This document shows positions 1-64,000 of a stretch of DNA of 64,000 bases, piece after piece (positions within the stretch are counted from its first letter, which is position 1; each line of letters opens with the position of its first letter). The notes beneath the pieces are model-generated. The model was given only the letters and a program-made list of their open reading frames with translations, ran no database searches and had not been told where the DNA came from. Position numbers and translations under genes: made by a program. The DNA comes from Trebouxia sp. TZW2008 (taxonomy: Eukaryota; Chlorophyta; Trebouxiophyceae; Trebouxiales; Trebouxiaceae). Location of the stretch: the NCBI GenBank assembly GCA_002118135.1, contig BDIU01000326.1, positions 124,001-188,000 on the forward strand. Reading direction: 5' to 3'.

Positions 1-204
1 ACCAATTGCCTGGCAAGCATGCAAACTGGGAAGAAACACACTGAAACGCCGCAACATGATCGTTGAGCCCAGCAAAGTCATGCGCAAAGGGTGTGCAAGA
101 AAGCTCTGGCAACTGCCGTGCATGCGCATGCTAGGTAAGCATACAATCAAGCTTTCAGGATTGATAGGCCAAAACAAGACATGCTGCTTAAGAATTCTCA
201 AGTC

Positions 205-565
205 ATGCTGCTACGGCTATTGTTGTCCACTTGAGATCTGTTTCATGCTGGTAAACCAGCACAACGCCACCTTCTGCAACACTTTGGCAAATGCTGCTGT
301 GAGCAACGAGCAGCCAAAATCCACAATCTGTAACTGCAGGATTGCAGAAAACATAGTTTGAGTGTGGAAAGAAGGTGGCTCAAACGTAATGTCTTCCATG
401 TTTCCCAGCATAAACTTTCTGTCCTCTGCAAGTCTCAAGTTGCAGACTGAAGGCTTTGGCGGTTTGTTGCTCACAACAAAATACCTTGTGTGTCTTTGAG
501 CTTGCTCAGGTGGGTGGTTGCTGACACCTATTGAGTGGCGCAATTCTGGCTGCACTGGGTAGATC
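205..565. repeat. Foldback (inverted-repeat) element, copy A
   Basis: The left arm, about 285-370 on the plus strand, matches the reverse complement of about 388-475. Both arms carry the same order of words: TGTGAGCAAC, then a CTGCAG-like word, then a GTGGGAA/GTGGAAAG-like word near the centre. Weaker similarity extends outward on both sides, so the whole element may be about 360 bp. It lacks an open frame of recognisable function. This looks like a MITE-type or foldback element, but no target-site duplication was established by eye. Confidence 0.6.
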
Positions 566-774
566 ACTCACCACTACTCAGTAATGATTAGTGATCGAGC
601 GATTTTGTCTGATTCAATGGGCTGGAAATAGTACTTGAGCCACGTGTCGGCTCATTCATTCACTAAGTGAGCCAATAAGCCCAGTAACAACAACGATAAA
701 TGGTTACACTATCCAGCACATGTGCTAGCAAGTGCTTAGCAGGTTGACATGAGGTTGCTTTGCTTGTTTTGCAG

Positions 775-1135
775 TGCAAAGAGTGCTTGGCAGCCAAATC
801 ACGTTCCGTTCAACACCACTTTGGAAGATCTCAGACGGTTTCTTTAGTAAAACTGAGACAGCAGCTGCTGTGAGCAACAAGCGGTCAAAGCTCACAGTTT
901 GCAACTGCAGGATTGCAGGGGACCAAGTTCGAATGTGGGAAGAAGGTGGCTTTGTTGTAGCATCTTCCCTCTTTCCACACATAAACTCTGTCCCCTGCAA
1001 ACCTGCAGTTGCAGCCTGAGGGCTCTGGCCGCTTGTCGCTCACAGCAGAACACCTTGCGTGTCACTGACGGCTTGCCCAGAAAGGTGGTGACTGACATGT
1101 ATTGACACTTTCAGTGGCACAACTCTGTCTGCACT
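775..1135. repeat. Foldback (inverted-repeat) element, copy B
   Basis: The arms are about 862-945 on plus and about 975-1055 on minus, with roughly 85 bp of well-matched inverted repeat and a short spacer. The element is a diverged direct copy of the one at 205-565, so the region reads as two copies in tandem about 570 bp apart. Arm identity is higher here than in copy A. Its transcript could fold into a long hairpin, so a small-RNA source is conceivable, but nothing seen here demonstrates that. Confidence 0.65.
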
Positions 1136-1383
1136 AGTTTCATGAGATGTATTGTGATGTTGTTGCGTTCATCTGCTCATCAAGCAGATCTGTACCAAAG
1201 TCAACTTTCTTCTTGCTCATGTTGTCGAGCAAACAGTGCTTGACAGTTCTAAAGTGTTCTGTCCAGTGCCACCATAATGGGACTTGATGCCATCAAAAGC
1301 TTGACGTTCTCAACAGGGAAAAGGGGTCACAGATTCAGGCCCTATCACCAGGAAAGCAAGTCACGATGTCAGAAGTTGCTCAC

Positions 1384-3405
1384 TTGGCCTCTGAAGCTAA
1401 ACATCCACACCAGACCAAAAGTGCCGACCAACTGTGACAGCACGGTCGCCCATGCTGCGCCTGCTAAGCCTTGTTGGAAGTAAGTGATCAGGACCAGGTC
1501 TCCCACTATGTTTAGAATGGACTGGACAGTCACCCACACAAAGGGAGCGAACGAGTCTTGCTGTGCCAGCAAACCTGCCTGCAACAAAACCGCAACAGCT
1601 GTTGCAAGTGAAGACTCTGATCAATAGACATGAAAGCAGATCAAGGAGCAAGCAACTGCATAGATGAGCAACAAGAGACTGACTGCCCTGTGCAGGCATA
1701 TACACAAGACCAATTGATGCAGACCAAGCTATGATGTCAAGGCAGATCACAGCATGTTCTATTGAGGCATGAGCCCTGACAGCATACACAGGGACACATA
1801 AGTGCACAGATCAACACGGGACCCTTTGCTTTGTGCAACCATAGTCATAAGAACGATTGATGCAGACCAAGCTATAATGTTAAGGTAGATCACAGAAGAT
1901 TTGAATTAGGCATTTGCCATGGCAGCATACCCTGAGACTGCAACAGGGTGATACCAACACAGAGGGGCTTACTGAACGTGTGGGACAATTGGCACAAGAA
2001 CAGCTGGTACAGACCAAGCTCTGATGTAGTATCAAGTTACAAACGGCTCCATCAAGGTATCAACCACGACAGCATACCCAGAGAATGCAACTGGTACATC
2101 CACTCAAGGTCAGTGAGTGACCTGTGCAACCATAGAAACAAGAACAGATGGCGCAGACCAAACTCTAATGTCGAGATACATCACACCAAATTCCACTGAG
2201 GCATGAAGGGCAACAGCACACCAAGCAAATGCAATTGAAACATCCACTCAGGGTGAGTGACTGACCTGTGCAACCATGGAAACAAGAACAGCTGGCGCAG
2301 ACCAGGCTCTGATCTTGAGATACACCACAGAGGGCTCTACCAAGGCAGAGGCAGCCCCAGTCAAACCAACCATCTGCCGAGAGAAAAACTGCAGATGCAA
2401 TGGAGAGGATCATAATTCATCGTAGTCGTTCAGGCAACAGATTTAGCATCATCTGACAATCTACTGAACCCAACCACAGCATCTGGCGCTTATGGCGTGA
2501 CGGCCTGCTTTGATACAAGCAAAAGCAATGAGTGGACTCTACAGTGCAGGGTAGAGGCCAAATGTGACTCATCGGACTCATACACATGCAACACTACAAT
2601 GCAGAGGTGTGTGGCAGTGACGCGGTCGTACCATGAGGGTTATCTGTATGATCAGTCCAAACATAGTGCCCACAAACAATGCACAAGAAAGCGCCTCGCC
2701 AGCGCCGTCAATATTCTGCACTCTCAGTTTGTCCGCCACCAAGCTGCAGAAACCATGCACGCTCTGTTACAACAGCCCAATAGCAAGACCACATAAAGAG
2801 AGTCTAAGAGACCAAACAGAGAGGAAAAGGCCAGCCTGTACCTGACAGTTGTGATTGTGATTGCAGTGAAGATGTATGTGAACAGCCCAAAGATCAGCAT
2901 TGTTGGGCCCAAGGCTGCCAGCTCCAAGGTGCCAGTGCACTGCAATCAAAGCAGTATTTTGAACCATGTCAGAGTCAGGGCCCAAGTCAATGGCCGCTGT
3001 GGTGGTGCGTACCCTGCCAACGCAGACAGTGTCCACAAGACTCATGATGGGATCCGCCAAAGGAATGCTGAGGGCTGGTCCTGTGAACTTGGCTACTTGC
3101 CATAGCTGTGCTTGCCTCCACTGCCAGATGTCAGTCTCGTCGAAAGCAGGTACATCAACCTGTGCTGCCTTCGTTACGATACTCCTGGAATCCACTGCTC
3201 TCGGGGATGTCGCTGCTGCGCGTTTGACCGCATGCAGACCTTGCCAACAGATCGCAGCGGATTGACATGTGTTGGGGTGATCAGGGTCCGAACGGAGTCT
3301 AGCGCGCACATGCTGGGACTTGCAGGTGACGCGGCATGAAGTTGAGGCGACACTGCGCAGTTGTGGCCGTGCAGACAGACCGCCGTGTAGCCTTGCCGAC
3401 TGCAT
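1384..3405 (-). CDS. MATE family (DinF-type) efflux transporter, 3' part missing
   Basis: Multidrug and toxic compound extrusion transporter, a multi-pass antiporter exporting organic solutes. Exons on the minus strand: 3405-3013, 2939-2842, 2743-2632, 2373-2266 and 1578-1384. All junctions keep frame and give 302 residues. Family signatures are ADPIMSLVDTVCVGR, LELAALGP, LRVQNIDGAGEALS, SAPAVLVSMVAQ and SLLAQQDSF-like GLLAQQDSF followed by LNIVGDLVLI and GLAGAAWATVLSQLVG. The order matches the N-terminal two-thirds of plant/algal MATE proteins of the DinF subgroup. The first about 80 residues are rich in Arg, Ser and Ala and poor in acidic residues, which suggests a chloroplast transit peptide (inference). 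The remaining helices are not recognised in 1-1383. The intron after exon 4 contains four decayed copies of exon 4. The gene is divergent from the dephospho-CoA kinase gene. Confidence 0.88.
1690..2200 (-). repeat. Four degenerate tandem copies of MATE exon 4
   Basis: The intron between exons 4 and 5 contains four decayed copies of the 3' half of exon 4 (true exon 2373-2266), at about 2200-2122, 2040-1974, 1895-1829 and 1755-1690. Each preserves the stretch around IRAWSAPAVLVSMVAQ as nucleotide similarity with substitutions and small indels. The nearest copy still ends in a CAG followed by a GTCACT donor-like word. Spacing is about 140-165 bp. They are not needed for a complete protein and most are frame-broken, so I read them as pseudo-exons. 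Confidence 0.8.
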
Positions 3406-3718
3406 GAAAGCTTACAAAAAGCGCGACTGAGAGCAATCGACATGAAGCCGCTGAGTCCTCAGCGGGTCGCTGGTCAGGTGGGGTGTAACATTGTTGAGAT
3501 TGAGGTTGATGTGCCTGCACAAATGGTCTTCGCACCTCCCTGAAACGAGGTCCAGAGCTTTGCGTTCTACGTCGACATGTGGTTGCAGGCGTTTCGAGCG
3601 TTACGTGCGCTGAGCGATCGCCTGTGCTTGGCAGTGTGCTTGATCTCATAGAAGGGCAGGAAGCATCAGGCTTGGGTCACTACTCAGCTAGAGTCCCTAA
3701 GTCTCGGCGCAAGCAGGC
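3406..3718. promoter_or_regulatory. Shared divergent promoter, MATE gene / dephospho-CoA kinase
   Basis: This 313 bp gap separates two start codons facing away from each other (minus-strand ATG at 3405, plus-strand ATG at 3719). It must hold both 5' UTRs and the core promoters. No TATA-like box is obvious at a fixed distance. The region is richer in CG dinucleotides than the introns around it. The role is inferred from position only. Confidence 0.55.
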
Positions 3719-5095
3719 ATGCTGGTCGTTGGACTGACGGGTGGGATCGCAACTGGGAAAAGTACAGTCACAGCACTGTTGAGGGAGCAGGGCGTGACCG
3801 TGCTGGACTGCGATGAGATAGCGCATGCTGTTGTTCGCCAGGCAGGGCTGATGATTTCGCATAGTGATAAATCGACAGCCCATCTCACGGCTCTGCAGCT
3901 TGCAGCTAGGGTCGGTGGGGTTACAAAAGAGTGATCAAAGCATTCGGCCGAGATATCCTCTTGCCGAATGGTACAACTGTCGATCTTGCCAGCCTTTGCA
4001 ATTATCAGCGTGCACAGATGACATATCAACGATCTAGCGCTGACCAAATGCAGGTGAAATCGACCGGGACAAGGTTGGCGAAATGGTTTTTAGCGACAAA
4101 GCTGCCCGCAGAAAGCTCAACGCTGCAACCCACCTGCCCGTGGCGATTGAGCTCGCACGGCGTATAGTGCTGCAGTGGCTCAAGTTGAGACCCGTCACGG
4201 TAGGTGCCAGTTGCACTGCCTTTTGTGTGATGTCTTGCTTGGCCCCTTCCAGTCCCCTGTTGATGCGCTTCAGGTTGTGGACATGCCGCTTTTGTTTGAG
4301 ACGGGAGCAAGCAAGCTCATGTGGCCAAAGGTGCTTGTGACCTGCAGTCAAGAAATTGAGGTAGCACTCCCCAGCAAGCAGCATATTTCTCCACACAGCA
4401 CCTCAAAAAAGCTCACTCGGCTCAATGCAGCAATGGCCTTATCCATGCAAGTGACTATTTCTTTGCGCATGCTAAATGGTGAGCATTGCCAGCAGCTCTG
4501 TACACTTGAGTATTGGCTTATTGAGAATGATTGCGGTGCACAGCATGACAGGGAGGTCTCAGTGCTTGAGGTCATACTTACTGAAAGTGTGCTCACAGGT
4601 AGATCGGTTGATAAAAAGGGACAAATGCACCCGGTCTCAAGCAGAAGCCAAGATATGTGCTCAGATGTCGCTTGACAAGAAGAAAGCGCTCTCACAGATC
4701 ATTATAGACAACTCAGGAGATCAGAACCACTGCAAACAGCAGGTCATCCTCCTGCCTGCACACAGCACATCAACATCTCCTGCTCGCTGTCCCAGACACT
4801 CACATCATTCAGCAACTTTTTGCCCTGGCCTTCTAGCATCAGTTCGTACTTCAAAGCCTGAAGCACAATAACGTCACACTCCATGCATTTGCTTGCGCTA
4901 TGTAGGCTGGTCTGCACAATGCTGATTTGTCTTTTTTGACCTGGTGATATAGCTGATCAGCACTGCTGAATGTCATTGCAGGTGGAGCAGCTTGTATGTC
5001 AATTACAGGGAAAGTACAACTGGTTGGGGCATGCAACTTCACCTGTAGTACTGATTGGGGTTGTGGTGCTTGTGCGAAGGGTTCTGAATACTTAA
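3719..5095 (+). CDS. COAE: Dephospho-CoA kinase, complete, six exons
   Basis: Catalyses the last step of coenzyme A synthesis, ATP-dependent 3'-phosphorylation of dephospho-CoA. Exons 3719-3841, 3910-3970, 4054-4199, 4274-4360, 4599-4742 and 4982-5095 join in frame to 224 residues, close to the usual about 200. The P-loop [12 protein letters not shown] lies at residues 6-17. It is followed by [47 protein letters not shown], a lid-like stretch with DRLIKRD and [12 protein letters not shown], and IIDNSG. Each is a known CoaE family block. The last exon encodes a hydrophobic stretch ([17 protein letters not shown]), a possible C-terminal membrane anchor instead of the usual family ending. Intron 1 (3842-3909, 68 nt) begins with GC, not GT, and is required to join VVRQ to GRWGY. 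The start is the first ATG and leads directly into the P-loop strand. Confidence 0.95.
3842..3909 (+). other. GC-AG intron 1 of the dephospho-CoA kinase gene
   Basis: The conserved join VVRQ-GRWGY requires splicing from CAG at 3841 to GGT at 3910. The intron starts GCAGGG and ends GCTAG, and no GT lies near enough to serve as donor. An in-frame TAG immediately before 3910 shows that reading through is not possible in the needed frame. Confidence 0.8.
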
Positions 5096-6009
5096 GCCTC
5101 GTGATCTGCAATTTCAGTGTAAAGTATGAGGACTGATTTCGCTGCGAGGCAGCAAATGCAGCAGCACCGTGTGATTGACCCCAAGTGCGATGCATCATGT
5201 CTTTACTTCAAAAGGCATCACTCTGTACATCAAGTGGGAACAGCAGGACAGTAGTTGACTTAGCACAAATCGTACCAGATCTACCAGAGAAAAGACTTCT
5301 GTGTATGCTCTTGAACTGCTTTACCCCTTTGAAACTGAATAGATACAAGTGATCGATTGGTTTCCTTCCATATGCAGATGCTTGTTTTGCGTGACACCAA
5401 ATTCACCAATCCGGAAGATTCAGACGCCAGCAGGTGTTGAAAGGATATTTGAAAGCAGCGCAGATGCATATATATATGACTTGCATCAACTTTACAACAT
5501 GTAAGGGTTCAGTCTGTGCTGTCTTACGCTTGCGAACAAGACTAGGTATTATTCTGAGGGTTGTTGCTTTGAAGGCAGCAATCCCGGGCTGCCTCTTTAG
5601 ACAGAGGCTCCCGCTATGACGCCTAACGGCCTAGACCTTTCTTTTCTGATTCTGAGACTGATGATCATACAACGCATAAAAGCATGCTCATTGTCTCAAG
5701 CGAACAAGATCATCAACTTGAAGGCGCAGCGTCCAACAGGACACTTCGAACATGGGCAGACATGCACACGTGTATGCATAAGCACATCTCAAGAAACACA
5801 TCACTACCAACCTGGTCAGGCTGTACTGTCAAGTAAACTTTGCATGGTCAGTGTCAAAATTGATGTTTCAGTCATGCAATTCTGCTGTCATGTATAATGT
5901 ATGTAAAGTACACATAGATTCACAGAAAATGAGCCAGATTGCACAGTCTGCACAGCTGCTGCAGTGCTGTCAACCCCATCAAATCATCTCGCAGGACGAC
6001 AGAAATGCT
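5096..6009. terminator. Convergent 3' region between the kinase and L2HGDH genes
   Basis: This 914 bp gap contains the 3' UTRs of two genes that point at each other. TGTAA, the usual green-algal polyadenylation signal, occurs on the plus strand at 5500-5504 and on the minus strand at 5492-5496, almost back to back. A further plus-strand TGTAA lies at 5902-5906. The transcripts would therefore end close to, or overlap, each other near 5480-5520. No other gene is seen in the gap. Use of these signals is inferred from motif and position only. Confidence 0.45.
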
Positions 6010-9000
6010 TCAATCCCTTTGCTCTCCCCCAGACACACTGCTTGGGGCTGCCTTGCCATGCAGCAGCATTTGCATCACCAGCTCCCCAATGCTCAGAGAT
6101 GATGTCAACCCTGGTGACTCTATGCCATACAAGTTGACTACACCCTCAATGCCATGATCTTGAGGGCCTTGGATGACGAAGTCCTTTCCAGGTTTGCCAG
6201 GCCCAACCACCTGCATCGGTCAGGGATGCACATGTTGATTCAAAGCGAGGTAGCAACCAATGCCATGTTGACACAGATGGCAACAAAGACATGCTGTCTT
6301 TTGATGATGCTTGTCAGCAACAGTGTGGCTTTGAACAACCGCCTGCACCATCAACATGGCTCACATGCTTGGTTGTGAGATTGGTCCTATGATTCTATGC
6401 AAAATCATGTTGTGCCTAGCTTAGCCACTGCAAAGACAAACATAAAGCAGTGCCCATTGACTCTGCCAGCACCACTTTGATGTCAGATTGCTGTGCAGTC
6501 AGCCGGTGCCCAGTGAAAGGTTGCTAGTCCGCTGCCAAGCAAGTATCAGCTTGAGCTCAATCTGGTCAAGTCATCTTGGGGTTGAAAACACTGGTGCGCC
6601 AGCTGGGGTCACATTCAATCAGATTCTGATCTCAAGAGGCTCAGCCACCGCAAAGACAAATATCAGCATGAGCTCAATCACTAACTCATCTCAAGACTGA
6701 GAGCAGTTGTCTGCTAGCTGAAATCTCAACCAGGCATAAGTTTGACTCAAAAGGCTCAGCCACAACCAAGACAAGTATGGGCACTTTTGACCAAAGCAAA
6801 TGCACCACGTGGGGCCAAAGCGCTCCTCACTCGCTCAATCTTCAACCAGACATGGCTACAGCTACACCCAGCTCAAACTTGCTTCAGGGCCCAGATCTAA
6901 GCAAACCCACCTTGGGTCGGATGCCGCTATAGGAGGGTCTCAAGGATCCGTCAGGCAGGCCAGGCCAGTACTGCCGAATGACCGGGTAGAACTTGTCACA
7001 CAGCTCAGGGCTAGTGTTGTATTCCACTTTGTCGATCCATTCCACATCAGGGCCGAAGCGGGCCCGCCCCTCTAGGTCCAGGGTGAGGTGCACCCCAAGG
7101 CCCCACGTTTCTGGCATGGGGTAGATCAGGCGCTTGAAGGGTGGCTTGCCTGTGTTACGACACATCCACTGAATCAAACATAGCTAGCTGACAGATTGTT
7201 TGAAAACTGACTTTGCCATCAAGCCAATATCAGATGAAGTATGCCGTCTCGAGAAGCAGAAACACAGCAAACTTCAGTACTGAGTGCTGAAACATGAACA
7301 GCATGGTCAGCATGATGCAGCGTATTATGGCAACAGGCTTTCAACACAGCACCTTGCTTTGTGGCATGTGAAACAGAAATGACTCGATGTCAAGGCACTG
7401 CATAACATCTGCAACGATGCCTTGCAGCAAAAGTCCAACTTCAATGTTCTGCCCATACAGCCTGAGCCTGACGGCAACACCATACATAAGCATCAAGGGA
7501 AGCAAGAATGATGAGTTGGCTACCTTCCATTGTGCAATAATGCCCTCGGGCCAAAAACGCCTCTGGTATGCTTTCAGCAGGCAGCCCCTGCAGCTGCTTG
7601 GCTAGCTTCTGTGCATACAGCCCTGCTGCATTGACCACCATCTTAGCTCGCACTGTGGAGACCTGACCTGTATCTCGGTCCTTGATGTCCAACACTTTTG
7701 TTTTACCTGTACAGAAGCATCAACTTCAAAACTGCCTTTGTATATACCTGACTGCTTGCCCCAAGCCTACCAAGCGCATGCTTGATGAGCAAATGAATGG
7801 AAAAAGCCTCATCATTTGCATGAACGTCATGATGCTAAGAAGGTCAGCAGAAGGGTATCGACAGTCAAGTCCATGCATAGTGCCTGCATGCAAGTCAACG
7901 ACAACACGAAAAATCTGCTGCCGGTAAGGCATTTGAAGGCAATGCGCCACATGCAACAAGCTATATCACTGGCAGCAGCTGTATGATCACCCAAATAGCT
8001 TTATGTATGCAGTAAATTATGCCTGAAAGCCAACTCACCTGAGATGTCTCCCCCAACAACTTCAGAATTTAGCGAGACCACAGCCCCATGCTGCTCTGCA
8101 TCTTTTCTGTACGAATCCATTAGCCTGCAGTCACAGCGTTATGGTGGTAAGGTCATGTGTGCAGGATGTTGGACACGAGACTGCCCAAGGTCGTGTTGTT
8201 TTGGTCAAAGGTTCAAACCCTCCAGGTCGACCTAGGGAGATCTGTAATGACATTGCTTTGTCTGACTTCCAAAACTGAATAACAGACATCCCTACAAAGG
8301 CACTCAGAACAAGCCTGCCTGGCGAGGCAGAACTTGGGTCACACACATCTAGCACATGTGCTGGGATGTGTGCTTTTCATTATCAATAAATAGCAAACAT
8401 TCCACTTTAAGGAAACTTCTTGCTGTGCAGTCCAAGATGGATTGTAGAACATAAAATACAGAAAGTGAGTGCTTAATGCTGAGGTGTGCCATTGCAAACT
8501 GCATGTATAGATACTGCTATTGACCACATGGCCTGAATACAGACAGAGCAGATGTGACAGTACCCAGTCAATGTGAAAAGGTCCCTGCATGTTGGGGAAG
8601 AGATCGCAGAACATACTCACTTCTGGGAGCTGATGACACCTGTTGAAGGGGATCTCACAGCAGCCACGCAATGCAGCTCTGGCTCCAGCTTGTGTGCCTC
8701 TGCTGCACTTAGCCATTCTAGATCTGTCATGCCATTCTTTTTGCCAGTCTCCATGAGGCCTTTTAGCTTGGGGATTTGCTCATCATGTGTGGCCACCAGC
8801 AGTTTGCCAAGCTTGTGACAAGGGACATGATGGCTATCACAGTACTCATACAGCCTATGTCGCCCATCTAGGCACAGCTTGGCTTTCAGACTGCCTGGTG
8901 TGTAGTAGATGCCTGCAGATGCAGCTTGCACTCAGCATGACTTTTGCCTAGAGGGCCAAGACGGACGCTTTGCTTACATGTTGCAGATGTCAGGCCAGGG

Positions 9001-9344
9001 AATACAGGCGAAATCTGATGTAGGGACACCTGAATGTATGACTTCGCTGTTTCGGGAGCTTGTTTCGGTTCCGATGGCTTTAGCTTGCTCGAACAGTATG
9101 ACTTGCTGCCCTTCCAACGCTAAAGCTCTGCATACTGCTAATCCAACAACGCCTGCACAGCAGCGCGTGCATCGTCATTGACCTGCGACGTTCGTAGAAA
9201 GGAACAAAGGGCGCCTGTATGTTAAGCTGCGCACTTGCCTGCACCAATCACGGCAGCGTCGAAAGTGCGAGGAGCGCTGGTCAGGACGTCTTTCAAGTGC
9301 CGAATTCGTCTTTCCGGCTTGTTCGTGTAAGCCCCGCCGGACAT
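6010..9344 (-). CDS. L2HGDH: L-2-hydroxyglutarate dehydrogenase, complete, seven exons
   Basis: FAD-dependent enzyme that oxidises L-2-hydroxyglutarate, a harmful side-product of malate dehydrogenase, back to 2-oxoglutarate; mitochondrial in plants and animals. Minus-strand exons 9344-9239, 9152-9030, 8912-8621, 8124-8039, 7706-7524, 7149-6911 and 6210-6010 join in frame to 409 residues. The FAD-binding VIGAGVVGL motif is split by intron 1. It is followed by [90 protein letters not shown] and [17 protein letters not shown], all typical of the family. The start at 9344 follows an in-frame upstream TGA. The basic N-terminus ([10 protein letters not shown]) could be a mitochondrial presequence. 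Intron 1 begins with GCAAGT, a GC-AG intron. The gene is divergent from VPS13. Confidence 0.96.
6420..6880 (-). repeat. Degenerate repeats in L2HGDH intron 6
   Basis: Within the 700 bp intron between 6910 and 6211, similar blocks recur around 6421-6445, 6645-6670 and 6750-6780 (plus-strand word CTCAGCCACCGCAAAGACAA and variants). A second word (GAGCTCAATC) recurs near 6550 and 6670. They do not match an L2HGDH exon, so this is ordinary intronic repetition rather than exon copying. Confidence 0.5.
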
Positions 9345-9941
9345 AGGGCTCGATCAAAATCCTGGTATGATGCGGAAACAAGCCTGTCCTGAGCCGTGCT
9401 GGTGCTGCTGCGGTCCTACCGAAAAGTGCCTGTACCGTTACTGAGCCCGGACCTTACGGCGACCTTGACTTTGGCCCCGTCACAGTGCGAGGAAGCGTGC
9501 GAGATTACTCACAGCCATACACTGCAACCGAGAATATGCGTAGGTCACGAGCGATGTGCGCGCATCGCAGGCACTGCAAAGCAAAGTCGACAGTCTATGT
9601 CGGGTTTTAGTCATGCAGCTATTATGTAAAGAGAAACGCCGTGAAGCCTTTCGCATGGCGTCGATTGAGTGTCGATAGGTCAAACTCGCACGGCGTATGT
9701 ACATGTTCCAAGTCGGGTGACACAGGAGTCGATAGGAGTAGCCGGCGAACGCGCACCAGAAGCTACGATGATGCATCAAAATCGATGACTTGTAGATGCG
9801 CAATGCATGAGCAGTGCAGAGGGCACACGATCTTCCGCAAGCGCACGGATTGTCTCCTTCTTGAGGGCTTGAACGTACCATCGGAACTAGACGAGCACAA
9901 ATAACCCCCCTAGTTGTCCATTTCGGTAGCAGATCGGCAAG
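9345..9941. promoter_or_regulatory. Shared divergent promoter, L2HGDH / VPS13
   Basis: The 597 bp between the two outward-facing ATGs (9344 minus, 9942 plus) should contain both promoters and 5' UTRs. It is richer in CG dinucleotides than the introns of either gene. Frames that cross it carry no family signature. No specific element was recognised. Confidence 0.55.
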
Positions 9942-12900
9942 ATGCTTGAGGGACAAGTCGCATTCTATCTCAATAAGTACCTGGGAAACTATGTCTACGG
10001 GCTTGATCCCCAGTCCTTGAAGATCTCTGTCTTCAAAGGCGACGTCCAGCTGAACAACTTACACCTCAAGCCTGAGGCGTTGAACGCATTGAACCTGCCG
10101 ATTACGGTCAAAGCCGGGCTTCTCGGAAGCCTAACTCTGAAGGCAAGTCAGGAGCTGACTGTAGCCATGTTGACAGTACGCATCTCCGGGAGCTGAGCGA
10201 GTCAGACTCTCACATCCCTGGTTGAAAGCAGGTGCCCTGGGCTAGCTTGGGACGTGCTCCGGTGCTGGTCGAGCTAGACCGTCTTTACTTGTTGGCTGGT
10301 CCTAAAGAGGAGTTTGAGGAATCAGACGCCTCTGTTGAGCAGGTTTGTGTTGCCAACAACGCATCCATCATGTCAGATCTTCATGTTCGTCTCAGACGCT
10401 GTCGATTTGCCAAAGACTGACTTGGTTGGAGACAGATGACTGCTTCTGACAATGCCTCTCTGAGCCCCCTGAGCCTGCCTATCTTGTTTTCTACTGAGAT
10501 ACACATCACTGTGATTACCTGCACGTGAAATGGTCAGATTGTGAGGTCTCTTCATCTGCAGGACTTTGATGAAGCTGAGCAGCAAGCAAAACAAAAGAGA
10601 GTGGCAGATGCAGAACTAGCCGCAACTCAGGTACAGCCTTCATAGTTCCCCTTGTACAGTTACAAGCCATTTTATCTCACCTTGCACATCATGGGCTTCA
10701 ATGCACATCATCATCACACAATCAATGGGCAGTATTGCACATCATGGGCTTAAATGCGCATCAGCATCACACAACAATCAATGGGCAGCATTGCACATCA
10801 TGGGCTTCAACGCGCATTGGCATCACACAATCAATGGGCATCATTGCACATCATGGGCTTCAATGCGCATCAGCACCACACAACTCATCGATATCAGTGG
10901 GCACGGCTTGTCCAACACCAGTTCTGGTTGCATATCCAGGCTTTGTGTCACCACTTGTATAGTTGCAAGCTGATTGTCTCAGAGCTGGGTTGAACTCATC
11001 TTGCACATAAGGGGTTCAATGGGCGATAACATGTCCAACACCATTTCTGGTTGGCTGTTCAGGTCAAGAGCAAGCTTGCTCAAGAGGCAGAGAAAGACGG
11101 AGGTGGGAGGCTGAAAGCCATTATTGACACTGTGATTGGCAACCTTCAGACCTCCATTACCAATGTGCACATACGATATGAGGTGAAGCCAATATTGCTG
11201 ACCTTATGTTCCTGTGCTAAGGCCTGTTGCCTCACTTACAGGCTAGCTGCAAATCTGCTCTAAACATTGTTGCAAAGTTCAAAAGTCTGGAATGGACTGC
11301 ATGCTGACATCCTGCCTGACCTTTGGCGCTTTTTGCAATTCAGCCACGGACAGATAGTGCTGAGGCTTGACGCATTTAATGCACAACAGTATGCAGGTTT
11401 GATAATGTCAATCTTAGTGCGCTTTCTTATGATGATGCAGGATGACACCAGCAACCCTGGCGTGCCTTTTGCATGTGGTGCGACTCTGGAGAAGCTCAGC
11501 GCTCACACTGTGGACGAGGAAGGTCATGAAGCTTTTGTCAAAGACAACCCATTGTCACTGCTCAGAAAGGTCTTGTCCTATGTCTGTGCACACTGATGCT
11601 ATTTGATCCATTGCTACGACTGCTACTTGCTCATATGTGCACCCTGTCTACGCACATTCATGATTCTTTGGCCAATGCCATGACTGCTACCGGTCCTTCT
11701 TTGCATGCTCTGCAGCAGACTGCAGGTCACCCTTGGGCAAGCTTGTCTCCTGCACTCACAACAGGCTTTTGGTCATGGAGGCTAAAGTACTTGAGGGAGC
11801 ATACTGAGAATACACATGCCAAATTACTGCCGACACGGCATGCTGCTGCCATGATGCCCTGCAAGTGACACATTTGTGGACTGCATGATTTCACCCACAC
11901 ATCAAACACAGAGACATGGTACGTCTTGTGCAGTGTGGGCTCAAGACTTGGTCTGGCATGTTGCCTGCGCATGACCGGTCATTAGCTTGCGATATGCCAG
12001 CGCTCAGTACTCAGAGTGCTGTGCAGGCCTGTCTGCTGAGACGCTTTGCAGTCTGTTTTGATGTGGGCAACATGCTCTCATGCTGTTGCTAGTTATTGGA
12101 ATCGGATACCTCAAGACTGCTGTGCTGTGCTTTGCAGGCCTCGCAGCTGAGACGCTTTGCAGTCTACTTTGACGTGGGCAAGCCCCTTTGGCAGCCCAAG
12201 AAGGCCTGGGGTGACATGCTGGCATACGACTGGGATCAGCTGTTCAAAGTTGGCATTGCAGCCGATAGTGGGCGGCCCCTGCAGGGCAGCACGTCACAGC
12301 CCCAGCCCTCAAACGCTGCAGACCGTATGTATGTGGTCAAGCCTATTGACGGCAGGCTGCAGTATCTGAGGCGGGGTAAAAATGTGCGGCAAGGAGAGTC
12401 TGAAGCGATTCAAGAGGCTGACTTCCACTTGCAAAGAATTGCCTTAAATATATCGAGTGAGTCCCTTCTGTGACGCTGAAGTCAAGCTGGCCCTGTAAGA
12501 CAAGACTTGGGCTACACACACCTAGTACCTGTGCTAGGATGTGCAACTTGGTATTGTTCTGGAGTGTATGCCTTCTTGTTGTTGTCAAGTGTGTAACTTG
12601 TTGTTGTTGTCAAGCGCAGTCTTGTATTGCTGCAGAGACTCAGTACCAAAGCCTGCAACGCATGTTGATGAGTCTTCAACGCATGCAAGCAGGGCCTCAA
12701 ACACCCAGACCCAAGACCCAACCCCAATGTATTGATTCACAGCTGCACAACTCCTTTGACAAACTTCTCTTCCCTTGCTGCTGCAGAAATTCAGTACCAC
12801 AGCCTGCAGCGGCTTCTAGATGAGTGCTCGGCGTATGCAACCAGGGCCCCAAACGCCCACCTCAGACCCAAAACCCAACCCCTACGTGTTGCAGGACAGG

Positions 12901-15900
12901 TGCACAGACTGCATTGACAAACTGCTCATCCCTTGTTGCTGCAGAGACTCAGTACCAGAGCCTACAGCGGCTCCTAGACGAGTTCTCAGCATATGCCACC
13001 AGGGCCCCAAACGCCCACCTCAGACCCAAGACCCGACCCCAACAGGGTCGCTCAGCCGCCAAGTGGTGGCGCTATGTAGGCACCGTTGTACGTCGACAGC
13101 AAAGGAATCACATGTCGTGGCAGAACATCCAGCTTGTCTGCAGTCTGCGCAAGGAATATGTCCCTCATTACATCAAGTACGCTGCACATGTTCTCTGCCA
13201 CTGCTGTTAGGCGTAGCTGCATTGAAACAGTTCTCTGCACATCCTACTGGTCTGTCATCAGTACAAAAGCTTGCACTGTCAAAGCTGGACATATCGCTGA
13301 ACATTTGCTGTCACTTCTGCATCTGGAGATACAGAGCACATGCATTGGAGACTCAGAGGTCACTTGGGCACGAGGCTATCTGTGACACCAGTCACACCTA
13401 ATGCTGCGCGAGTGTACATACAGAGTGCATGCATTATGACAGCAGGTAGCTGGGACATCAAGTGCTGTGGTCATTGCATAAGCTGATGCTGTGAGTGCAG
13501 ATGCTTGCAAGACAACCAAATAGGTGATTGTACTGCATGCTGCGAGTGCAAGTGCTTGCAAAACAGTCCAATGGGTGTTTTTTATGCGTGCTGTGATTGC
13601 TGATGCTTGCAAAACAATCAAATGGGCGTCTTTCATGCATGCTGCGAGTGCAGACGCATGCAAAGCAACCAAATAGGTGGTTCACATGCATGCTGTGAGT
13701 GCAGATGCTTGCAAGACAACCAAATGGGTGGAGATGAGTACACTGTCAGAATGGATCAGCAGCTGCCTGAAGCCACCATACTCCTCTTCAGGCGTCTTGC
13801 CCATGCCAAGGTACGCCTTCTTGGCTCAGCAAATGCAGACACAACCTTTGCATGCAACATGCAAATCTGTAACGGCAGCACTTACTGTTGCACCCTCAAA
13901 GCACGCCCAATGGTTGACAAAGAGCAAAACTCTGCCTGGCATCCTGTGAATTTCCAAGACAAGGCTTCCAAAGCCACACAGCACTGACTGTGGCTGAGCA
14001 AAGACTGGGATGGTGCAGGTGGACCGTGAGAAGAAAAGGGCTGCAGCGGCCGCGGCAAGGGAGAAAAGGGAGCAGGCCGCCAACAGCTGGTTTGGCTGGC
14101 TGCGGGGCGCCACGAAGCCAACAGTATGTTACACTTCTTCTGCTTGTTTTCCACCAAGCTATGATACATTGCCTGTGATGCAGTCAATTTTGTCATGCAC
14201 AGTCAGCAGCTGGCTTGGCACATGATGCTTGGTCATTCAAGCTTGCATAGCAAAATGTGTCGCTAATGGCATTGCTCATGGCAAAGTGCATGACGAATGC
14301 ATGACGTTCATGCGCTCCTGCGATGTCACACATATCAACAGTTGGGAGCATGTCCTATTGCGCCTTGGGTCACCTTGCAGCAAGCTGCACATGATGTGGA
14401 AATTTGTGCGCATTTGTATGACCTTTCTGCCAACTCAGTTGATTTCCTGTCCCTGCCATTGTGACTGAATTGTGTTTGATTGCAAGCGTTTCAGAACTTC
14501 AAAAATGCAGTATGGAGCGTACATATACAGTATGATCATTAGCATGGGTGGCGCACAAAGAGGAAAATGTTGAGGCTGCTGGCAATGACCTCAGTTTGAA
14601 GCCTTGTAGGGGTCATGAAAGCTGCAATGCGTAATGCAGGAAGAAGAAAACGAGGAGGCTGCTGCTGATGACCCCAGCATGGAGGGCGAGCTGACCAGCG
14701 CAGACTACCGCAAGCTGCAGAGCCTGGTGGACGAGCAGGAAAGAGCTGTTGAAGCTGGTGGGTGGTTTCCTTGCACATTCATCAGTCTACTTGTGCAGCA
14801 ATTTTGCTGGCCAACTTGCGTCTTGAATGCAAAGCTGAATGAGCTTTAGCGCTGTGTATGTTTTAGATGCTGTATGCTCGCATTCTTGAGGTGGCAAAGC
14901 TCTCAGCCTCGACCCTGAACAGCTTGGGTGCAGTCTGACAATTGTCTGTAGGCTTTCTTACGGGTGTCCTTCTATTGTGCCATGTTGACTCAACCGAGCT
15001 GACGAACATGCGCAGGCAAAGAGACTCCCAACAACTTGAGGATTAAGATCAATCTATCGATAGGCTCTACAGTGCTTGGGCTCCTGGGCAGTGACAACAT
15101 GACAGAGCTGCTAACAGCAGGCTTGGACAACCTCAAGTCTGTTGTCAATATGTACCCAGAGACCCTGGAGGTCCTAGCAGCTGTTCAGGTGACGTGTTCA
15201 TCTGTCTGAGTGCATTCTGGGCAGTGAACGCATGATGGCGCTGCTTGCAGCAGGCCTGGACAACTTTGAGTCTATGATGAACATGCACACTGTGCCCCTA
15301 GAAGTCTTGGCAGCTATTCAGGTCCATTTGTCTTTGTGCATTCTGGGCAAGGACAATATGACAGAGCTGATGACAGCAGGCCTGGACAACCTCAAGTCTG
15401 TTTGTTCATTCATTCATTTCATTGTAAACGTGGGCTAGGCAGGCTCAGCAGGCCCATCTAGGTACGTACAGAAGCAATCTACTGTCTCCAACCAGTTCGA
15501 CCATCTGCTAACCTAAATCATTTATATTGGACATAAATGGTTTAGGTCAGCACATGGTTGTTGAGTCTGTTGTCAGCATGTACCTTGAGACATAGCAGCT
15601 GTGCAGGTGTTGCATACATGTCAATGTATCCTGCATGTTTTGAACATTGTGATCACATATACAAAGCACACATGCCAACATTTCTGGCAACCTGCTGCAA
15701 CAAATGCATGCCAAGCTGATGCCAAGTCCCTGCTTGGGGAAAACAAACCTTGTTTTGGACAGAGTTGTTTCCTTTATGGAGATTTTCCAAAGCTCATTTG
15801 GTGAAAGCTCAATCAAGGCTGCTTGAGTTCGGGGCAGACTGAAGCTTTCAAATAGCTGCTCTTCTTATCCATTGTGAGCTTCTTCAAGAAGTTTCCAACG

Positions 15901-18900
15901 TGGCCTCAAAAGGTTTATTGAACTCTGTTTGTAATGTAGTGCATTGGCATACTCTGACAGTACAACATACATGCAGCCATGCATGCTCAAAGCAGAGCAA
16001 TGTCAAAAAATAGTTATGAGTGTCCTTCAGATCTGATTGCACATATTGGCAGAGCAAGCTGCCCACTTACCACAGCAATCTAGTAGATTATACCCATACA
16101 AGTACAGAGGACAGGGACATAGTTCATACTTGGCAGGTCGCAATGGCTGTTGTGATGCGCAGGTTGTTGGGGCTGCAGCGCCTGAGGGCACTTTGCTCAC
16201 CACTGGCACCTCTGAGCATCACAGGTTCCTGTTTTTGCTGGTCTGCCTGCAATAGCAGGGTTATACAAAATCAGTCAATCACCCAGTGAGTAGTTGTCAG
16301 ATCTCAGAGGTTGTTTGTGTGCAGGCTGTTGGGGCTTCAGCACGTGAGGGAACTCTAGTCACAGCAGGCACTCCCGAGCACCACAGATTCCTGTGCTGGT
16401 CTGCCAGAAACAGCAGGGCCTTGTAAGATCAGTAAGTCGACCGTATTTGTCTGGTCTCAGAGGTTGTTGTGTTGTGCAGGCTGTTGGGGCCGCAGCGCCT
16501 GAGGGTACTCTGCTCACAACAGGCAACTCTGAGCATCATGAATTCCTTTGCAAGTCTGCCAGCAATACCAGAACCTTGTAAGATTAATGAGTACCCCAGT
16601 GAGTACTTGTCACGTCTCATAGGTTGTTGCGTTGTGCAGGCAGTTGGAGCCGCAGCGCCTGAGGGCACTCTGCTCACAACAGGCACCTCTGAGCATCATA
16701 GGTTTCTACGCCGCTCTGCCAGCAGCAGCAGAGCTCTGGAAGGTAAATGGATTGCTTATCAAATCTTTGGCTTGCTGTGACATGCTCACTAAAATTGCAA
16801 ATGGCAGCAGCCAATGTTGTGGCTCAGTGCTATCATGTGGCCTTGTGTCAACAACGTTCTGGCTAAAGCATGTAATTACTCTCTCTCTCTCTTTCTTCTC
16901 AGTAGGGCATTCTGCTGCAAACAAGCTTTTTGGGATCTGTCAAGATTTGCATCAGCGGCACTGGTGCACATCGGAAGCTTGATTCATGCGCTGCATGATT
17001 ATCTGATGCCTTGATGCTGGTACTGAAGCATGCGTCAATGTCCCCAATGGGTTTTTACAAGCCTCAAGTATGTCACCTTGCCAAACTTAGATTGTCTGCA
17101 GGAACTGACATGGAGAGCATGGACTCTGGGTCACAAGCATTGGCTGTGCGTTACATCCAGAAGCCACAAGATGGCCACGCAGACACCGTTGCCAAACTCA
17201 GCTTCAGTCCCAGCTACGTCACCTACAATCCTGTCAGCATACAGAATGTCCAAAGCTTCTTTAACACTGGAGAGGCAAGCTCTTCTCATCAATCCTGAAA
17301 ACGAAGAGGGCACTGCACGACTGTTTTGCTTAACATGCAAAGTTTAAGAGCATCGGTCGCCTTTGCGGTCTGGCTTGCAGTTGCCTTACCAGGGCTGTGT
17401 GTCTACCCTGACCGCTGGCTACTTGCATCGTAGCTGAACGAGTTTAGCCTTTCTTGTCTTGAATCTTGTGACTGACACATCATAGCTATAGCCATCAACA
17501 ATAGGACCACAGCATGCTGCCATGATGTGAGCTGCAAGCTGACAGAACCCCATATGCAACAGTGCATCCATTGCACGCCTTGCGGACTGATTTTGTCCCT
17601 CTAGCTCTGTGATGGCTGTTGCTACGAGCAGTAGACTCATCTGCATTGGGTGCTCAATTATCAGTCCAGGTGGAGAATGCGTTTGAGGCAGCTTCCAAGC
17701 AGCTAGTAGTGGCGTTGAAACAAAAGCCCCCGCTGGATCTTTGAGCACAAAAACTGCAAGTCTTGCAGGTTGCTCAGCTGTTCTCCTGCTATGTAGGCAG
17801 TGGATTTGTCCGCACTGGGGGCACAAGCACTGGCTCAGGTGGAGAAGGCGCGCAAGGCAGCTGCTGAGCAGCTGGCAGCTGCCCTAAACCAGAAGCCCAA
17901 ACTGGACTTGACTTTGGAGCTGGACGCCCCCAAGATTGCAATTCCTGTCCCAGCCACTGAAGATGGCAGAGGTACGCCCTTTATTTTGAGACAAGAAATA
18001 TGTTCACAGCATCAGCTTGGTGCAGAGCAGAGCACTTTAAGTGACCCCCAAGATTGCAATCCCTGTCCCATCCACTGAAGACGGCAGACCAGTCAGCACA
18101 CTGCATCTGCATATGCCACAATTCCGCATTTGCTGCTGCGATGTTTGCTGCATCAAGGTCTTTGCATTTGCATGCGCCACAAGGCATCTGAGAGACAGCA
18201 TATGCATCCAGCTCTCTGCATAGGACTGCTGCAGGAGTTGCTTCATAACTGCACTTGGATCTCAACAGCCCTCAATGCAACTTCTGCCGCATGCTGCGTC
18301 GCTTTCCAGCTGTGGTACTCTTTTGCATACCACATGCACTGCTGACTGCACATGAGCAGTTACGGTAAAGCATGTACTGCTGCTGCAAAGCTTCAAAGAG
18401 TAAATACAACTCCCTGGAATCCTTCCAGAAAACTGTTCTGTTCAGAACGAAATGAGATGAAAGGAACAATTCCAGGGGTTTGTTCTTTTCAGACTTTGTT
18501 TGTTCATTCTGCGGAATGAACTGAAATGACAGCAACAGTTCCCTAAAACTCTTGTAGCCTAAGCTGGCTGCTCCAGTCTCTGGTCAACATGCAGGCAAAC
18601 TGACACTAGTAGCAGACCTGGGCCGCTTTGTGCTGGAAAGTGACAAGGATACTGCCGGCTCACTCCCATTGGAAGAGGTTTCCTTGTACGAGTGCCTGAA
18701 GCTAGCTGGCAGCAACATCTCAGCCTATTTAGTGGACGGCGATTTTGCCTTTTCGGCCCTTGAAGACTTGGGCAGCCAAAAGGCGCCTAGCCCGCCCCCT
18801 GAAGCTTCCTCAGAAGGCGCACACCATGTCAGTGCTGCGACAACAGCCGCCATCAATGAATCACAGGGCAAGGTATTGCACCACAGCTTTTTCACAAAGC

Positions 18901-21900
18901 AGAAATTTCTGAATGTCAAAGGAGCTGTAGCCTGGCCCACAAGTTATACCTGGCGTGAAGCTGCAGCCACAGCTCTGCTGTACTCTGAGAGAGTAGAGGG
19001 TGCTTTTGCGTCAACATAAAACAACTTTGACAGAAATGTCTGGAGGCAGTTCGTTGCTTCTGTATGCACTCAGCTGCGTCATGCAACCTCGCTGGAGTGC
19101 ATGTAAACGATGCTCATGCTCATGCTCACGCTCACGCTCACGCTCATGCACATGATGACAATGACACTGATAATGATGATGATGATGATGATGATGCAGG
19201 TGTTGGGAGGGTCTGCCGTGTTCATTCCACTGTTGGAGCGCTGTGGAGCCTCAGCAGCCCTGCAGGCAGCTAGATTCCCCCACCCCAGCCTCCCACCCAT
19301 GAGGCTCCAGCTGGATGTGCCTCAGCTGCGCTTCTTCTTCAGCCCTGCTAGATTGGGCCGCATTTTGCGGGCAGTCGACGCTGTCATGCCAGGTGAGGTC
19401 TGCTTGCATCATCAGCGCATTAGGCAATTGCACTGCATGTGAACAGTTGAGATTCCCCCACCCAAGCCTAGCACCCATGAGGCTCCAGCTGAATTTGCCA
19501 CAATTATGCTTCTTCTTCAGCCCTGCCAGATTAGGCCGCATTTTGTGTGCATTGGATGCTGTCATGCCAGGTGAGACTCATGTTTGTATCATCACGTGAT
19601 TGCAAATGCGCAACATGTAATCTCCGACACAGTGCACATCGCATAATTTTGCGATTGTGACGCATCTGAAGCAACAAAGTTTGTGGAGCTGATGCAGGCA
19701 GTGCAACTTTACATGCATGTCAATAGACATTGCATTCTGCTGCAACTTTCGACAAGGACAATCTGTTGTGCGCGGCCCTGCTCTCATGTGGACCTTCTTG
19801 ATCCAGCTATCAAAGTGCATTCTTGCTGAATTTCACGGCGATAGCAATTGTCTGCATTTGCTGAGATTTGCATGTAAGTTGACAGGCATCAGAACAGTGA
19901 GTCTGTGCTTGCAGCTGATGGCGAGGAGCACAAGGAGGATGAAGGGCAACAGCTGCAGCAGTGGAGACTGACCCCTGAGCAGGCTGGGGGCGTGCGGGTG
20001 CTGCAGTGGGGGGGTCTCAGCCGCACCACCCCTCAATGGCCCTCCAGATGGGCTGTGCTGTACCGCGGCACCCTTCACCTGTTGGAATCTGAGACTGCAG
20101 CAGAGCCACTGGAAAGCCTCAACATCTGGAACAACAGGTGTGTGTTGCTGCAGCAGGGCTCTTTAGGGTCAACGCTTGCTTGACTATCTGGCGGCTGAAA
20201 ATGGAACGCTGGATTGCCTGATCACTGAAAGTATGCAAGCTGCATACATTCTATTTGCAAGCATTGCATGTCATGTGCACTGCATGCAGTATTTGCCAAG
20301 TCTCATTACCTCTCAAGCCACTGCAATAGCTGTCAAGCTGTAAGGGCAGTCAAACTGTAAGGGCATCAGGTCTCCATGCCTGTACAGGGTTTCTCTACCA
20401 ATGTGAACGACTTTCCCCATTGATCTCAAACTGCCCACTGCAGTTTGAGATCATAATGGTGCGCGTGCATGTGCGGAGCTTTTGTAACTGTGCACAGCTT
20501 TCCAATACTGTGTGCGCACTGCAGGCGCATTGTGAGAGTGCCTGGTGATGCCATGTCAGGCACCAAGCATGTGCTGGGGATCATATCTCTGGGTGTTGAA
20601 ACTCATGATGCCAAGGACAACCCTGACAGCGTGCTGTTGCGCTTCAGCGACCATCAACAGGTGAGATACTGCATGAATGCATGTCTTGCTAGTGCTGCTT
20701 GTGCGCCAGCATACACCCAGTTGATTGACAAATCTTTGTTGCCATGTTATGGCACGTGCAATCAGACTTGGTGTCTCCCTCACAGCATGTCAAAACCTCA
20801 AAGGAGTGACTTGGAAAGACCATGGGCAAGGTATGTGTAAAGTCTTTCACTCCTGGCAATGATGTTACAGCGTGTGATCCATCATACTCACTATGATCAA
20901 TCTAATGCAGCACCAGTTTTGAATGTTGCCATGAGAGCAGTAGCCCTGTCATGTGTCCTGCAAGCATTTGATGTTGAATTTCTGGGGGGAGCAGGTTGAT
21001 GCCTGTTTTATGTACAAGCTTTTGCTTTCTCTGATTGGTCTATTTACTCGAGCTTTTGACGATGCATTTGCATTTGGATGATGCAGGCTGATGCATGGTA
21101 TTGGCAGTTGTTGAGGTCCCATGAGATGATGCAGCAGCTGGTGGGTGGGGCTGACCCCTCCTCACCCCTAGACGCTGACTGGGATGCTGACACAGCATCA
21201 GTCACCTCCACGGACTACACAGACAAGGCAGAGGAATCTGCTGGTACACTTGCATGTGACATCACACATGTGCTGAGGCTGAGATCAGCAAAGTTTGGTG
21301 CAATGCAGACCAAACTTTGTCTGCATTGCAGACTGGACAGTTAGCTGCAGTTAATGCTTGCCGCAGAACTGCTTTGTTTATTTGCATGACTGCCACGCTG
21401 CTCCTGGGATACAGCACACATAAATTGATGCGATGCCTTTGACCTTGTGGTGCATCAAAGACGCACCTGACCGGTATGTGGCCATGTTTAGCAATGGCAT
21501 TTACTGCGAGTTGCTCTGAACAATGTCGACCCTGTCCAGAATGGCTTGGAACTCGTTGTCTTGGCAAGTGTCACAGGCGATTCTCAAACTGCAAAGAGTG
21601 CACAGCAGCCACAAAGGTCACTTTCAACATCTACCACGGTTTTCTCCATTAGTCAAACAGCGTGGACTTGACGTGACTTCTTGGCTTGCTTGGTGTGCGT
21701 TGCTCTGTGCTCACAGTTGCTCACCTGATTGCTACACATACCTTACTGCAACTGACTATTGTTCTACTCAACACATAGCTTTGGCTATTTCCTAGAATGC
21801 AAGTGCTCATCAAGTAGTGTTGGTGCAGGCAGTGGTGCACAGCCACAGGTCAGCCTGCAGCTAACGGCAAGCCTGGGTGAGCTGGCCATCTTTGTGAGCG

Positions 21901-24900
21901 GGCGCACCACTGAGATTTGGTGGCCACCACAGGTCAGCACAATGCAGTTGCTTTTGCATCTTTTCGTGCCCAATTATTTTGCAACCAATGGCGTTCGTTC
22001 TGTTTGCATCCGTTTTTTAGCCACTGCATCCATATTTGCTCCAACTCTTGCATGCAGCTCGTGGCAATGCGGTTGCAGTGGTCAGCTAAAGCAAACATGC
22101 TGCCTGTAATCTGACAAGCATGACCTGTGGCCTTTGCTCCGGATGACGTACATCAATGCTGCTTTAAACCAGATGAGCTTCATGTCTGGACTTGACTGAA
22201 TTACCTGACAACCGCCCTTTGGTTTGCAAGATTTCTGGGGCTCAGCAGTCTTGGATATCCAATACGAACAACAGGCTTGCTTGTCACCTGCTGAGTCTGC
22301 GGTAGGACAACTGGGTTCAACATGCCTCACCGCATTTTGGCCTGTTGCAGTTCTCTGAGGAAGAAGATGGCGAGCCTCTCACAGCAGCTGCCCCACAGAA
22401 AGACAAATTCCCTTACGAACAAACCGTGGTCAACGTGGACAAGGAAACCAGCCTAGTGGTAGTGAGAGCCTCAGGAGGCAGTACAACAGTCTCAACTGGC
22501 CCCAGCAGCATGTCAGCCAGCGTAGCAGTTGGCTCATTTGAGATCGAGGACTTACTAGTGGGCGCAGTCTGCCTCGAGAACAGTTACTTGGCCAGATCAA
22601 GTTTGCCAGCAAAAGAAGAGTTCCATGAGCCGTCTTCAGAGCTGGGGCCAGCGCGCTCTTCAGAGGACTCAAGCCCACATCACAAGGAGGAGTTCCATGA
22701 CGCCTCAGATGATGTGCCGCAACCCGAGGGCGCCTCACAGGCCCTTGTGCTGCAATACAACAAATGGGCACCTGAGTCGCCAAACTACCGCAATGTCGAT
22801 GCTCAGGTACAGTAGCATGCAAGACTTGTACCATTTACCTTCCACTATTCACATTTAATGTCCTTTCAGATACCCAACAAGGGGGCCACAAAACATCATT
22901 TGTAACTGGCATCACCAGTCTTTGGAGTGAGTTGAGGGATAGGCACTGCCAGGCCCAAAACGATTTTGGGCAGCACTGTATGGAGGCATTTCATTGCAGT
23001 CAATCACAATACTGAAACTTCAGTGCAAGCAGTCAAGAGTCCGAATCATTGAGATGAAGTGTTAAGTATGCAATGCGCAATACATTGTTGCCAACACATA
23101 TATGGAATATGCAAACGAGTTGGGGTATCAGTCACTGATGTGATGAATATGGAGTTCCAAGTCGTCAGGAGCAAGGTTGACAATTGTCCCGGTTAATACC
23201 AGCGATGGTGTGAATGATCTGTGCAGGTGCATGCGAAGCTTCAGACCCTGTCTTCTTCTGCAACCGTCCTACCCTGGGTGCCCTAGTGGCCATTGGCGAT
23301 GACGTGAGTGCTACTGGCAGCTCCAAACCGCCAGATGCACATGTGACAACTGCAACAGTTGTTATTGGCAAGCATGTGAATGATGATGGTGATGCGCAGG
23401 TGCATGTGAAGCTACAGACGCTGTCATTCTTCTGCAACCGCCCCACGCTAGGTGCCTTGATGGCAATTGGAGATGATGTGAGTGCCACTGGGAGTTCCAA
23501 ACCGCCAGATGCGCCTGCTGCAGCCGTGCAGCAGCCCACGCCAACAGAAGACCAGGGGGGTCAAGCACCTCTGGACACTGCAGAGTCTGGGCTCACAACA
23601 GGTCTGCTGTCAGACATGTTTGCAAGAAACTGCTTGCTGTGCACAAAGTGTGTGGCATAGCAAATACTTGAGCGTTGATTATGCCATCTGATGATGCAGT
23701 TCTGTAGACAGCACGCTGCGCAAGATGTGCAGGGGACACGTATGTGAATGTGCTGAATTTGACAACTCTTTTTGGTGCAATGCTCACTGCATGCATATCT
23801 GGAGCTGTGTAGACAACAGGCGATGTAGTGATATCTATGCAAGTTCAGAACTGATCCATCATGCATGATCAAGCGCAGTTTTGCTTGTATTTGGCTTCAT
23901 TTGCAGCAAACGTCTGTAGCAATCATCAACACCATCAGACTTTCATCTTACGGTCCTTCCTGTCTGAAGGAGACTCCTTAGGTCCATCAGGCAAGTCCGA
24001 CAGAGTAGTGCTCCAGGTGAATGTGGAACTTCAGAAGCTGGAAGCCTGTCTGCAATACGATATCACTGGCACTCCACCCTTGGCGCTAGTCTCTGTTGAA
24101 GCCTTGCTTCTGCATTTCATGTGTGTACATGCATGAGAGCTGCCTGAGGAGAGCATCAATGGGTTTTCACTTTGCGCAGGCGGCTCTCTGGAACCAACAG
24201 GCAAGTCCGACAGGGTGGTCTTCAAGGTGAATGTGGAGCTTCAGAAACTGGAAGCCTGTCTGCAATATGAGTCCTCTGGCACACCACCCTTGGCGCTGGT
24301 CTCTGTTGAAGCAGTGGCTGTAGACCTGACTGTGCGGCCTGACACCCTGAAGGCTCTTGCAAGCCTGGGCAACCTAAGGATACAAGATGGCATCTTGCCA
24401 GAGGTGAGTCTGCACTATCGTACAGGCATCACACCACTCTAGGCTCGTGTCTCTGTTGAAGCTGTGACTGTAGACCGCACTGAGCGGCCTAACACCCTGA
24501 AGGCTCTTGTGAGCCTGGGCAACCTAAGGATACAAGATGGCATCTTGCCAGAGGTGAAGTGTGCACTGTCTCTGCAAGAATTGAGGATGTGTCTCAGTGT
24601 GCATGAGATGTACCAGTTTGGCAATGTCAGATGCCTCAGTATGGCCCGTGACCTGTTGAGGCGTTGTCACACACACACATGCCTGACACATCACAGACAT
24701 GAAAGTCTGACAGATTAGTCTGCCAGCAACGCCAGTCTGCTCCCCAAATGTTGAGTGCTCAACAGATCCACCCCAAGTACCCAGCACCAGACATGTTTAT
24801 CATTTTCATGGATGGCGGCAATAGTGTGCTTACTGGTGTGAAGGCTCATGACATGAATCAATGCGTTCATGTCCCAGCACTTAAAACTGGCATTCAAGTC

Positions 24901-27900
24901 TATATCCTGTCACAGCTTAACATATCATGCACAAGCTCATTTTGACATGCATTGACAGTGCAGCAAGCTGTGTTTGTGAATCAGGGCCATCAGTACCGCA
25001 ATGTGTGTGACCTTCGGCGAGGTGCAGCCACTTCCCTCATCACCGTAGACTTTGCCTCCCACACAGCCCAAGAGTCTGTCAACAACCCCCGGGTACCATC
25101 AGGCTTCCCCTTTTCAACAGTCAAGGCCAAACTCAGCGAGCTGGATTTCATCTTCCTGAACAGATTCATCCAGGAGATACTTCAGTACGTCTCCGTAATG
25201 CTGGCTTTACGCCCACCTCCCATACAGCAGCAGGTTCAGCAGAGTGGCGTGGCTGCCCTGGCAACTTCCAGCGGTGTTGAGAATGCAGCTGCTGACAAAG
25301 ACAAGGCTAGTGCCCCAGGGCAGTCTGAAACAGCCCCAGCAACCGCCACTGAAGGCGCAAAGCAGGTTGGGGCAGTTATTCAGATGGATATTGAGATGGA
25401 AGCTCCGGTGATCAGTATGCCCAGAAACTCAGACAGTCAGGACAGCGTGCAGCTAGACCTGGGTTTTGTGAACTTGCACAACTCCCTGAGATGGATTGGC
25501 GGCTCCAGCACTGAAGATCCCAAGGTGGGTAATCATCGCACAATCTGACTTGCCCGTTACTCTTTTCTGTGTCTTCAAAGTGCGCTTCAAGTGTGCAGTG
25601 TTGCTACTACCCCTGCTGCAATCACTGCTGCTGTCTCGGCCTTAGACCCTGCTAAACATTCTTGTTTTGATTGTATCTTGGCATGGCTGCATTGCGTGTA
25701 TTCAGTGCCTTCTTTCTTTCCACCGCCTATGAATGCATGAAGGCTGACTCAACTCAGCCGCAGTAGCACCTTGTGTTGTTGTCATGCTTGCTAGTGAGAC
25801 CTCAGCATGCTGCCAGATTGAAACAGAAGCGTGTGATCATTTTCAAAGCGGCAGCCACACATCAACAGCCGCCAAAATGCTCAACAGCAGCATGCTTGCT
25901 CCAAACACAATCACCGCCAACAGCCTTGTCTTGTGCCCACCTGCAGCACTGCAACTCAAGTCTAAAGTTGGCTGTAGCAAGCATATACAAGCCAAACTCG
26001 ATGGTTGTGTAGGCCGTCCTGATTGAGCATGATGAGATTGTGCTGTCAGATTTGAGCGCAGTGGTGGTCTCTGAAGGACGCAAAGGTGACAACATCATCA
26101 AGGACTATGATCAGGTATGGCATGCGTGCATTGGCCAAGTCTTGCATATTTTAGCAGCATATGCTAACAAAAGCTTTACATCAAGCGCCTTGCCACTGCA
26201 ATTCTGAACAAGGCTGTTGTCAACGTAGCAAGTTGCTTGCATCCACGCTCTGCTATACATGTATGCACAGCTATGGCACAGTCCACAGAGGTTTGTGTCT
26301 GCAAGGTCAGGCAAGCACTGCTCATCTGTCGCATGCATTTTGGCTGCATTCTTGGTTGCTGAAACTCAGCCTGCCAGAGCTTGTATGCCGCACTGTCCAG
26401 ACTGAGCGTCATGCAAGGTAGACTGCCACACAAGTGACCTTGTGCTGTCCATATACAGTTTTCTATGCTTGCACGGCTAGATCTGAGCTGTCACATCCTG
26501 GCAACACCAATGGATTCAATGATGCAGGGCGTGAGCGACACCTTGCTCACGGCCTTTGAATTGCTTGTCTGTGTTGTCACACACCGACATTTTCAGTTGT
26601 AAGCTGTTGCGTGTCAGCAAGACTGACGTGAGCGCTGATGCAGGGCATGAGCATGACCTTGCATTGCCCTATCTTCAACCCCAACCTGCTGAAGCTGACT
26701 GGCTTAGTGCTGTGCATAGCTGCACGCATGTTCTGTCACACGCTGTCTATGCCAGTCCTGAATTGGTTCCTGGCAACATCAGCACCTGGAATGATGCAGG
26801 GCATGAGCATCACCTTGCGTCGACCCATCTTCAACCCCAATCTGCTGGTGCCTGGCACTGATGTTGCCATCAGCATCCCTTCCATCAAGGCTGTCCTGGC
26901 TGAGAAGGAGTACCAGCTCATCACCTCCATGGCTGGGGACAACTTCTCTGAGCCACTCAAGGTAAAAGTTCTGCAATGACGCAAGCTAGCTTTTCTGCGA
27001 TTTTGAGAGAGCTTTTGCTGATGTTATACTCACTGGCGAATGTGCTTTTTGGCCGGCTGCAACTTGCGTGTTTCATGTAGTGTAGTACCAATATCTTTGC
27101 TTGAGAGCATTGTCGACTGCATGCACTGAACGCTCTTCACCTGCTCTCGCCCCTCCTTGCCACCTTCACGTCTGCTTTTGTGTTTACACAGTCACCTCCA
27201 TCTTCTCGGATTGAGCTGCCACCTTTGCCCCTCTGCTCTCTTTGCCTGTGTTGCCACACAGCTGCGCTGTTCAACAGCTGCAGAAGATCTCAGACAGGAC
27301 ATGATATCACCTATGCCACAATCTATACAACAGGCTACATAATGGACCGCTTAGACATCTGGATAGCAAGCAGCTATATATAGTCATTTGGCTAGCTGTC
27401 TGCGGGTGTTCCCTTGAGCTCCACAACAGCTGCAATGGGAGCATGAATGTGACGTTACAAGGCTAAAGCTGCCTGCGAGTTGCATCTGCTCTGTTGAAGG
27501 TAATACAATCGGTGAATGACTATCTGCAGGTTCCCCAAGCAGCTCAATGGCTGCAGCAGTACTACTCAGGGCCAACTGAGACGCCTCTGCCCGTGCCTGC
27601 TGAAGACGAGGAGCAGGACCAGGAAGATGAGGCAGAGCCTGCTCCAATGAGCAAACAGGAGCAGTTCAAACAGGCTGTCAGAGCTGATAGAGAGACTGCC
27701 AAGCCAGCGCCTGCCAAGGTACTGTGACCAATGCTTGCTGTACTCTTATGGCGCTTACAGCTGCATGACACAGGAAAGCAACAGTTGTATTGTGAGGTAG
27801 CTGATGAATCATCAGCTGTCAACCATGCAATACATGCTGCACAAATGAGCAGTGCTGTCTGTGGTTGTGCACAAACCCTGTCCAGCCTTCCTTTCCAGTG

Positions 27901-30900
27901 CTGTGAGTGGCATATTGACAGGAGCGTTTGTGGAGATAATCCAAAGAAGAAATGCTGTTTGAATACCATTTTTTGATGTGCAGGAGGATGGGAATGGTGT
28001 AAAGTCAAACATCCATGTGTTGCTGAATGTGGGCATAGCCCAGGTGGAGCTTCTAAGGGATCCTGAGAGGGCTTTCTCTGATGCTGGTCTGCTGCGAACC
28101 GGGGCCCAGGATATGTGCTGTTGCATTGAACTGTCCTTGTTCTTGTGTCCAGGAGGAAGGGAATGGTGCAAAGTCAAACATCCGGGTGCTGGTGAATGTG
28201 GGCACAGCTCAGGTGGAGCTGTTGAAGGACCCTCAAAGGGGCTCCTCTGATGTCAACCCCCTGGCCCGCTTCATGATTGGAGGGCTTTGGGTGTCCTATC
28301 GCATGACATACGCAGGTCAGCCATGTGAAAGATGATACACATTCTCTGTGCGGCAGAATATGCAGTCTGCTCATGCTTTAAGTCACTGTCAGATGTTGCC
28401 TGATGTCATACCTGTGCATGCGAGACCATGCTGCATGTGATCGTGCTTCCAAGCGCAGGTGACACGCACCTGGCATTGTCCCTTCCAAGAGTGGAGGCAG
28501 TAGATCTGAGGCCTTGGGTGCCGCCTGAGCATGCTTTGCGTACCTCAGACACGCACAGCAACCCCCACCTTGCCTTCACACAGACTCCTTGCATGTGACA
28601 TCATGCTGCATGTGAATGCGCTTTCCCTGCACAGGTGACATGCACCTGGCATTGTCTCTTCCAAGGGTTGAGGCAGTAGACCTGAGGCCTTGGGTCCCGC
28701 CTGAGCACGCTTTGGTCATCTCCAGTGAGCACACCAACCCAGACGGCTCCTACAAGACAGCACAGCAGGCCAAAAACGTGGCCTGGCCGCCACCTGCAAA
28801 TTCCCCAGCACATCTGATGAAGCCCTCCTTCCTCACCCTGGCCTTTACTTCCCAGCCCTCACAGTCAAAACAGAAGGTACTGAAGCTAGCTTGTGCAGAC
28901 TGAGCATAAACCTGTCAAGATGCTATGCTCACAGACTCAACACATTGATTTGAAGCTGATATGTGCCAACTGTGCGTGATAATCACAATTGTGTCTGGTC
29001 TCAGCGTATGCCATGGCCTCGGGTACACAAATGCTGCTCTGCCTGACCTCAGGACAAGAAGAATTCCAGTAGAAGCAAGCTCCCCTGTTATTTTCCGCTA
29101 CAGAAACAACATGACTGCTTGCTTTGACTGAAATTGATCCTGTCCTGCATGAGGTCGCAGAGACATCAAGTCTCCTGCACCCCAATGTCCTGACACGTCA
29201 TAGGGTCTCGACCTCTGCAATGTGGTGTAGCAACAAATAGGGCAAGTCTGTGTGAGTTTGACACCGATCAACGAGCAGGTGTGCTACATCAGCAGTCATG
29301 CGCAATGCCATGTCTGCATGTTGACATGAGCTGCATTTGATGCATCAGATGCCTGGCAACTTGTGATACACATGCGTTGCAATGGATGCTACAAAATGTA
29401 GTGATTATTGTTGTCCTCAAGATGTGAAGTCCTTTGACTCCTCAGTCTTTTGACTCCTTAGTTGAGGCATGCTCACATGCAACCACATCTCATGCTGCTC
29501 AGCGTCATCTGCTTGTTGGCCCATGCAACAACTGCTGATAGCTTGACTCTTTGCAATTTGACTTTGGGAAAACAAACAGCAAAGCAGAAATCATTCATCT
29601 AGTCTTCTCTGCAAGGATAGGGATACACTGACATATGGCTGTTGTGTGCGCAGATTCAGGTGCGGCTGCAGCGGCCCACAGTGGTGGCAGAAGTGGGCTT
29701 TATGCTGTCAGTCACCAAGTTCTTTGTGCCTGGCTTTGCCATGAGCGGAGTCACTCCCACGCCCTTTGAAAGCAATGACGTGGTGCTGGAGGGTGAGCAG
29801 CCACACCAGCAGTTGCATCCTTGCGTTATCCCTGCAGAGATATCACTGGATCACATTCTTTGCTCTGTGCTTGGCAAGGCATTGCAGGCGCCTGCAACAA
29901 CTACCAATAGCGAAGCCAAGGCACAGCTCTTCGAAAGTGTAAGTGTGCCTGCTTCACACTACGGTTCAGACAGAAGTGCTGTGCCTTGTCATGTATGCAA
30001 GTATCTGCATGACAACCTGCAGTGAGTCTGTTGCAAGGGGAGGTAGGCAGGTCAGGGCATATGTGATTGTGCTGTTGCAGGCACGCCTTACAAGGCTGAC
30101 AGGGACTTATGGCTATCACCAGAAGCAAGGCTCTTGGCAGACATGCCAGGTGTGGAGGACTTTGTGTACGATGGGCAGGGCAGGCACCTGGTTCTGCCCC
30201 AGGACATCAGCGTGGAGGAGCCCTTGCCCCTCATCCTAATTGGCCCTGGGAAGACGCTATTGTTGAGGAATGTGAAGCTGGTGTATGCCGCGTCCCTGCC
30301 AGCCTGCCTGCAGCTGGGGCCAGGTTAGCGCAGCATGCATAGCGCAGCATGCATTGCACAGCATGCATAGCCCAGCATGCATAGCACGGCATGCATAGCA
30401 CAGCATGCATAGCACAGCATGCATAGCACAGCATGCATAGCACAGCATCTCTGTCCCTCGTCAGGCTTTTGCGTGTGTCAGGGTTCTACAGATAGCTTGT
30501 AAAGTAACACAGAGTAGAGTGCATCTAAGTGCTGGCACAGACATGTCTGTCTGTGGAGATGGTTGATGTCTTTGGTGTTCATGCTGTGCGGACAATTATG
30601 CAATGTTGCCAAGCTCATGACAAAGTTCAACTGCTACTCTGCCAGGTCAACACTGATCAGTTGTATGCAATTGACAGGTGCTCAGCTTGTGGCACATCCT
30701 GCTGACAACGTGGAAAGGATTGAGGGTGCTGATGAGAGCGACCCCTCCATCTCTCCTGCTGTCCGTGGCTCAGGAACTTTGCCACGGTAAGCTTTTGTCT
30801 TGTGGCGCCATCAAGCACACTTTCTATCTTTACAGCTGCTGACCCTGTTGCATGGTTGTCTACATGCTGACATTCAGATCGAGTACCAGTTGTGTGCATA

Positions 30901-33900
30901 GCAAGCGCATTCAATGTATCAATGGTGTTTTGAAAGCCGCTACGTGTTGACGTGTTGGTTTCAATTTCAAAGGGTGGCTGCCTCAGGCACCCTCGGCAGG
31001 ATGCAGGCTGGTACAGTGCACGTAGCAGGCACTTTGGCATCTGGTGGTGCAGCTGTGCAGCGCCCAAAAGCCCCTGTTCTTGTATCTTAGCTGATACCAC
31101 CAGTGCTGCTGTTGTTGACTGCATGGGCTCGATGTGCAGGGTGGCTGCCTCAGGCACTCTTGGCAGGGTGCAAGCTGGCACACAGCGCGTAGCAGGCACC
31201 TTAGCATTCTGCTCTGCAGCGACCAAATGCGCCTGACCTTGTAGCTGATGCCACCAGTGCTGCTGTTGTCAACTGAATGGGTTCAATGCTGCAGAATGGC
31301 TGCCTCAGGCACTCTAGGCAAGATGCAAGCTGGCACACAGCGCGTAGCAGGCACCTTGGCATCCAGCGGTGCAGCCCTGCAGCGCCCAGTTGCCCCTGAC
31401 CTTGTGGCTGATGCCACCTGAGCTGCTGTTGTCAACTGAATGGGTGTAATGCTGCAGGGTGGCTGCCTCAGGCACTCTTGGCAGGGTGCAAGCAGGCACA
31501 CAGTCCGTAGCAGGCACATTGGCATCCAGTGGTACAGCTTTGCAGCGCCCAGTTGCCCCTGACCTTGTGGCTGATGCCACCAGCGCTGCTGTCAGTGCCG
31601 CTGCTGCAGCTGTGGATCTCAGCTGCATGGAGCTGGATGTTGTTGTTGTGGGCATGGGCCTGCGCTTTGTGGAGCTTGAGACAAACCAAAAGGTGGGTGG
31701 CAGTGCTTGTCACGAGATGCAGCACAACACATGCAGCCTGTGACTGCTTATCAGCAGCCACAGTGTGACCACTGATCACCTTGCGCAGTAAAATGCTGAC
31801 GGAGCAAATTTGGGATCATGCAATCAGCCTGATACTGCCTGCACACTCCAAGCTGCATCTGCTTACAAAGAGCTGGTACGCGCTGGCCTTGATTTGATGA
31901 AAGGTTTGTGCACATTGCACAATTTCAGGAATCTGTATCGTCACAATGTGAAAACTTTGCATATGTTGCAGGAGTCTGATCTGATCAAGGCAAGCAAAGG
32001 TGGCAAGCAAGCACAGCAGGCGCAGCATGAGCAGCACTCTGTGCGCATGCTAGCTGCCAACTTGGACCTGGCTGCTAGGTACAGCGCTAGCTTACCCAAT
32101 TGCAGCTGCTTCTGCATCTTAGCCAATGACAAGATGTGTGTGCTGTGTTTGGTGACCCACCTGTGCACAACAAAGACAAAACTGCTTTAGTCAGGTAACA
32201 TGCTTCTGCTTGTCTTCAGCAACGGCTGTCTTATGCCCTGATTCATGCCAGCTGTACTTGGGCGAACTTTTGGCACAGTTAGGCAGACTGCAAACATGTC
32301 GCCATTTCCACTTCCACACTGATGCAGCCATGAATATTGACAGCATTTTTCTGCCAAATGATGGGTCTCACAGCCAGCAAATATGAGTCACATCACTATT
32401 TGGCAAATCTAATGTACCTTACAGCCAGCAAAAGTGGTTGATGAATGAGGTGTTGCTGCAGTTACAAGGTCGAGGGTGACGAGCAGACTGCTTCTGCTGA
32501 GCTGCGAGGCCTGAGGGTGGTGACTCAGATTAACCTGGGTGGAGCTGAGTCTGCTGCCCCCACTGCAAATGTGAGGCAACATCATTATGCCATCGAAAGA
32601 TTTATCAGATATCTTGTTGAAAACATGCAAGCATTTGCTCAACAATGAGCAAACAGACTCACGTGCTTGTATAAGAGTGAGGCTGCAAGGCCTTGATAGC
32701 CTTCAGCATTCCCTGCAGCATTAGTGCTTTTGTTTGTGAAGTGCGGTTGGCTCTTTGTCAGGCATGCTTCCACTGCATGACTTACATGTCATGCCTGGCT
32801 GTTTGATCACTGCCCACATGTAGCAATGCATTGCACCAGGCTGCCCTGATCCTCCCTCACCAGTCATTATTGCAATGCAGGACGCTGCAGTAAGTGATGA
32901 CAGAGTGCAGGGCTCAGTCCTAGAGCCCTGCAGGATTGGTGTGGAGATGAAGATGAAGGCTGGCACTGGCGACTTCAAGCTCAGCCTCAGCGACCTGAAG
33001 CTCAACCTGGCGCCTGATATCCTTGAGTTGGTGCAAAGCCTGCAGTCATCAGTCCTGGAGCCCCTTGTGCAACCTGCCCCAGACAGGTTCGGTACTGCTG
33101 CTGAAACAGATGTCTCAAACGTGCATGTCCTCAGAAAGCACTGTTCATGTTGGCAGAAACTTGTTTGCTGAACCTAAAGCACTCACGTGTGCATCCGATG
33201 ATTATGTCTGTCACTGTGTCTGTGCATCACCTGGTGCTGACACTCAATGATTCTCACACTGCACATCAGAGTAGGGATTGACCTTTCTGTCAGCACTTGC
33301 AAGCGTGCTGACAAACAGGGCTGTTCCTACTCTGCTGTCTGTAATCTAAAACATTTGCAAACTGCACCTGGTGATGCATGCACATCCATGTTTGGGCTGA
33401 CAGCCCTAGCTCTTTTCATTCAACAGTCTTTTGTACAATAGAAATATATACAAACAGATGCTGGGCAAATCAAGCAGAACTCTTTCAAAGCTGCTGGATG
33501 TGTGAGTCGCAAGAGTGGGGCAAGACCACGACAAAGTGCACATGCTTCAGCCAGGTAAGGTCCAGTACCCACTCATCCCATGCATCAGCCTTTGCCCATG
33601 ACGCATGTACATGCTGACAGGCATTGACTTGCTGAGCCTGTCTTTTGGCAATAGTAAGGAGTCAGTTTTGACGCTTGTGCAGGGTCAGGGCAAAGTGCCC
33701 GCAGGTTTATGAGGGAAAATTCAACCACACCACTCCTTTTCATGCAGAGGCCTTTACTGATGATGCACATGTATGCTGACACACTATTTTGCTTTGTCAA
33801 CTTTCTTGCAACGCTGGTGCAGGCCCATGGCAAAGTGCACACGCTTCAGCCAGGTGTGGTCCAACCGCCCAGTCTATGCCACTGCTGCAGCCTCTAGCTG

Positions 33901-36900
33901 TGACGCCCATGTACTGGGCAGCGAGAGGGGGGTCACCTTCTGGCGGCCCCAGGCCCCCATTGGCTACGCCATTCTGGGCGACTGCATCACACCTGGCTCA
34001 GCTCAGCCCACCTTCCAGGTTGGTGCTCAAACTGAGGCAGTGAAGCCTGCTCTGATTATCATGTGTAATTGACATTGTCTCTTGTATCTGTTGCTTCTTT
34101 TGCTGCATCAGAAATGGGCAACCCAGAATCTGATATCATACTGCCTCATACTGGGCAGCTCAGCTAGCCTTGCAGTACAAGCAAAGCCTATTTTAACTGA
34201 CTGCTGATGATGCCTGGATTCTCAACATGGCTTACGATGTTGCATGCTTTGCGTGTTGTTTGACTGCGCAGCCATCAGCTCAACACACTGTTACCAATAC
34301 AGTCTGCTGCATCAGCTAGGGCCTACTTGGCTTGCTGACGATTCAAGCCTTTGCTGGACTTGTGAGGTTGCATTGCAGCCGGTCACATGGTGTTGGGCTG
34401 CTGCAGGCACAACGGAATACAGGGCAAGGCAGGCATCAGCTTTGCCACTTTTGTGGAGCAAATAAAATCATTTTGCTCAAAATCACATGACATAAGGCCA
34501 CAAAAGGCACCATGATGCGTTGTTCAAATGCGTCTACAAGCTCCTTTGCAGCACAAGGTCAGCAACATACTGATCTTTTTTATGTTTCTTGGGGTCATGT
34601 TACACTTTGATTTTTTGTAGCCAAAAAGTCATCTGTGATGCACAGGTGCTGGCCTTAGCAGTGAACAGCGGGCTGGTAGCTTTCCCAACAGGGTACGACT
34701 TGGTCTGGTCAGCCTCTGACATCCACCTGTGGAAGCCCCGCCCACCCCCCAGCTACATAGCTTTGGGGTGCCTTGCCACAGCCAGTGCAGAGACTCCTAG
34801 CCTCACAGCCATGGTGTGCCTTCACCACACTGTTGGCATTGAAGCGCCTCTCGGGCAATGCTTCACTATGAAGCAGCAGGAGTCCAGTCAGGATGCTGGT
34901 GACATGGGTCACTTGTCTGAAGACCCTGGAGCAAATGTGTGGTGTGTGGACAATGCTGCTGCCACTTTTACAGTCAGCACTGCTGACGAAGGCGCTCAAC
35001 CTAAAGGTGCGTATGACTGTGGTGTATGAATGCTCAAGTGCAACTTCCGGCAAGCAGAGATGGTTTATTGTTGGTATGCATGTGGTAATTAGGATCATTG
35101 TATCCTAGGTAGCTGCTGTACTACTGCAATTTATTGTATGCTTCAGCTGGTGTTCTTGGCTTTTCTACAAGCAACGGCGGCTCCATGACATTTTGTCAGT
35201 GATAGGAAGTAAAAGATGTGGTGTGGACATAATGGTCACAATAAAGGTTTCATAGCTGTGTCGAAAGTTGCAATGGGGCGTTGATTGAAAGTCTTGCCTG
35301 AATGCACAGGTGCATTGTTTGACATCAGGTCACCTCTAGGGCTGTCTCCAGCAGCCCTGAGGGCTCTCAAGGCGGCCCCGCCCCACACGGTCACAGGCAT
35401 CCGCCCCACCAAGGAGCAAGGCTTTGCCGCCTATCAGTCCTTCAGCAAGACCCGGGCCAATTTGCTGAAGACGCAGAACAAGAAGCGCCTCAAGGCTGTG
35501 GCAGTGGACTTCAGGCGTATTTGGTGGGACAAGGGGGTCAAGGGGAACTCCAGGGAGGGTGCTGGAATCTGGCGGCCTGTGCCACCTTCAGGCTACGTTT
35601 CACTGGGTGAACATACTATGAAACTCTTGACAACAGTGCAGTGCTGTTGGCTTGGGCCCATTTACTGCTGCTGCCACCAGGCCATGTCTACCTGGTAATC
35701 AACAGAAAGCTGTTCTGCTTTTGAATTTCGTATGGACAACTCAAAGGAGGATGGTGGAATCTGATGCCTTGTACCACCTCCAGGCTATGTTTCTCTCGTA
35801 CACAGATCATGGTTCTCGTTGGTGGCAGTACAGCCCTGTTGGCTTGAGCTCTTTTTCTGTTGCTGCCACCAGGCTATGTGTATCTGGGCAACAACAGAAA
35901 GCTGTTCTGCTTTTGAGTTTCATGTGGGCAACTCAAAGGAGGATGCTGGAATCTGATGCCTTGTACCACCTCCAGGCTATGTTTCTCTCGTTAGACAGAT
36001 CATGGTTCTCGTTGGTGACAGTACAGCCCTGTTGGCTTGAGCCCTTTTTCTGTTGCTGGCACCAGGCCATGTGTATCTGGGCAACAACAGAAAGCTGTTC
36101 TGCTTTTGAATTTCATATGGGCAACTTCAAGGAGGGTGCTGGAATCTGGCGCTCTGTGCTGCCTCCAGGCTATACTTCATTAGGTAAAGGGATCACAGTT
36201 TTTTTGGAAACGCTACAGCCCTGTTGGTTTGGTGAAACCACAGCCCTGTTGGTTGGGTAACACCACAGCCCTGTTGATCTGAGCGCATTGACTGTTGCTG
36301 CCACCATGCTGTTGCTGATGTGAAGGTTTGCTTCGTAGGGGACTGCCTGATGCAAGGCTATGCGCCACCAGAAAGCGCTGTAGTCATTCAAGACAGTCAG
36401 CCAGGTGACAGCGCAGACCACAAGGGATCCATCCCTCTGCTGCGACCCCCCAGGGGTTATGAGAGGGTCTTTCAAGATGAGACCAGCCGCCAGGACAAGC
36501 AGCTGTCCATCTGGAAGCCTGTGCCAATGCCAGGGTAAGCCTCAGCTCTCAATCAATGGATCTCCGCACTCTCTTTCTCATTGAGCTTTGCTCTAAACGT
36601 TTTACAGTTGATGATAAATATAGATGAGAAAAGACGTGTTTCTTCCAGCACACTGAACGTTGACAGTGCTTTCATGCCAATTCAGTATCTTGTGCTCTTA
36701 GATACTTGCATATCGCATGTTGCATATTACATATGAGTGCTATGTATGGTCACTCGTTTTGGTGAAGCTTGAGCCCTACTTGCCACCTTCACACTGCTTC
36801 ATATGCAAGTCATTGCCTTGTTGCTCACTGCTGATTCCAAGCACATGCACATGCATCATGCGGCTAACATAGCAGGCTTTGGCTGAGTTACACCAGACCC

Positions 36901-39900
36901 AAGACTGCAGTGCCTGTCTGACCAGTGAAGGTGCATATGCCATCTGTAGCATTCACATTGTGTGTTATGTGCACTACAACCCCTGTCCGCTGACGGCCAT
37001 GTCGTGATTGTGTGCACGCAGGTATGTGGCAGTTGGCTATGTGGCAAATTTGGGTACAAGAGCTCCCTCCCGCCAAGTGGTCCGCTGTGTCAGGTACGCT
37101 TTCTGTTACAGCCACTGTTGGATTGTGTGGAAGTGTGCAGTCTGCGCTTAGGAATTGGATGCCTGGTAATTGACAGCAGCATAGTCTATTCCTCAGTATC
37201 AGACATGCAGCCACATTCCAAATGGGTTGCCAGTTCATTGTCGACTGCTGCTCAGGCACTCAGTCACGTTGTGTACTGTGCTTTCTTGCTGGGCGGCCAA
37301 AAACAAAAGCGAGCATTAAAGCATACTCAGACAGACTTTCAAGAAGGACAGTGATTGTGCAGGGGCGATGCAGTAGCAGCTATGTCTGGCTACACCAGCC
37401 GGCCTTCTTGGCAGCTGCCAGCTCTGAGAAATCGTCCACCTTTGGCTGTGTGGGCTTCTGATGACCGGCTGGGTACATTTGTGGCAGGCCACCCCAACGC
37501 CCCGCCCATGGCAGAGGACATATACAAGCTGCGCCTGCTGGACCAGGAAGATGAACAGGCTGAACAGCAGCAATCTGGCTCTGAGGTCAGCGCTTTCATA
37601 CACTTGATGTTGAGGCCGTGGTAAGGCTGTCTGCTGTGCTGACATTGCTAAGTGTCATTGCTTGGGTGAATGCAGCTAACAGATGCCCTGCAAATAATAT
37701 ATCTGCTGGCATGCAGAGCAGTGCATGCCATTGCTTTTGGCTGTGGGGTCATCTCCTCACATCACATGGTGCAGCATGAGAAAGTTTTCACTGAGTACGT
37801 GGTTGCAGCATGTCAGCACTGGACTGCCTGTGGTGCAGGGCAGTGGAATGAATATGGTGTTGAAGGCAGGGTCCATGAGTGTGCTGCTGCGCGATGCCCT
37901 GCGGCGGCCATTGCTGGAGCTGGAGCTTGGTGCCTTGGAAGCCAGTTTGCGCAGCATGCCCAAGGGAGTCACCCAGGTTGGGTTCTTTCCCCTTTCCCCC
38001 TCGCCCCCCCCTCCGCTGTCCGTTTGCCTCTCACTACTTCATTTCCAGTCATGTCTGTGATGCAGCCTGCTTGCAGCAGCATGCCTATGTGAGTCACGCA
38101 GGTCAGACCCCTCTGCCTTGACCCTTTTCTGATCCCTATCCCATCATCTTCCTGTCTGTGGCTGTGATGCAGCTTATCTGTAGCATGCCTAAGGAAGTCA
38201 CACAGGGACCCTGCCATCCTTTCCCCTCTCCCCCCCCCTGACGCCACCCATTTGCCTCTGCCTGCTTCATTTGCCGGTCATTTCTGTGATGCAGCTTGTA
38301 GCAGCATGCCTAAGTGAGTCACGCATGTCAAGTAGCAAAGAAACGCAAAGATAATGTTGATACATGTGCTCTATTCCACTTGCCCTTCTGATGCCAAGCT
38401 GGTGCGCATTCATGTGATCCAGTTTGCCTCACTATGGCAGCCATGCCAAGGGCAATACCCAGGTCATCCCCATTGTCTCCTTTTGATCCTGCCTGTTTGA
38501 TTGTGGCAAGACTGTGCCACTTATGATAACTCACTTGCCTACATCAGGCAAAAGCAGCAGTCATTTTGCGGCAGTTTCAAACAGATGTTTGCAAGCAGAT
38601 TGTAGCGGATTGTTCAAAGGTGGACATGTCATGTGCAATGTCACGACATCACGCACGACATGTGAACCTTTGAACAACCTGCTGCAAGCTGCAATGCAAG
38701 CAAAGCTGAGCTGACGTGTATCAGCACCAGTTCATGCCATCAGCCCATGTCTCAGCAGCTCATGTTTGCAATTGGCCTGAGTTGCAAAGATTTGTTAGTC
38801 TCAGCCATGTTCATTCATTCATCCATTACAGATGTGGGCTAGGCAGGCTCAGCAGGCCCATCGAGGTACGTACACAAGCAATCAAGTGTCTCCAACCAGT
38901 TTGATCACGTCTTCAGCCATGTTCATAATTCTTGAAGTCTCCAACGTCTGAATTGATGCATGACCAAAGTCTACAGCCCCTAGTAGTAAGCTAAACATAG
39001 CTCATGAAGCTCTTGTGTGATCTGTTGCTGAAACACTGGGCTTCACTCTCTGAAACACTTGAGAGCTTTTCAAGACCAGGCTGGCGTTGCATGATGTGCA
39101 GGCATATATGGGTTTCTGCAGCAGCATGTGGTCATTCAACCCGGTGGTGGCGGCCTGGGAGCCTGTCGTGGAGCCATGGGACCTCATCTTCACCATGGCT
39201 GCCAACCCCAACCCCTTGGTCAGCGAATCCTACAGCCTCCCTTTTGATTCTGTCTCATACCTGCATACTGTTCGACGTCAGCCACATGCCATTGCTTGCT
39301 TGCCACTTTCATGATGACTCAATCTCCACCATGGCCGCCAATTCCAAACTCACCCCTCGCGCTGTCATGTTGCGTAATGCAAGGCACATGCTAGCTTGCT
39401 CTTTTGATGCTAGGTCTGCAGTGCAAAACGTCATTGCCGGTGAAGCTTGCTGTATGACAATGTGTCATCAACGGCATATTAGCTGCATTTCAGCACTGCT
39501 GATGCCCCTGGGTGCACATCTATGTCTGACTTGATGCTTGCCACTTGTGTTTGCTAGCTCGCTGCTTGCGTGCCTGTTTTCAGAATAAAGTGCTAATGCC
39601 AACCAAAGCTGATCTAAGACTGTGTCATCCATTACACACTGGCTTCAGGCTGCCTTTCAAGTGGCGCCTGGAACTCGCCTGACTGTGAAGAGCACCAGCA
39701 AAGTCTTACCCCTCACCCTGGCCTATGCTGCCATCAGCTCTGTAGTGGCTCTCGGCTGGTTGAACATGTACAGCTGAAATTTGAGATAAAAGTTCAATCC
39801 TGTGCGCTTTGACTGCAGGCTGCTTTTGGAGTGGCACCTGGAACCCACCTGACTGTGAAGAGCACCAGCAAGGCCTTGCATCTCACTTTGGCCTATGCTG

Positions 39901-42900
39901 CCATCAGTTCAGTGGTGGCAGCTATCCAAGAATGGAGAGACTTGCGAGGCGCTCAGGTCAGTGTCTTCTCAGCATTGCCATAAAGCACATCAAGCTAAAC
40001 AAATGCTACATGAGGTTTCACGTCCTGCCATGTGTGTGAGGCTCCAACAGCAAACTTGGTCAGACTCAACATGCTCAAGCACGGCTGGACAGAGTCCCTC
40101 TGATGCACGTCTTGCAGAAAAGACAGCTGCTGTTGTGCATCAAATTCAATGGATATAGCCACCATATGTTCAATGCAAGCTGCAAATGTGAGAGTCAGAG
40201 TCATGCTTGAGCCTGAGTGCAACCACTGCTGCTGCAGGGTGATGAGACATTCAAGCGGCAGTTGGCGGCAGCAGACGCGTCACGCCTGCACACTGTGGTG
40301 GACAACAAGCTGGGAGTGGCCGCCCGCATGGAGCTTGATTTTGGCGACCACATGTAAGCACTGCATGCCTGCTCTTTCAACATGCCTGCTGAGCATGATG
40401 CTGTGCAGACCATCTGTGCATCATATGCTCCAGAGCCTGCATATACACATATAGGCCTTGGAGACTATAACTCAACATGTAAGATGACCCGCAAGCTGCT
40501 TATAGACATGCATACAGCAAAGCACGGCTGCAGCAGCCTGATTTGTGACCTGCCCAGATCAAACACAACCTGTGTGCGAGCAACTTCCTGACTTGCCTGC
40601 TAGATATCAACAATAAAACTTGCTGCACTCGCATTTCTCTTCATCCAGCAGACACCTCATGAGGCTCCAAAGCTGGACTCGCAAACTTTGTTGCATCTGC
40701 ATGTCTCTTTAAGCCGGCCTCAGCAATCCTTCTGTTTCCTGCAGGCAAACAGCAGAGCTTCCTGCAAAGCAGACCACCCCCGTGCTGCAGCCCCTACCCC
40801 AACCCCCCCTGCGCCACTCCAAGAGCCTACAAGTCGCTCCTGAAGCCCAACCCGCTGCCCTACTGCTGGTGGATGTGCTTCATGCCTCCAATGTTGCTGG
40901 ACTTGACCCCTCTGCGGCACAGCAGGGGGGTGAAGGGGGCAGTGACATTCAGCAGATGCAGCAGGTGGTGTGTGCTCTCACCTTCGATGACAACCTCAAC
41001 AAAGCTCAGACAGGTGAGAGCAGAACCATATATGGCTCCACAATATAAAGGAGGTGACACATGCTCTGTATGTCATCAGCTAGGACTTTGTTCAAGAGCT
41101 GCCTGTTTAACAATTCAGGCTGTGCTGATGCCATTGAGCTGTCACACCCAGGCAGTTGCTGAGCAAACATTTGAGTGGTGTGGACGTTTCTTTAGTCAGC
41201 AGTTCCCACGTGGGTGCTTTCTGCAACATTTCACATTCAACATTCAACATTCGACATTCAACGACCGTTGATCTTGAACATGTAGTTTGCTGTGTACAGT
41301 TTCCTGTTGTAATGATCTTTTTGAGTCAGCAAACGTGAAGTTTGTCACCCTTCACCATTCCACACATGGGATAAACAATATACCTGTTGTGCCATCATGA
41401 GCATGACTGATGGTGATGCAGGGTCTTGGGGAGTGAGGACCAGAGCCATCACACCTGACAATGCTGCCAAGCTGGAGTGGACTGAGCGCCTCATTTTGGA
41501 GCTCAAGGGCCCCATAGGTAATCACCATCTGCATATTGCTGTGCACAAAACTCAAAATTGGTGACAATGCCCGTTTGCCTGCTGGGCTGCTGAAGCACTT
41601 GGGCTCAGGCAACAGGCACAGGACCAAAGTGGTTGGAGACAGCTGATTGCTCCAGTGCGTACCTGGCTGGGCCTGCTGCGCCTTTCTAGCATTTGTTTAG
41701 AATGAACAAGTGAAGTGAACAGGCGCAAGGCTTACTGCTCAGTGTGCTGTTGATGTTCCTGCTTGTTGGGTTTGCCAAATGACTTGCCATATCAAACATG
41801 CATGACTGCCTGGTGCTCGTGCTGATGTACTTGTCAATGATAAGCACTGACCATGTTGGCTTGTCTAAGCAATCCAGAGTCTGTCTGCTACGACCAGCTA
41901 AAGCAGCTCATTGTGTCTGGTGTGCTTGCATGCTGCATTGGCATGTGAGCCAGCCCTAGCATTGACACACAATGGGCTATGCATGACACATTCAGGGGCT
42001 TTGCACCCACCAAACACCCAGCGACACACTGCAGTATTGCTAGGCTTGCAGAGGCAGCTGCCAGTTTGGTTGCAAAATCCTCAATAGTTGTGTCTGTGTT
42101 GTGTGCAGGGACAGCAGGCAAGCTGCAGATCCAGCTGGTTGACACAGCAGCAAACACAGGCGTGGGTCAACCCATCGCCAAGGCCTCAGTGACCCTTGAC
42201 ATGAGGCAGTGGAAGGACTCCCAGACTTACCAAGCAGAAGTGCCCCTTGCAACTGACCAGGTGCACCTCGCACATGTTCGTTCTGGACACATCGTTACAG
42301 AGCGGATAATGCATCAGGACATTCCGTCATTCAGCTGGAATATCTGATTTTTGCAATATGAACTTTCCCATTGAGCCAAGCTGTTTGGTGTTACTTGATC
42401 ATGAAGTAAGGGCAGTCACGTTGTGTCAAAACGTGTCTATGCATGCAGTACCATCAAAGCCATGATGCCACTAGGTCTTCCTCAGTGTGTGTGTAGGTCA
42501 ACATCACATGTTTGCCTCTCCTAATGCTGCTGTACTTGCATTGCAGGGTAATGACCATGACCAACTGCTGCTGCAGTACAATCTGCAGCACCAATTCCAG
42601 CAGGATACCAAATTGGTGTCAAAGCACACAGACACCTGACTTGAGCTCCTCAGTACACAGTTTTCCCCTTCTCCATGCAGATGAGTTGAGATCCACAGGA
42701 ACAGCAAGCCTTGATATATCGTGTTTGCATTGCAGGGAACTGATGGTGGCAAGCTGCTGCTGCGTTACACCCTACAGCAGCAGTTTCAGCAGGACATCAA
42801 GTCGTTGCACACAGATGCCTGGCTTGAGCATACAAGCACTGCAGGACAGAGGGCCCTTCAGGTTGGGGCTGACTCCAAGTGGGTGGTCATCGCTTCCAGC

Positions 42901-45900
42901 GGACTGCAAAGAGCGGCGGTCAATGTGGGCGCTGGCGGCATGATGAAGAAGAACCTGCCTGTAAGTAGCATTAGACACCACTGTTTTAGCCATTGTGATG
43001 TAAGTAATGGTCGCCACCCCAGTGGACGGCAGAGACTTGCGGTTGATGTGGGCGCTGGCGAATTGACTTTGGAACATATGCTTTTGGTTGACAGTGTCGT
43101 TTGTGGTGTTGGTAACAATATCAAAATGAGTAACAATGTCCCAACAATGTATATTGTATGCAAGGAGTGGTCGCAGTCCCGTGCCTAACCTAGGAACCAA
43201 CTGTCTCTGTCAGTATCATACTGCTTGCAATCTGCATGGCTTCTTCTTTGCACAGTTTCCTCACGCTGGACTGCATGTTGATCTGCGCATTGGCTGCACC
43301 TCACCTATCACCGATGCCATCACTGTACTTGCAGGACAAGCACAAGCATAGGAGTGCGGCAGTGGTGCTGCCATTGCGCATGGCTAACGAGGACATGGCC
43401 CTGGAGAGCAGTTTCATACCACATTGACTTTCAGTGCTTACATTATGCCTTACACTACACAAACTGCAACTGCAGGACAAGCACAAGCACAGGAGTGCAG
43501 CGGTGGTGCTGCCAGTGCGCATGACTGATGAAGGCGTAGCTCTGGAGAGCAGCTTCACGGACGGTGTGAAGAACGAGGTGCTGCGCAGCCTGTGCCAGCT
43601 GGTCAACACCAGCGAGCTAGCTCTGGAAGTAAGTCCCTCGCTGCTGTCCTGTTCCTGTTGACGCAGGGCTCATTCTCTGCTGGTCAGGGTCTGTGCTGAC
43701 TGCACTCTGGGAAGAGCGTCTGCTATGCTGCTGTGAAGGCATAGACTCTGCTTTCAGATGTCAATCGACCCTATGTACATAATGACTGTCGTCAGAACTA
43801 TGCTGGCGGTGCGCAAAAACCTAACAATTCAGTGTTTATGCCGATATGCATGGCTCAGCGTTGCGACTTTTTGCTGGTTCCTGCATCAGCAGCAACTGGT
43901 GATCCTTCTGTAAAACATGCAGCTGATAGTCAGTGAATTGTCCTGTCCAACGAAAAAGCTCATGCTCTAATATGGCCATGGCTGCAGGTGAGTGTGGCAG
44001 AGCTAGCAGAAGCTGAGTGGCAGATGCTGCCACGCCAGGCTCGATCCATCTCATCAGACCAGGTGCAGATGCAGCGCCAGCAATCCTTGGTAAGACAGCC
44101 TTCTCCCATTCAGATTGGCTGCTGTGTGTCAAAGCCTGCAAGTCAGTACTGCGCTGTTCCCTGCTCATCAATGTATGCAGTTTGTGTGGGGCCCAATTTC
44201 CTGAGCCAGGGAGGTCACTGCAAGCCATGGCCCTGCGAATTTGTTGACTCACCACGCAGCCCCTCACATGCTGACAAAGTGAATGGTTGACCCTGGTCGG
44301 GCAGAAGTCTGTCACCAGCTGAAGCAAATTGGCTTTTAGCCAATCATGTGTCAGTTGATGCTGAGCCAACAATGCACCATTGCTGCTGGGGCCCAACCAC
44401 AATGCAGCCATCTACGCCCTGAAACAGCAACTATGGGTGCAGAACCAGCGAGGCGGTGGGGTAAACGTGACAGAGGAGCAGCTGTTTGAGCATGAGCGGT
44501 TCCTGCCACTGGCGGGCTGGAGCAGCCGCCATCTGCTGCCCACCGAGCGCACTCGCTACAGCCGCCAAGAAGACGGTGCCAACAGCAGCAGTGCTTTCCC
44601 CCAAATCCGGTTGCCACCAGGTACCTCACTGATGCAGAAGATTAGACGCCCATGTGACGTTCCTTGTCTCACTTGCCAAGTTCCTCCTGCAAAGGGATGA
44701 AGCTCTGGAACAGTTGTCAGTCGATGATGTCAGCCCGAGCAATGACTGCAATGCTGCCGATTTGCTCCTGCACAGGGATTTTGCGCTGTAACAGTGATCA
44801 CTTGATGGTCTCAGCTCGAGCAATGATCGCAGTGCTGCTGAAGTCGTTGCTGCTGTCTTCCTTAGCTTGAAGGCAGGCGCTGCACGCAATCTCAACATGC
44901 CATCTGCACCCTCATGCTGCACGCAATCTCAACATGCCATCTGCACCCTCATGCTGCACGCAATCTCAACATGCCATCTGCACCCTCATGCTGCACCACT
45001 CATGCAAGCATGACACAACCGATAGGCCCACTGGGCTGAAGGTAAACAGTCAGAGACACAGCCTGTGTGTGGAGAAGAGTGCCGATCAGAAGCAATGCTG
45101 GTTGCAGGGTGGGAGTGGGATAGCCCTTGGGAGGTGGAACTGAGCCTGTTTGTGGACAAGGAGGGCTGGGCATACGCCCCCGACTGGGCCGCCATGGATT
45201 GGCCCCCACAGAACGGCGCACAGGTACAATGCTCCATCACTCACTCATGCCCACACTAAGCAGAAATGGAAACCCAGCTACATGCACTGGCCGTCTCAAA
45301 ATGGTGCACAGCTGCAAAGCTCAATCATTCCTTCACTCATGACCACTCATGCAAAGTGTGTGAATATTTAGCCACATGAACTGACTCCTTTCCGCCCCAA
45401 ATAGTGCACAACTGCAATGCTCAAACATGCCGTCACTGTCTTGCAACCATGTCAGGCAGATCCATAGATGCAGTCACATGCACACACACCAGGATGATCA
45501 GTCGCCCACAAACAATTCTGTTGCCAGCCAGATGATCTGACAGGGCTTTTGAACGTGTCTACATAGGCAGCATCTGTGGTTGCTTGATACAGTGTGATTC
45601 TTGCCTGCTTAGCCTGCCCTGCCACAGCATTCATGCAGTGACATGCCTCTTGGATATGTCAGTGGCAAATGCAGCTTGCCAGGTCCAGAATCTAGCAGCA
45701 CCTTGTAGCACCCAGGAACTCTGTCAAAAATGCAACATCTGTTGGACTGAGTGCAGAAACGAGGCGTGGTCGACTTCACAAGGCGGCGCAGATGGTTGAG
45801 ACGGCGTAGGCAGGACCTGACCCGCCCGTCCCCGTCCCCCCAGCAGGCCCCTGCACCCTCTGCCAGCCCCCCTGCAGCAGCCCGCCGCACAGCATCTATC

Positions 45901-48900
45901 AGGCAAGCCATGAATCATGATGACAATAGATTGCACGTAATGGCTCCAGTGATAGTTCTGTATGATGCATGTCCTGAGCAGCGCCGAGCAGCTTGGCATA
46001 TGCACTGGTGACCTTTGCTATGGTGCGTGCAACTCTGAGTTGTACTCTTTGCAAAGCTGAAGACCATTCAGCTTCAGGATCAGCTGCTATGATGGTTGCC
46101 TGAGCAAGCAGCTGCTAGCAGCTCTATGAGTTTGCTTACTGGACAACACACCACGAGTAGAGGATGCATTCTGGTGTCAAAGTGCTTGTCTTATTTTTCG
46201 TGCTTAGGGGCAAGCTAATCTGCTTGATGTTTGTTACAGGGCTATTGCAGCAGAGAGCAGCAAGAAGGAGCTGCAGCGCACAGTGCTGGGGGTTGTGCAA
46301 CCTGGAGACACCATTCCAATCCCCTATGGCTGGCACAAAGCTGGTGAGCCGCTTCACATGCGGCAGCTTTGCACTGCACAGCCTGCATTGCAAACCAGCT
46401 ATCTCGTAGACTACATAAAGCATGACTCATTTGGCCACACAAAGCGGCAAGCATTGCACAGCTTTGCAATGAACGAGGGCAAACATACAACTCCGGTGTG
46501 TTTCTCCTTGTGCGTCGCGGCAGTCATGCATACAGAGAGCAAAGCGTGCATGCCTTCCTATTATCGAGTCACAAGTTTTGCCGCAAGACAAATTAAAGGT
46601 CGTCCATTTACACACAAACAGTCCACCAAGCCATGTTTTTGCACAGCAGCTCTCTCCACTTGCATACACCTCAGACATGGGCTGTAACGCTTTTGCTGGC
46701 TCAAGGAACAAACCAGTGCAGAATTCACAAGGGTCGTGTCTTTGCAGGCAAGCAGCTGGCGGTGCGGCCTGTCTTGGATGCAGAGAGGCCTGACACGCAT
46801 GGGTGGAGCCTAGGAGCCAGTGACGGGGACCACAACATTAGGCTGGATGCCATGGATGAGGGCCTCACCCGCCTAGTTGCTTCCCTGCCCACTGATGAAG
46901 CATCCTTCAAAGGTCATGCATGAGCCAAAGCCAATCATATGCGCTCTCTCTGTGCAAAACGTGTCTGCTGTGAAACTGTGTTCTGCATACGTTTGACTAG
47001 GCTCATGGCGTGTGCAGATAGCTTTGCCCCACCAGCATACAAAACAACAGCCTTTTGTCAAGCCGTCTCAGATTTTCAGTTTTTCATGTCCTCAAATGTT
47101 CAATTGTTCAGGTTCTCAAATGTTCGGTTGTTGGCATTGATCATCATTTGGTGAAGCATGCTCACAATGTCTTACAAATGTGCGCAAGGAGGAGGAGGAG
47201 ATTTCTACATGCTTCAGCCAGACAACAAGTCTGATTGCACGTGCGCTGCAGGCAAGGAAGCGGTGACTCAAGGGCGCAACAGCCTGGCAGCTAAGCTGGC
47301 AGCCTCACCCGTGTGGCTCAGTCTCACCCTGGACGCTGACACCTTCCCCAACACTGCCCGTCAGGTCTTTCCTTCTCCCCCCTGTCTGCATTCTGTACTA
47401 GAACAACAGACATGATGTCTCATCTGTGACACAAACATCAAAGCGTTTTGTGATAGGAAGGTGTCAGTTCCACCCTGGACGCCGACGCCGCCCCAACATC
47501 GCCTGCCAGGTCTTGCCTGCTGAACTGTCACTGCATGTGGTGTTGCATGTATCGTCGAGCTCAAGCTGATGTTTGCTTTCAGAAGTGTCAACTGTTGACA
47601 GCCATGTAAGTACTGAGTGTGGTGTACATTTCGGTGTAACTAGAATGCGTAAAGCGAGAGCTCAACAGTGCAAAGCATGTGTGTTGGCATAAGCGTGCAG
47701 AAACACTGGCCATTGGAGACCTTGCCGTTGCCTCAGAAGTGTCTGCTGTTTTTGCTCATGCTGCAGCATGTTTGACTGTGCATCTTGTGGACTCAATACA
47801 CAAGACAGGGAATCAATATGTATCAACCTTGTTTTGCAGGAGATCAGCTACTGATGGATTTGCTTTGCGTTAGAAGTGTCAGCTCTTGCCAACCATAGCG
47901 CAGTATATGTCGTTGTGTACTTCAAGGACTTACTGATTACAAGAGCTGAGCCATGCAAAAGGTGCGTTGGCCATGTTATGCAGGAATACCGACCACTAAT
48001 GGATTGGAAAGTTGTGGCAGCAGCCCCTCTGGTCATTGAGAATCAGCTACCAGTTAAGGGCACCTACCTCATATGGGAGACTCCTAGGGTAAGCATGAGT
48101 GTACTTAAAACCCATCCATAGCAATCAACTCAGTAGCTTTCCTTGTGCAAGCAATCTTTTTCCTCCATGTCAAGAACTCTTACCAGTAATAGTCGCGAGG
48201 TACAATATGCCATGACATCTGCAACAAAACTTACACGTCCATATGGACCTCTTAGCCATGTTGTTTAGGGTCAAATCACATCATTTTGACGCTGCAAAAT
48301 GCCAGGATCTGCAGTGAAGCGATCTGAGCTAATGATCAAGTGCATGGCAATACTCTACCAAGGGAAACTGGCAAATTATGCATGCACATGGCACCTGACA
48401 TTCAGAGGCATTGTAGGATGGAGGAAATCTTGTGATGAGGCAAAGCGGCTCAATCGACAGCGGCGAGCGAGTCCACATCTACTCAGCAGATATGCGGCGC
48501 AGCATAAGCATGCAATTCTACCCAGACGGCTTCGATCTGGTCGAGCCTCAGCCAGTGCTGGTTAGCGAGGGCTATTCCTCACATCAGGCCGGAACCCAGG
48601 GCCGCCAGAAACTGCCTGATAAGTTCCATGTGGTCAAGGCAGGCGCTGAGCCTCAGGAGATTTTCATGGACAGGGACATTGACATGGAAGCCTGGCAGAT
48701 GCAGGACAAGGTATGGGTTGTGAATCAGGGTCCAGGGGACCAAAACCCTAAGTTTCAGATGCTGGCTTGTCTCATCTTGCAGCAGTGCTGTGTAGGAGTG
48801 CGTGCAAAAGCTCCATGTCCAGCTGCCACCCTCCTGCTATTGCAGTGGTACCAGCTATTTGAAGTGGCAGGCAGCCAACTGGCTTTTGCTCATCTATTTG

Positions 48901-51900
48901 TGGTATTTGCCTTGATAGCCTCAGCTGCTGTGTTGATCTCAGAATTTGAGTCTTTTGCAACTGCCCCCAGCACTTGCTGATTGACAAGGACTGCTGTTGC
49001 TTGCCAACAGCCTCAGGGTCATTACAAATCAGGCTAGCAAGGGCTGCACGATACACATCAAAGCCCTGTGTCAACACCATATTGTTCATCATGCTGCACA
49101 CAAATGCTGAAATATCCAACCTTGGTTCATGACTTTCAACATTTCCGACACTGATGATGTGCCTCTGCAGCAACTGGACCCTGGAGCAGCTGTGGCCAGG
49201 GGCTCCCCACTGCTGGTGCGTATGTTTGTACCCCTATGGCTAGTAAACGCCACCAACTTACCGGTTGGGGCAGTGGTGGTCGCCACTCAACCCCAAGTCC
49301 AGGGCAAGGAGCAGAAACCAGATGAGAGCAGCGCTCACGGCGGCATGCAGAGCGCTGTCAACAGCAGCAAGCTCAGGGTCATGGAGACCAGAGCCAAGCC
49401 AGCGTAAGTATTCAGTGCTGTTTTTCAGTTTCGAGTTGTTTTTCAAATATATTTTGTTTTGAGTGTTTCTACTGTCAAATCACATCATGCAGCAGGCAAA
49501 CTTTGCTGCTCTGTTATTGCTTCCTATCAGTCTTCAAGGCAGAGTTGTCCACAGCCAGCGTAAGTTTTGCTGCCAAATTTTGTCATGCAATCAGCAAGTT
49601 TTGATGCCCTGTTGTTGCGTTGCATCTGTCTTCAAGGCAGAGTTGTCCACAGCCGGCGTAGTTTGGCTGCCAATTTACATCATGCAATGAGCAAGCTTTA
49701 CTGCTCTGTCATTGCTTCCAATCAGGCTTCAAGGCAGAGACTTTCACATTTCATAACAGAAAGTCATTACAGATCTGTGCTCACCTCTCTGAAGAAAAAA
49801 GGCCAATGCCGCATTGTCACAGTGGGTCACATGACTGGCTTGTGAATCGTGCTGTTATCCTTGATGTTGCCTGACAGCAATGTTGATGGCAATGGTGATG
49901 TGTCATGCAGAAATGCTAGTATGGTCAACCCACGGGGCTGCTGACAGGTGGGCTCATTTGACATTGTTTTCACTGCCTTCTGAGGCCACAAGGTCATTGC
50001 AGCATTGACTATTTCGCCCTTGACATTTGCTGCTGGTGTACTTGAAAATGCTGATTGTGGTGCAGGGATCCTAGTTTGGTGAACCCACGGGGCTGCCGGC
50101 AGGTGGGCCCTGGGGCCATTAGCATGATGGCCTATCCCATGCAGCGCATGACCGCCTTCAAGCAGCAAGGTGACCGGCCCCAGTTCTTTGGACTCTGCCT
50201 CAGAGTAAGCTGTCACTTCTGTGTCTATTGCTGGCCTTTGCAGTTGTACTGCGAGACGAGCAAAGTGCGCAGCCTCGCAAAGTTGATCTCACCCCATCAA
50301 ACTGCATCTTGCTTGCTTTCTTGCTTGGATGAACTTGTGAAGGCTGTTTGACCTGGTTGCTTCCCTGATTTTGTATGCTCGCGTGAAGGATCTCTGTCCT
50401 GCTTGCCTTTGCATACAAGATCATTGTAAAGACTGGGTAGGAAGCTGCGGCAGGTGTGGCTCTAGCAGACAGGCGCACTTGAGTTGTATCAACTTCAGGT
50501 TTGACTCATGCTCATGAGTGACTGGATCTCACACTCATGCATGAGCACCTATCACCAACATGCTTACAGTTGGTCCCTGACTGTACTTTCTGCACCAAAT
50601 ATTCAGCTTGCGTGAATGTATGCTGGCAGATAGGGGAGTCTGGATGGGCTCCCCCGCTGCCTCTGGAAAGCAGTGACGGCAGCAACCAGCCGGACGACGT
50701 GAACACCAAGCCTGTGCTGCTGCGTGCGCGCATTCCTGAGTGGGGCACTGTGCATGAAGTTGTGGCCCGCGTGGAAATGGCTGGCAGTGGCTTTGAACGT
50801 ACCATGGTAGGCTTTCTCTTCCCCTGGCCTTGTTTTGTATTTTGACATGGTGTCAACTGGTCAACAGTGGAATTTTCTACTTGTCCTGGTCCGTGAGCAG
50901 TGCGATAGACTTCAGATCGTGTATCACAGCCCAGCAATCAGGGCGCAGTGCCTGGGTGGCCACTGGCAAGCTGCATGACGTCAGCGTGCCCGTTTGCAGG
51001 TTCTCAGGCTTCAGCCAAGTTGCATGATCTTCAATCACAATGTTAGCCCCAACACTGCTGCGCCTTCTTAGAGCGCTCAGCATGAGATCAAGCTGTCTTT
51101 GTGACAGCAAAGTTGCTGCCTTGTAGGTGCTCAGGCTTGAGCCACATGTTGTGATCTCGAACCGCACTGGCACCCCACTGCAAATCATGCACCACAGCCC
51201 AGCCACCAGAGTGCAGCGTCTGGGTAACAAGGCCATCGGGGTGCAGCCTGCACAATCCCAGCAGCCCCAGCGAACCCCTCCAGGCCTGAAGGGGGTGGTT
51301 GCTAACCCCCAACAAGACTGGACCTCCTGTATTGACATCCCCACTGGTACAAGCCCCATTAAGCTGAAAACCTATTCCTTTGTCAATTGCCGTACCCTGA
51401 AATGGATCAGAATCTGTGGTGTACGCCCTGCTCAGCACCTCTGTGATACCCTTTTGGAAGGATTAGCCTTGAGGAGCAGACATTGCTGTAGGAGCCTGCT
51501 CCTGTGCTGAGTCTTGCACCATTCTTGTGCTTGAATATCAGCTTTTCATTGGCCTTGACAATGCTGCTGTCACAACGTTAGCTGTCAACCAGCTACTGCT
51601 GTCTGGCATACTCTGCTATGTGCTGTGTGCTGATCATTGTGACTTAAACATGCTTTACAGATCATGCTGCTCAACTGACAAGGTTCGTGAGATGCCCCAC
51701 CCCCCTCCCCCCGGGCCCCCCCCCCTTGTTCAAGCTTTAGAACTAGACTCGGGATCATGTGGCATGCAGCCTCATGATGCCTATCTCATAATTCAGCCCA
51801 TTACGTACAGCAGATTGAGTCTCATCAACCTGATGTGAAAGTGATTTGCTGCACCAAGCCATTTGCGTGCGTATTTTATCAGGGCCAACTGCCTTGAACC

Positions 51901-54900
51901 CAAATGACATACTATCTGCAGGGGCGCTTGGTGTACCTGTACACTGAACCCTGAAGTCAGGCTGCCAGGCAGTGTCCCTACGCTTCTGGCCACTTCACAT
52001 TTGACCTAATCTAATCATGGTCAGCCGTCTTGCGTCCGCATGACAACACAATACAGTTTCACTGCAGGATCTCTTGGTGTACCTGAACACTGGAGCATGA
52101 AGTCAGACATCCGAGCGGTGTGCCTGCAATTTGGGCCAGTCACAGCTGACTTCCTTTTGAAGATGGTCAGCTGCCTTGTGTCTGCGTGACAACAAAATTC
52201 ATCCTGACTGCAGGGGCTCTTGGCGTACCTATACACTGGAGCATGAAGTTAGACAGTAGGGCAGTGTCCCTTCGCTTTGGCCCTGCCACAGCTGGATCAG
52301 GGGTGGACGCACCCTGGAGCCACCCCATTGAGGCCTCCTTCCCTGGGGGGGTTGAGAGCCATGTGGCAATCCCTGTGCAACCCCCTAGCCCCTCTGAGAC
52401 AGCCAAACCAGGTGCAGCTTTGCAATTTTGTGACGATACCTGTCATGATCTCCTTACTGGTTACTTGTTTACCATCTACTGTTGTGGCTCATCAGCCACT
52501 CTCAAACTGCACAAAGCTCTGCATGACACAGCAGCTCCTGTCGAACAGTCACAGCAAAGCATTCACCAGCGTTTGCCATCTCATAACATCATAGCATCCT
52601 TAGAACTTCCTGCCCATGCTTTTCCTTGTCCGGCTTGATGTCCGCTGTTCCCCATACGCGTTCCAATGTCTCTGTGCATATCCTCTGTCATGCACAGCTG
52701 ATGAGTCTGCTGAGCATTCACCCACTCATTCAAAAACGCGTGCTAGACAGGCTCAACAGGCCCAGCTAGGTATGTACTGAAGCACTCAGCGCATCTGCTG
52801 GGCAATGCAGGTGAAGCCCAGTCTGCAGGGGAGGCGGACCAGCAGAGCGGGGAGCGCAGTGTGGCTACCCTACTCACCGGCACAGGGCCCGCCTGGGAGC
52901 TGCATGGCCCCAGGGTTGCCCGCAGGCTACGCCACCGCACCAGGTTTTGCCTGCTTCTACTTGTAGCATGAGTGTGGGGTCGCCTTACTGGCTCTTATGT
53001 GTGGAGAATGCCTCTGGACTGTGTTACCAGCAGCAGTAAACGCAGCAGCAAGGTGATGAGTGACTACCACAGGACCCGCCTGGGGATTGCACAGGCCCAG
53101 AATTGCAAGAAGGCTACGTCATCACACCAGTCTCACCTGCTTCCCCATGCTTTGCATCCTGAGCGCATGACTGCCTGACTTGTTTGTTGCTGCCACCAAC
53201 CTGCAGGATGTTGGTGTTCCAGCAACTCCTTGGTCTGTGCTTCCCTGACAGTCTGCCACCAAAGGCTGTGCAAGCACAGCACTTGCAACAAGCTACAGCA
53301 CTGTACCCATCAACATCAACTGTGCCCCATGCAGTTTGAACAAGCAGGAGCGGGGGCAGTGGCGAGGGTCCTGAAGCCATGCCAGAGACAGAGGTGCTGC
53401 TTGCGCAATTGAGGTCAGCGGTATGCGGCCCAGGCTGCCATTACTAGAGCAGTGCAGTTGCTGTATATCATGCAGCTGTGTGATCAATTGTATCTCTGCG
53501 CTGTGTAGCGTGAATAGACAAGACAGCGGAGGGGGCACCGTAGAGGGTCCAGAGGCTAGGCAGGAAACAGAGGTTGTAACTTTGTTAGTGGAGCACAGCG
53601 CTGTGCGCCCTGCTACAACTGCTGCAGCATAATAGTGCTCAACCAGTTGTCCCCTGTGCAGTGTCAAATTTACTGCAAAGATTGTTCCCTTTGCAGTGCA
53701 GACAGGCAAGGGGGCACTGGGAAGGGTCCTGACGCCATGCAAGAAACAGAGTTTGTGATTCTGCGGTGGAGCACAGCGCTTTCGCCACAACTGCTGCAGC
53801 ATCATAGTGCTCGACCAGTTGTCCCCTGTGCAGTCTCAAATCTACATGCAATCCCAACACTGGTGGTTCCCGCTGCGGTGCAAACAGGCAAGGGGGCAGT
53901 GGGGAGGGTCCAGAGGCTATGCAAGAGACAGTGGTGGTGATTCTATGCTGAAGCACAGCGCTGTGCGCTCCGGGCTGCCTTTACCAGAGCAGTGCAATTG
54001 CTGTATATGATGCACCCGTGTGGTCAGTTGTATTTGTGCGTTGTGCAGTGTGAACAGACAAAGCAGCGGAGGAGGTACTGGGGATGGTCCTGACGCCATG
54101 CAAGAGACAGAGGTGGTGATTCTGCGGTGGAGCACAGCGCTGTGCGCTCCAGGCTGCCTGCACCTGGTGCTGGAAAGCTGCTCCCCCAAGGCACCCTACC
54201 TCCTGGAGAATCGGACCCCACACCCCTTTCACTACCGCCAAGCTGGCATTGGTACGTGCTGTACTCGCTTTCACCCGCTTTATGCAGAGTTTGTATGCAC
54301 TCTTGCCTCAATGTAGTCTTGACGACAAATTACTTTGGCTTTCAGAAGCCATCATGAGGCATTGGTATGGGCTGCACTTGCTTTTGCATGTTGTATTCAA
54401 GTTGCGTGTGACGTGCGCTTTTGCTCTAGTGCGAGGGACTTTTGCAAAAGCTGGATTTGGTTGTTGGAGTCATCAGATGAGACTCATGTGTCTGAGACCT
54501 CATCTCAAGATGCTGGCAACACCAGTGGAATGCGCCTCACAGGACAGCTCAGTAGCTGCCAAGCATGTGCATACTGACAGCAAGCTTTGTTTGCGGTGTG
54601 TAGGAGACTTACCCTTCCAGCCCTTGCCAGCCTACTCCGCTGCTGGCTTTGCTTGGCAGATCACAGAGAAGCCCTACCCCAGAGAGGTCAGCTGCCAGCC
54701 TATTTATTGATGCAATGCACACTGCACAAACCTGTCTGCATGCCTGAACCACAAATCCTATCTCAGGCTGCCTCTATAGACAGGGGCTCCTGTTATGACG
54801 CACTACACATACGCTTTTCTTCCCTTTTCTGCACGCCTATGCTTTCTTGACTGCTTGTGGTGCATCACAGCTTAGCTTGCAGCGCATACAGCCTGTGTTG

Positions 54901-57900
54901 CTGCATTGCTAGCACTGCCAGTGGTCCGCCCATCTCCTGAGTGCTGAAAGCTGCTGTACTGTGTATCTTTAGTAGGCTGTCAGTTCAACTCAGCAACTAT
55001 GTGAGCCGTCAAAAACAGCATGAGAAGAGTGTCTGCATTCTTGAGCAATCTGACGCAAAAGTTTGATGCAGCAGTACATGCCAAGTGCCTGGCACCAATT
55101 GTGGCAGCCAAAGCAGGCTTCAGAGTCAGTGATGGCATGCAAATACACAAGAATCCACAAAACAAAGCAAAGTTTCAGCAACGTAGTTGTATGGCTACTG
55201 CGATCATCCGCATTGGTGCAAATAGCACCAAGATATTACATTGCACTTGTATGCTTTCCCTATTCAGCCCACTGCCATACATTCAGGTGGAGGTACAGGA
55301 GGCCTATGGGAAACAGAGCCCCCAGAGGTATCCCTTGGACCCCCCTGACCCCAAGATGGTGACAGGGGAGGATGCTAGCACCCACAACCGGGGCTTGGGA
55401 GGCCCTCTTGCCAAACTGCCCTTGTCTGTGCAGCCTGGCGAAGTGCTTGTGCAGGTCTGCAGCAGATTTTCAGTCAATGCTAGACTTGCTATGCCTTGCT
55501 TTCCATGGTCAAAAGCTACACATGTTGAAGATGTTGACTGTTTGGCTGCCCGTGCAACACTTAGCTTAAGCTGCTGTGTACGGCTGGTTTTGTGCGTTTG
55601 CTTTGCCCATCACAGCCTAGCAAGGTGCTGTTGCAGTTCTGCAGCAATCACTGCTGTCATGCCTGGTAAGTTTTTCAGATGCTATGCAGTGCATAGCGCC
55701 TGCAGTGCTTGCAAAAGACGTGCTTTTGCTGCTGGAGCAATTGTGGTGCCATCTCTTGTATGCCACAACCTGCCAAGCACTTTGCACACAACAAAAAGCG
55801 TACCAAGTCATCTCTCGCAGTGGCTCACAAAACCCCACCTGTGTGTGGAGTCAAGGAATGCTGGGTCTCAATGCAGACGTTTTGCAGTCAAATATTGCTT
55901 TTAGCTGCATGTGATGTAAATGCTCTACATGGAGGACTTACAGTTCAGTCGCCACTTTCCTTTATGCCAATAAGCATGACTTGCAGATAGTGGATAGGGA
56001 GCAAGAGCTGATGTCTACAGCCGGGCTACAGAGCCTGGGGGGCGGGGCTGGGCTAGGCCGGGGCGGCCTAGACCGCGAGCTGCGCATTGTGCCAAGTAAG
56101 CCTTGAATGCACCAATTTTACGCAGAAAGGCCCATGCAGATTAGGATGGACTGTGATCTGTGCATTGTGCCAAGCTTGCCTGTGAGCACAGCAGTCTTGC
56201 AAAATGTATTGTGCATCTGATGGGTCATGCAGAACAGTATGGACTGTGACTTGTGCATGACATTAATCACGCCTTCAACACAGCAAACTTGCAACAATGC
56301 TTTGCGACAACTTCTGCCACATACACAAAGAGTCAGCTATGCACCATGCAACAAATACACCTTCAAGGCAGCAGTTTTGCACATGACTGGGTATGCAGAC
56401 TGACATGGACTTTGCCCTGTGCATTACTTCAGCAGCTGACTTACAAGGTGCTTGCACAACTGTTCATGATCTGCGTTGCAGGTAAGAAAGGTCCAAATGG
56501 CCAATCTGCTGTGCTCGGCTTAGCCTCAGCAGACGACAAGAGCGGCAATGCCTTGTATCTGTCAGTCAGCTTTGGCATGTTGGATGTGAGCATTGTAGAT
56601 CATCTGCCAGAAGAGCTGATGGCGGTGACTATACAGAACCTGAGTTTCAGAATGGCCCTGGGCATTGGCCCTGAGGGCACTTTCCAGCGGATGCAATTCA
56701 GTGTACAGACCCTTCAGATTGATGACCAGCTTTCTGCTTCAAGGTAAAGCTGCTTTGAATTGTTGGACAGGTACCTGGTCTGATGTGTTGTCACTCTACA
56801 GGGTGCAGCTGTCTGCTTATGCCTTTCACATGAACACTGTTTCCACCATCTTGCTTCTTCATCTGCACTGTTGAGCAGCCTCAGGCTCTCAGCAGCTGAT
56901 GGATTGCAACATCATATCCTGTGTGTTCACTACTTGCTAGCATTCACATGCGTCTGTCAGAGGTCATGTGCAAACTAAACATGCTGGATAGTTTGTACCA
57001 ACCTTAGGTAATGCTTGATTGTAAAGTCTGCCCAATGTAGCATGCAATGCGTATTGCAAGCAACATCCTCAGTCTATCTTGAATTCAGCTCTTGGCTCAC
57101 CTTTGATACTCATGCGCTCTTCTGTAGATTTTGAGGTGTTTTGTCACTTGCGGATGTTGCTGACGAGGATGCTGTTGGCCATCCTCTGTCTGCCCTGACG
57201 GTCATCAGCGAACAAGGCATAGCAAAATCTTGAGTTGGGATGCCTCTGAAAGCCATGTTTGGCCCTGCAGGTTTCCAGTTGTTCTGTCACCTGTTGAAGT
57301 TGCTGACGAGGGTGCAGTTGGTCACCCTCTGTTTGCCCTGACGGTCATCAGCCAACCAGGCCTGGCAAGAGGCCACACCTACTACCCGCTTATCTCCTTC
57401 CAGATTGCTAAGACCCTGCAGGTCTGCTTTCTCTGTCTTTTGTAACACTATCAGCAGCTCACACTGCATCCAGCTGTGTCTGCCTATTGCATTGCTGTCC
57501 GTCAGGCCTGGCAAGGGGCCACACCTACTACCCCCCCCCATCTCCTTCCAGATTGCTAAGACATTGCAGGTCTGCTTTCTCTGCCTGTTGTACTGCTATC
57601 ATTGTTTTATGCTGCAGTCAGCTGTCTGCCTGCTGTTCTCCTATTGGCCTGGCAAATGATCACACCTACTGCTCTCTGATCTGCTTCCAGGTTGCTAAGA
57701 CATTGCAGGTCTGCTTTCTTTGCTTGCTGTGCAACTGTCAGCTTGTGGTACTGCGGTTAGCAGTCTATTTGGTGCACTCTTATCAGCCTGGCCTAGCAAG
57801 TTGCAATACCTATTGCCCTCTCACTTCCTCAAGGACTGCCAAGACTCTGCAGGTCTGTTGACTACTTAGTAGTTCTACTGTCAGCAGACCTTGCCTGTTG

Positions 57901-60900
57901 TATGGCCATCAGATGCAAGATTTAGGCTTGCTCTGGTCTTGCAAGACTGACAAGCTGGCATAGCTTTCACGGGCTGTGACGAAAACTGACTCCAGACTGT
58001 AACTGTGACTGTTGCAAGTAAGCATTTATGCAGATTCTATTGAGTGAAAACCCTAATGGGGAGGGCTGCTTCATGCTGAGTGAAGCTACGGACTGCATCA
58101 AGCGTGTCATTGTTGATAGTGTGCACCTGCGCAGATTTCACTGAGTGAGACTCTGGTGTGGAGAGCAGCAGAAATGGTGCAGCGGCTGGACTTGGGCAGC
58201 CTCAGCGAGACAGCTGAAGGGGACCAGACGGAGGCTGCCACTGATGTGCCCATGCAGATGAGCCTTGTCTCCATCAGCAACCTGTCTGGCAAAGTCAGGT
58301 AACCTGTTACCTGTGGTGTCAGAGTCAGACCCATTCCTGACGTGACGCATCAGACATAAACACTGTATCTGCTCATCTGCAGCACTTGGAAATATTCAGC
58401 ATGCTACAAACTTGCATATTGTCTCAGGAGTTCTGGAGTGAGATTCAAACTTTCTTTGACCCTGAGTCAAAGAATCTTGCATGCTGTTTTCATGCGGCTG
58501 GATGGTCTGTCCTGCGCAAGAGCCTGCAATTTGGCCTTGCAATGACGTTCTCGGTGTGTGCAGTTTCCGAGGGGACTTGGCAGCCCGACCTAGGTGGGCA
58601 GGGCGCACCCTCTCCTGGGCCCTGGATATGGCCAACTTTGAGAACGTGCCAGTGCAGCTGACTGGCTTTGAGATGGAGAACAGTACCATGCTGTGGAGCG
58701 TCTTCATCTCTGAAGTTGGCCAAAACATCAAGGTCGGCCACCACTTTGGACATCACCCAAACATCACCACCAGCACAACTTTGTCAGCACAGAAATTAGG
58801 ATCCTCTACCAGCATTCCTGAAAGCAGAGTCTTGCAAAGCTGCATGTTACCATTGAGCATGCTTTCAATAGCAATGCAAGATGACACTGCGCACACCCAG
58901 CACAATTTGTTTCTCAAATCTGCAATGCCGGCCTGCATGCACAGCTGCATTGTAATTGGGTGTGCAAGGTGGTTTGCATGGCATGCAGGGACGGCTCGTA
59001 GCTGTTTGCCTGCCCTGTTTGCTTCCCTGCAGGGACTGCAGTATTACAACTGGGTACGCAAACGGGATGGCATGGCATAGAGCGGCAGCTTGTAGCCCTT
59101 TGTCTGCCCTGTTTGCTTCCTTACATATCGGAATCATGCAAGTGAGTTTGCATGGCGTGCATTTGCAATAAGTTTACCATACAAGTTGCACCCATGCAAT
59201 TGGGTTTGCATGGCGTGCAGGGACAGCTGGTGGGTGTGGCGCTGAGCTTCCTGCGCAATTTTGGCATCCTGAGTGGGGCAAGCGGGGTGCTTGGGGCTCT
59301 CAGCAGTGGGGTGGCCTCCGCCGCCTTGGACGACCGCTTTGCTGTGCAGCGTGCCCAGCAGAAGCAGGTATGCTGACAAAGCGTGCAAACACTGTGTGCC
59401 TATCACATCTGCCTTTGCCTTGACATCTGCTCTGTCTAGATGATTGCTATGGTGTGTTAAACTGCACCATGTTGTGTCAAACTGCACGTCAAGTTGTCTG
59501 CTTTTCAACAAGTTGTCATGCGTGTCAGAGGCAGAACTCAAACATGTATAGAGGCTTGTGCCATCGCAGACCTGTGCAGCATTCACCAACATTGCCAGCA
59601 AATGAGATACGCTGAGCATTGGTGGTATGTCATGTCTCACAGGCAGGTCATGTTCTGGACACCATATGCAGAAGGTGGTCCAGGTTGACTGCCTTTGCTT
59701 GAGAATTTGCTCATGCACACCAAAAGTGGCGTATATGTATTCATTTTCAAACGAGCATGTGGGTGCAGGAGCGCAACATTGAGGGTGTGGGTGACGGCAT
59801 GGTAGAGGGCGGGGCGGCCCTAGGTATGGGCATCTACCGCGGCTTCACTGGTCTGGTCACTAAGCCGGTGGAGGGAGCCAAAACCAAAGGAGTTGGAGGT
59901 CTGTCTTCTCATCTTGCCACCGCATCATGGCCACAGGGTGCACCAGCACACTTTTGCTTTGCCAACTCATGAGCAGCAACTGCTGCTTGCTGACAGATGC
60001 AGCATCAAAGGTGAACTCTGTCTGACCGATCAGACTAGCTGTTTCAATAGCAGGCTTGCTCAATAGGTCCTAAATTTTACTGTGCTTCACCAGCAAATGA
60101 CCTCAGCAGACTAGCAAGCACCAGCTGGAATGTATCAAACACATTCACATCCACTGCATGTCATGCATTGCAGGCTTCCTCAAAGGTGTGGGCAAGGGCG
60201 TGGTGGGAGCCATTGCACAACCCATCAGTGGAGGTCTGGACTTTGCCTCTTCAGCCTTTGAGGGCATTGACGCCAGCAAGGACCAGCTGATAGGGCGGCC
60301 ACGGGCAGGCACCACCAACAGGCGGCTCCGGCTGCCTCGAGCCATTGGTGGGGACGGCAAGATCACTTCCTTCCTTGGAAGCGATAGCACTGAGAAAGTG
60401 GTAAGCTGTTTGATGTTGCGCTCTTAGATCAAATGTAGACCACAAGCATGCAAGGCAGGTGGAGTCAAAAGTGCCGTAATATTGCCAAGTCCTTGCAAGC
60501 AGGTACAACGGGTACCAGTTCTTGTCAGGTCTCGAATCCTTGCTAGGCAGGTTTGAGCACATATCAAGCAAAATGTAGCAGTATAAGCAACATAATCCCT
60601 GAGCTACAAATCAGCAGTACACCATCTCCACATGGATCTATGCATATGAGCATCACTGACCTTTCAGTTGTGCCCTGGCACAATCCAACTGTGGTTTGCT
60701 TCCTCCAAGCGTGCCGGTGCAAATCTGGACAGCGACTATGCTGGTTCATTGCTTCATCAAGTTACAAACCTGTTCCCCTCTGGTGATGTTACTGATGGTG
60801 TGCATGACGAGCATGATCCTACACATGAATGTGAACAAAAGCATGATGATGCTAGTACTGGTGCTGGTACTGATGCTGTTGTTGATGCTGATGCTGATGA

Positions 60901-62101
60901 TGCATTTGAGCATGCATGAAAGGCGCGGGTAGCAGAGGTGGGGCAGGCTTTGCTGAGGAGGACACAAGACGCTGGGGGCCTGGGCCCACGCCGCAAGGGC
61001 AAGCGCAGCCGCTTCCACATGGATGCCTATGAGGAGCACAGGATACTGCCAGAGGTAATGTGCGGCACCTTGCTTCCAAAATCAAGTCACCAAGTGCATC
61101 TGTCTGATCTGCTTGCCACCCTGAAGCATCACATGGGTGCTTTCAAGGAACACATGCTGCTGAAGTTCTGTGCAGCCCCTTGCTTTCAAAGTCTGTGCGC
61201 CAGTTGTAACTGCATGTTCTGCTTGCCGGCTTGGACTTGGACTTCCACATGGATGCCTACAAGGAGCACAGGGTACTGCCAGAGGTATTGTGCTCCCTCG
61301 CTGAAATCAACAGCAACTGCGTCTGTCTGCATTGTTCTGTCCTGCGTCAATCTGAGCATTGTCAGAGTCAAGGAACTTTTCTGTACAAAAGTCAAGAAAT
61401 GTGGCATGCGTGTACCAATCTTGCATGCTGTACAATCAGGTTGGCTCAACTGCAGCAACAAGCATGACTTTGCTGCTGTACACCATCCTCCATGCCCCTG
61501 CAGATGTTGCTGCCTGACTATGTCAGTTGGCATCATTTGGCATGACGGTTGTAGTTGTCTGCATAGCTTTTTGAGTGTTGTATGTGTATTTGTTTCTGTA
61601 TGTGTTTTCATGTGTGTTGGCTCTGGCACCGTTCAGCCTGATGATTGGCATCACCCCAACTTGTTGCTTGCCCCATCCAAGTTTGCCTCCTGACGCCTGT
61701 TCTTCTCATCTGTCAACAAATAGTATTTGTGACCAACAGCTGCATCATGAAGCGTGTTACTGTCCTCTGTCAACAAGCGTGGCTTGTGTGCAATGCAGGA
61801 TCAAGTGGTGATTCTGACCAACAGGTGCATCATGAAGCTGCGGGCGCCTGGGTTTGCTCAGGTGCACAAGGCTGCTGAGGCGGGCACCTCCCCAACCGCC
61901 ATCATAGACGTCCCACCCGCAGAAGTGCGCTGGGCCATCCCCTGGCAGGTATGCCTACTGCTGTTGCTGCTGCTCCTCTTGCTGTTGCTACTGCTGGTGG
62001 TGTGGCCATTTTTGGTGTTGCTGCTGCTGTTGCTGCTCTGGTTGCTGCTATTGCTGCTGCTGTTGCTCTTACACTCACTGTTGCCACTGCTGTTGCTTTC
62101 G

Positions 62102-62138
<37 letters not shown>

Positions 62139-64000
62139 CAACACACCCAGTATGTACACCCCAATTGCCAATCTGCCAGTCATGCAAACCATTTGGTCTT
62201 GAAAGAGCTTGTGTCAAAAGAACTGCAGCAATAGCTTACAAGCAAACTGGGTCACAAGCAAGGCATGCTCAAGTAAATCAAATGAAAGCCTTCATCAGTA
62301 TCAACTGGCAGCGGTGCTGCGCCCTGCCCTAGCATAGCCCTAGCATACTTCTGGCGCTTGCCATCACTGTTGCATGTAAGGTCCGCATTCTAACAACAAC
62401 AATCAAAGGGCCTGTAATCAACAATCAACAGCGCTGTGTCTTTACAGGATCTACTGGCAGTGGAGCTGCGGTGGGGCAACCGGGAAGCGCCCTGCCCTGA
62501 CAGGCTGACTGTGCACCGCAAGGGCAAGCCTGGCCAGCAAGAAGAAGAGCCCCTGGCGCATGAGCTGCGCTGCTGGCCTGACATCCCTCAGGTCCGCCTG
62601 ACTGCTTTATCGAGACCAGCATCTGTTGTCACAAAGATTCTGTACTGACGAGCTGCGCTGCTGACCAGCAACCGCTGATGATAATGATAGTTGTTGACAT
62701 TTTCCAGCACATGTGCGAGGAGTATGTGGCCCCAAGTGCTGCACAGGATGACCCAACATCCCCAGGCAGGGCTGCTGCCACATCTTTGCCTGTTTGCACA
62801 CTGTTGATGCTGGGTCTGCCTTTCTAATCATGATTTTGTCACCCTTTCTCTTGTACTGCTGAGCGCTGCATAGTATGGCCCAACAGTCTTCAGGTGAGGC
62901 TGCTGACGCCTCACTGCCTGACTGCTTTGTCAACCAAAACACCTGCTGTTGCAGAATCCTTGTGCTTGCAAACTGCGCTGCTGGCCAGCAAAGTGTTATG
63001 CCTTGTGACTGCACATGCAGGCGGACCAGATCAACGTCATAGCTCTCAAGGTGCAGCGCAAGTTCTACACCGACCCCAACAAGGACTCCCAGCGATGGGC
63101 CAGCCGCCACGATCAGCTGCTGCAGGCCGACAGGGGCTTGCCTAAACAGGAGCTGCCCGCCACCATGCTCTCCATGGACTACACCAGGGTCTGGTACACT
63201 GACAGGTCAGCCCCACACAAGGCTGCTAGTGCCTGTAGCTGCTGTATCTGTATCAACTTGTGTCTGTGTCTTCTGATACCTTTGCCCTGTCTGTTGTTTC
63301 TGCTGTTTGCATGCGTTTGTCCAGCGTTGTTGCAGCTTTACGGGTGCCTGTGATGTGAAGGCGACCTGCACAAGCGCCAGTGCAAGTGGTTTCTTCAGCA
63401 GCAATCAATGTAACAATTGTGGCATCTCACACAAGCACATACAGCCCAAATCGCAAACCTTCTGCTGTAAGTCCTTGTATATGTGTAAGTTTTGCTTCCT
63501 GCACTTGCACAGACTTGGTTCATGCTGGGCTGCAGGCGCTACACTCAGTCATGCATCTCCTTCTGGCAGCCAGTGGCCCCTCCCGGCTACTTGCCCCTGG
63601 GGCATGTGCCCTCCATAGGCCTGGACCCCCCTGCCGACCCTGTCCTGGTAAGTCAATATTCACTTGTTGACATTGTGTGCCCTGGATAGGCCTGTACCCT
63701 GTTCGACGCAATGCTCAATTTGATTGCTAATGTCAGGTCTTGTTTGAAGTTGGTCATTACTAGCTATTGTTTGTTGTCACTAGCTGTGACCAGTTACACT
63801 TGGCTGCTATTTGCATTGCATGTTTTTTGCCTACTGATCCTTGCTATGCATGCTTTGCAAATGCTATGCTTCTCAGGGAGGATCAGGAGTCACTGTATGT
63901 CACTGTCATACAAACACCAAGCATCTTGGCCAGGGTCAGCTATAGAGTAGAGTGCTTGTGTTGCACTGCGTGCTTGCAGCCTGTCTGCAGGCTGTTTGCA
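9942..64000 (+). CDS. VPS13: VPS13 bridge-like lipid transfer protein, 3' end outside window
   Basis: VPS13 proteins form a long hydrophobic groove that moves phospholipids between membranes at organelle contact sites. Eighty-two exons were placed using conserved protein blocks, consensus splice sites and reading phase. They total about 14.5 kb, or about 4,830 residues, within 54 kb. Order and content follow plant-type VPS13: N-terminal chorein domain, PH domain, middle repeats, VPS62/DUF946-like block, C2-like segment, SHR-binding region, VPS13_C, C-terminal PH-like segment and a final VPS62-like motif. The last exon seen (63536-63647) ends with a GTAAGT donor in phase 0, so the gene continues to the right. 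One junction (44089 to about 44408) could not be put in frame. Segment entries below give exon coordinates. The start ATG at 9942 opens the family's MLEGQVAFYLNKYLG beginning. Confidence 0.96.
10682..10900 (+). repeat. Minisatellite of 53-56 bp, four copies, VPS13 intron 3
   Basis: Units begin at 10682, 10735, 10791 and 10844 with TTGCACATCATGGGCTT, and a weaker fifth is near 11000. The sequence around 10905-10941 also resembles the acceptor flank just before exon 4 (11024-11062), so the intron has been enlarged by local duplication. Confidence 0.85.
12018..12075 (+). repeat. Degenerate copy of the start of VPS13 exon 6
   Basis: About 55 bp matches the acceptor and first codons of exon 6 at 12130-12185 (RRFAVYFDVG region), including a GTGCAG acceptor. 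The copy diverges right after the GTGGGCAA word and leads into no donor. It lies about 115 bp upstream of the true exon. Confidence 0.8.
12636..12900 (+). repeat. Two tandem copies of VPS13 exon 7 upstream of the true exon
   Basis: Copies begin after TGCAG at 12636 and 12788; the exon used in the model begins at 12945. All share the QYQSLQRLLDE-like coding stretch. The second copy stays open through APNAHLRPKTQP to a CAG followed by GTGCAC at about 12900 and has the same entry phase as the true exon, so it could act as an alternative first part. It lacks the exon's remaining two thirds. The first copy is more decayed. Confidence 0.8.
13485..13735 (+). repeat. 51 bp minisatellite, five copies, before VPS13 exon 8
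   Basis: The word TGCTTGCAA or a close variant recurs at about 13502, 13553, 13604, 13655 and 13706, a strict 51 bp period. Each unit contains a GAGTGCAG-like acceptor word. Because 51 is a multiple of three and the frame is open across the last units into exon 8, the boundary of exon 8 is ambiguous. Confidence 0.85.
15405..15505 (+). repeat. Dispersed repeat, copy 1
   Basis: About 95 bp, beginning near a TTCATTCATTCAT run and including GGCTAGGCAGGCTCAGCAGG and a TAGGTACGTAC word, match 38808-38905 over nearly all their length. A shorter core recurs at 52740-52790. The copies are in the same orientation in three separate VPS13 introns and are not exon copies. Confidence 0.8.
15511..15547. 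repeat. Near-perfect 15 bp inverted repeat, 7 nt loop
   Basis: ACCTAAATCATTTAT at 15511-15525 pairs with 15533-15547 with one mismatch. It lies inside a VPS13 intron directly after a dispersed repeat copy. It could be a terminal or regulatory hairpin of that repeat, or a chance palindrome. Confidence 0.7.
16164..16560 (+). repeat. Three tandem copies of VPS13 exon 12 before the true exon
   Basis: Copies start after a CAG at about 16164, 16323 and 16480; the true exon is 16640-16742. The spacing is about 158 bp. All encode variants of VGAAAPEGTLLTTG and SEHH. The first and third stay open over the shared part but lack the final donor, whereas only the fourth joins in phase to exon 13. They are strong candidates for skipped or alternative exons. 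Confidence 0.85.
18035..18090 (+). repeat. Degenerate copy of the end of VPS13 exon 14
   Basis: Some 48 bp match the APKIAIPVPATEDGR coding end of exon 14 (17925-17971). The donor GTACGC has changed to a non-donor sequence, so the copy cannot splice as the original does. Confidence 0.8.
19110..19198 (+). repeat. Microsatellite before VPS13 exon 16
   Basis: A CTCACG/CTCATG run is followed by a GAT run that reaches the acceptor of exon 16 (19200). The dinucleotide and trinucleotide tracts replace a normal pyrimidine tract. Confidence 0.85.
19200..21243 (+). other. VPS13: VPS13 exons 16-19, with internal PH domain
   Basis: Exons 19200-19392, 19915-20137, 20525-20660 and 21087-21243, residues about 790-1025. 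Exon 16 carries MRLQLDVPQLRFFFSP. Exons 17-19 form a pleckstrin homology domain: RVLQWGGLSRTTPQWPSRWA with LYRGTLHLLES, then HVLGIISLGVETHDAKDNPD, and the C-terminal helix tryptophan in DAWYWQLLRSHEMMQQL. A PH domain at this place is characteristic of plant and green-algal VPS13. It would bind phosphoinositides or a partner at the contact site. Introns join in phase 1, 2, 0 and 1. Confidence 0.9.
19449..19572 (+). repeat. Degenerate copy of the end of VPS13 exon 16 with donor
   Basis: About 120 bp match exon 16 from the FPHPSLPPMRLQL region to its end (true end 19392), and the copy retains the GTGAGA donor. It encodes RLQLNLPQLCFFFSPARLGR with the frame still open. There is no acceptor of matching phase directly before it. 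Confidence 0.85.
23227..23345 (+). repeat. Frameshifted copy of VPS13 exon 22
   Basis: The copy starts after GTGCAG and matches the first about 115 bp of exon 22 (23400-23601) at high identity, but it lacks one base in the stretch coding LSFFCNRP. The acceptor is intact while the frame is broken, which marks it as a decayed cassette. Confidence 0.9.
23968..24110 (+). repeat. Upstream copy of VPS13 exon 23
   Basis: About 140 bp match exon 23 (24180-24403), including the VNVELQKLEACLQY and PPLALVSVEA coding stretches, at high identity. The 5' end differs and no proper acceptor is seen. After VSVEA the similarity stops. Confidence 0.88.
24440..24556 (+). repeat. Downstream copy of VPS13 exon 23, 3' half with donor
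   Basis: This matches the 3' half of exon 23 (VSVEAVAVDLTVRPDTLKAL to ILPE) almost base for base and keeps a GTGAAG donor. With the upstream copy, exon 23 is flanked on both sides, as expected from repeated local duplication. Confidence 0.88.
26520..26700 (+). repeat. Degenerate copies of VPS13 exon 26 start
   Basis: A copy at 26643-26695 reproduces the acceptor and the GMSITLRRPIFNPNLL coding start of exon 26 (26800), and a shorter one lies at about 26525-26555. Both lose similarity before reaching the exon's donor. Confidence 0.8.
27982..28110 (+). repeat. Copy of VPS13 exon 28 upstream of the true exon
   Basis: The copy begins after TGTGCAG at 27984 and matches exon 28 (28153-28315) for about 100 bp with the same phase. 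The encoded NVGIAQVELLRDP is intact. It lacks exon 28's final third and donor. Confidence 0.88.
28457..28555 (+). repeat. Copy of VPS13 exon 29 start
   Basis: About 95 bp beginning at an intact GCGCAG acceptor match exon 29 (28635), including the LALSLPRVEAVDLRPWVPPE stretch. The frame is open over the match and diverges afterwards. Confidence 0.88.
30327..30448 (+). repeat. 14 bp minisatellite just after VPS13 exon 31
   Basis: About nine units of AGCACAGCATGCAT with small variants begin within 5 bp of the donor of exon 31. Each unit has a GCATGC palindrome. The array is in the intron and has no spacers, so it is not a CRISPR array. Confidence 0.9.
30970..31440 (+). repeat. Three tandem copies of VPS13 exon 33 before the true exon
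   Basis: Copies start at about 30973, 31139 and 31295; the true exon is 31458-31692. The period is about 160 bp. All encode the VAASGTLGRVQAGTQ stretch with changes. The copies include the flanking intron up to the next acceptor, so the unit duplicated was exon start plus intron end. Confidence 0.9.
33490..33720 (+). repeat. Degenerate copies of VPS13 exon 37 start
   Basis: Copies of the KCTRFSQVW coding start of exon 37 (33823) lie at about 33518-33556 and 33680-33705. The first ends at a GTAAGG donor-like word. Both are short and diverged. Confidence 0.65.
33823..37585 (+). other. VPS13: VPS13 exons 37-42, VPS62/DUF946-like block
   Basis: Exons 33823-34018, 34646-35006, 35310-35606, 36339-36534, 37022-37093 and 37363-37585, residues about 2258-2706. 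The block contains four copies of the aromatic-proline motif typical of the plant VPS62/DUF946 family embedded in VPS13: TFWRPQAPIGYAILGDCI, HLWKPRPPPSYIALGCLA, IWRPVPPSGYVSLG and SIWKPVPMPGYVAVGYVA. The linking stretch DFRRIWWDKG is also typical. This block forms beta structure on the lipid bridge and is often inferred to bind partners. Decayed copies follow exon 39 and precede exon 37. Confidence 0.93.
35710..36190 (+). repeat. Three tandem copies of the end of VPS13 exon 39
   Basis: Sequences matching the end of exon 39 (REGAGIWRPVPPSGYVSLG region, true end 35606) recur at about 35735-35800, 35925-35990 and 36112-36185, with about 190 bp period including a shared TGCTGCCACCAGGC flank. The third is the least changed. 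The motif is the VPS62-like IWRPVPP, so this is a decayed expansion of a repeat domain. Confidence 0.88.
38065..38465 (+). repeat. Four copies of the end of VPS13 exon 43
   Basis: The SMPKGVTQ coding end of exon 43 (37976) recurs at about 38070-38102, 38172-38206, 38293-38330 and 38435-38465. The flanking C-rich tract is also copied (37981-38010 and 38215-38240). Donors are variably lost. Confidence 0.8.
38808..38905 (+). repeat. Dispersed repeat, copy 2
   Basis: This matches the copy at 15405-15505 from the ATTCATTCAT run through the TGTCTCCAACCAGTTTGA word, with scattered substitutions. It lies 23 kb away in a different VPS13 intron. The similarity ends abruptly on the right, as expected for an insertion of a defined element. 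Confidence 0.8.
39320..39770 (+). repeat. Copies of VPS13 exon 44 end and exon 45
   Basis: At 39322-39355 is a copy of the IFTMAANPNPL end of exon 44. At 39649-39770 is a copy of exon 45 (true exon 39819-39956) starting at an intact TTCAG acceptor. It stays in the same phase through VAPGTRLTVKSTSK and LTLAYAAISSVVA before a stop. The latter is a good alternative-exon candidate. Confidence 0.85.
42546..42642 (+). repeat. Stop-containing copy of VPS13 exon 50
   Basis: The copy begins after an intact TTGCAG acceptor and matches the start of exon 50 (42736) over DQLLLQYNLQHQFQQD, then hits an in-frame TGA. The downstream end of exon 50 is also echoed at 43020-43065. Inclusion would truncate the protein. 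Confidence 0.88.
43331..43425 (+). repeat. Copy of VPS13 exon 51 upstream of the true exon
   Basis: About 95 bp following an intact TTGCAG acceptor match exon 51 (43476-43628) over DKHKHRSAAVVLPLRM with the frame open and phase equal. It diverges before the donor and then reaches a stop. Confidence 0.88.
44690..44870 (+). repeat. Two-copy repeat in intron after exon 53
   Basis: Blocks 44690-44755 and 44764-44838 are similar (TCCTGCAAAGGGAT/TCCTGCACAGGGAT start and CGAGCAATGA near the end). They do not match a recognised exon. Confidence 0.65.
44881..44995 (+). repeat. 37 bp minisatellite, three identical units
   Basis: Units begin at 44881, 44918 and 44955 and appear identical by eye. Exact identity points to very recent duplication, in contrast with the decayed copies elsewhere in the gene. 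Confidence 0.92.
45285..45440 (+). repeat. Degenerate copies of the end of VPS13 exon 54
   Basis: Sequences like the DWPPQNGAQ coding end and following intron start (true end 45223) recur at about 45287-45342 and 45398-45440. Both have lost the donor. Confidence 0.7.
47457..47520 (+). repeat. Degenerate copy of the end of VPS13 exon 58
   Basis: The copy matches the SLTLDADTFPNTARQ coding end (true end 47364), including the GTCTTG donor-like word. The frame is disrupted. Confidence 0.75.
49404..49970 (+). repeat. Intronic tandem repeats and a copy of VPS13 exon 62
   Basis: A unit of about 120 bp containing CTTCAAGGCAGAG and CACAGCCAGCGTAAG-like words recurs three times between 49480 and 49745. 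At 49912-49965 a copy of the start of exon 62 (SLVNPRGCRQVG; true start 50066) is interrupted by a stop. Confidence 0.75.
50895..51060 (+). repeat. Degenerate copy of VPS13 exon 64
   Basis: Sequence at 50900-50965 matches the MHHSPATRVQRLGNK coding stretch of exon 64. Sequence at 50999-51036 matches its start (LRLEPHVV) after an intact TTGCAG acceptor. Neither gives an open full-length exon. Confidence 0.75.
51915..52170 (+). repeat. Two tandem copies of VPS13 exon 65 start
   Basis: Copies begin at about 51922 and 52068; the true exon is at 52214, giving a period of about 146 bp. All keep CTGCAG before the copied start and the LGVPIHWSMKLDSRAVSLRF coding region with changes. The first copy contains a stop. 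Confidence 0.85.
52728..52790 (+). repeat. Dispersed repeat, copy 3 (short, diverged)
   Basis: The core with CAGGCTCAACAGGCCCAGCT and a TAGGTATGTACTGAAGCA word matches the other two copies at lower identity. It sits just before VPS13 exon 66. Confidence 0.65.
53025..53165 (+). repeat. Degenerate copy of VPS13 exon 66 end
   Basis: About 60 bp match the PAWELHGPRVARRLRHRTR coding end and following intron of exon 66 (52943), with the donor GTTTTG changed to TCTCAC. The existence of this copy supports exon 66 being real. Confidence 0.75.
53335..53950 (+). repeat. Four tandem copies of VPS13 exon 67 start
   Basis: Copies of the exon 67 beginning (true exon 54049-54251) lie at about 53335, 53512, 53693 and 53872, with about 180 bp period. 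Each preserves a GGGGGCA-like word, a CCATGC or GCTATGC word and GAGACAGAGGT or a variant. Copies two and three also keep a recognisable WSTAL region. They share CTGTATATGATGCA-like intron sequence, so exon start and intron end moved together. Confidence 0.88.
55612..55660 (+). repeat. Degenerate copy of the end of VPS13 exon 69
   Basis: This matches the QPGEVLVQ coding end and following intron start (true end 55454), with the donor lost. Confidence 0.7.
56125..56440 (+). repeat. Three degenerate copies of the end of VPS13 exon 70
   Basis: Short sequences like the ELRIVP coding end with GTGCATTGTGCCAAG recur at about 56150-56180, 56228-56262 and 56395-56430. Donors are degraded in each. Confidence 0.65.
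57120..57860 (+). repeat. Exon 72 array: one upstream and three downstream decayed copies
   Basis: The true exon is 57271-57421. An upstream copy lies at about 57126-57232. Copies of the 3' half with donor lie at about 57503-57568, 57647-57709 and 57785-57853, ending CAG followed by GTCTGC, GTCTGC and GTCTGT. Period is about 145 bp. The exon's AKTLQ end is the best-kept part. This is one of the densest arrays in the window. Confidence 0.92.
58029..58070 (+). repeat. Short copy of VPS13 exon 73 start
   Basis: A TGCAG acceptor followed by a sequence like the ISLSE coding start of exon 73 (58135) is found here. It diverges after about 25 bp. Confidence 0.6.
58564..60400 (+). other. VPS13: VPS13 exons 74-77, VPS13_C domain
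   Basis: Exons 58564-58732, 59221-59367, 59769-59898 and 60174-60400, residues about 4374-4597. Exon 75 has LSFLRNFGILSGASGVLGAL, and exons 76-77 the glycine-rich helices with GMGIYRGFTGLVTKPVEGAK and GVGKGVVGAIAQPISGGLDF. This is the hallmark of VPS13_C, shared in fold with the ATG2 C-terminus, where amphipathic helices bind the acceptor membrane or lipid droplets. Confidence 0.95.
58980..59140 (+). repeat. Two copies of VPS13 exon 75 start and flank
   Basis: GGACGGCTCGTAGCTG-like sequence after a GCATGCAG acceptor at 58988, and a second diverged copy near 59080, match the GQLVGVAL start of exon 75 (59221). The TTTGCATGGC flank is copied too. Confidence 0.75.
60836..60906 (+). repeat. GATGCT/GGTACT microsatellite before VPS13 exon 78
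   Basis: Imperfect hexamer-like runs of GCTGATGAT and GCTGGTACT type words occupy the end of the intron. They are of no evident function. Confidence 0.8.
61110..61290 (+). repeat. Two copies of VPS13 exon 78 end
   Basis: At 61240-61287 the FHMDAYKEHRVLPE coding copy is intact and followed by a GTATTG donor-like word (true end 61054). An older copy lies at 61120-61165. Confidence 0.85.
61725..61768 (+). repeat. Degenerate copy of VPS13 exon 79 part
   Basis: The sequence resembles the LTNRCIMKLR coding stretch of exon 79 (61799-61948), with several changes. It is preceded by no clear acceptor. Confidence 0.65.
61955..62137 (+). repeat. CTG/TTG trinucleotide tract in VPS13 intron 79
   Basis: An interrupted CTG, TTG and CTC trinucleotide tract of about 180 bp ends in a pure CTG run of about 11 units (62101-62136). 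It gives long leucine or, on the other strand, glutamine/serine frames that are not genes. It begins a few bases after the donor of exon 79. Confidence 0.92.
62640..62995 (+). repeat. Copies of VPS13 exon 80 end and downstream intron
   Basis: Copies of the GAGCTGCGCTGCTGGCC word (true copy at 62562-62580) recur near 62648 and 62970. The intron start GCCTGACTGCTTTATC recurs near 62915. Around 62876-62895 is a copy of 62746-62770. The intron is thus built from duplicated exon-80 junctions. Confidence 0.75.
63678..63720 (+). repeat. Degenerate copy of the end of VPS13 exon 82
   Basis: This matches the VPSIGLDPPADP coding end (true end 63647), with the donor lost. The remaining 63721-64000 shows no recognised exon. 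Confidence 0.75.

Follow-up and report, generated by a model that had tools for sequence, protein, structure and literature searches.

The VPS13 locus

The window (the whole 64,000-nt stretch of DNA analysed here) contains a VPS13 gene of 85 modelled exons that runs on the plus strand from position 9942 to a stop codon at about 65007, its end lying beyond the window. The gene model is ab initio, trained on 270 kb of the same genome and then corrected manually with the help of six homologous proteins (P0007-P0011 and P0032), with a frame break at exons 43/44; the stop at 65007 comes from a version of the model with a stronger intron penalty. The splice signals learned were a donor of the type CAG/GTRAG and a strict acceptor, TGCAG/G (slashes marking the junctions), and in the near-final VPS13 model exons average 176 bp and introns 485 bp. 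The gene shows homology to VPS13 along its length and has a chorein N-terminal domain. Its homologs comprise 34 proteins (E ≤ 0.001), with alignments that span as much as 100% of the 3000 residues used as query, and several of them are named VPS13 or annotated with PF12624, PF25036, PF25033, or PF06101; the C-terminal part, outside these 3000 residues, was matched by tblastn. The spliced model matches proteins of Myrmecia, Coccomyxa, Apatococcus, Elliptochloris, and Symbiochloris, as well as, in part, that of Trebouxia sp. C0006. The closest named protein relatives are from Trebouxia: a 299-residue frame of the window matched four proteins of Trebouxia sp. C0005 (P0003-P0006), with 76-85% identity across 16-20% of the frame. 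These four proteins, which come from contigs of four different lengths, carry the same VPS13 exon, and several VPS13 fragments are possible in that strain; the exon query had one match in the genome studied here, an assembly of 68.5 Mb in 527 contigs. At exon 43 (37839-38330) the donor appears to be lost or shifted, and the modelled donor gives the wrong frame for exon 44; this could reflect a downstream copy recruited as a tiny exon, or an error.

Ahead of VPS13, tandem duplications also occur at positions 271-1105, 1626-2347, and 6540-6783, two of the three within a modelled minus-strand gene (1384-9518 of its span) that we take to be a likely L-2-hydroxyglutarate dehydrogenase. Two young minisatellites lie in VPS13 introns, one at 30326-30448 with a 14-bp unit (93%) and the other at 44879-44996, where a 37-bp unit is repeated 3.2 times (100%).

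Copies of exon edges in the VPS13 introns

The introns of VPS13 hold decaying direct tandem copies of the edges of neighbouring exons. When the window was aligned with itself by BLAST, 53 direct matches lay less than 1 kb apart, against a single direct match further apart and eight inverted ones; a more sensitive search (65.1 kb, E ≤ 1e-6) gave 64 near and four far direct matches and seven near and three far inverted ones. As a strict test, we compared the 85 curated exons with their two adjoining introns by Smith-Waterman alignment. A score of at least 150 was reached by 27 of the 168 adjoining exon-intron pairs (24 of the 85 exons) but by only one of 6972 non-adjacent pairs, and by none of the 168 pairs when the adjacent intron was either reversed or reverse-complemented. 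Lowering the score to 110 yielded 34/168 adjoining pairs, corresponding to 30/85 exons, where some 3.8 were expected from the non-adjacent rate; at this threshold six reverse-complemented pairs and no reversed pair passed. The original prediction that exons have copies in their adjoining introns is thus borne out by the 27/168 against 1/6972 pairs, as well as by the self-alignment, in which near direct repeats dominate. Its count of 35 of 82 exons was close, if slightly high: BLAST (E ≤ 0.1, exon overlap of at least 15 bp) detected an edge copy in the adjoining intron for 32 of the 85 exons, with 23 having one at the acceptor and 13 at the donor. The nearest copy in VPS13 lies mostly at 80-200 bp, the usual spacing originally proposed being 115-190 bp.

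These copies, all on the plus strand, are distributed along the gene. On the acceptor side, they adjoin the start of exon 6 (12016..12181; offset 111, 87% identity by BLAST) and exons 14 (17628..17906; 68% identity), 22 (23220..23517; offset 173), 26 (several copies, 26496..26847), 28 (27966..28252), 29 (28415..28740), 37 (33509..33906), 46 (39627..39919), 51 (42536..42829), 52 (43322..43557), and 63 (49891..50108). Arrays on the same side are found at exon 7 (12627..13043; two copies plus the real one), exon 8 (13486..13731; 51-bp unit), exon 33 (30956..31592; three upstream copies plus the real one, about 163 bp apart and with an AG ahead of each), exon 66 (51901..52294), and exon 68 (53341..54164; four upstream copies plus the real one, at a spacing of about 180 bp). 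On the donor side, there are copies at exons 55 (45193..45437), 59 (47318..47536), and 67 (52881..53143), a weak one at exon 51 (42896..43060), one of the end of exon 14 (17927..18088; 44 bp at 93%, with homology ending with the exon), and a tandem duplication of the end of exon 16 (19272..19618; unit 178), together with arrays at exons 11 (15084..15402; unit 133), 39 (35542..36310; three downstream copies plus the real one, unit 192), 43 (37940..38330), and 79 (61012..61293). Exon 23 has copies on both sides (23968..24570; acceptor-side offset 210, donor-side offset 150), exon 12 has three upstream copies with a unit of about 160 bp (16127..16749), and another array, with a unit of 143 bp, lies at exon 73 (57122..57885). 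The direct repeat includes both intron and exon sequence in the inner copies and in cases such as exons 16, 29, 33, and 39.

At seven array loci (exons 12, 22, 23, 26, 28, 43, and 68), the ab initio predictions included copies as exons, so that homologous proteins could be compared there. Exons 12, 22, 23, 26, and 28 were compared with five other genera, and exons 43 and 68 with three of the five, exon 68 also with Trebouxia sp. C0006, whose protein does not reach the loci further upstream. The homologous proteins shown have no extra copies at any of the seven loci; exon 12, for instance, has a single counterpart in the five homologs and exon 68 a single one in the C0006 protein. At these loci the extra copies are thus absent from the annotated proteins of the relatives, and the mature VPS13 protein seems unchanged at the loci compared.

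Exon copies elsewhere in the genome

The original prediction concerned one gene and raised the question of a genome-wide pattern. A small sample of other loci shows that the pattern is not special to VPS13. It consisted of 17 stretches, of which two flank the window and fifteen lie on other contigs, together with 15 loci of the Ras family, each about 3 kb long, all with exons called ab initio only. Of the 162 exons predicted in the 17 stretches, 27 had an adjacent copy; they were spread over 11 stretches, and near direct repeats outnumbered near inverted ones by 60 to 6. A VPS41 gene (L009; Pfam E 4e-96) had copies at 5/13 predicted exons. A gene with weak oxygenase matches, below Pfam cut-offs (L018), had them at 5/6, with up to six copies adjoining one exon, and a predicted gene that presumably includes a reverse-transcriptase-like stretch (L005) had one at 1/7. 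By contrast, the short Ras-family loci (15 among L020-L045, three of them without any predicted exon) showed an adjacent copy at 0 of 39 predicted exons. The copying process is therefore not uniform over genes, and the absence from the Ras-family loci may have to do with how long the genes are, with their expression, with constraint, or with how short the loci are. A further direct duplication, at 7144-7450 of L002, is 96% identical at an offset of 236 and lies in a predicted intergenic region; it is young and apparently non-coding.

Two other sources of such repeats deserve mention here. That the copies are an assembly artefact or merged haplotypes is hardly credible: they mostly differ by 10-30%, are regularly spaced, and reach six beside a single exon, and both the VPS13 exon query and a 501-base stretch of the window match just one place in the genome. 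Mobile introns of the introner type would be equally far-fetched, as would a gain of introns through exon duplication with AGGT sites. Although these VPS13 introns are made of local repeats, as such an origin would have it, each copy resembles its neighbouring exon rather than exons elsewhere in the gene, the window contains few direct matches that lie far apart, and the two spacers that we searched in the whole genome as candidate members of a dispersed family matched only themselves (in a search that skips very common words), instead of recurring at many loci.

Long-unit arrays and splice junctions

An ordinary genome-wide tandem duplication acting at random places could also yield exon copies, which would merely be easier to recognise thanks to their conserved partner. 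To set an expectation, we placed arrays at random on the gene with its extra copies removed. Under random placement, contact with an exon is already expected for about half of the VPS13 arrays with a unit of at least 80 bp (19.4 of 37), yet 32 of them share 15 bp or more with a real exon. For the strongest arrays the figures are 26 of 28 against 15.2, and all 17 arrays that combine a unit of at least 80 bp with at least 80% identity touch an exon, where 9.0 were expected. Arrays with units below 80 bp have no such preference (2/6 against 2.1), and the same difference appears at the other loci, where, counting any overlap, 33/41 long-unit but only 7/22 short-unit arrays touch a predicted exon. 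Purely intronic arrays are nevertheless present in VPS13, and the excess shrinks when exons are masked, about 14 of the 19 arrays then found in VPS13 being exon-overlapping against about 10 expected. An exon copy also remains recognisable for longer than an intron copy. We therefore consider that the preference of long-unit arrays for junctions is likely real but inflated by this detection bias. Random placement alone, which also sits poorly with the tendency of outer homology to stop at splice sites (see below), is a possible but somewhat doubtful explanation. The abutment seen with masked exons (10 of 19 arrays at most 5 bp from an exon against 1.4 expected) is not used as support; it is partly true by construction, because masking cuts junction-crossing arrays at the exon edge.

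Decay of the copies

To follow the fate of the copies, we used 67 outermost exon-copy pairs, 36 from VPS13 and 31 from elsewhere, excluding offsets below 80. Their differences at codon positions 1, 2, and 3 number 232, 193, and 438, a third-position ratio of 2.06 (95% CI 1.81-2.34), and the 48 inner pairs give 1.86 (1.59-2.23). Since an evenly mutating copy facing an exon that changes mainly at its third positions gives a ratio of 2, the copies are overall without coding constraint and decay neutrally. As the original prediction had it, stages of decay from open to frameshifted are both present, with stops in 14 of the 67 outermost pairs and frameshifting gaps in 15. Splice sites are often retained, as also predicted: the AG is kept in 42/57 acceptor-side copies (outer 27/35, inner 15/22) and the GT in 34/49 donor-side ones (outer 16/25, inner 18/24), VPS13 and the other loci taken together. 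This retention is near the neutral expectation at about 13% change per site. At the real donor-side exon ends of this set GT is found in 27 of 29, so that a few predicted exon ends are doubtful. No rule emerged by which outermost copies would be closer to the real exon than inner ones, this being true in only 8 of 24 arrays.

Might the copies be functional alternative or mutually exclusive exons? Some are open with good splice sites, and the codon-position ratio rises to 2.78 in the 27 most similar outermost pairs (at least 82% identity) against 1.84 in the remaining 40, which could be due to mutable third positions or to some early constraint. Nonetheless, most copies comprise one exon edge only, their divergence overall has no coding bias, stops and frameshifting gaps are frequent, and the homologous proteins shown have one copy at seven loci. 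Copies that keep neither frame nor coding constraint as a set are very unlikely to serve as such exons.

Extent of homology at the outer flank

If an intron part and an exon part were simply duplicated together in tandem, both parts must repeat. Inner copies do repeat both, with an identity of 0.40-0.65 from intron base 6 on. In the outermost copies, the ten exon bases next to the junction have a gapless identity of 0.82-0.83, against 0.31-0.46 for intron bases 11-15 and values near background (0.24-0.28) deeper in the intron. Flank homology was detected in 18 of 55 outermost pairs, where 41.9 were expected under neutral decay (12 of the 67 pairs being excluded for too short a spacer or a sequence end). 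Even in the 12 closest pairs, where simple tandem duplication would lead one to expect it almost throughout, flank homology is present in three, against 5.3 to 12.0 expected over all settings, and undetectable beyond the splice site in nine. Of 31 exon sides at the other loci, 21 have a match that stops no more than 25 bp from the predicted edge of the exon, while covering 19-205 bp of exon. The reading of the original prediction, repeated tandem duplication of a segment spanning the exon-intron junction, thus holds for the repeated, junction-crossing direct copies but not for the intron part of the outermost ones, and simple tandem duplication does not account for where homology ends.

Purely fast intron decay is not sufficient. 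A divergence 2-2.5 times that of the exon copies fits the total of the 55 pairs but not the 12 closest, for which it predicts 9.8 to 11.8 pairs with flank homology (5.3 at the most extreme setting) instead of the three observed. All parts of the unit have the same copy number in some pairs but differ in others, a discrepancy to which a faster decay of introns could contribute. Three candidate explanations for the missing flank homology are gene conversion, a copying limited to exon edges, and a loss of the flank after duplication.

Under edge-limited copying, the copied piece would be an exon edge with its splice motif and the spacer would never have been duplicated; ongoing conversion of the copy by the exon would look alike. 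This would explain why the identity of the outermost copies drops past the splice site whereas inner copies keep theirs, and why so many matches at other loci end near the exon edge. Mismatches along the copies are, in addition, clustered (57 pairs, z 3.6, P 0.001), which fits gene-conversion patches but also uneven constraint. On the other hand, 20 of the 67 flanks do have homology at p < 0.05, with about three expected by chance, which makes a mixture likely, and the faster intron decay just described explains the total, though not the closest 12. We know of no enzyme restricted to exon edges, and we regard edge-limited copying as unlikely. Slightly less so, but still quite doubtful, is the broader reading in which an exon-edge-limited process, be it edge-limited copying or continual exon-to-intron gene conversion, acts genome-wide in this alga and time and again places or overwrites, in the adjoining introns, partial copies of exons that stop at the splice site. 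If that were true, a sizeable share of intron DNA would be recycled exon.

A proposed mechanism of intron growth

Our favoured interpretation, which we hold to be probable, is that introns grow by recurrent direct tandem duplication of about 80-240 bp crossing splice junctions. Such short duplications would arise repeatedly across the junctions, possibly through replication slippage or through the end joining of a repair strand that was extended too far, the latter as described for helq-1 worms (see below). Splicing would stay on the site nearest the exon body, and because of this the duplicated part of the exon would become intronic. The outer copy would then turn into a neutral, decaying pseudo-exon with a splice site of its own. 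Once two copies are present, unequal exchange or slippage could add whole units, giving arrays of three to seven. Homology may often stop at the splice site because the exon now and then converts its copy, or because the outer flank has been lost. That intact decoy splice sites are tolerated may point to exon definition.

The words TGCTG, CTGCA, and TGCAG are 6.8, 5.5, and 4.9 times more frequent in VPS13 introns than expected. As a microhomology for duplication, TGCAG is possible for the acceptor side; the donor words tested are near expectation (0.73 to 1.77), so that it is not a general answer.

Relation to known systems and significance

In tandem exon duplication, including that leading to mutually exclusive exons, exon copies also lie in the neighbouring intron. 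Here, unlike in mutually exclusive exons, they usually represent one exon edge, are under no overall constraint, and contain stops and frameshifts. The original prediction referred to duplication of this kind in animals, but the organism is a Trebouxia-like green alga. Introner elements are dispersed mobile families responsible for rapid intron growth or gain in algae; the VPS13 arrays resemble them in being a case of rapid intron growth or gain in an alga but differ in that the copies derive from the adjacent exon.

A close precedent is the potato RdRp gene, in which a tandem genomic duplication crosses an intron-exon boundary (PMC4974935). As in our arrays, the duplicated unit joins an intron's 3' end to the 5' portion of the following exon, and the new intron is made of a bit of former exon and a part of the downstream intron. 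The potato case is one young event that made a new spliced intron and altered the mRNA, whereas VPS13 has dozens of duplications, mostly old, with the protein apparently unchanged at the compared loci. The algal case differs from this precedent in their density and recurrence, together with a mature protein that seems unchanged at those loci. In helq-1 mutants of Caenorhabditis elegans, tandem duplications of about 100 bp to 10 kb (median about 1 kb) result from polymerase-theta end joining, with microhomology and occasional templated insertions at the joints (PMC8654963). They share with the algal arrays their direct, tandem arrangement and a size starting at about 100 bp but, in the part of that account considered here, show no link to splice junctions. 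Among the matches listed in our literature search (open-access titles and the beginnings of abstracts), none described densely packed copies of splice junctions in the introns of algae.

By our estimate, removing the extra units of 43 VPS13 arrays takes away about 8.1 of 55.0 kb, which amounts arithmetically to around one fifth of the intron DNA of the gene. Gene predictors should be warned by these arrays, several copies having been called as exons by the ab initio model. How introns originate and lengthen is an old question for which few cases can be caught in the act, and VPS13 alone holds dozens of decaying duplications, the majority of which cross splice junctions. A genome like this one would allow measuring the rate of junction duplication, asking which duplicate splice sites are tolerated, and testing exon definition in a green alga. 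In this green alga, a relative of lichen photobionts, the junction copies illustrate a probable way for introns to lengthen.
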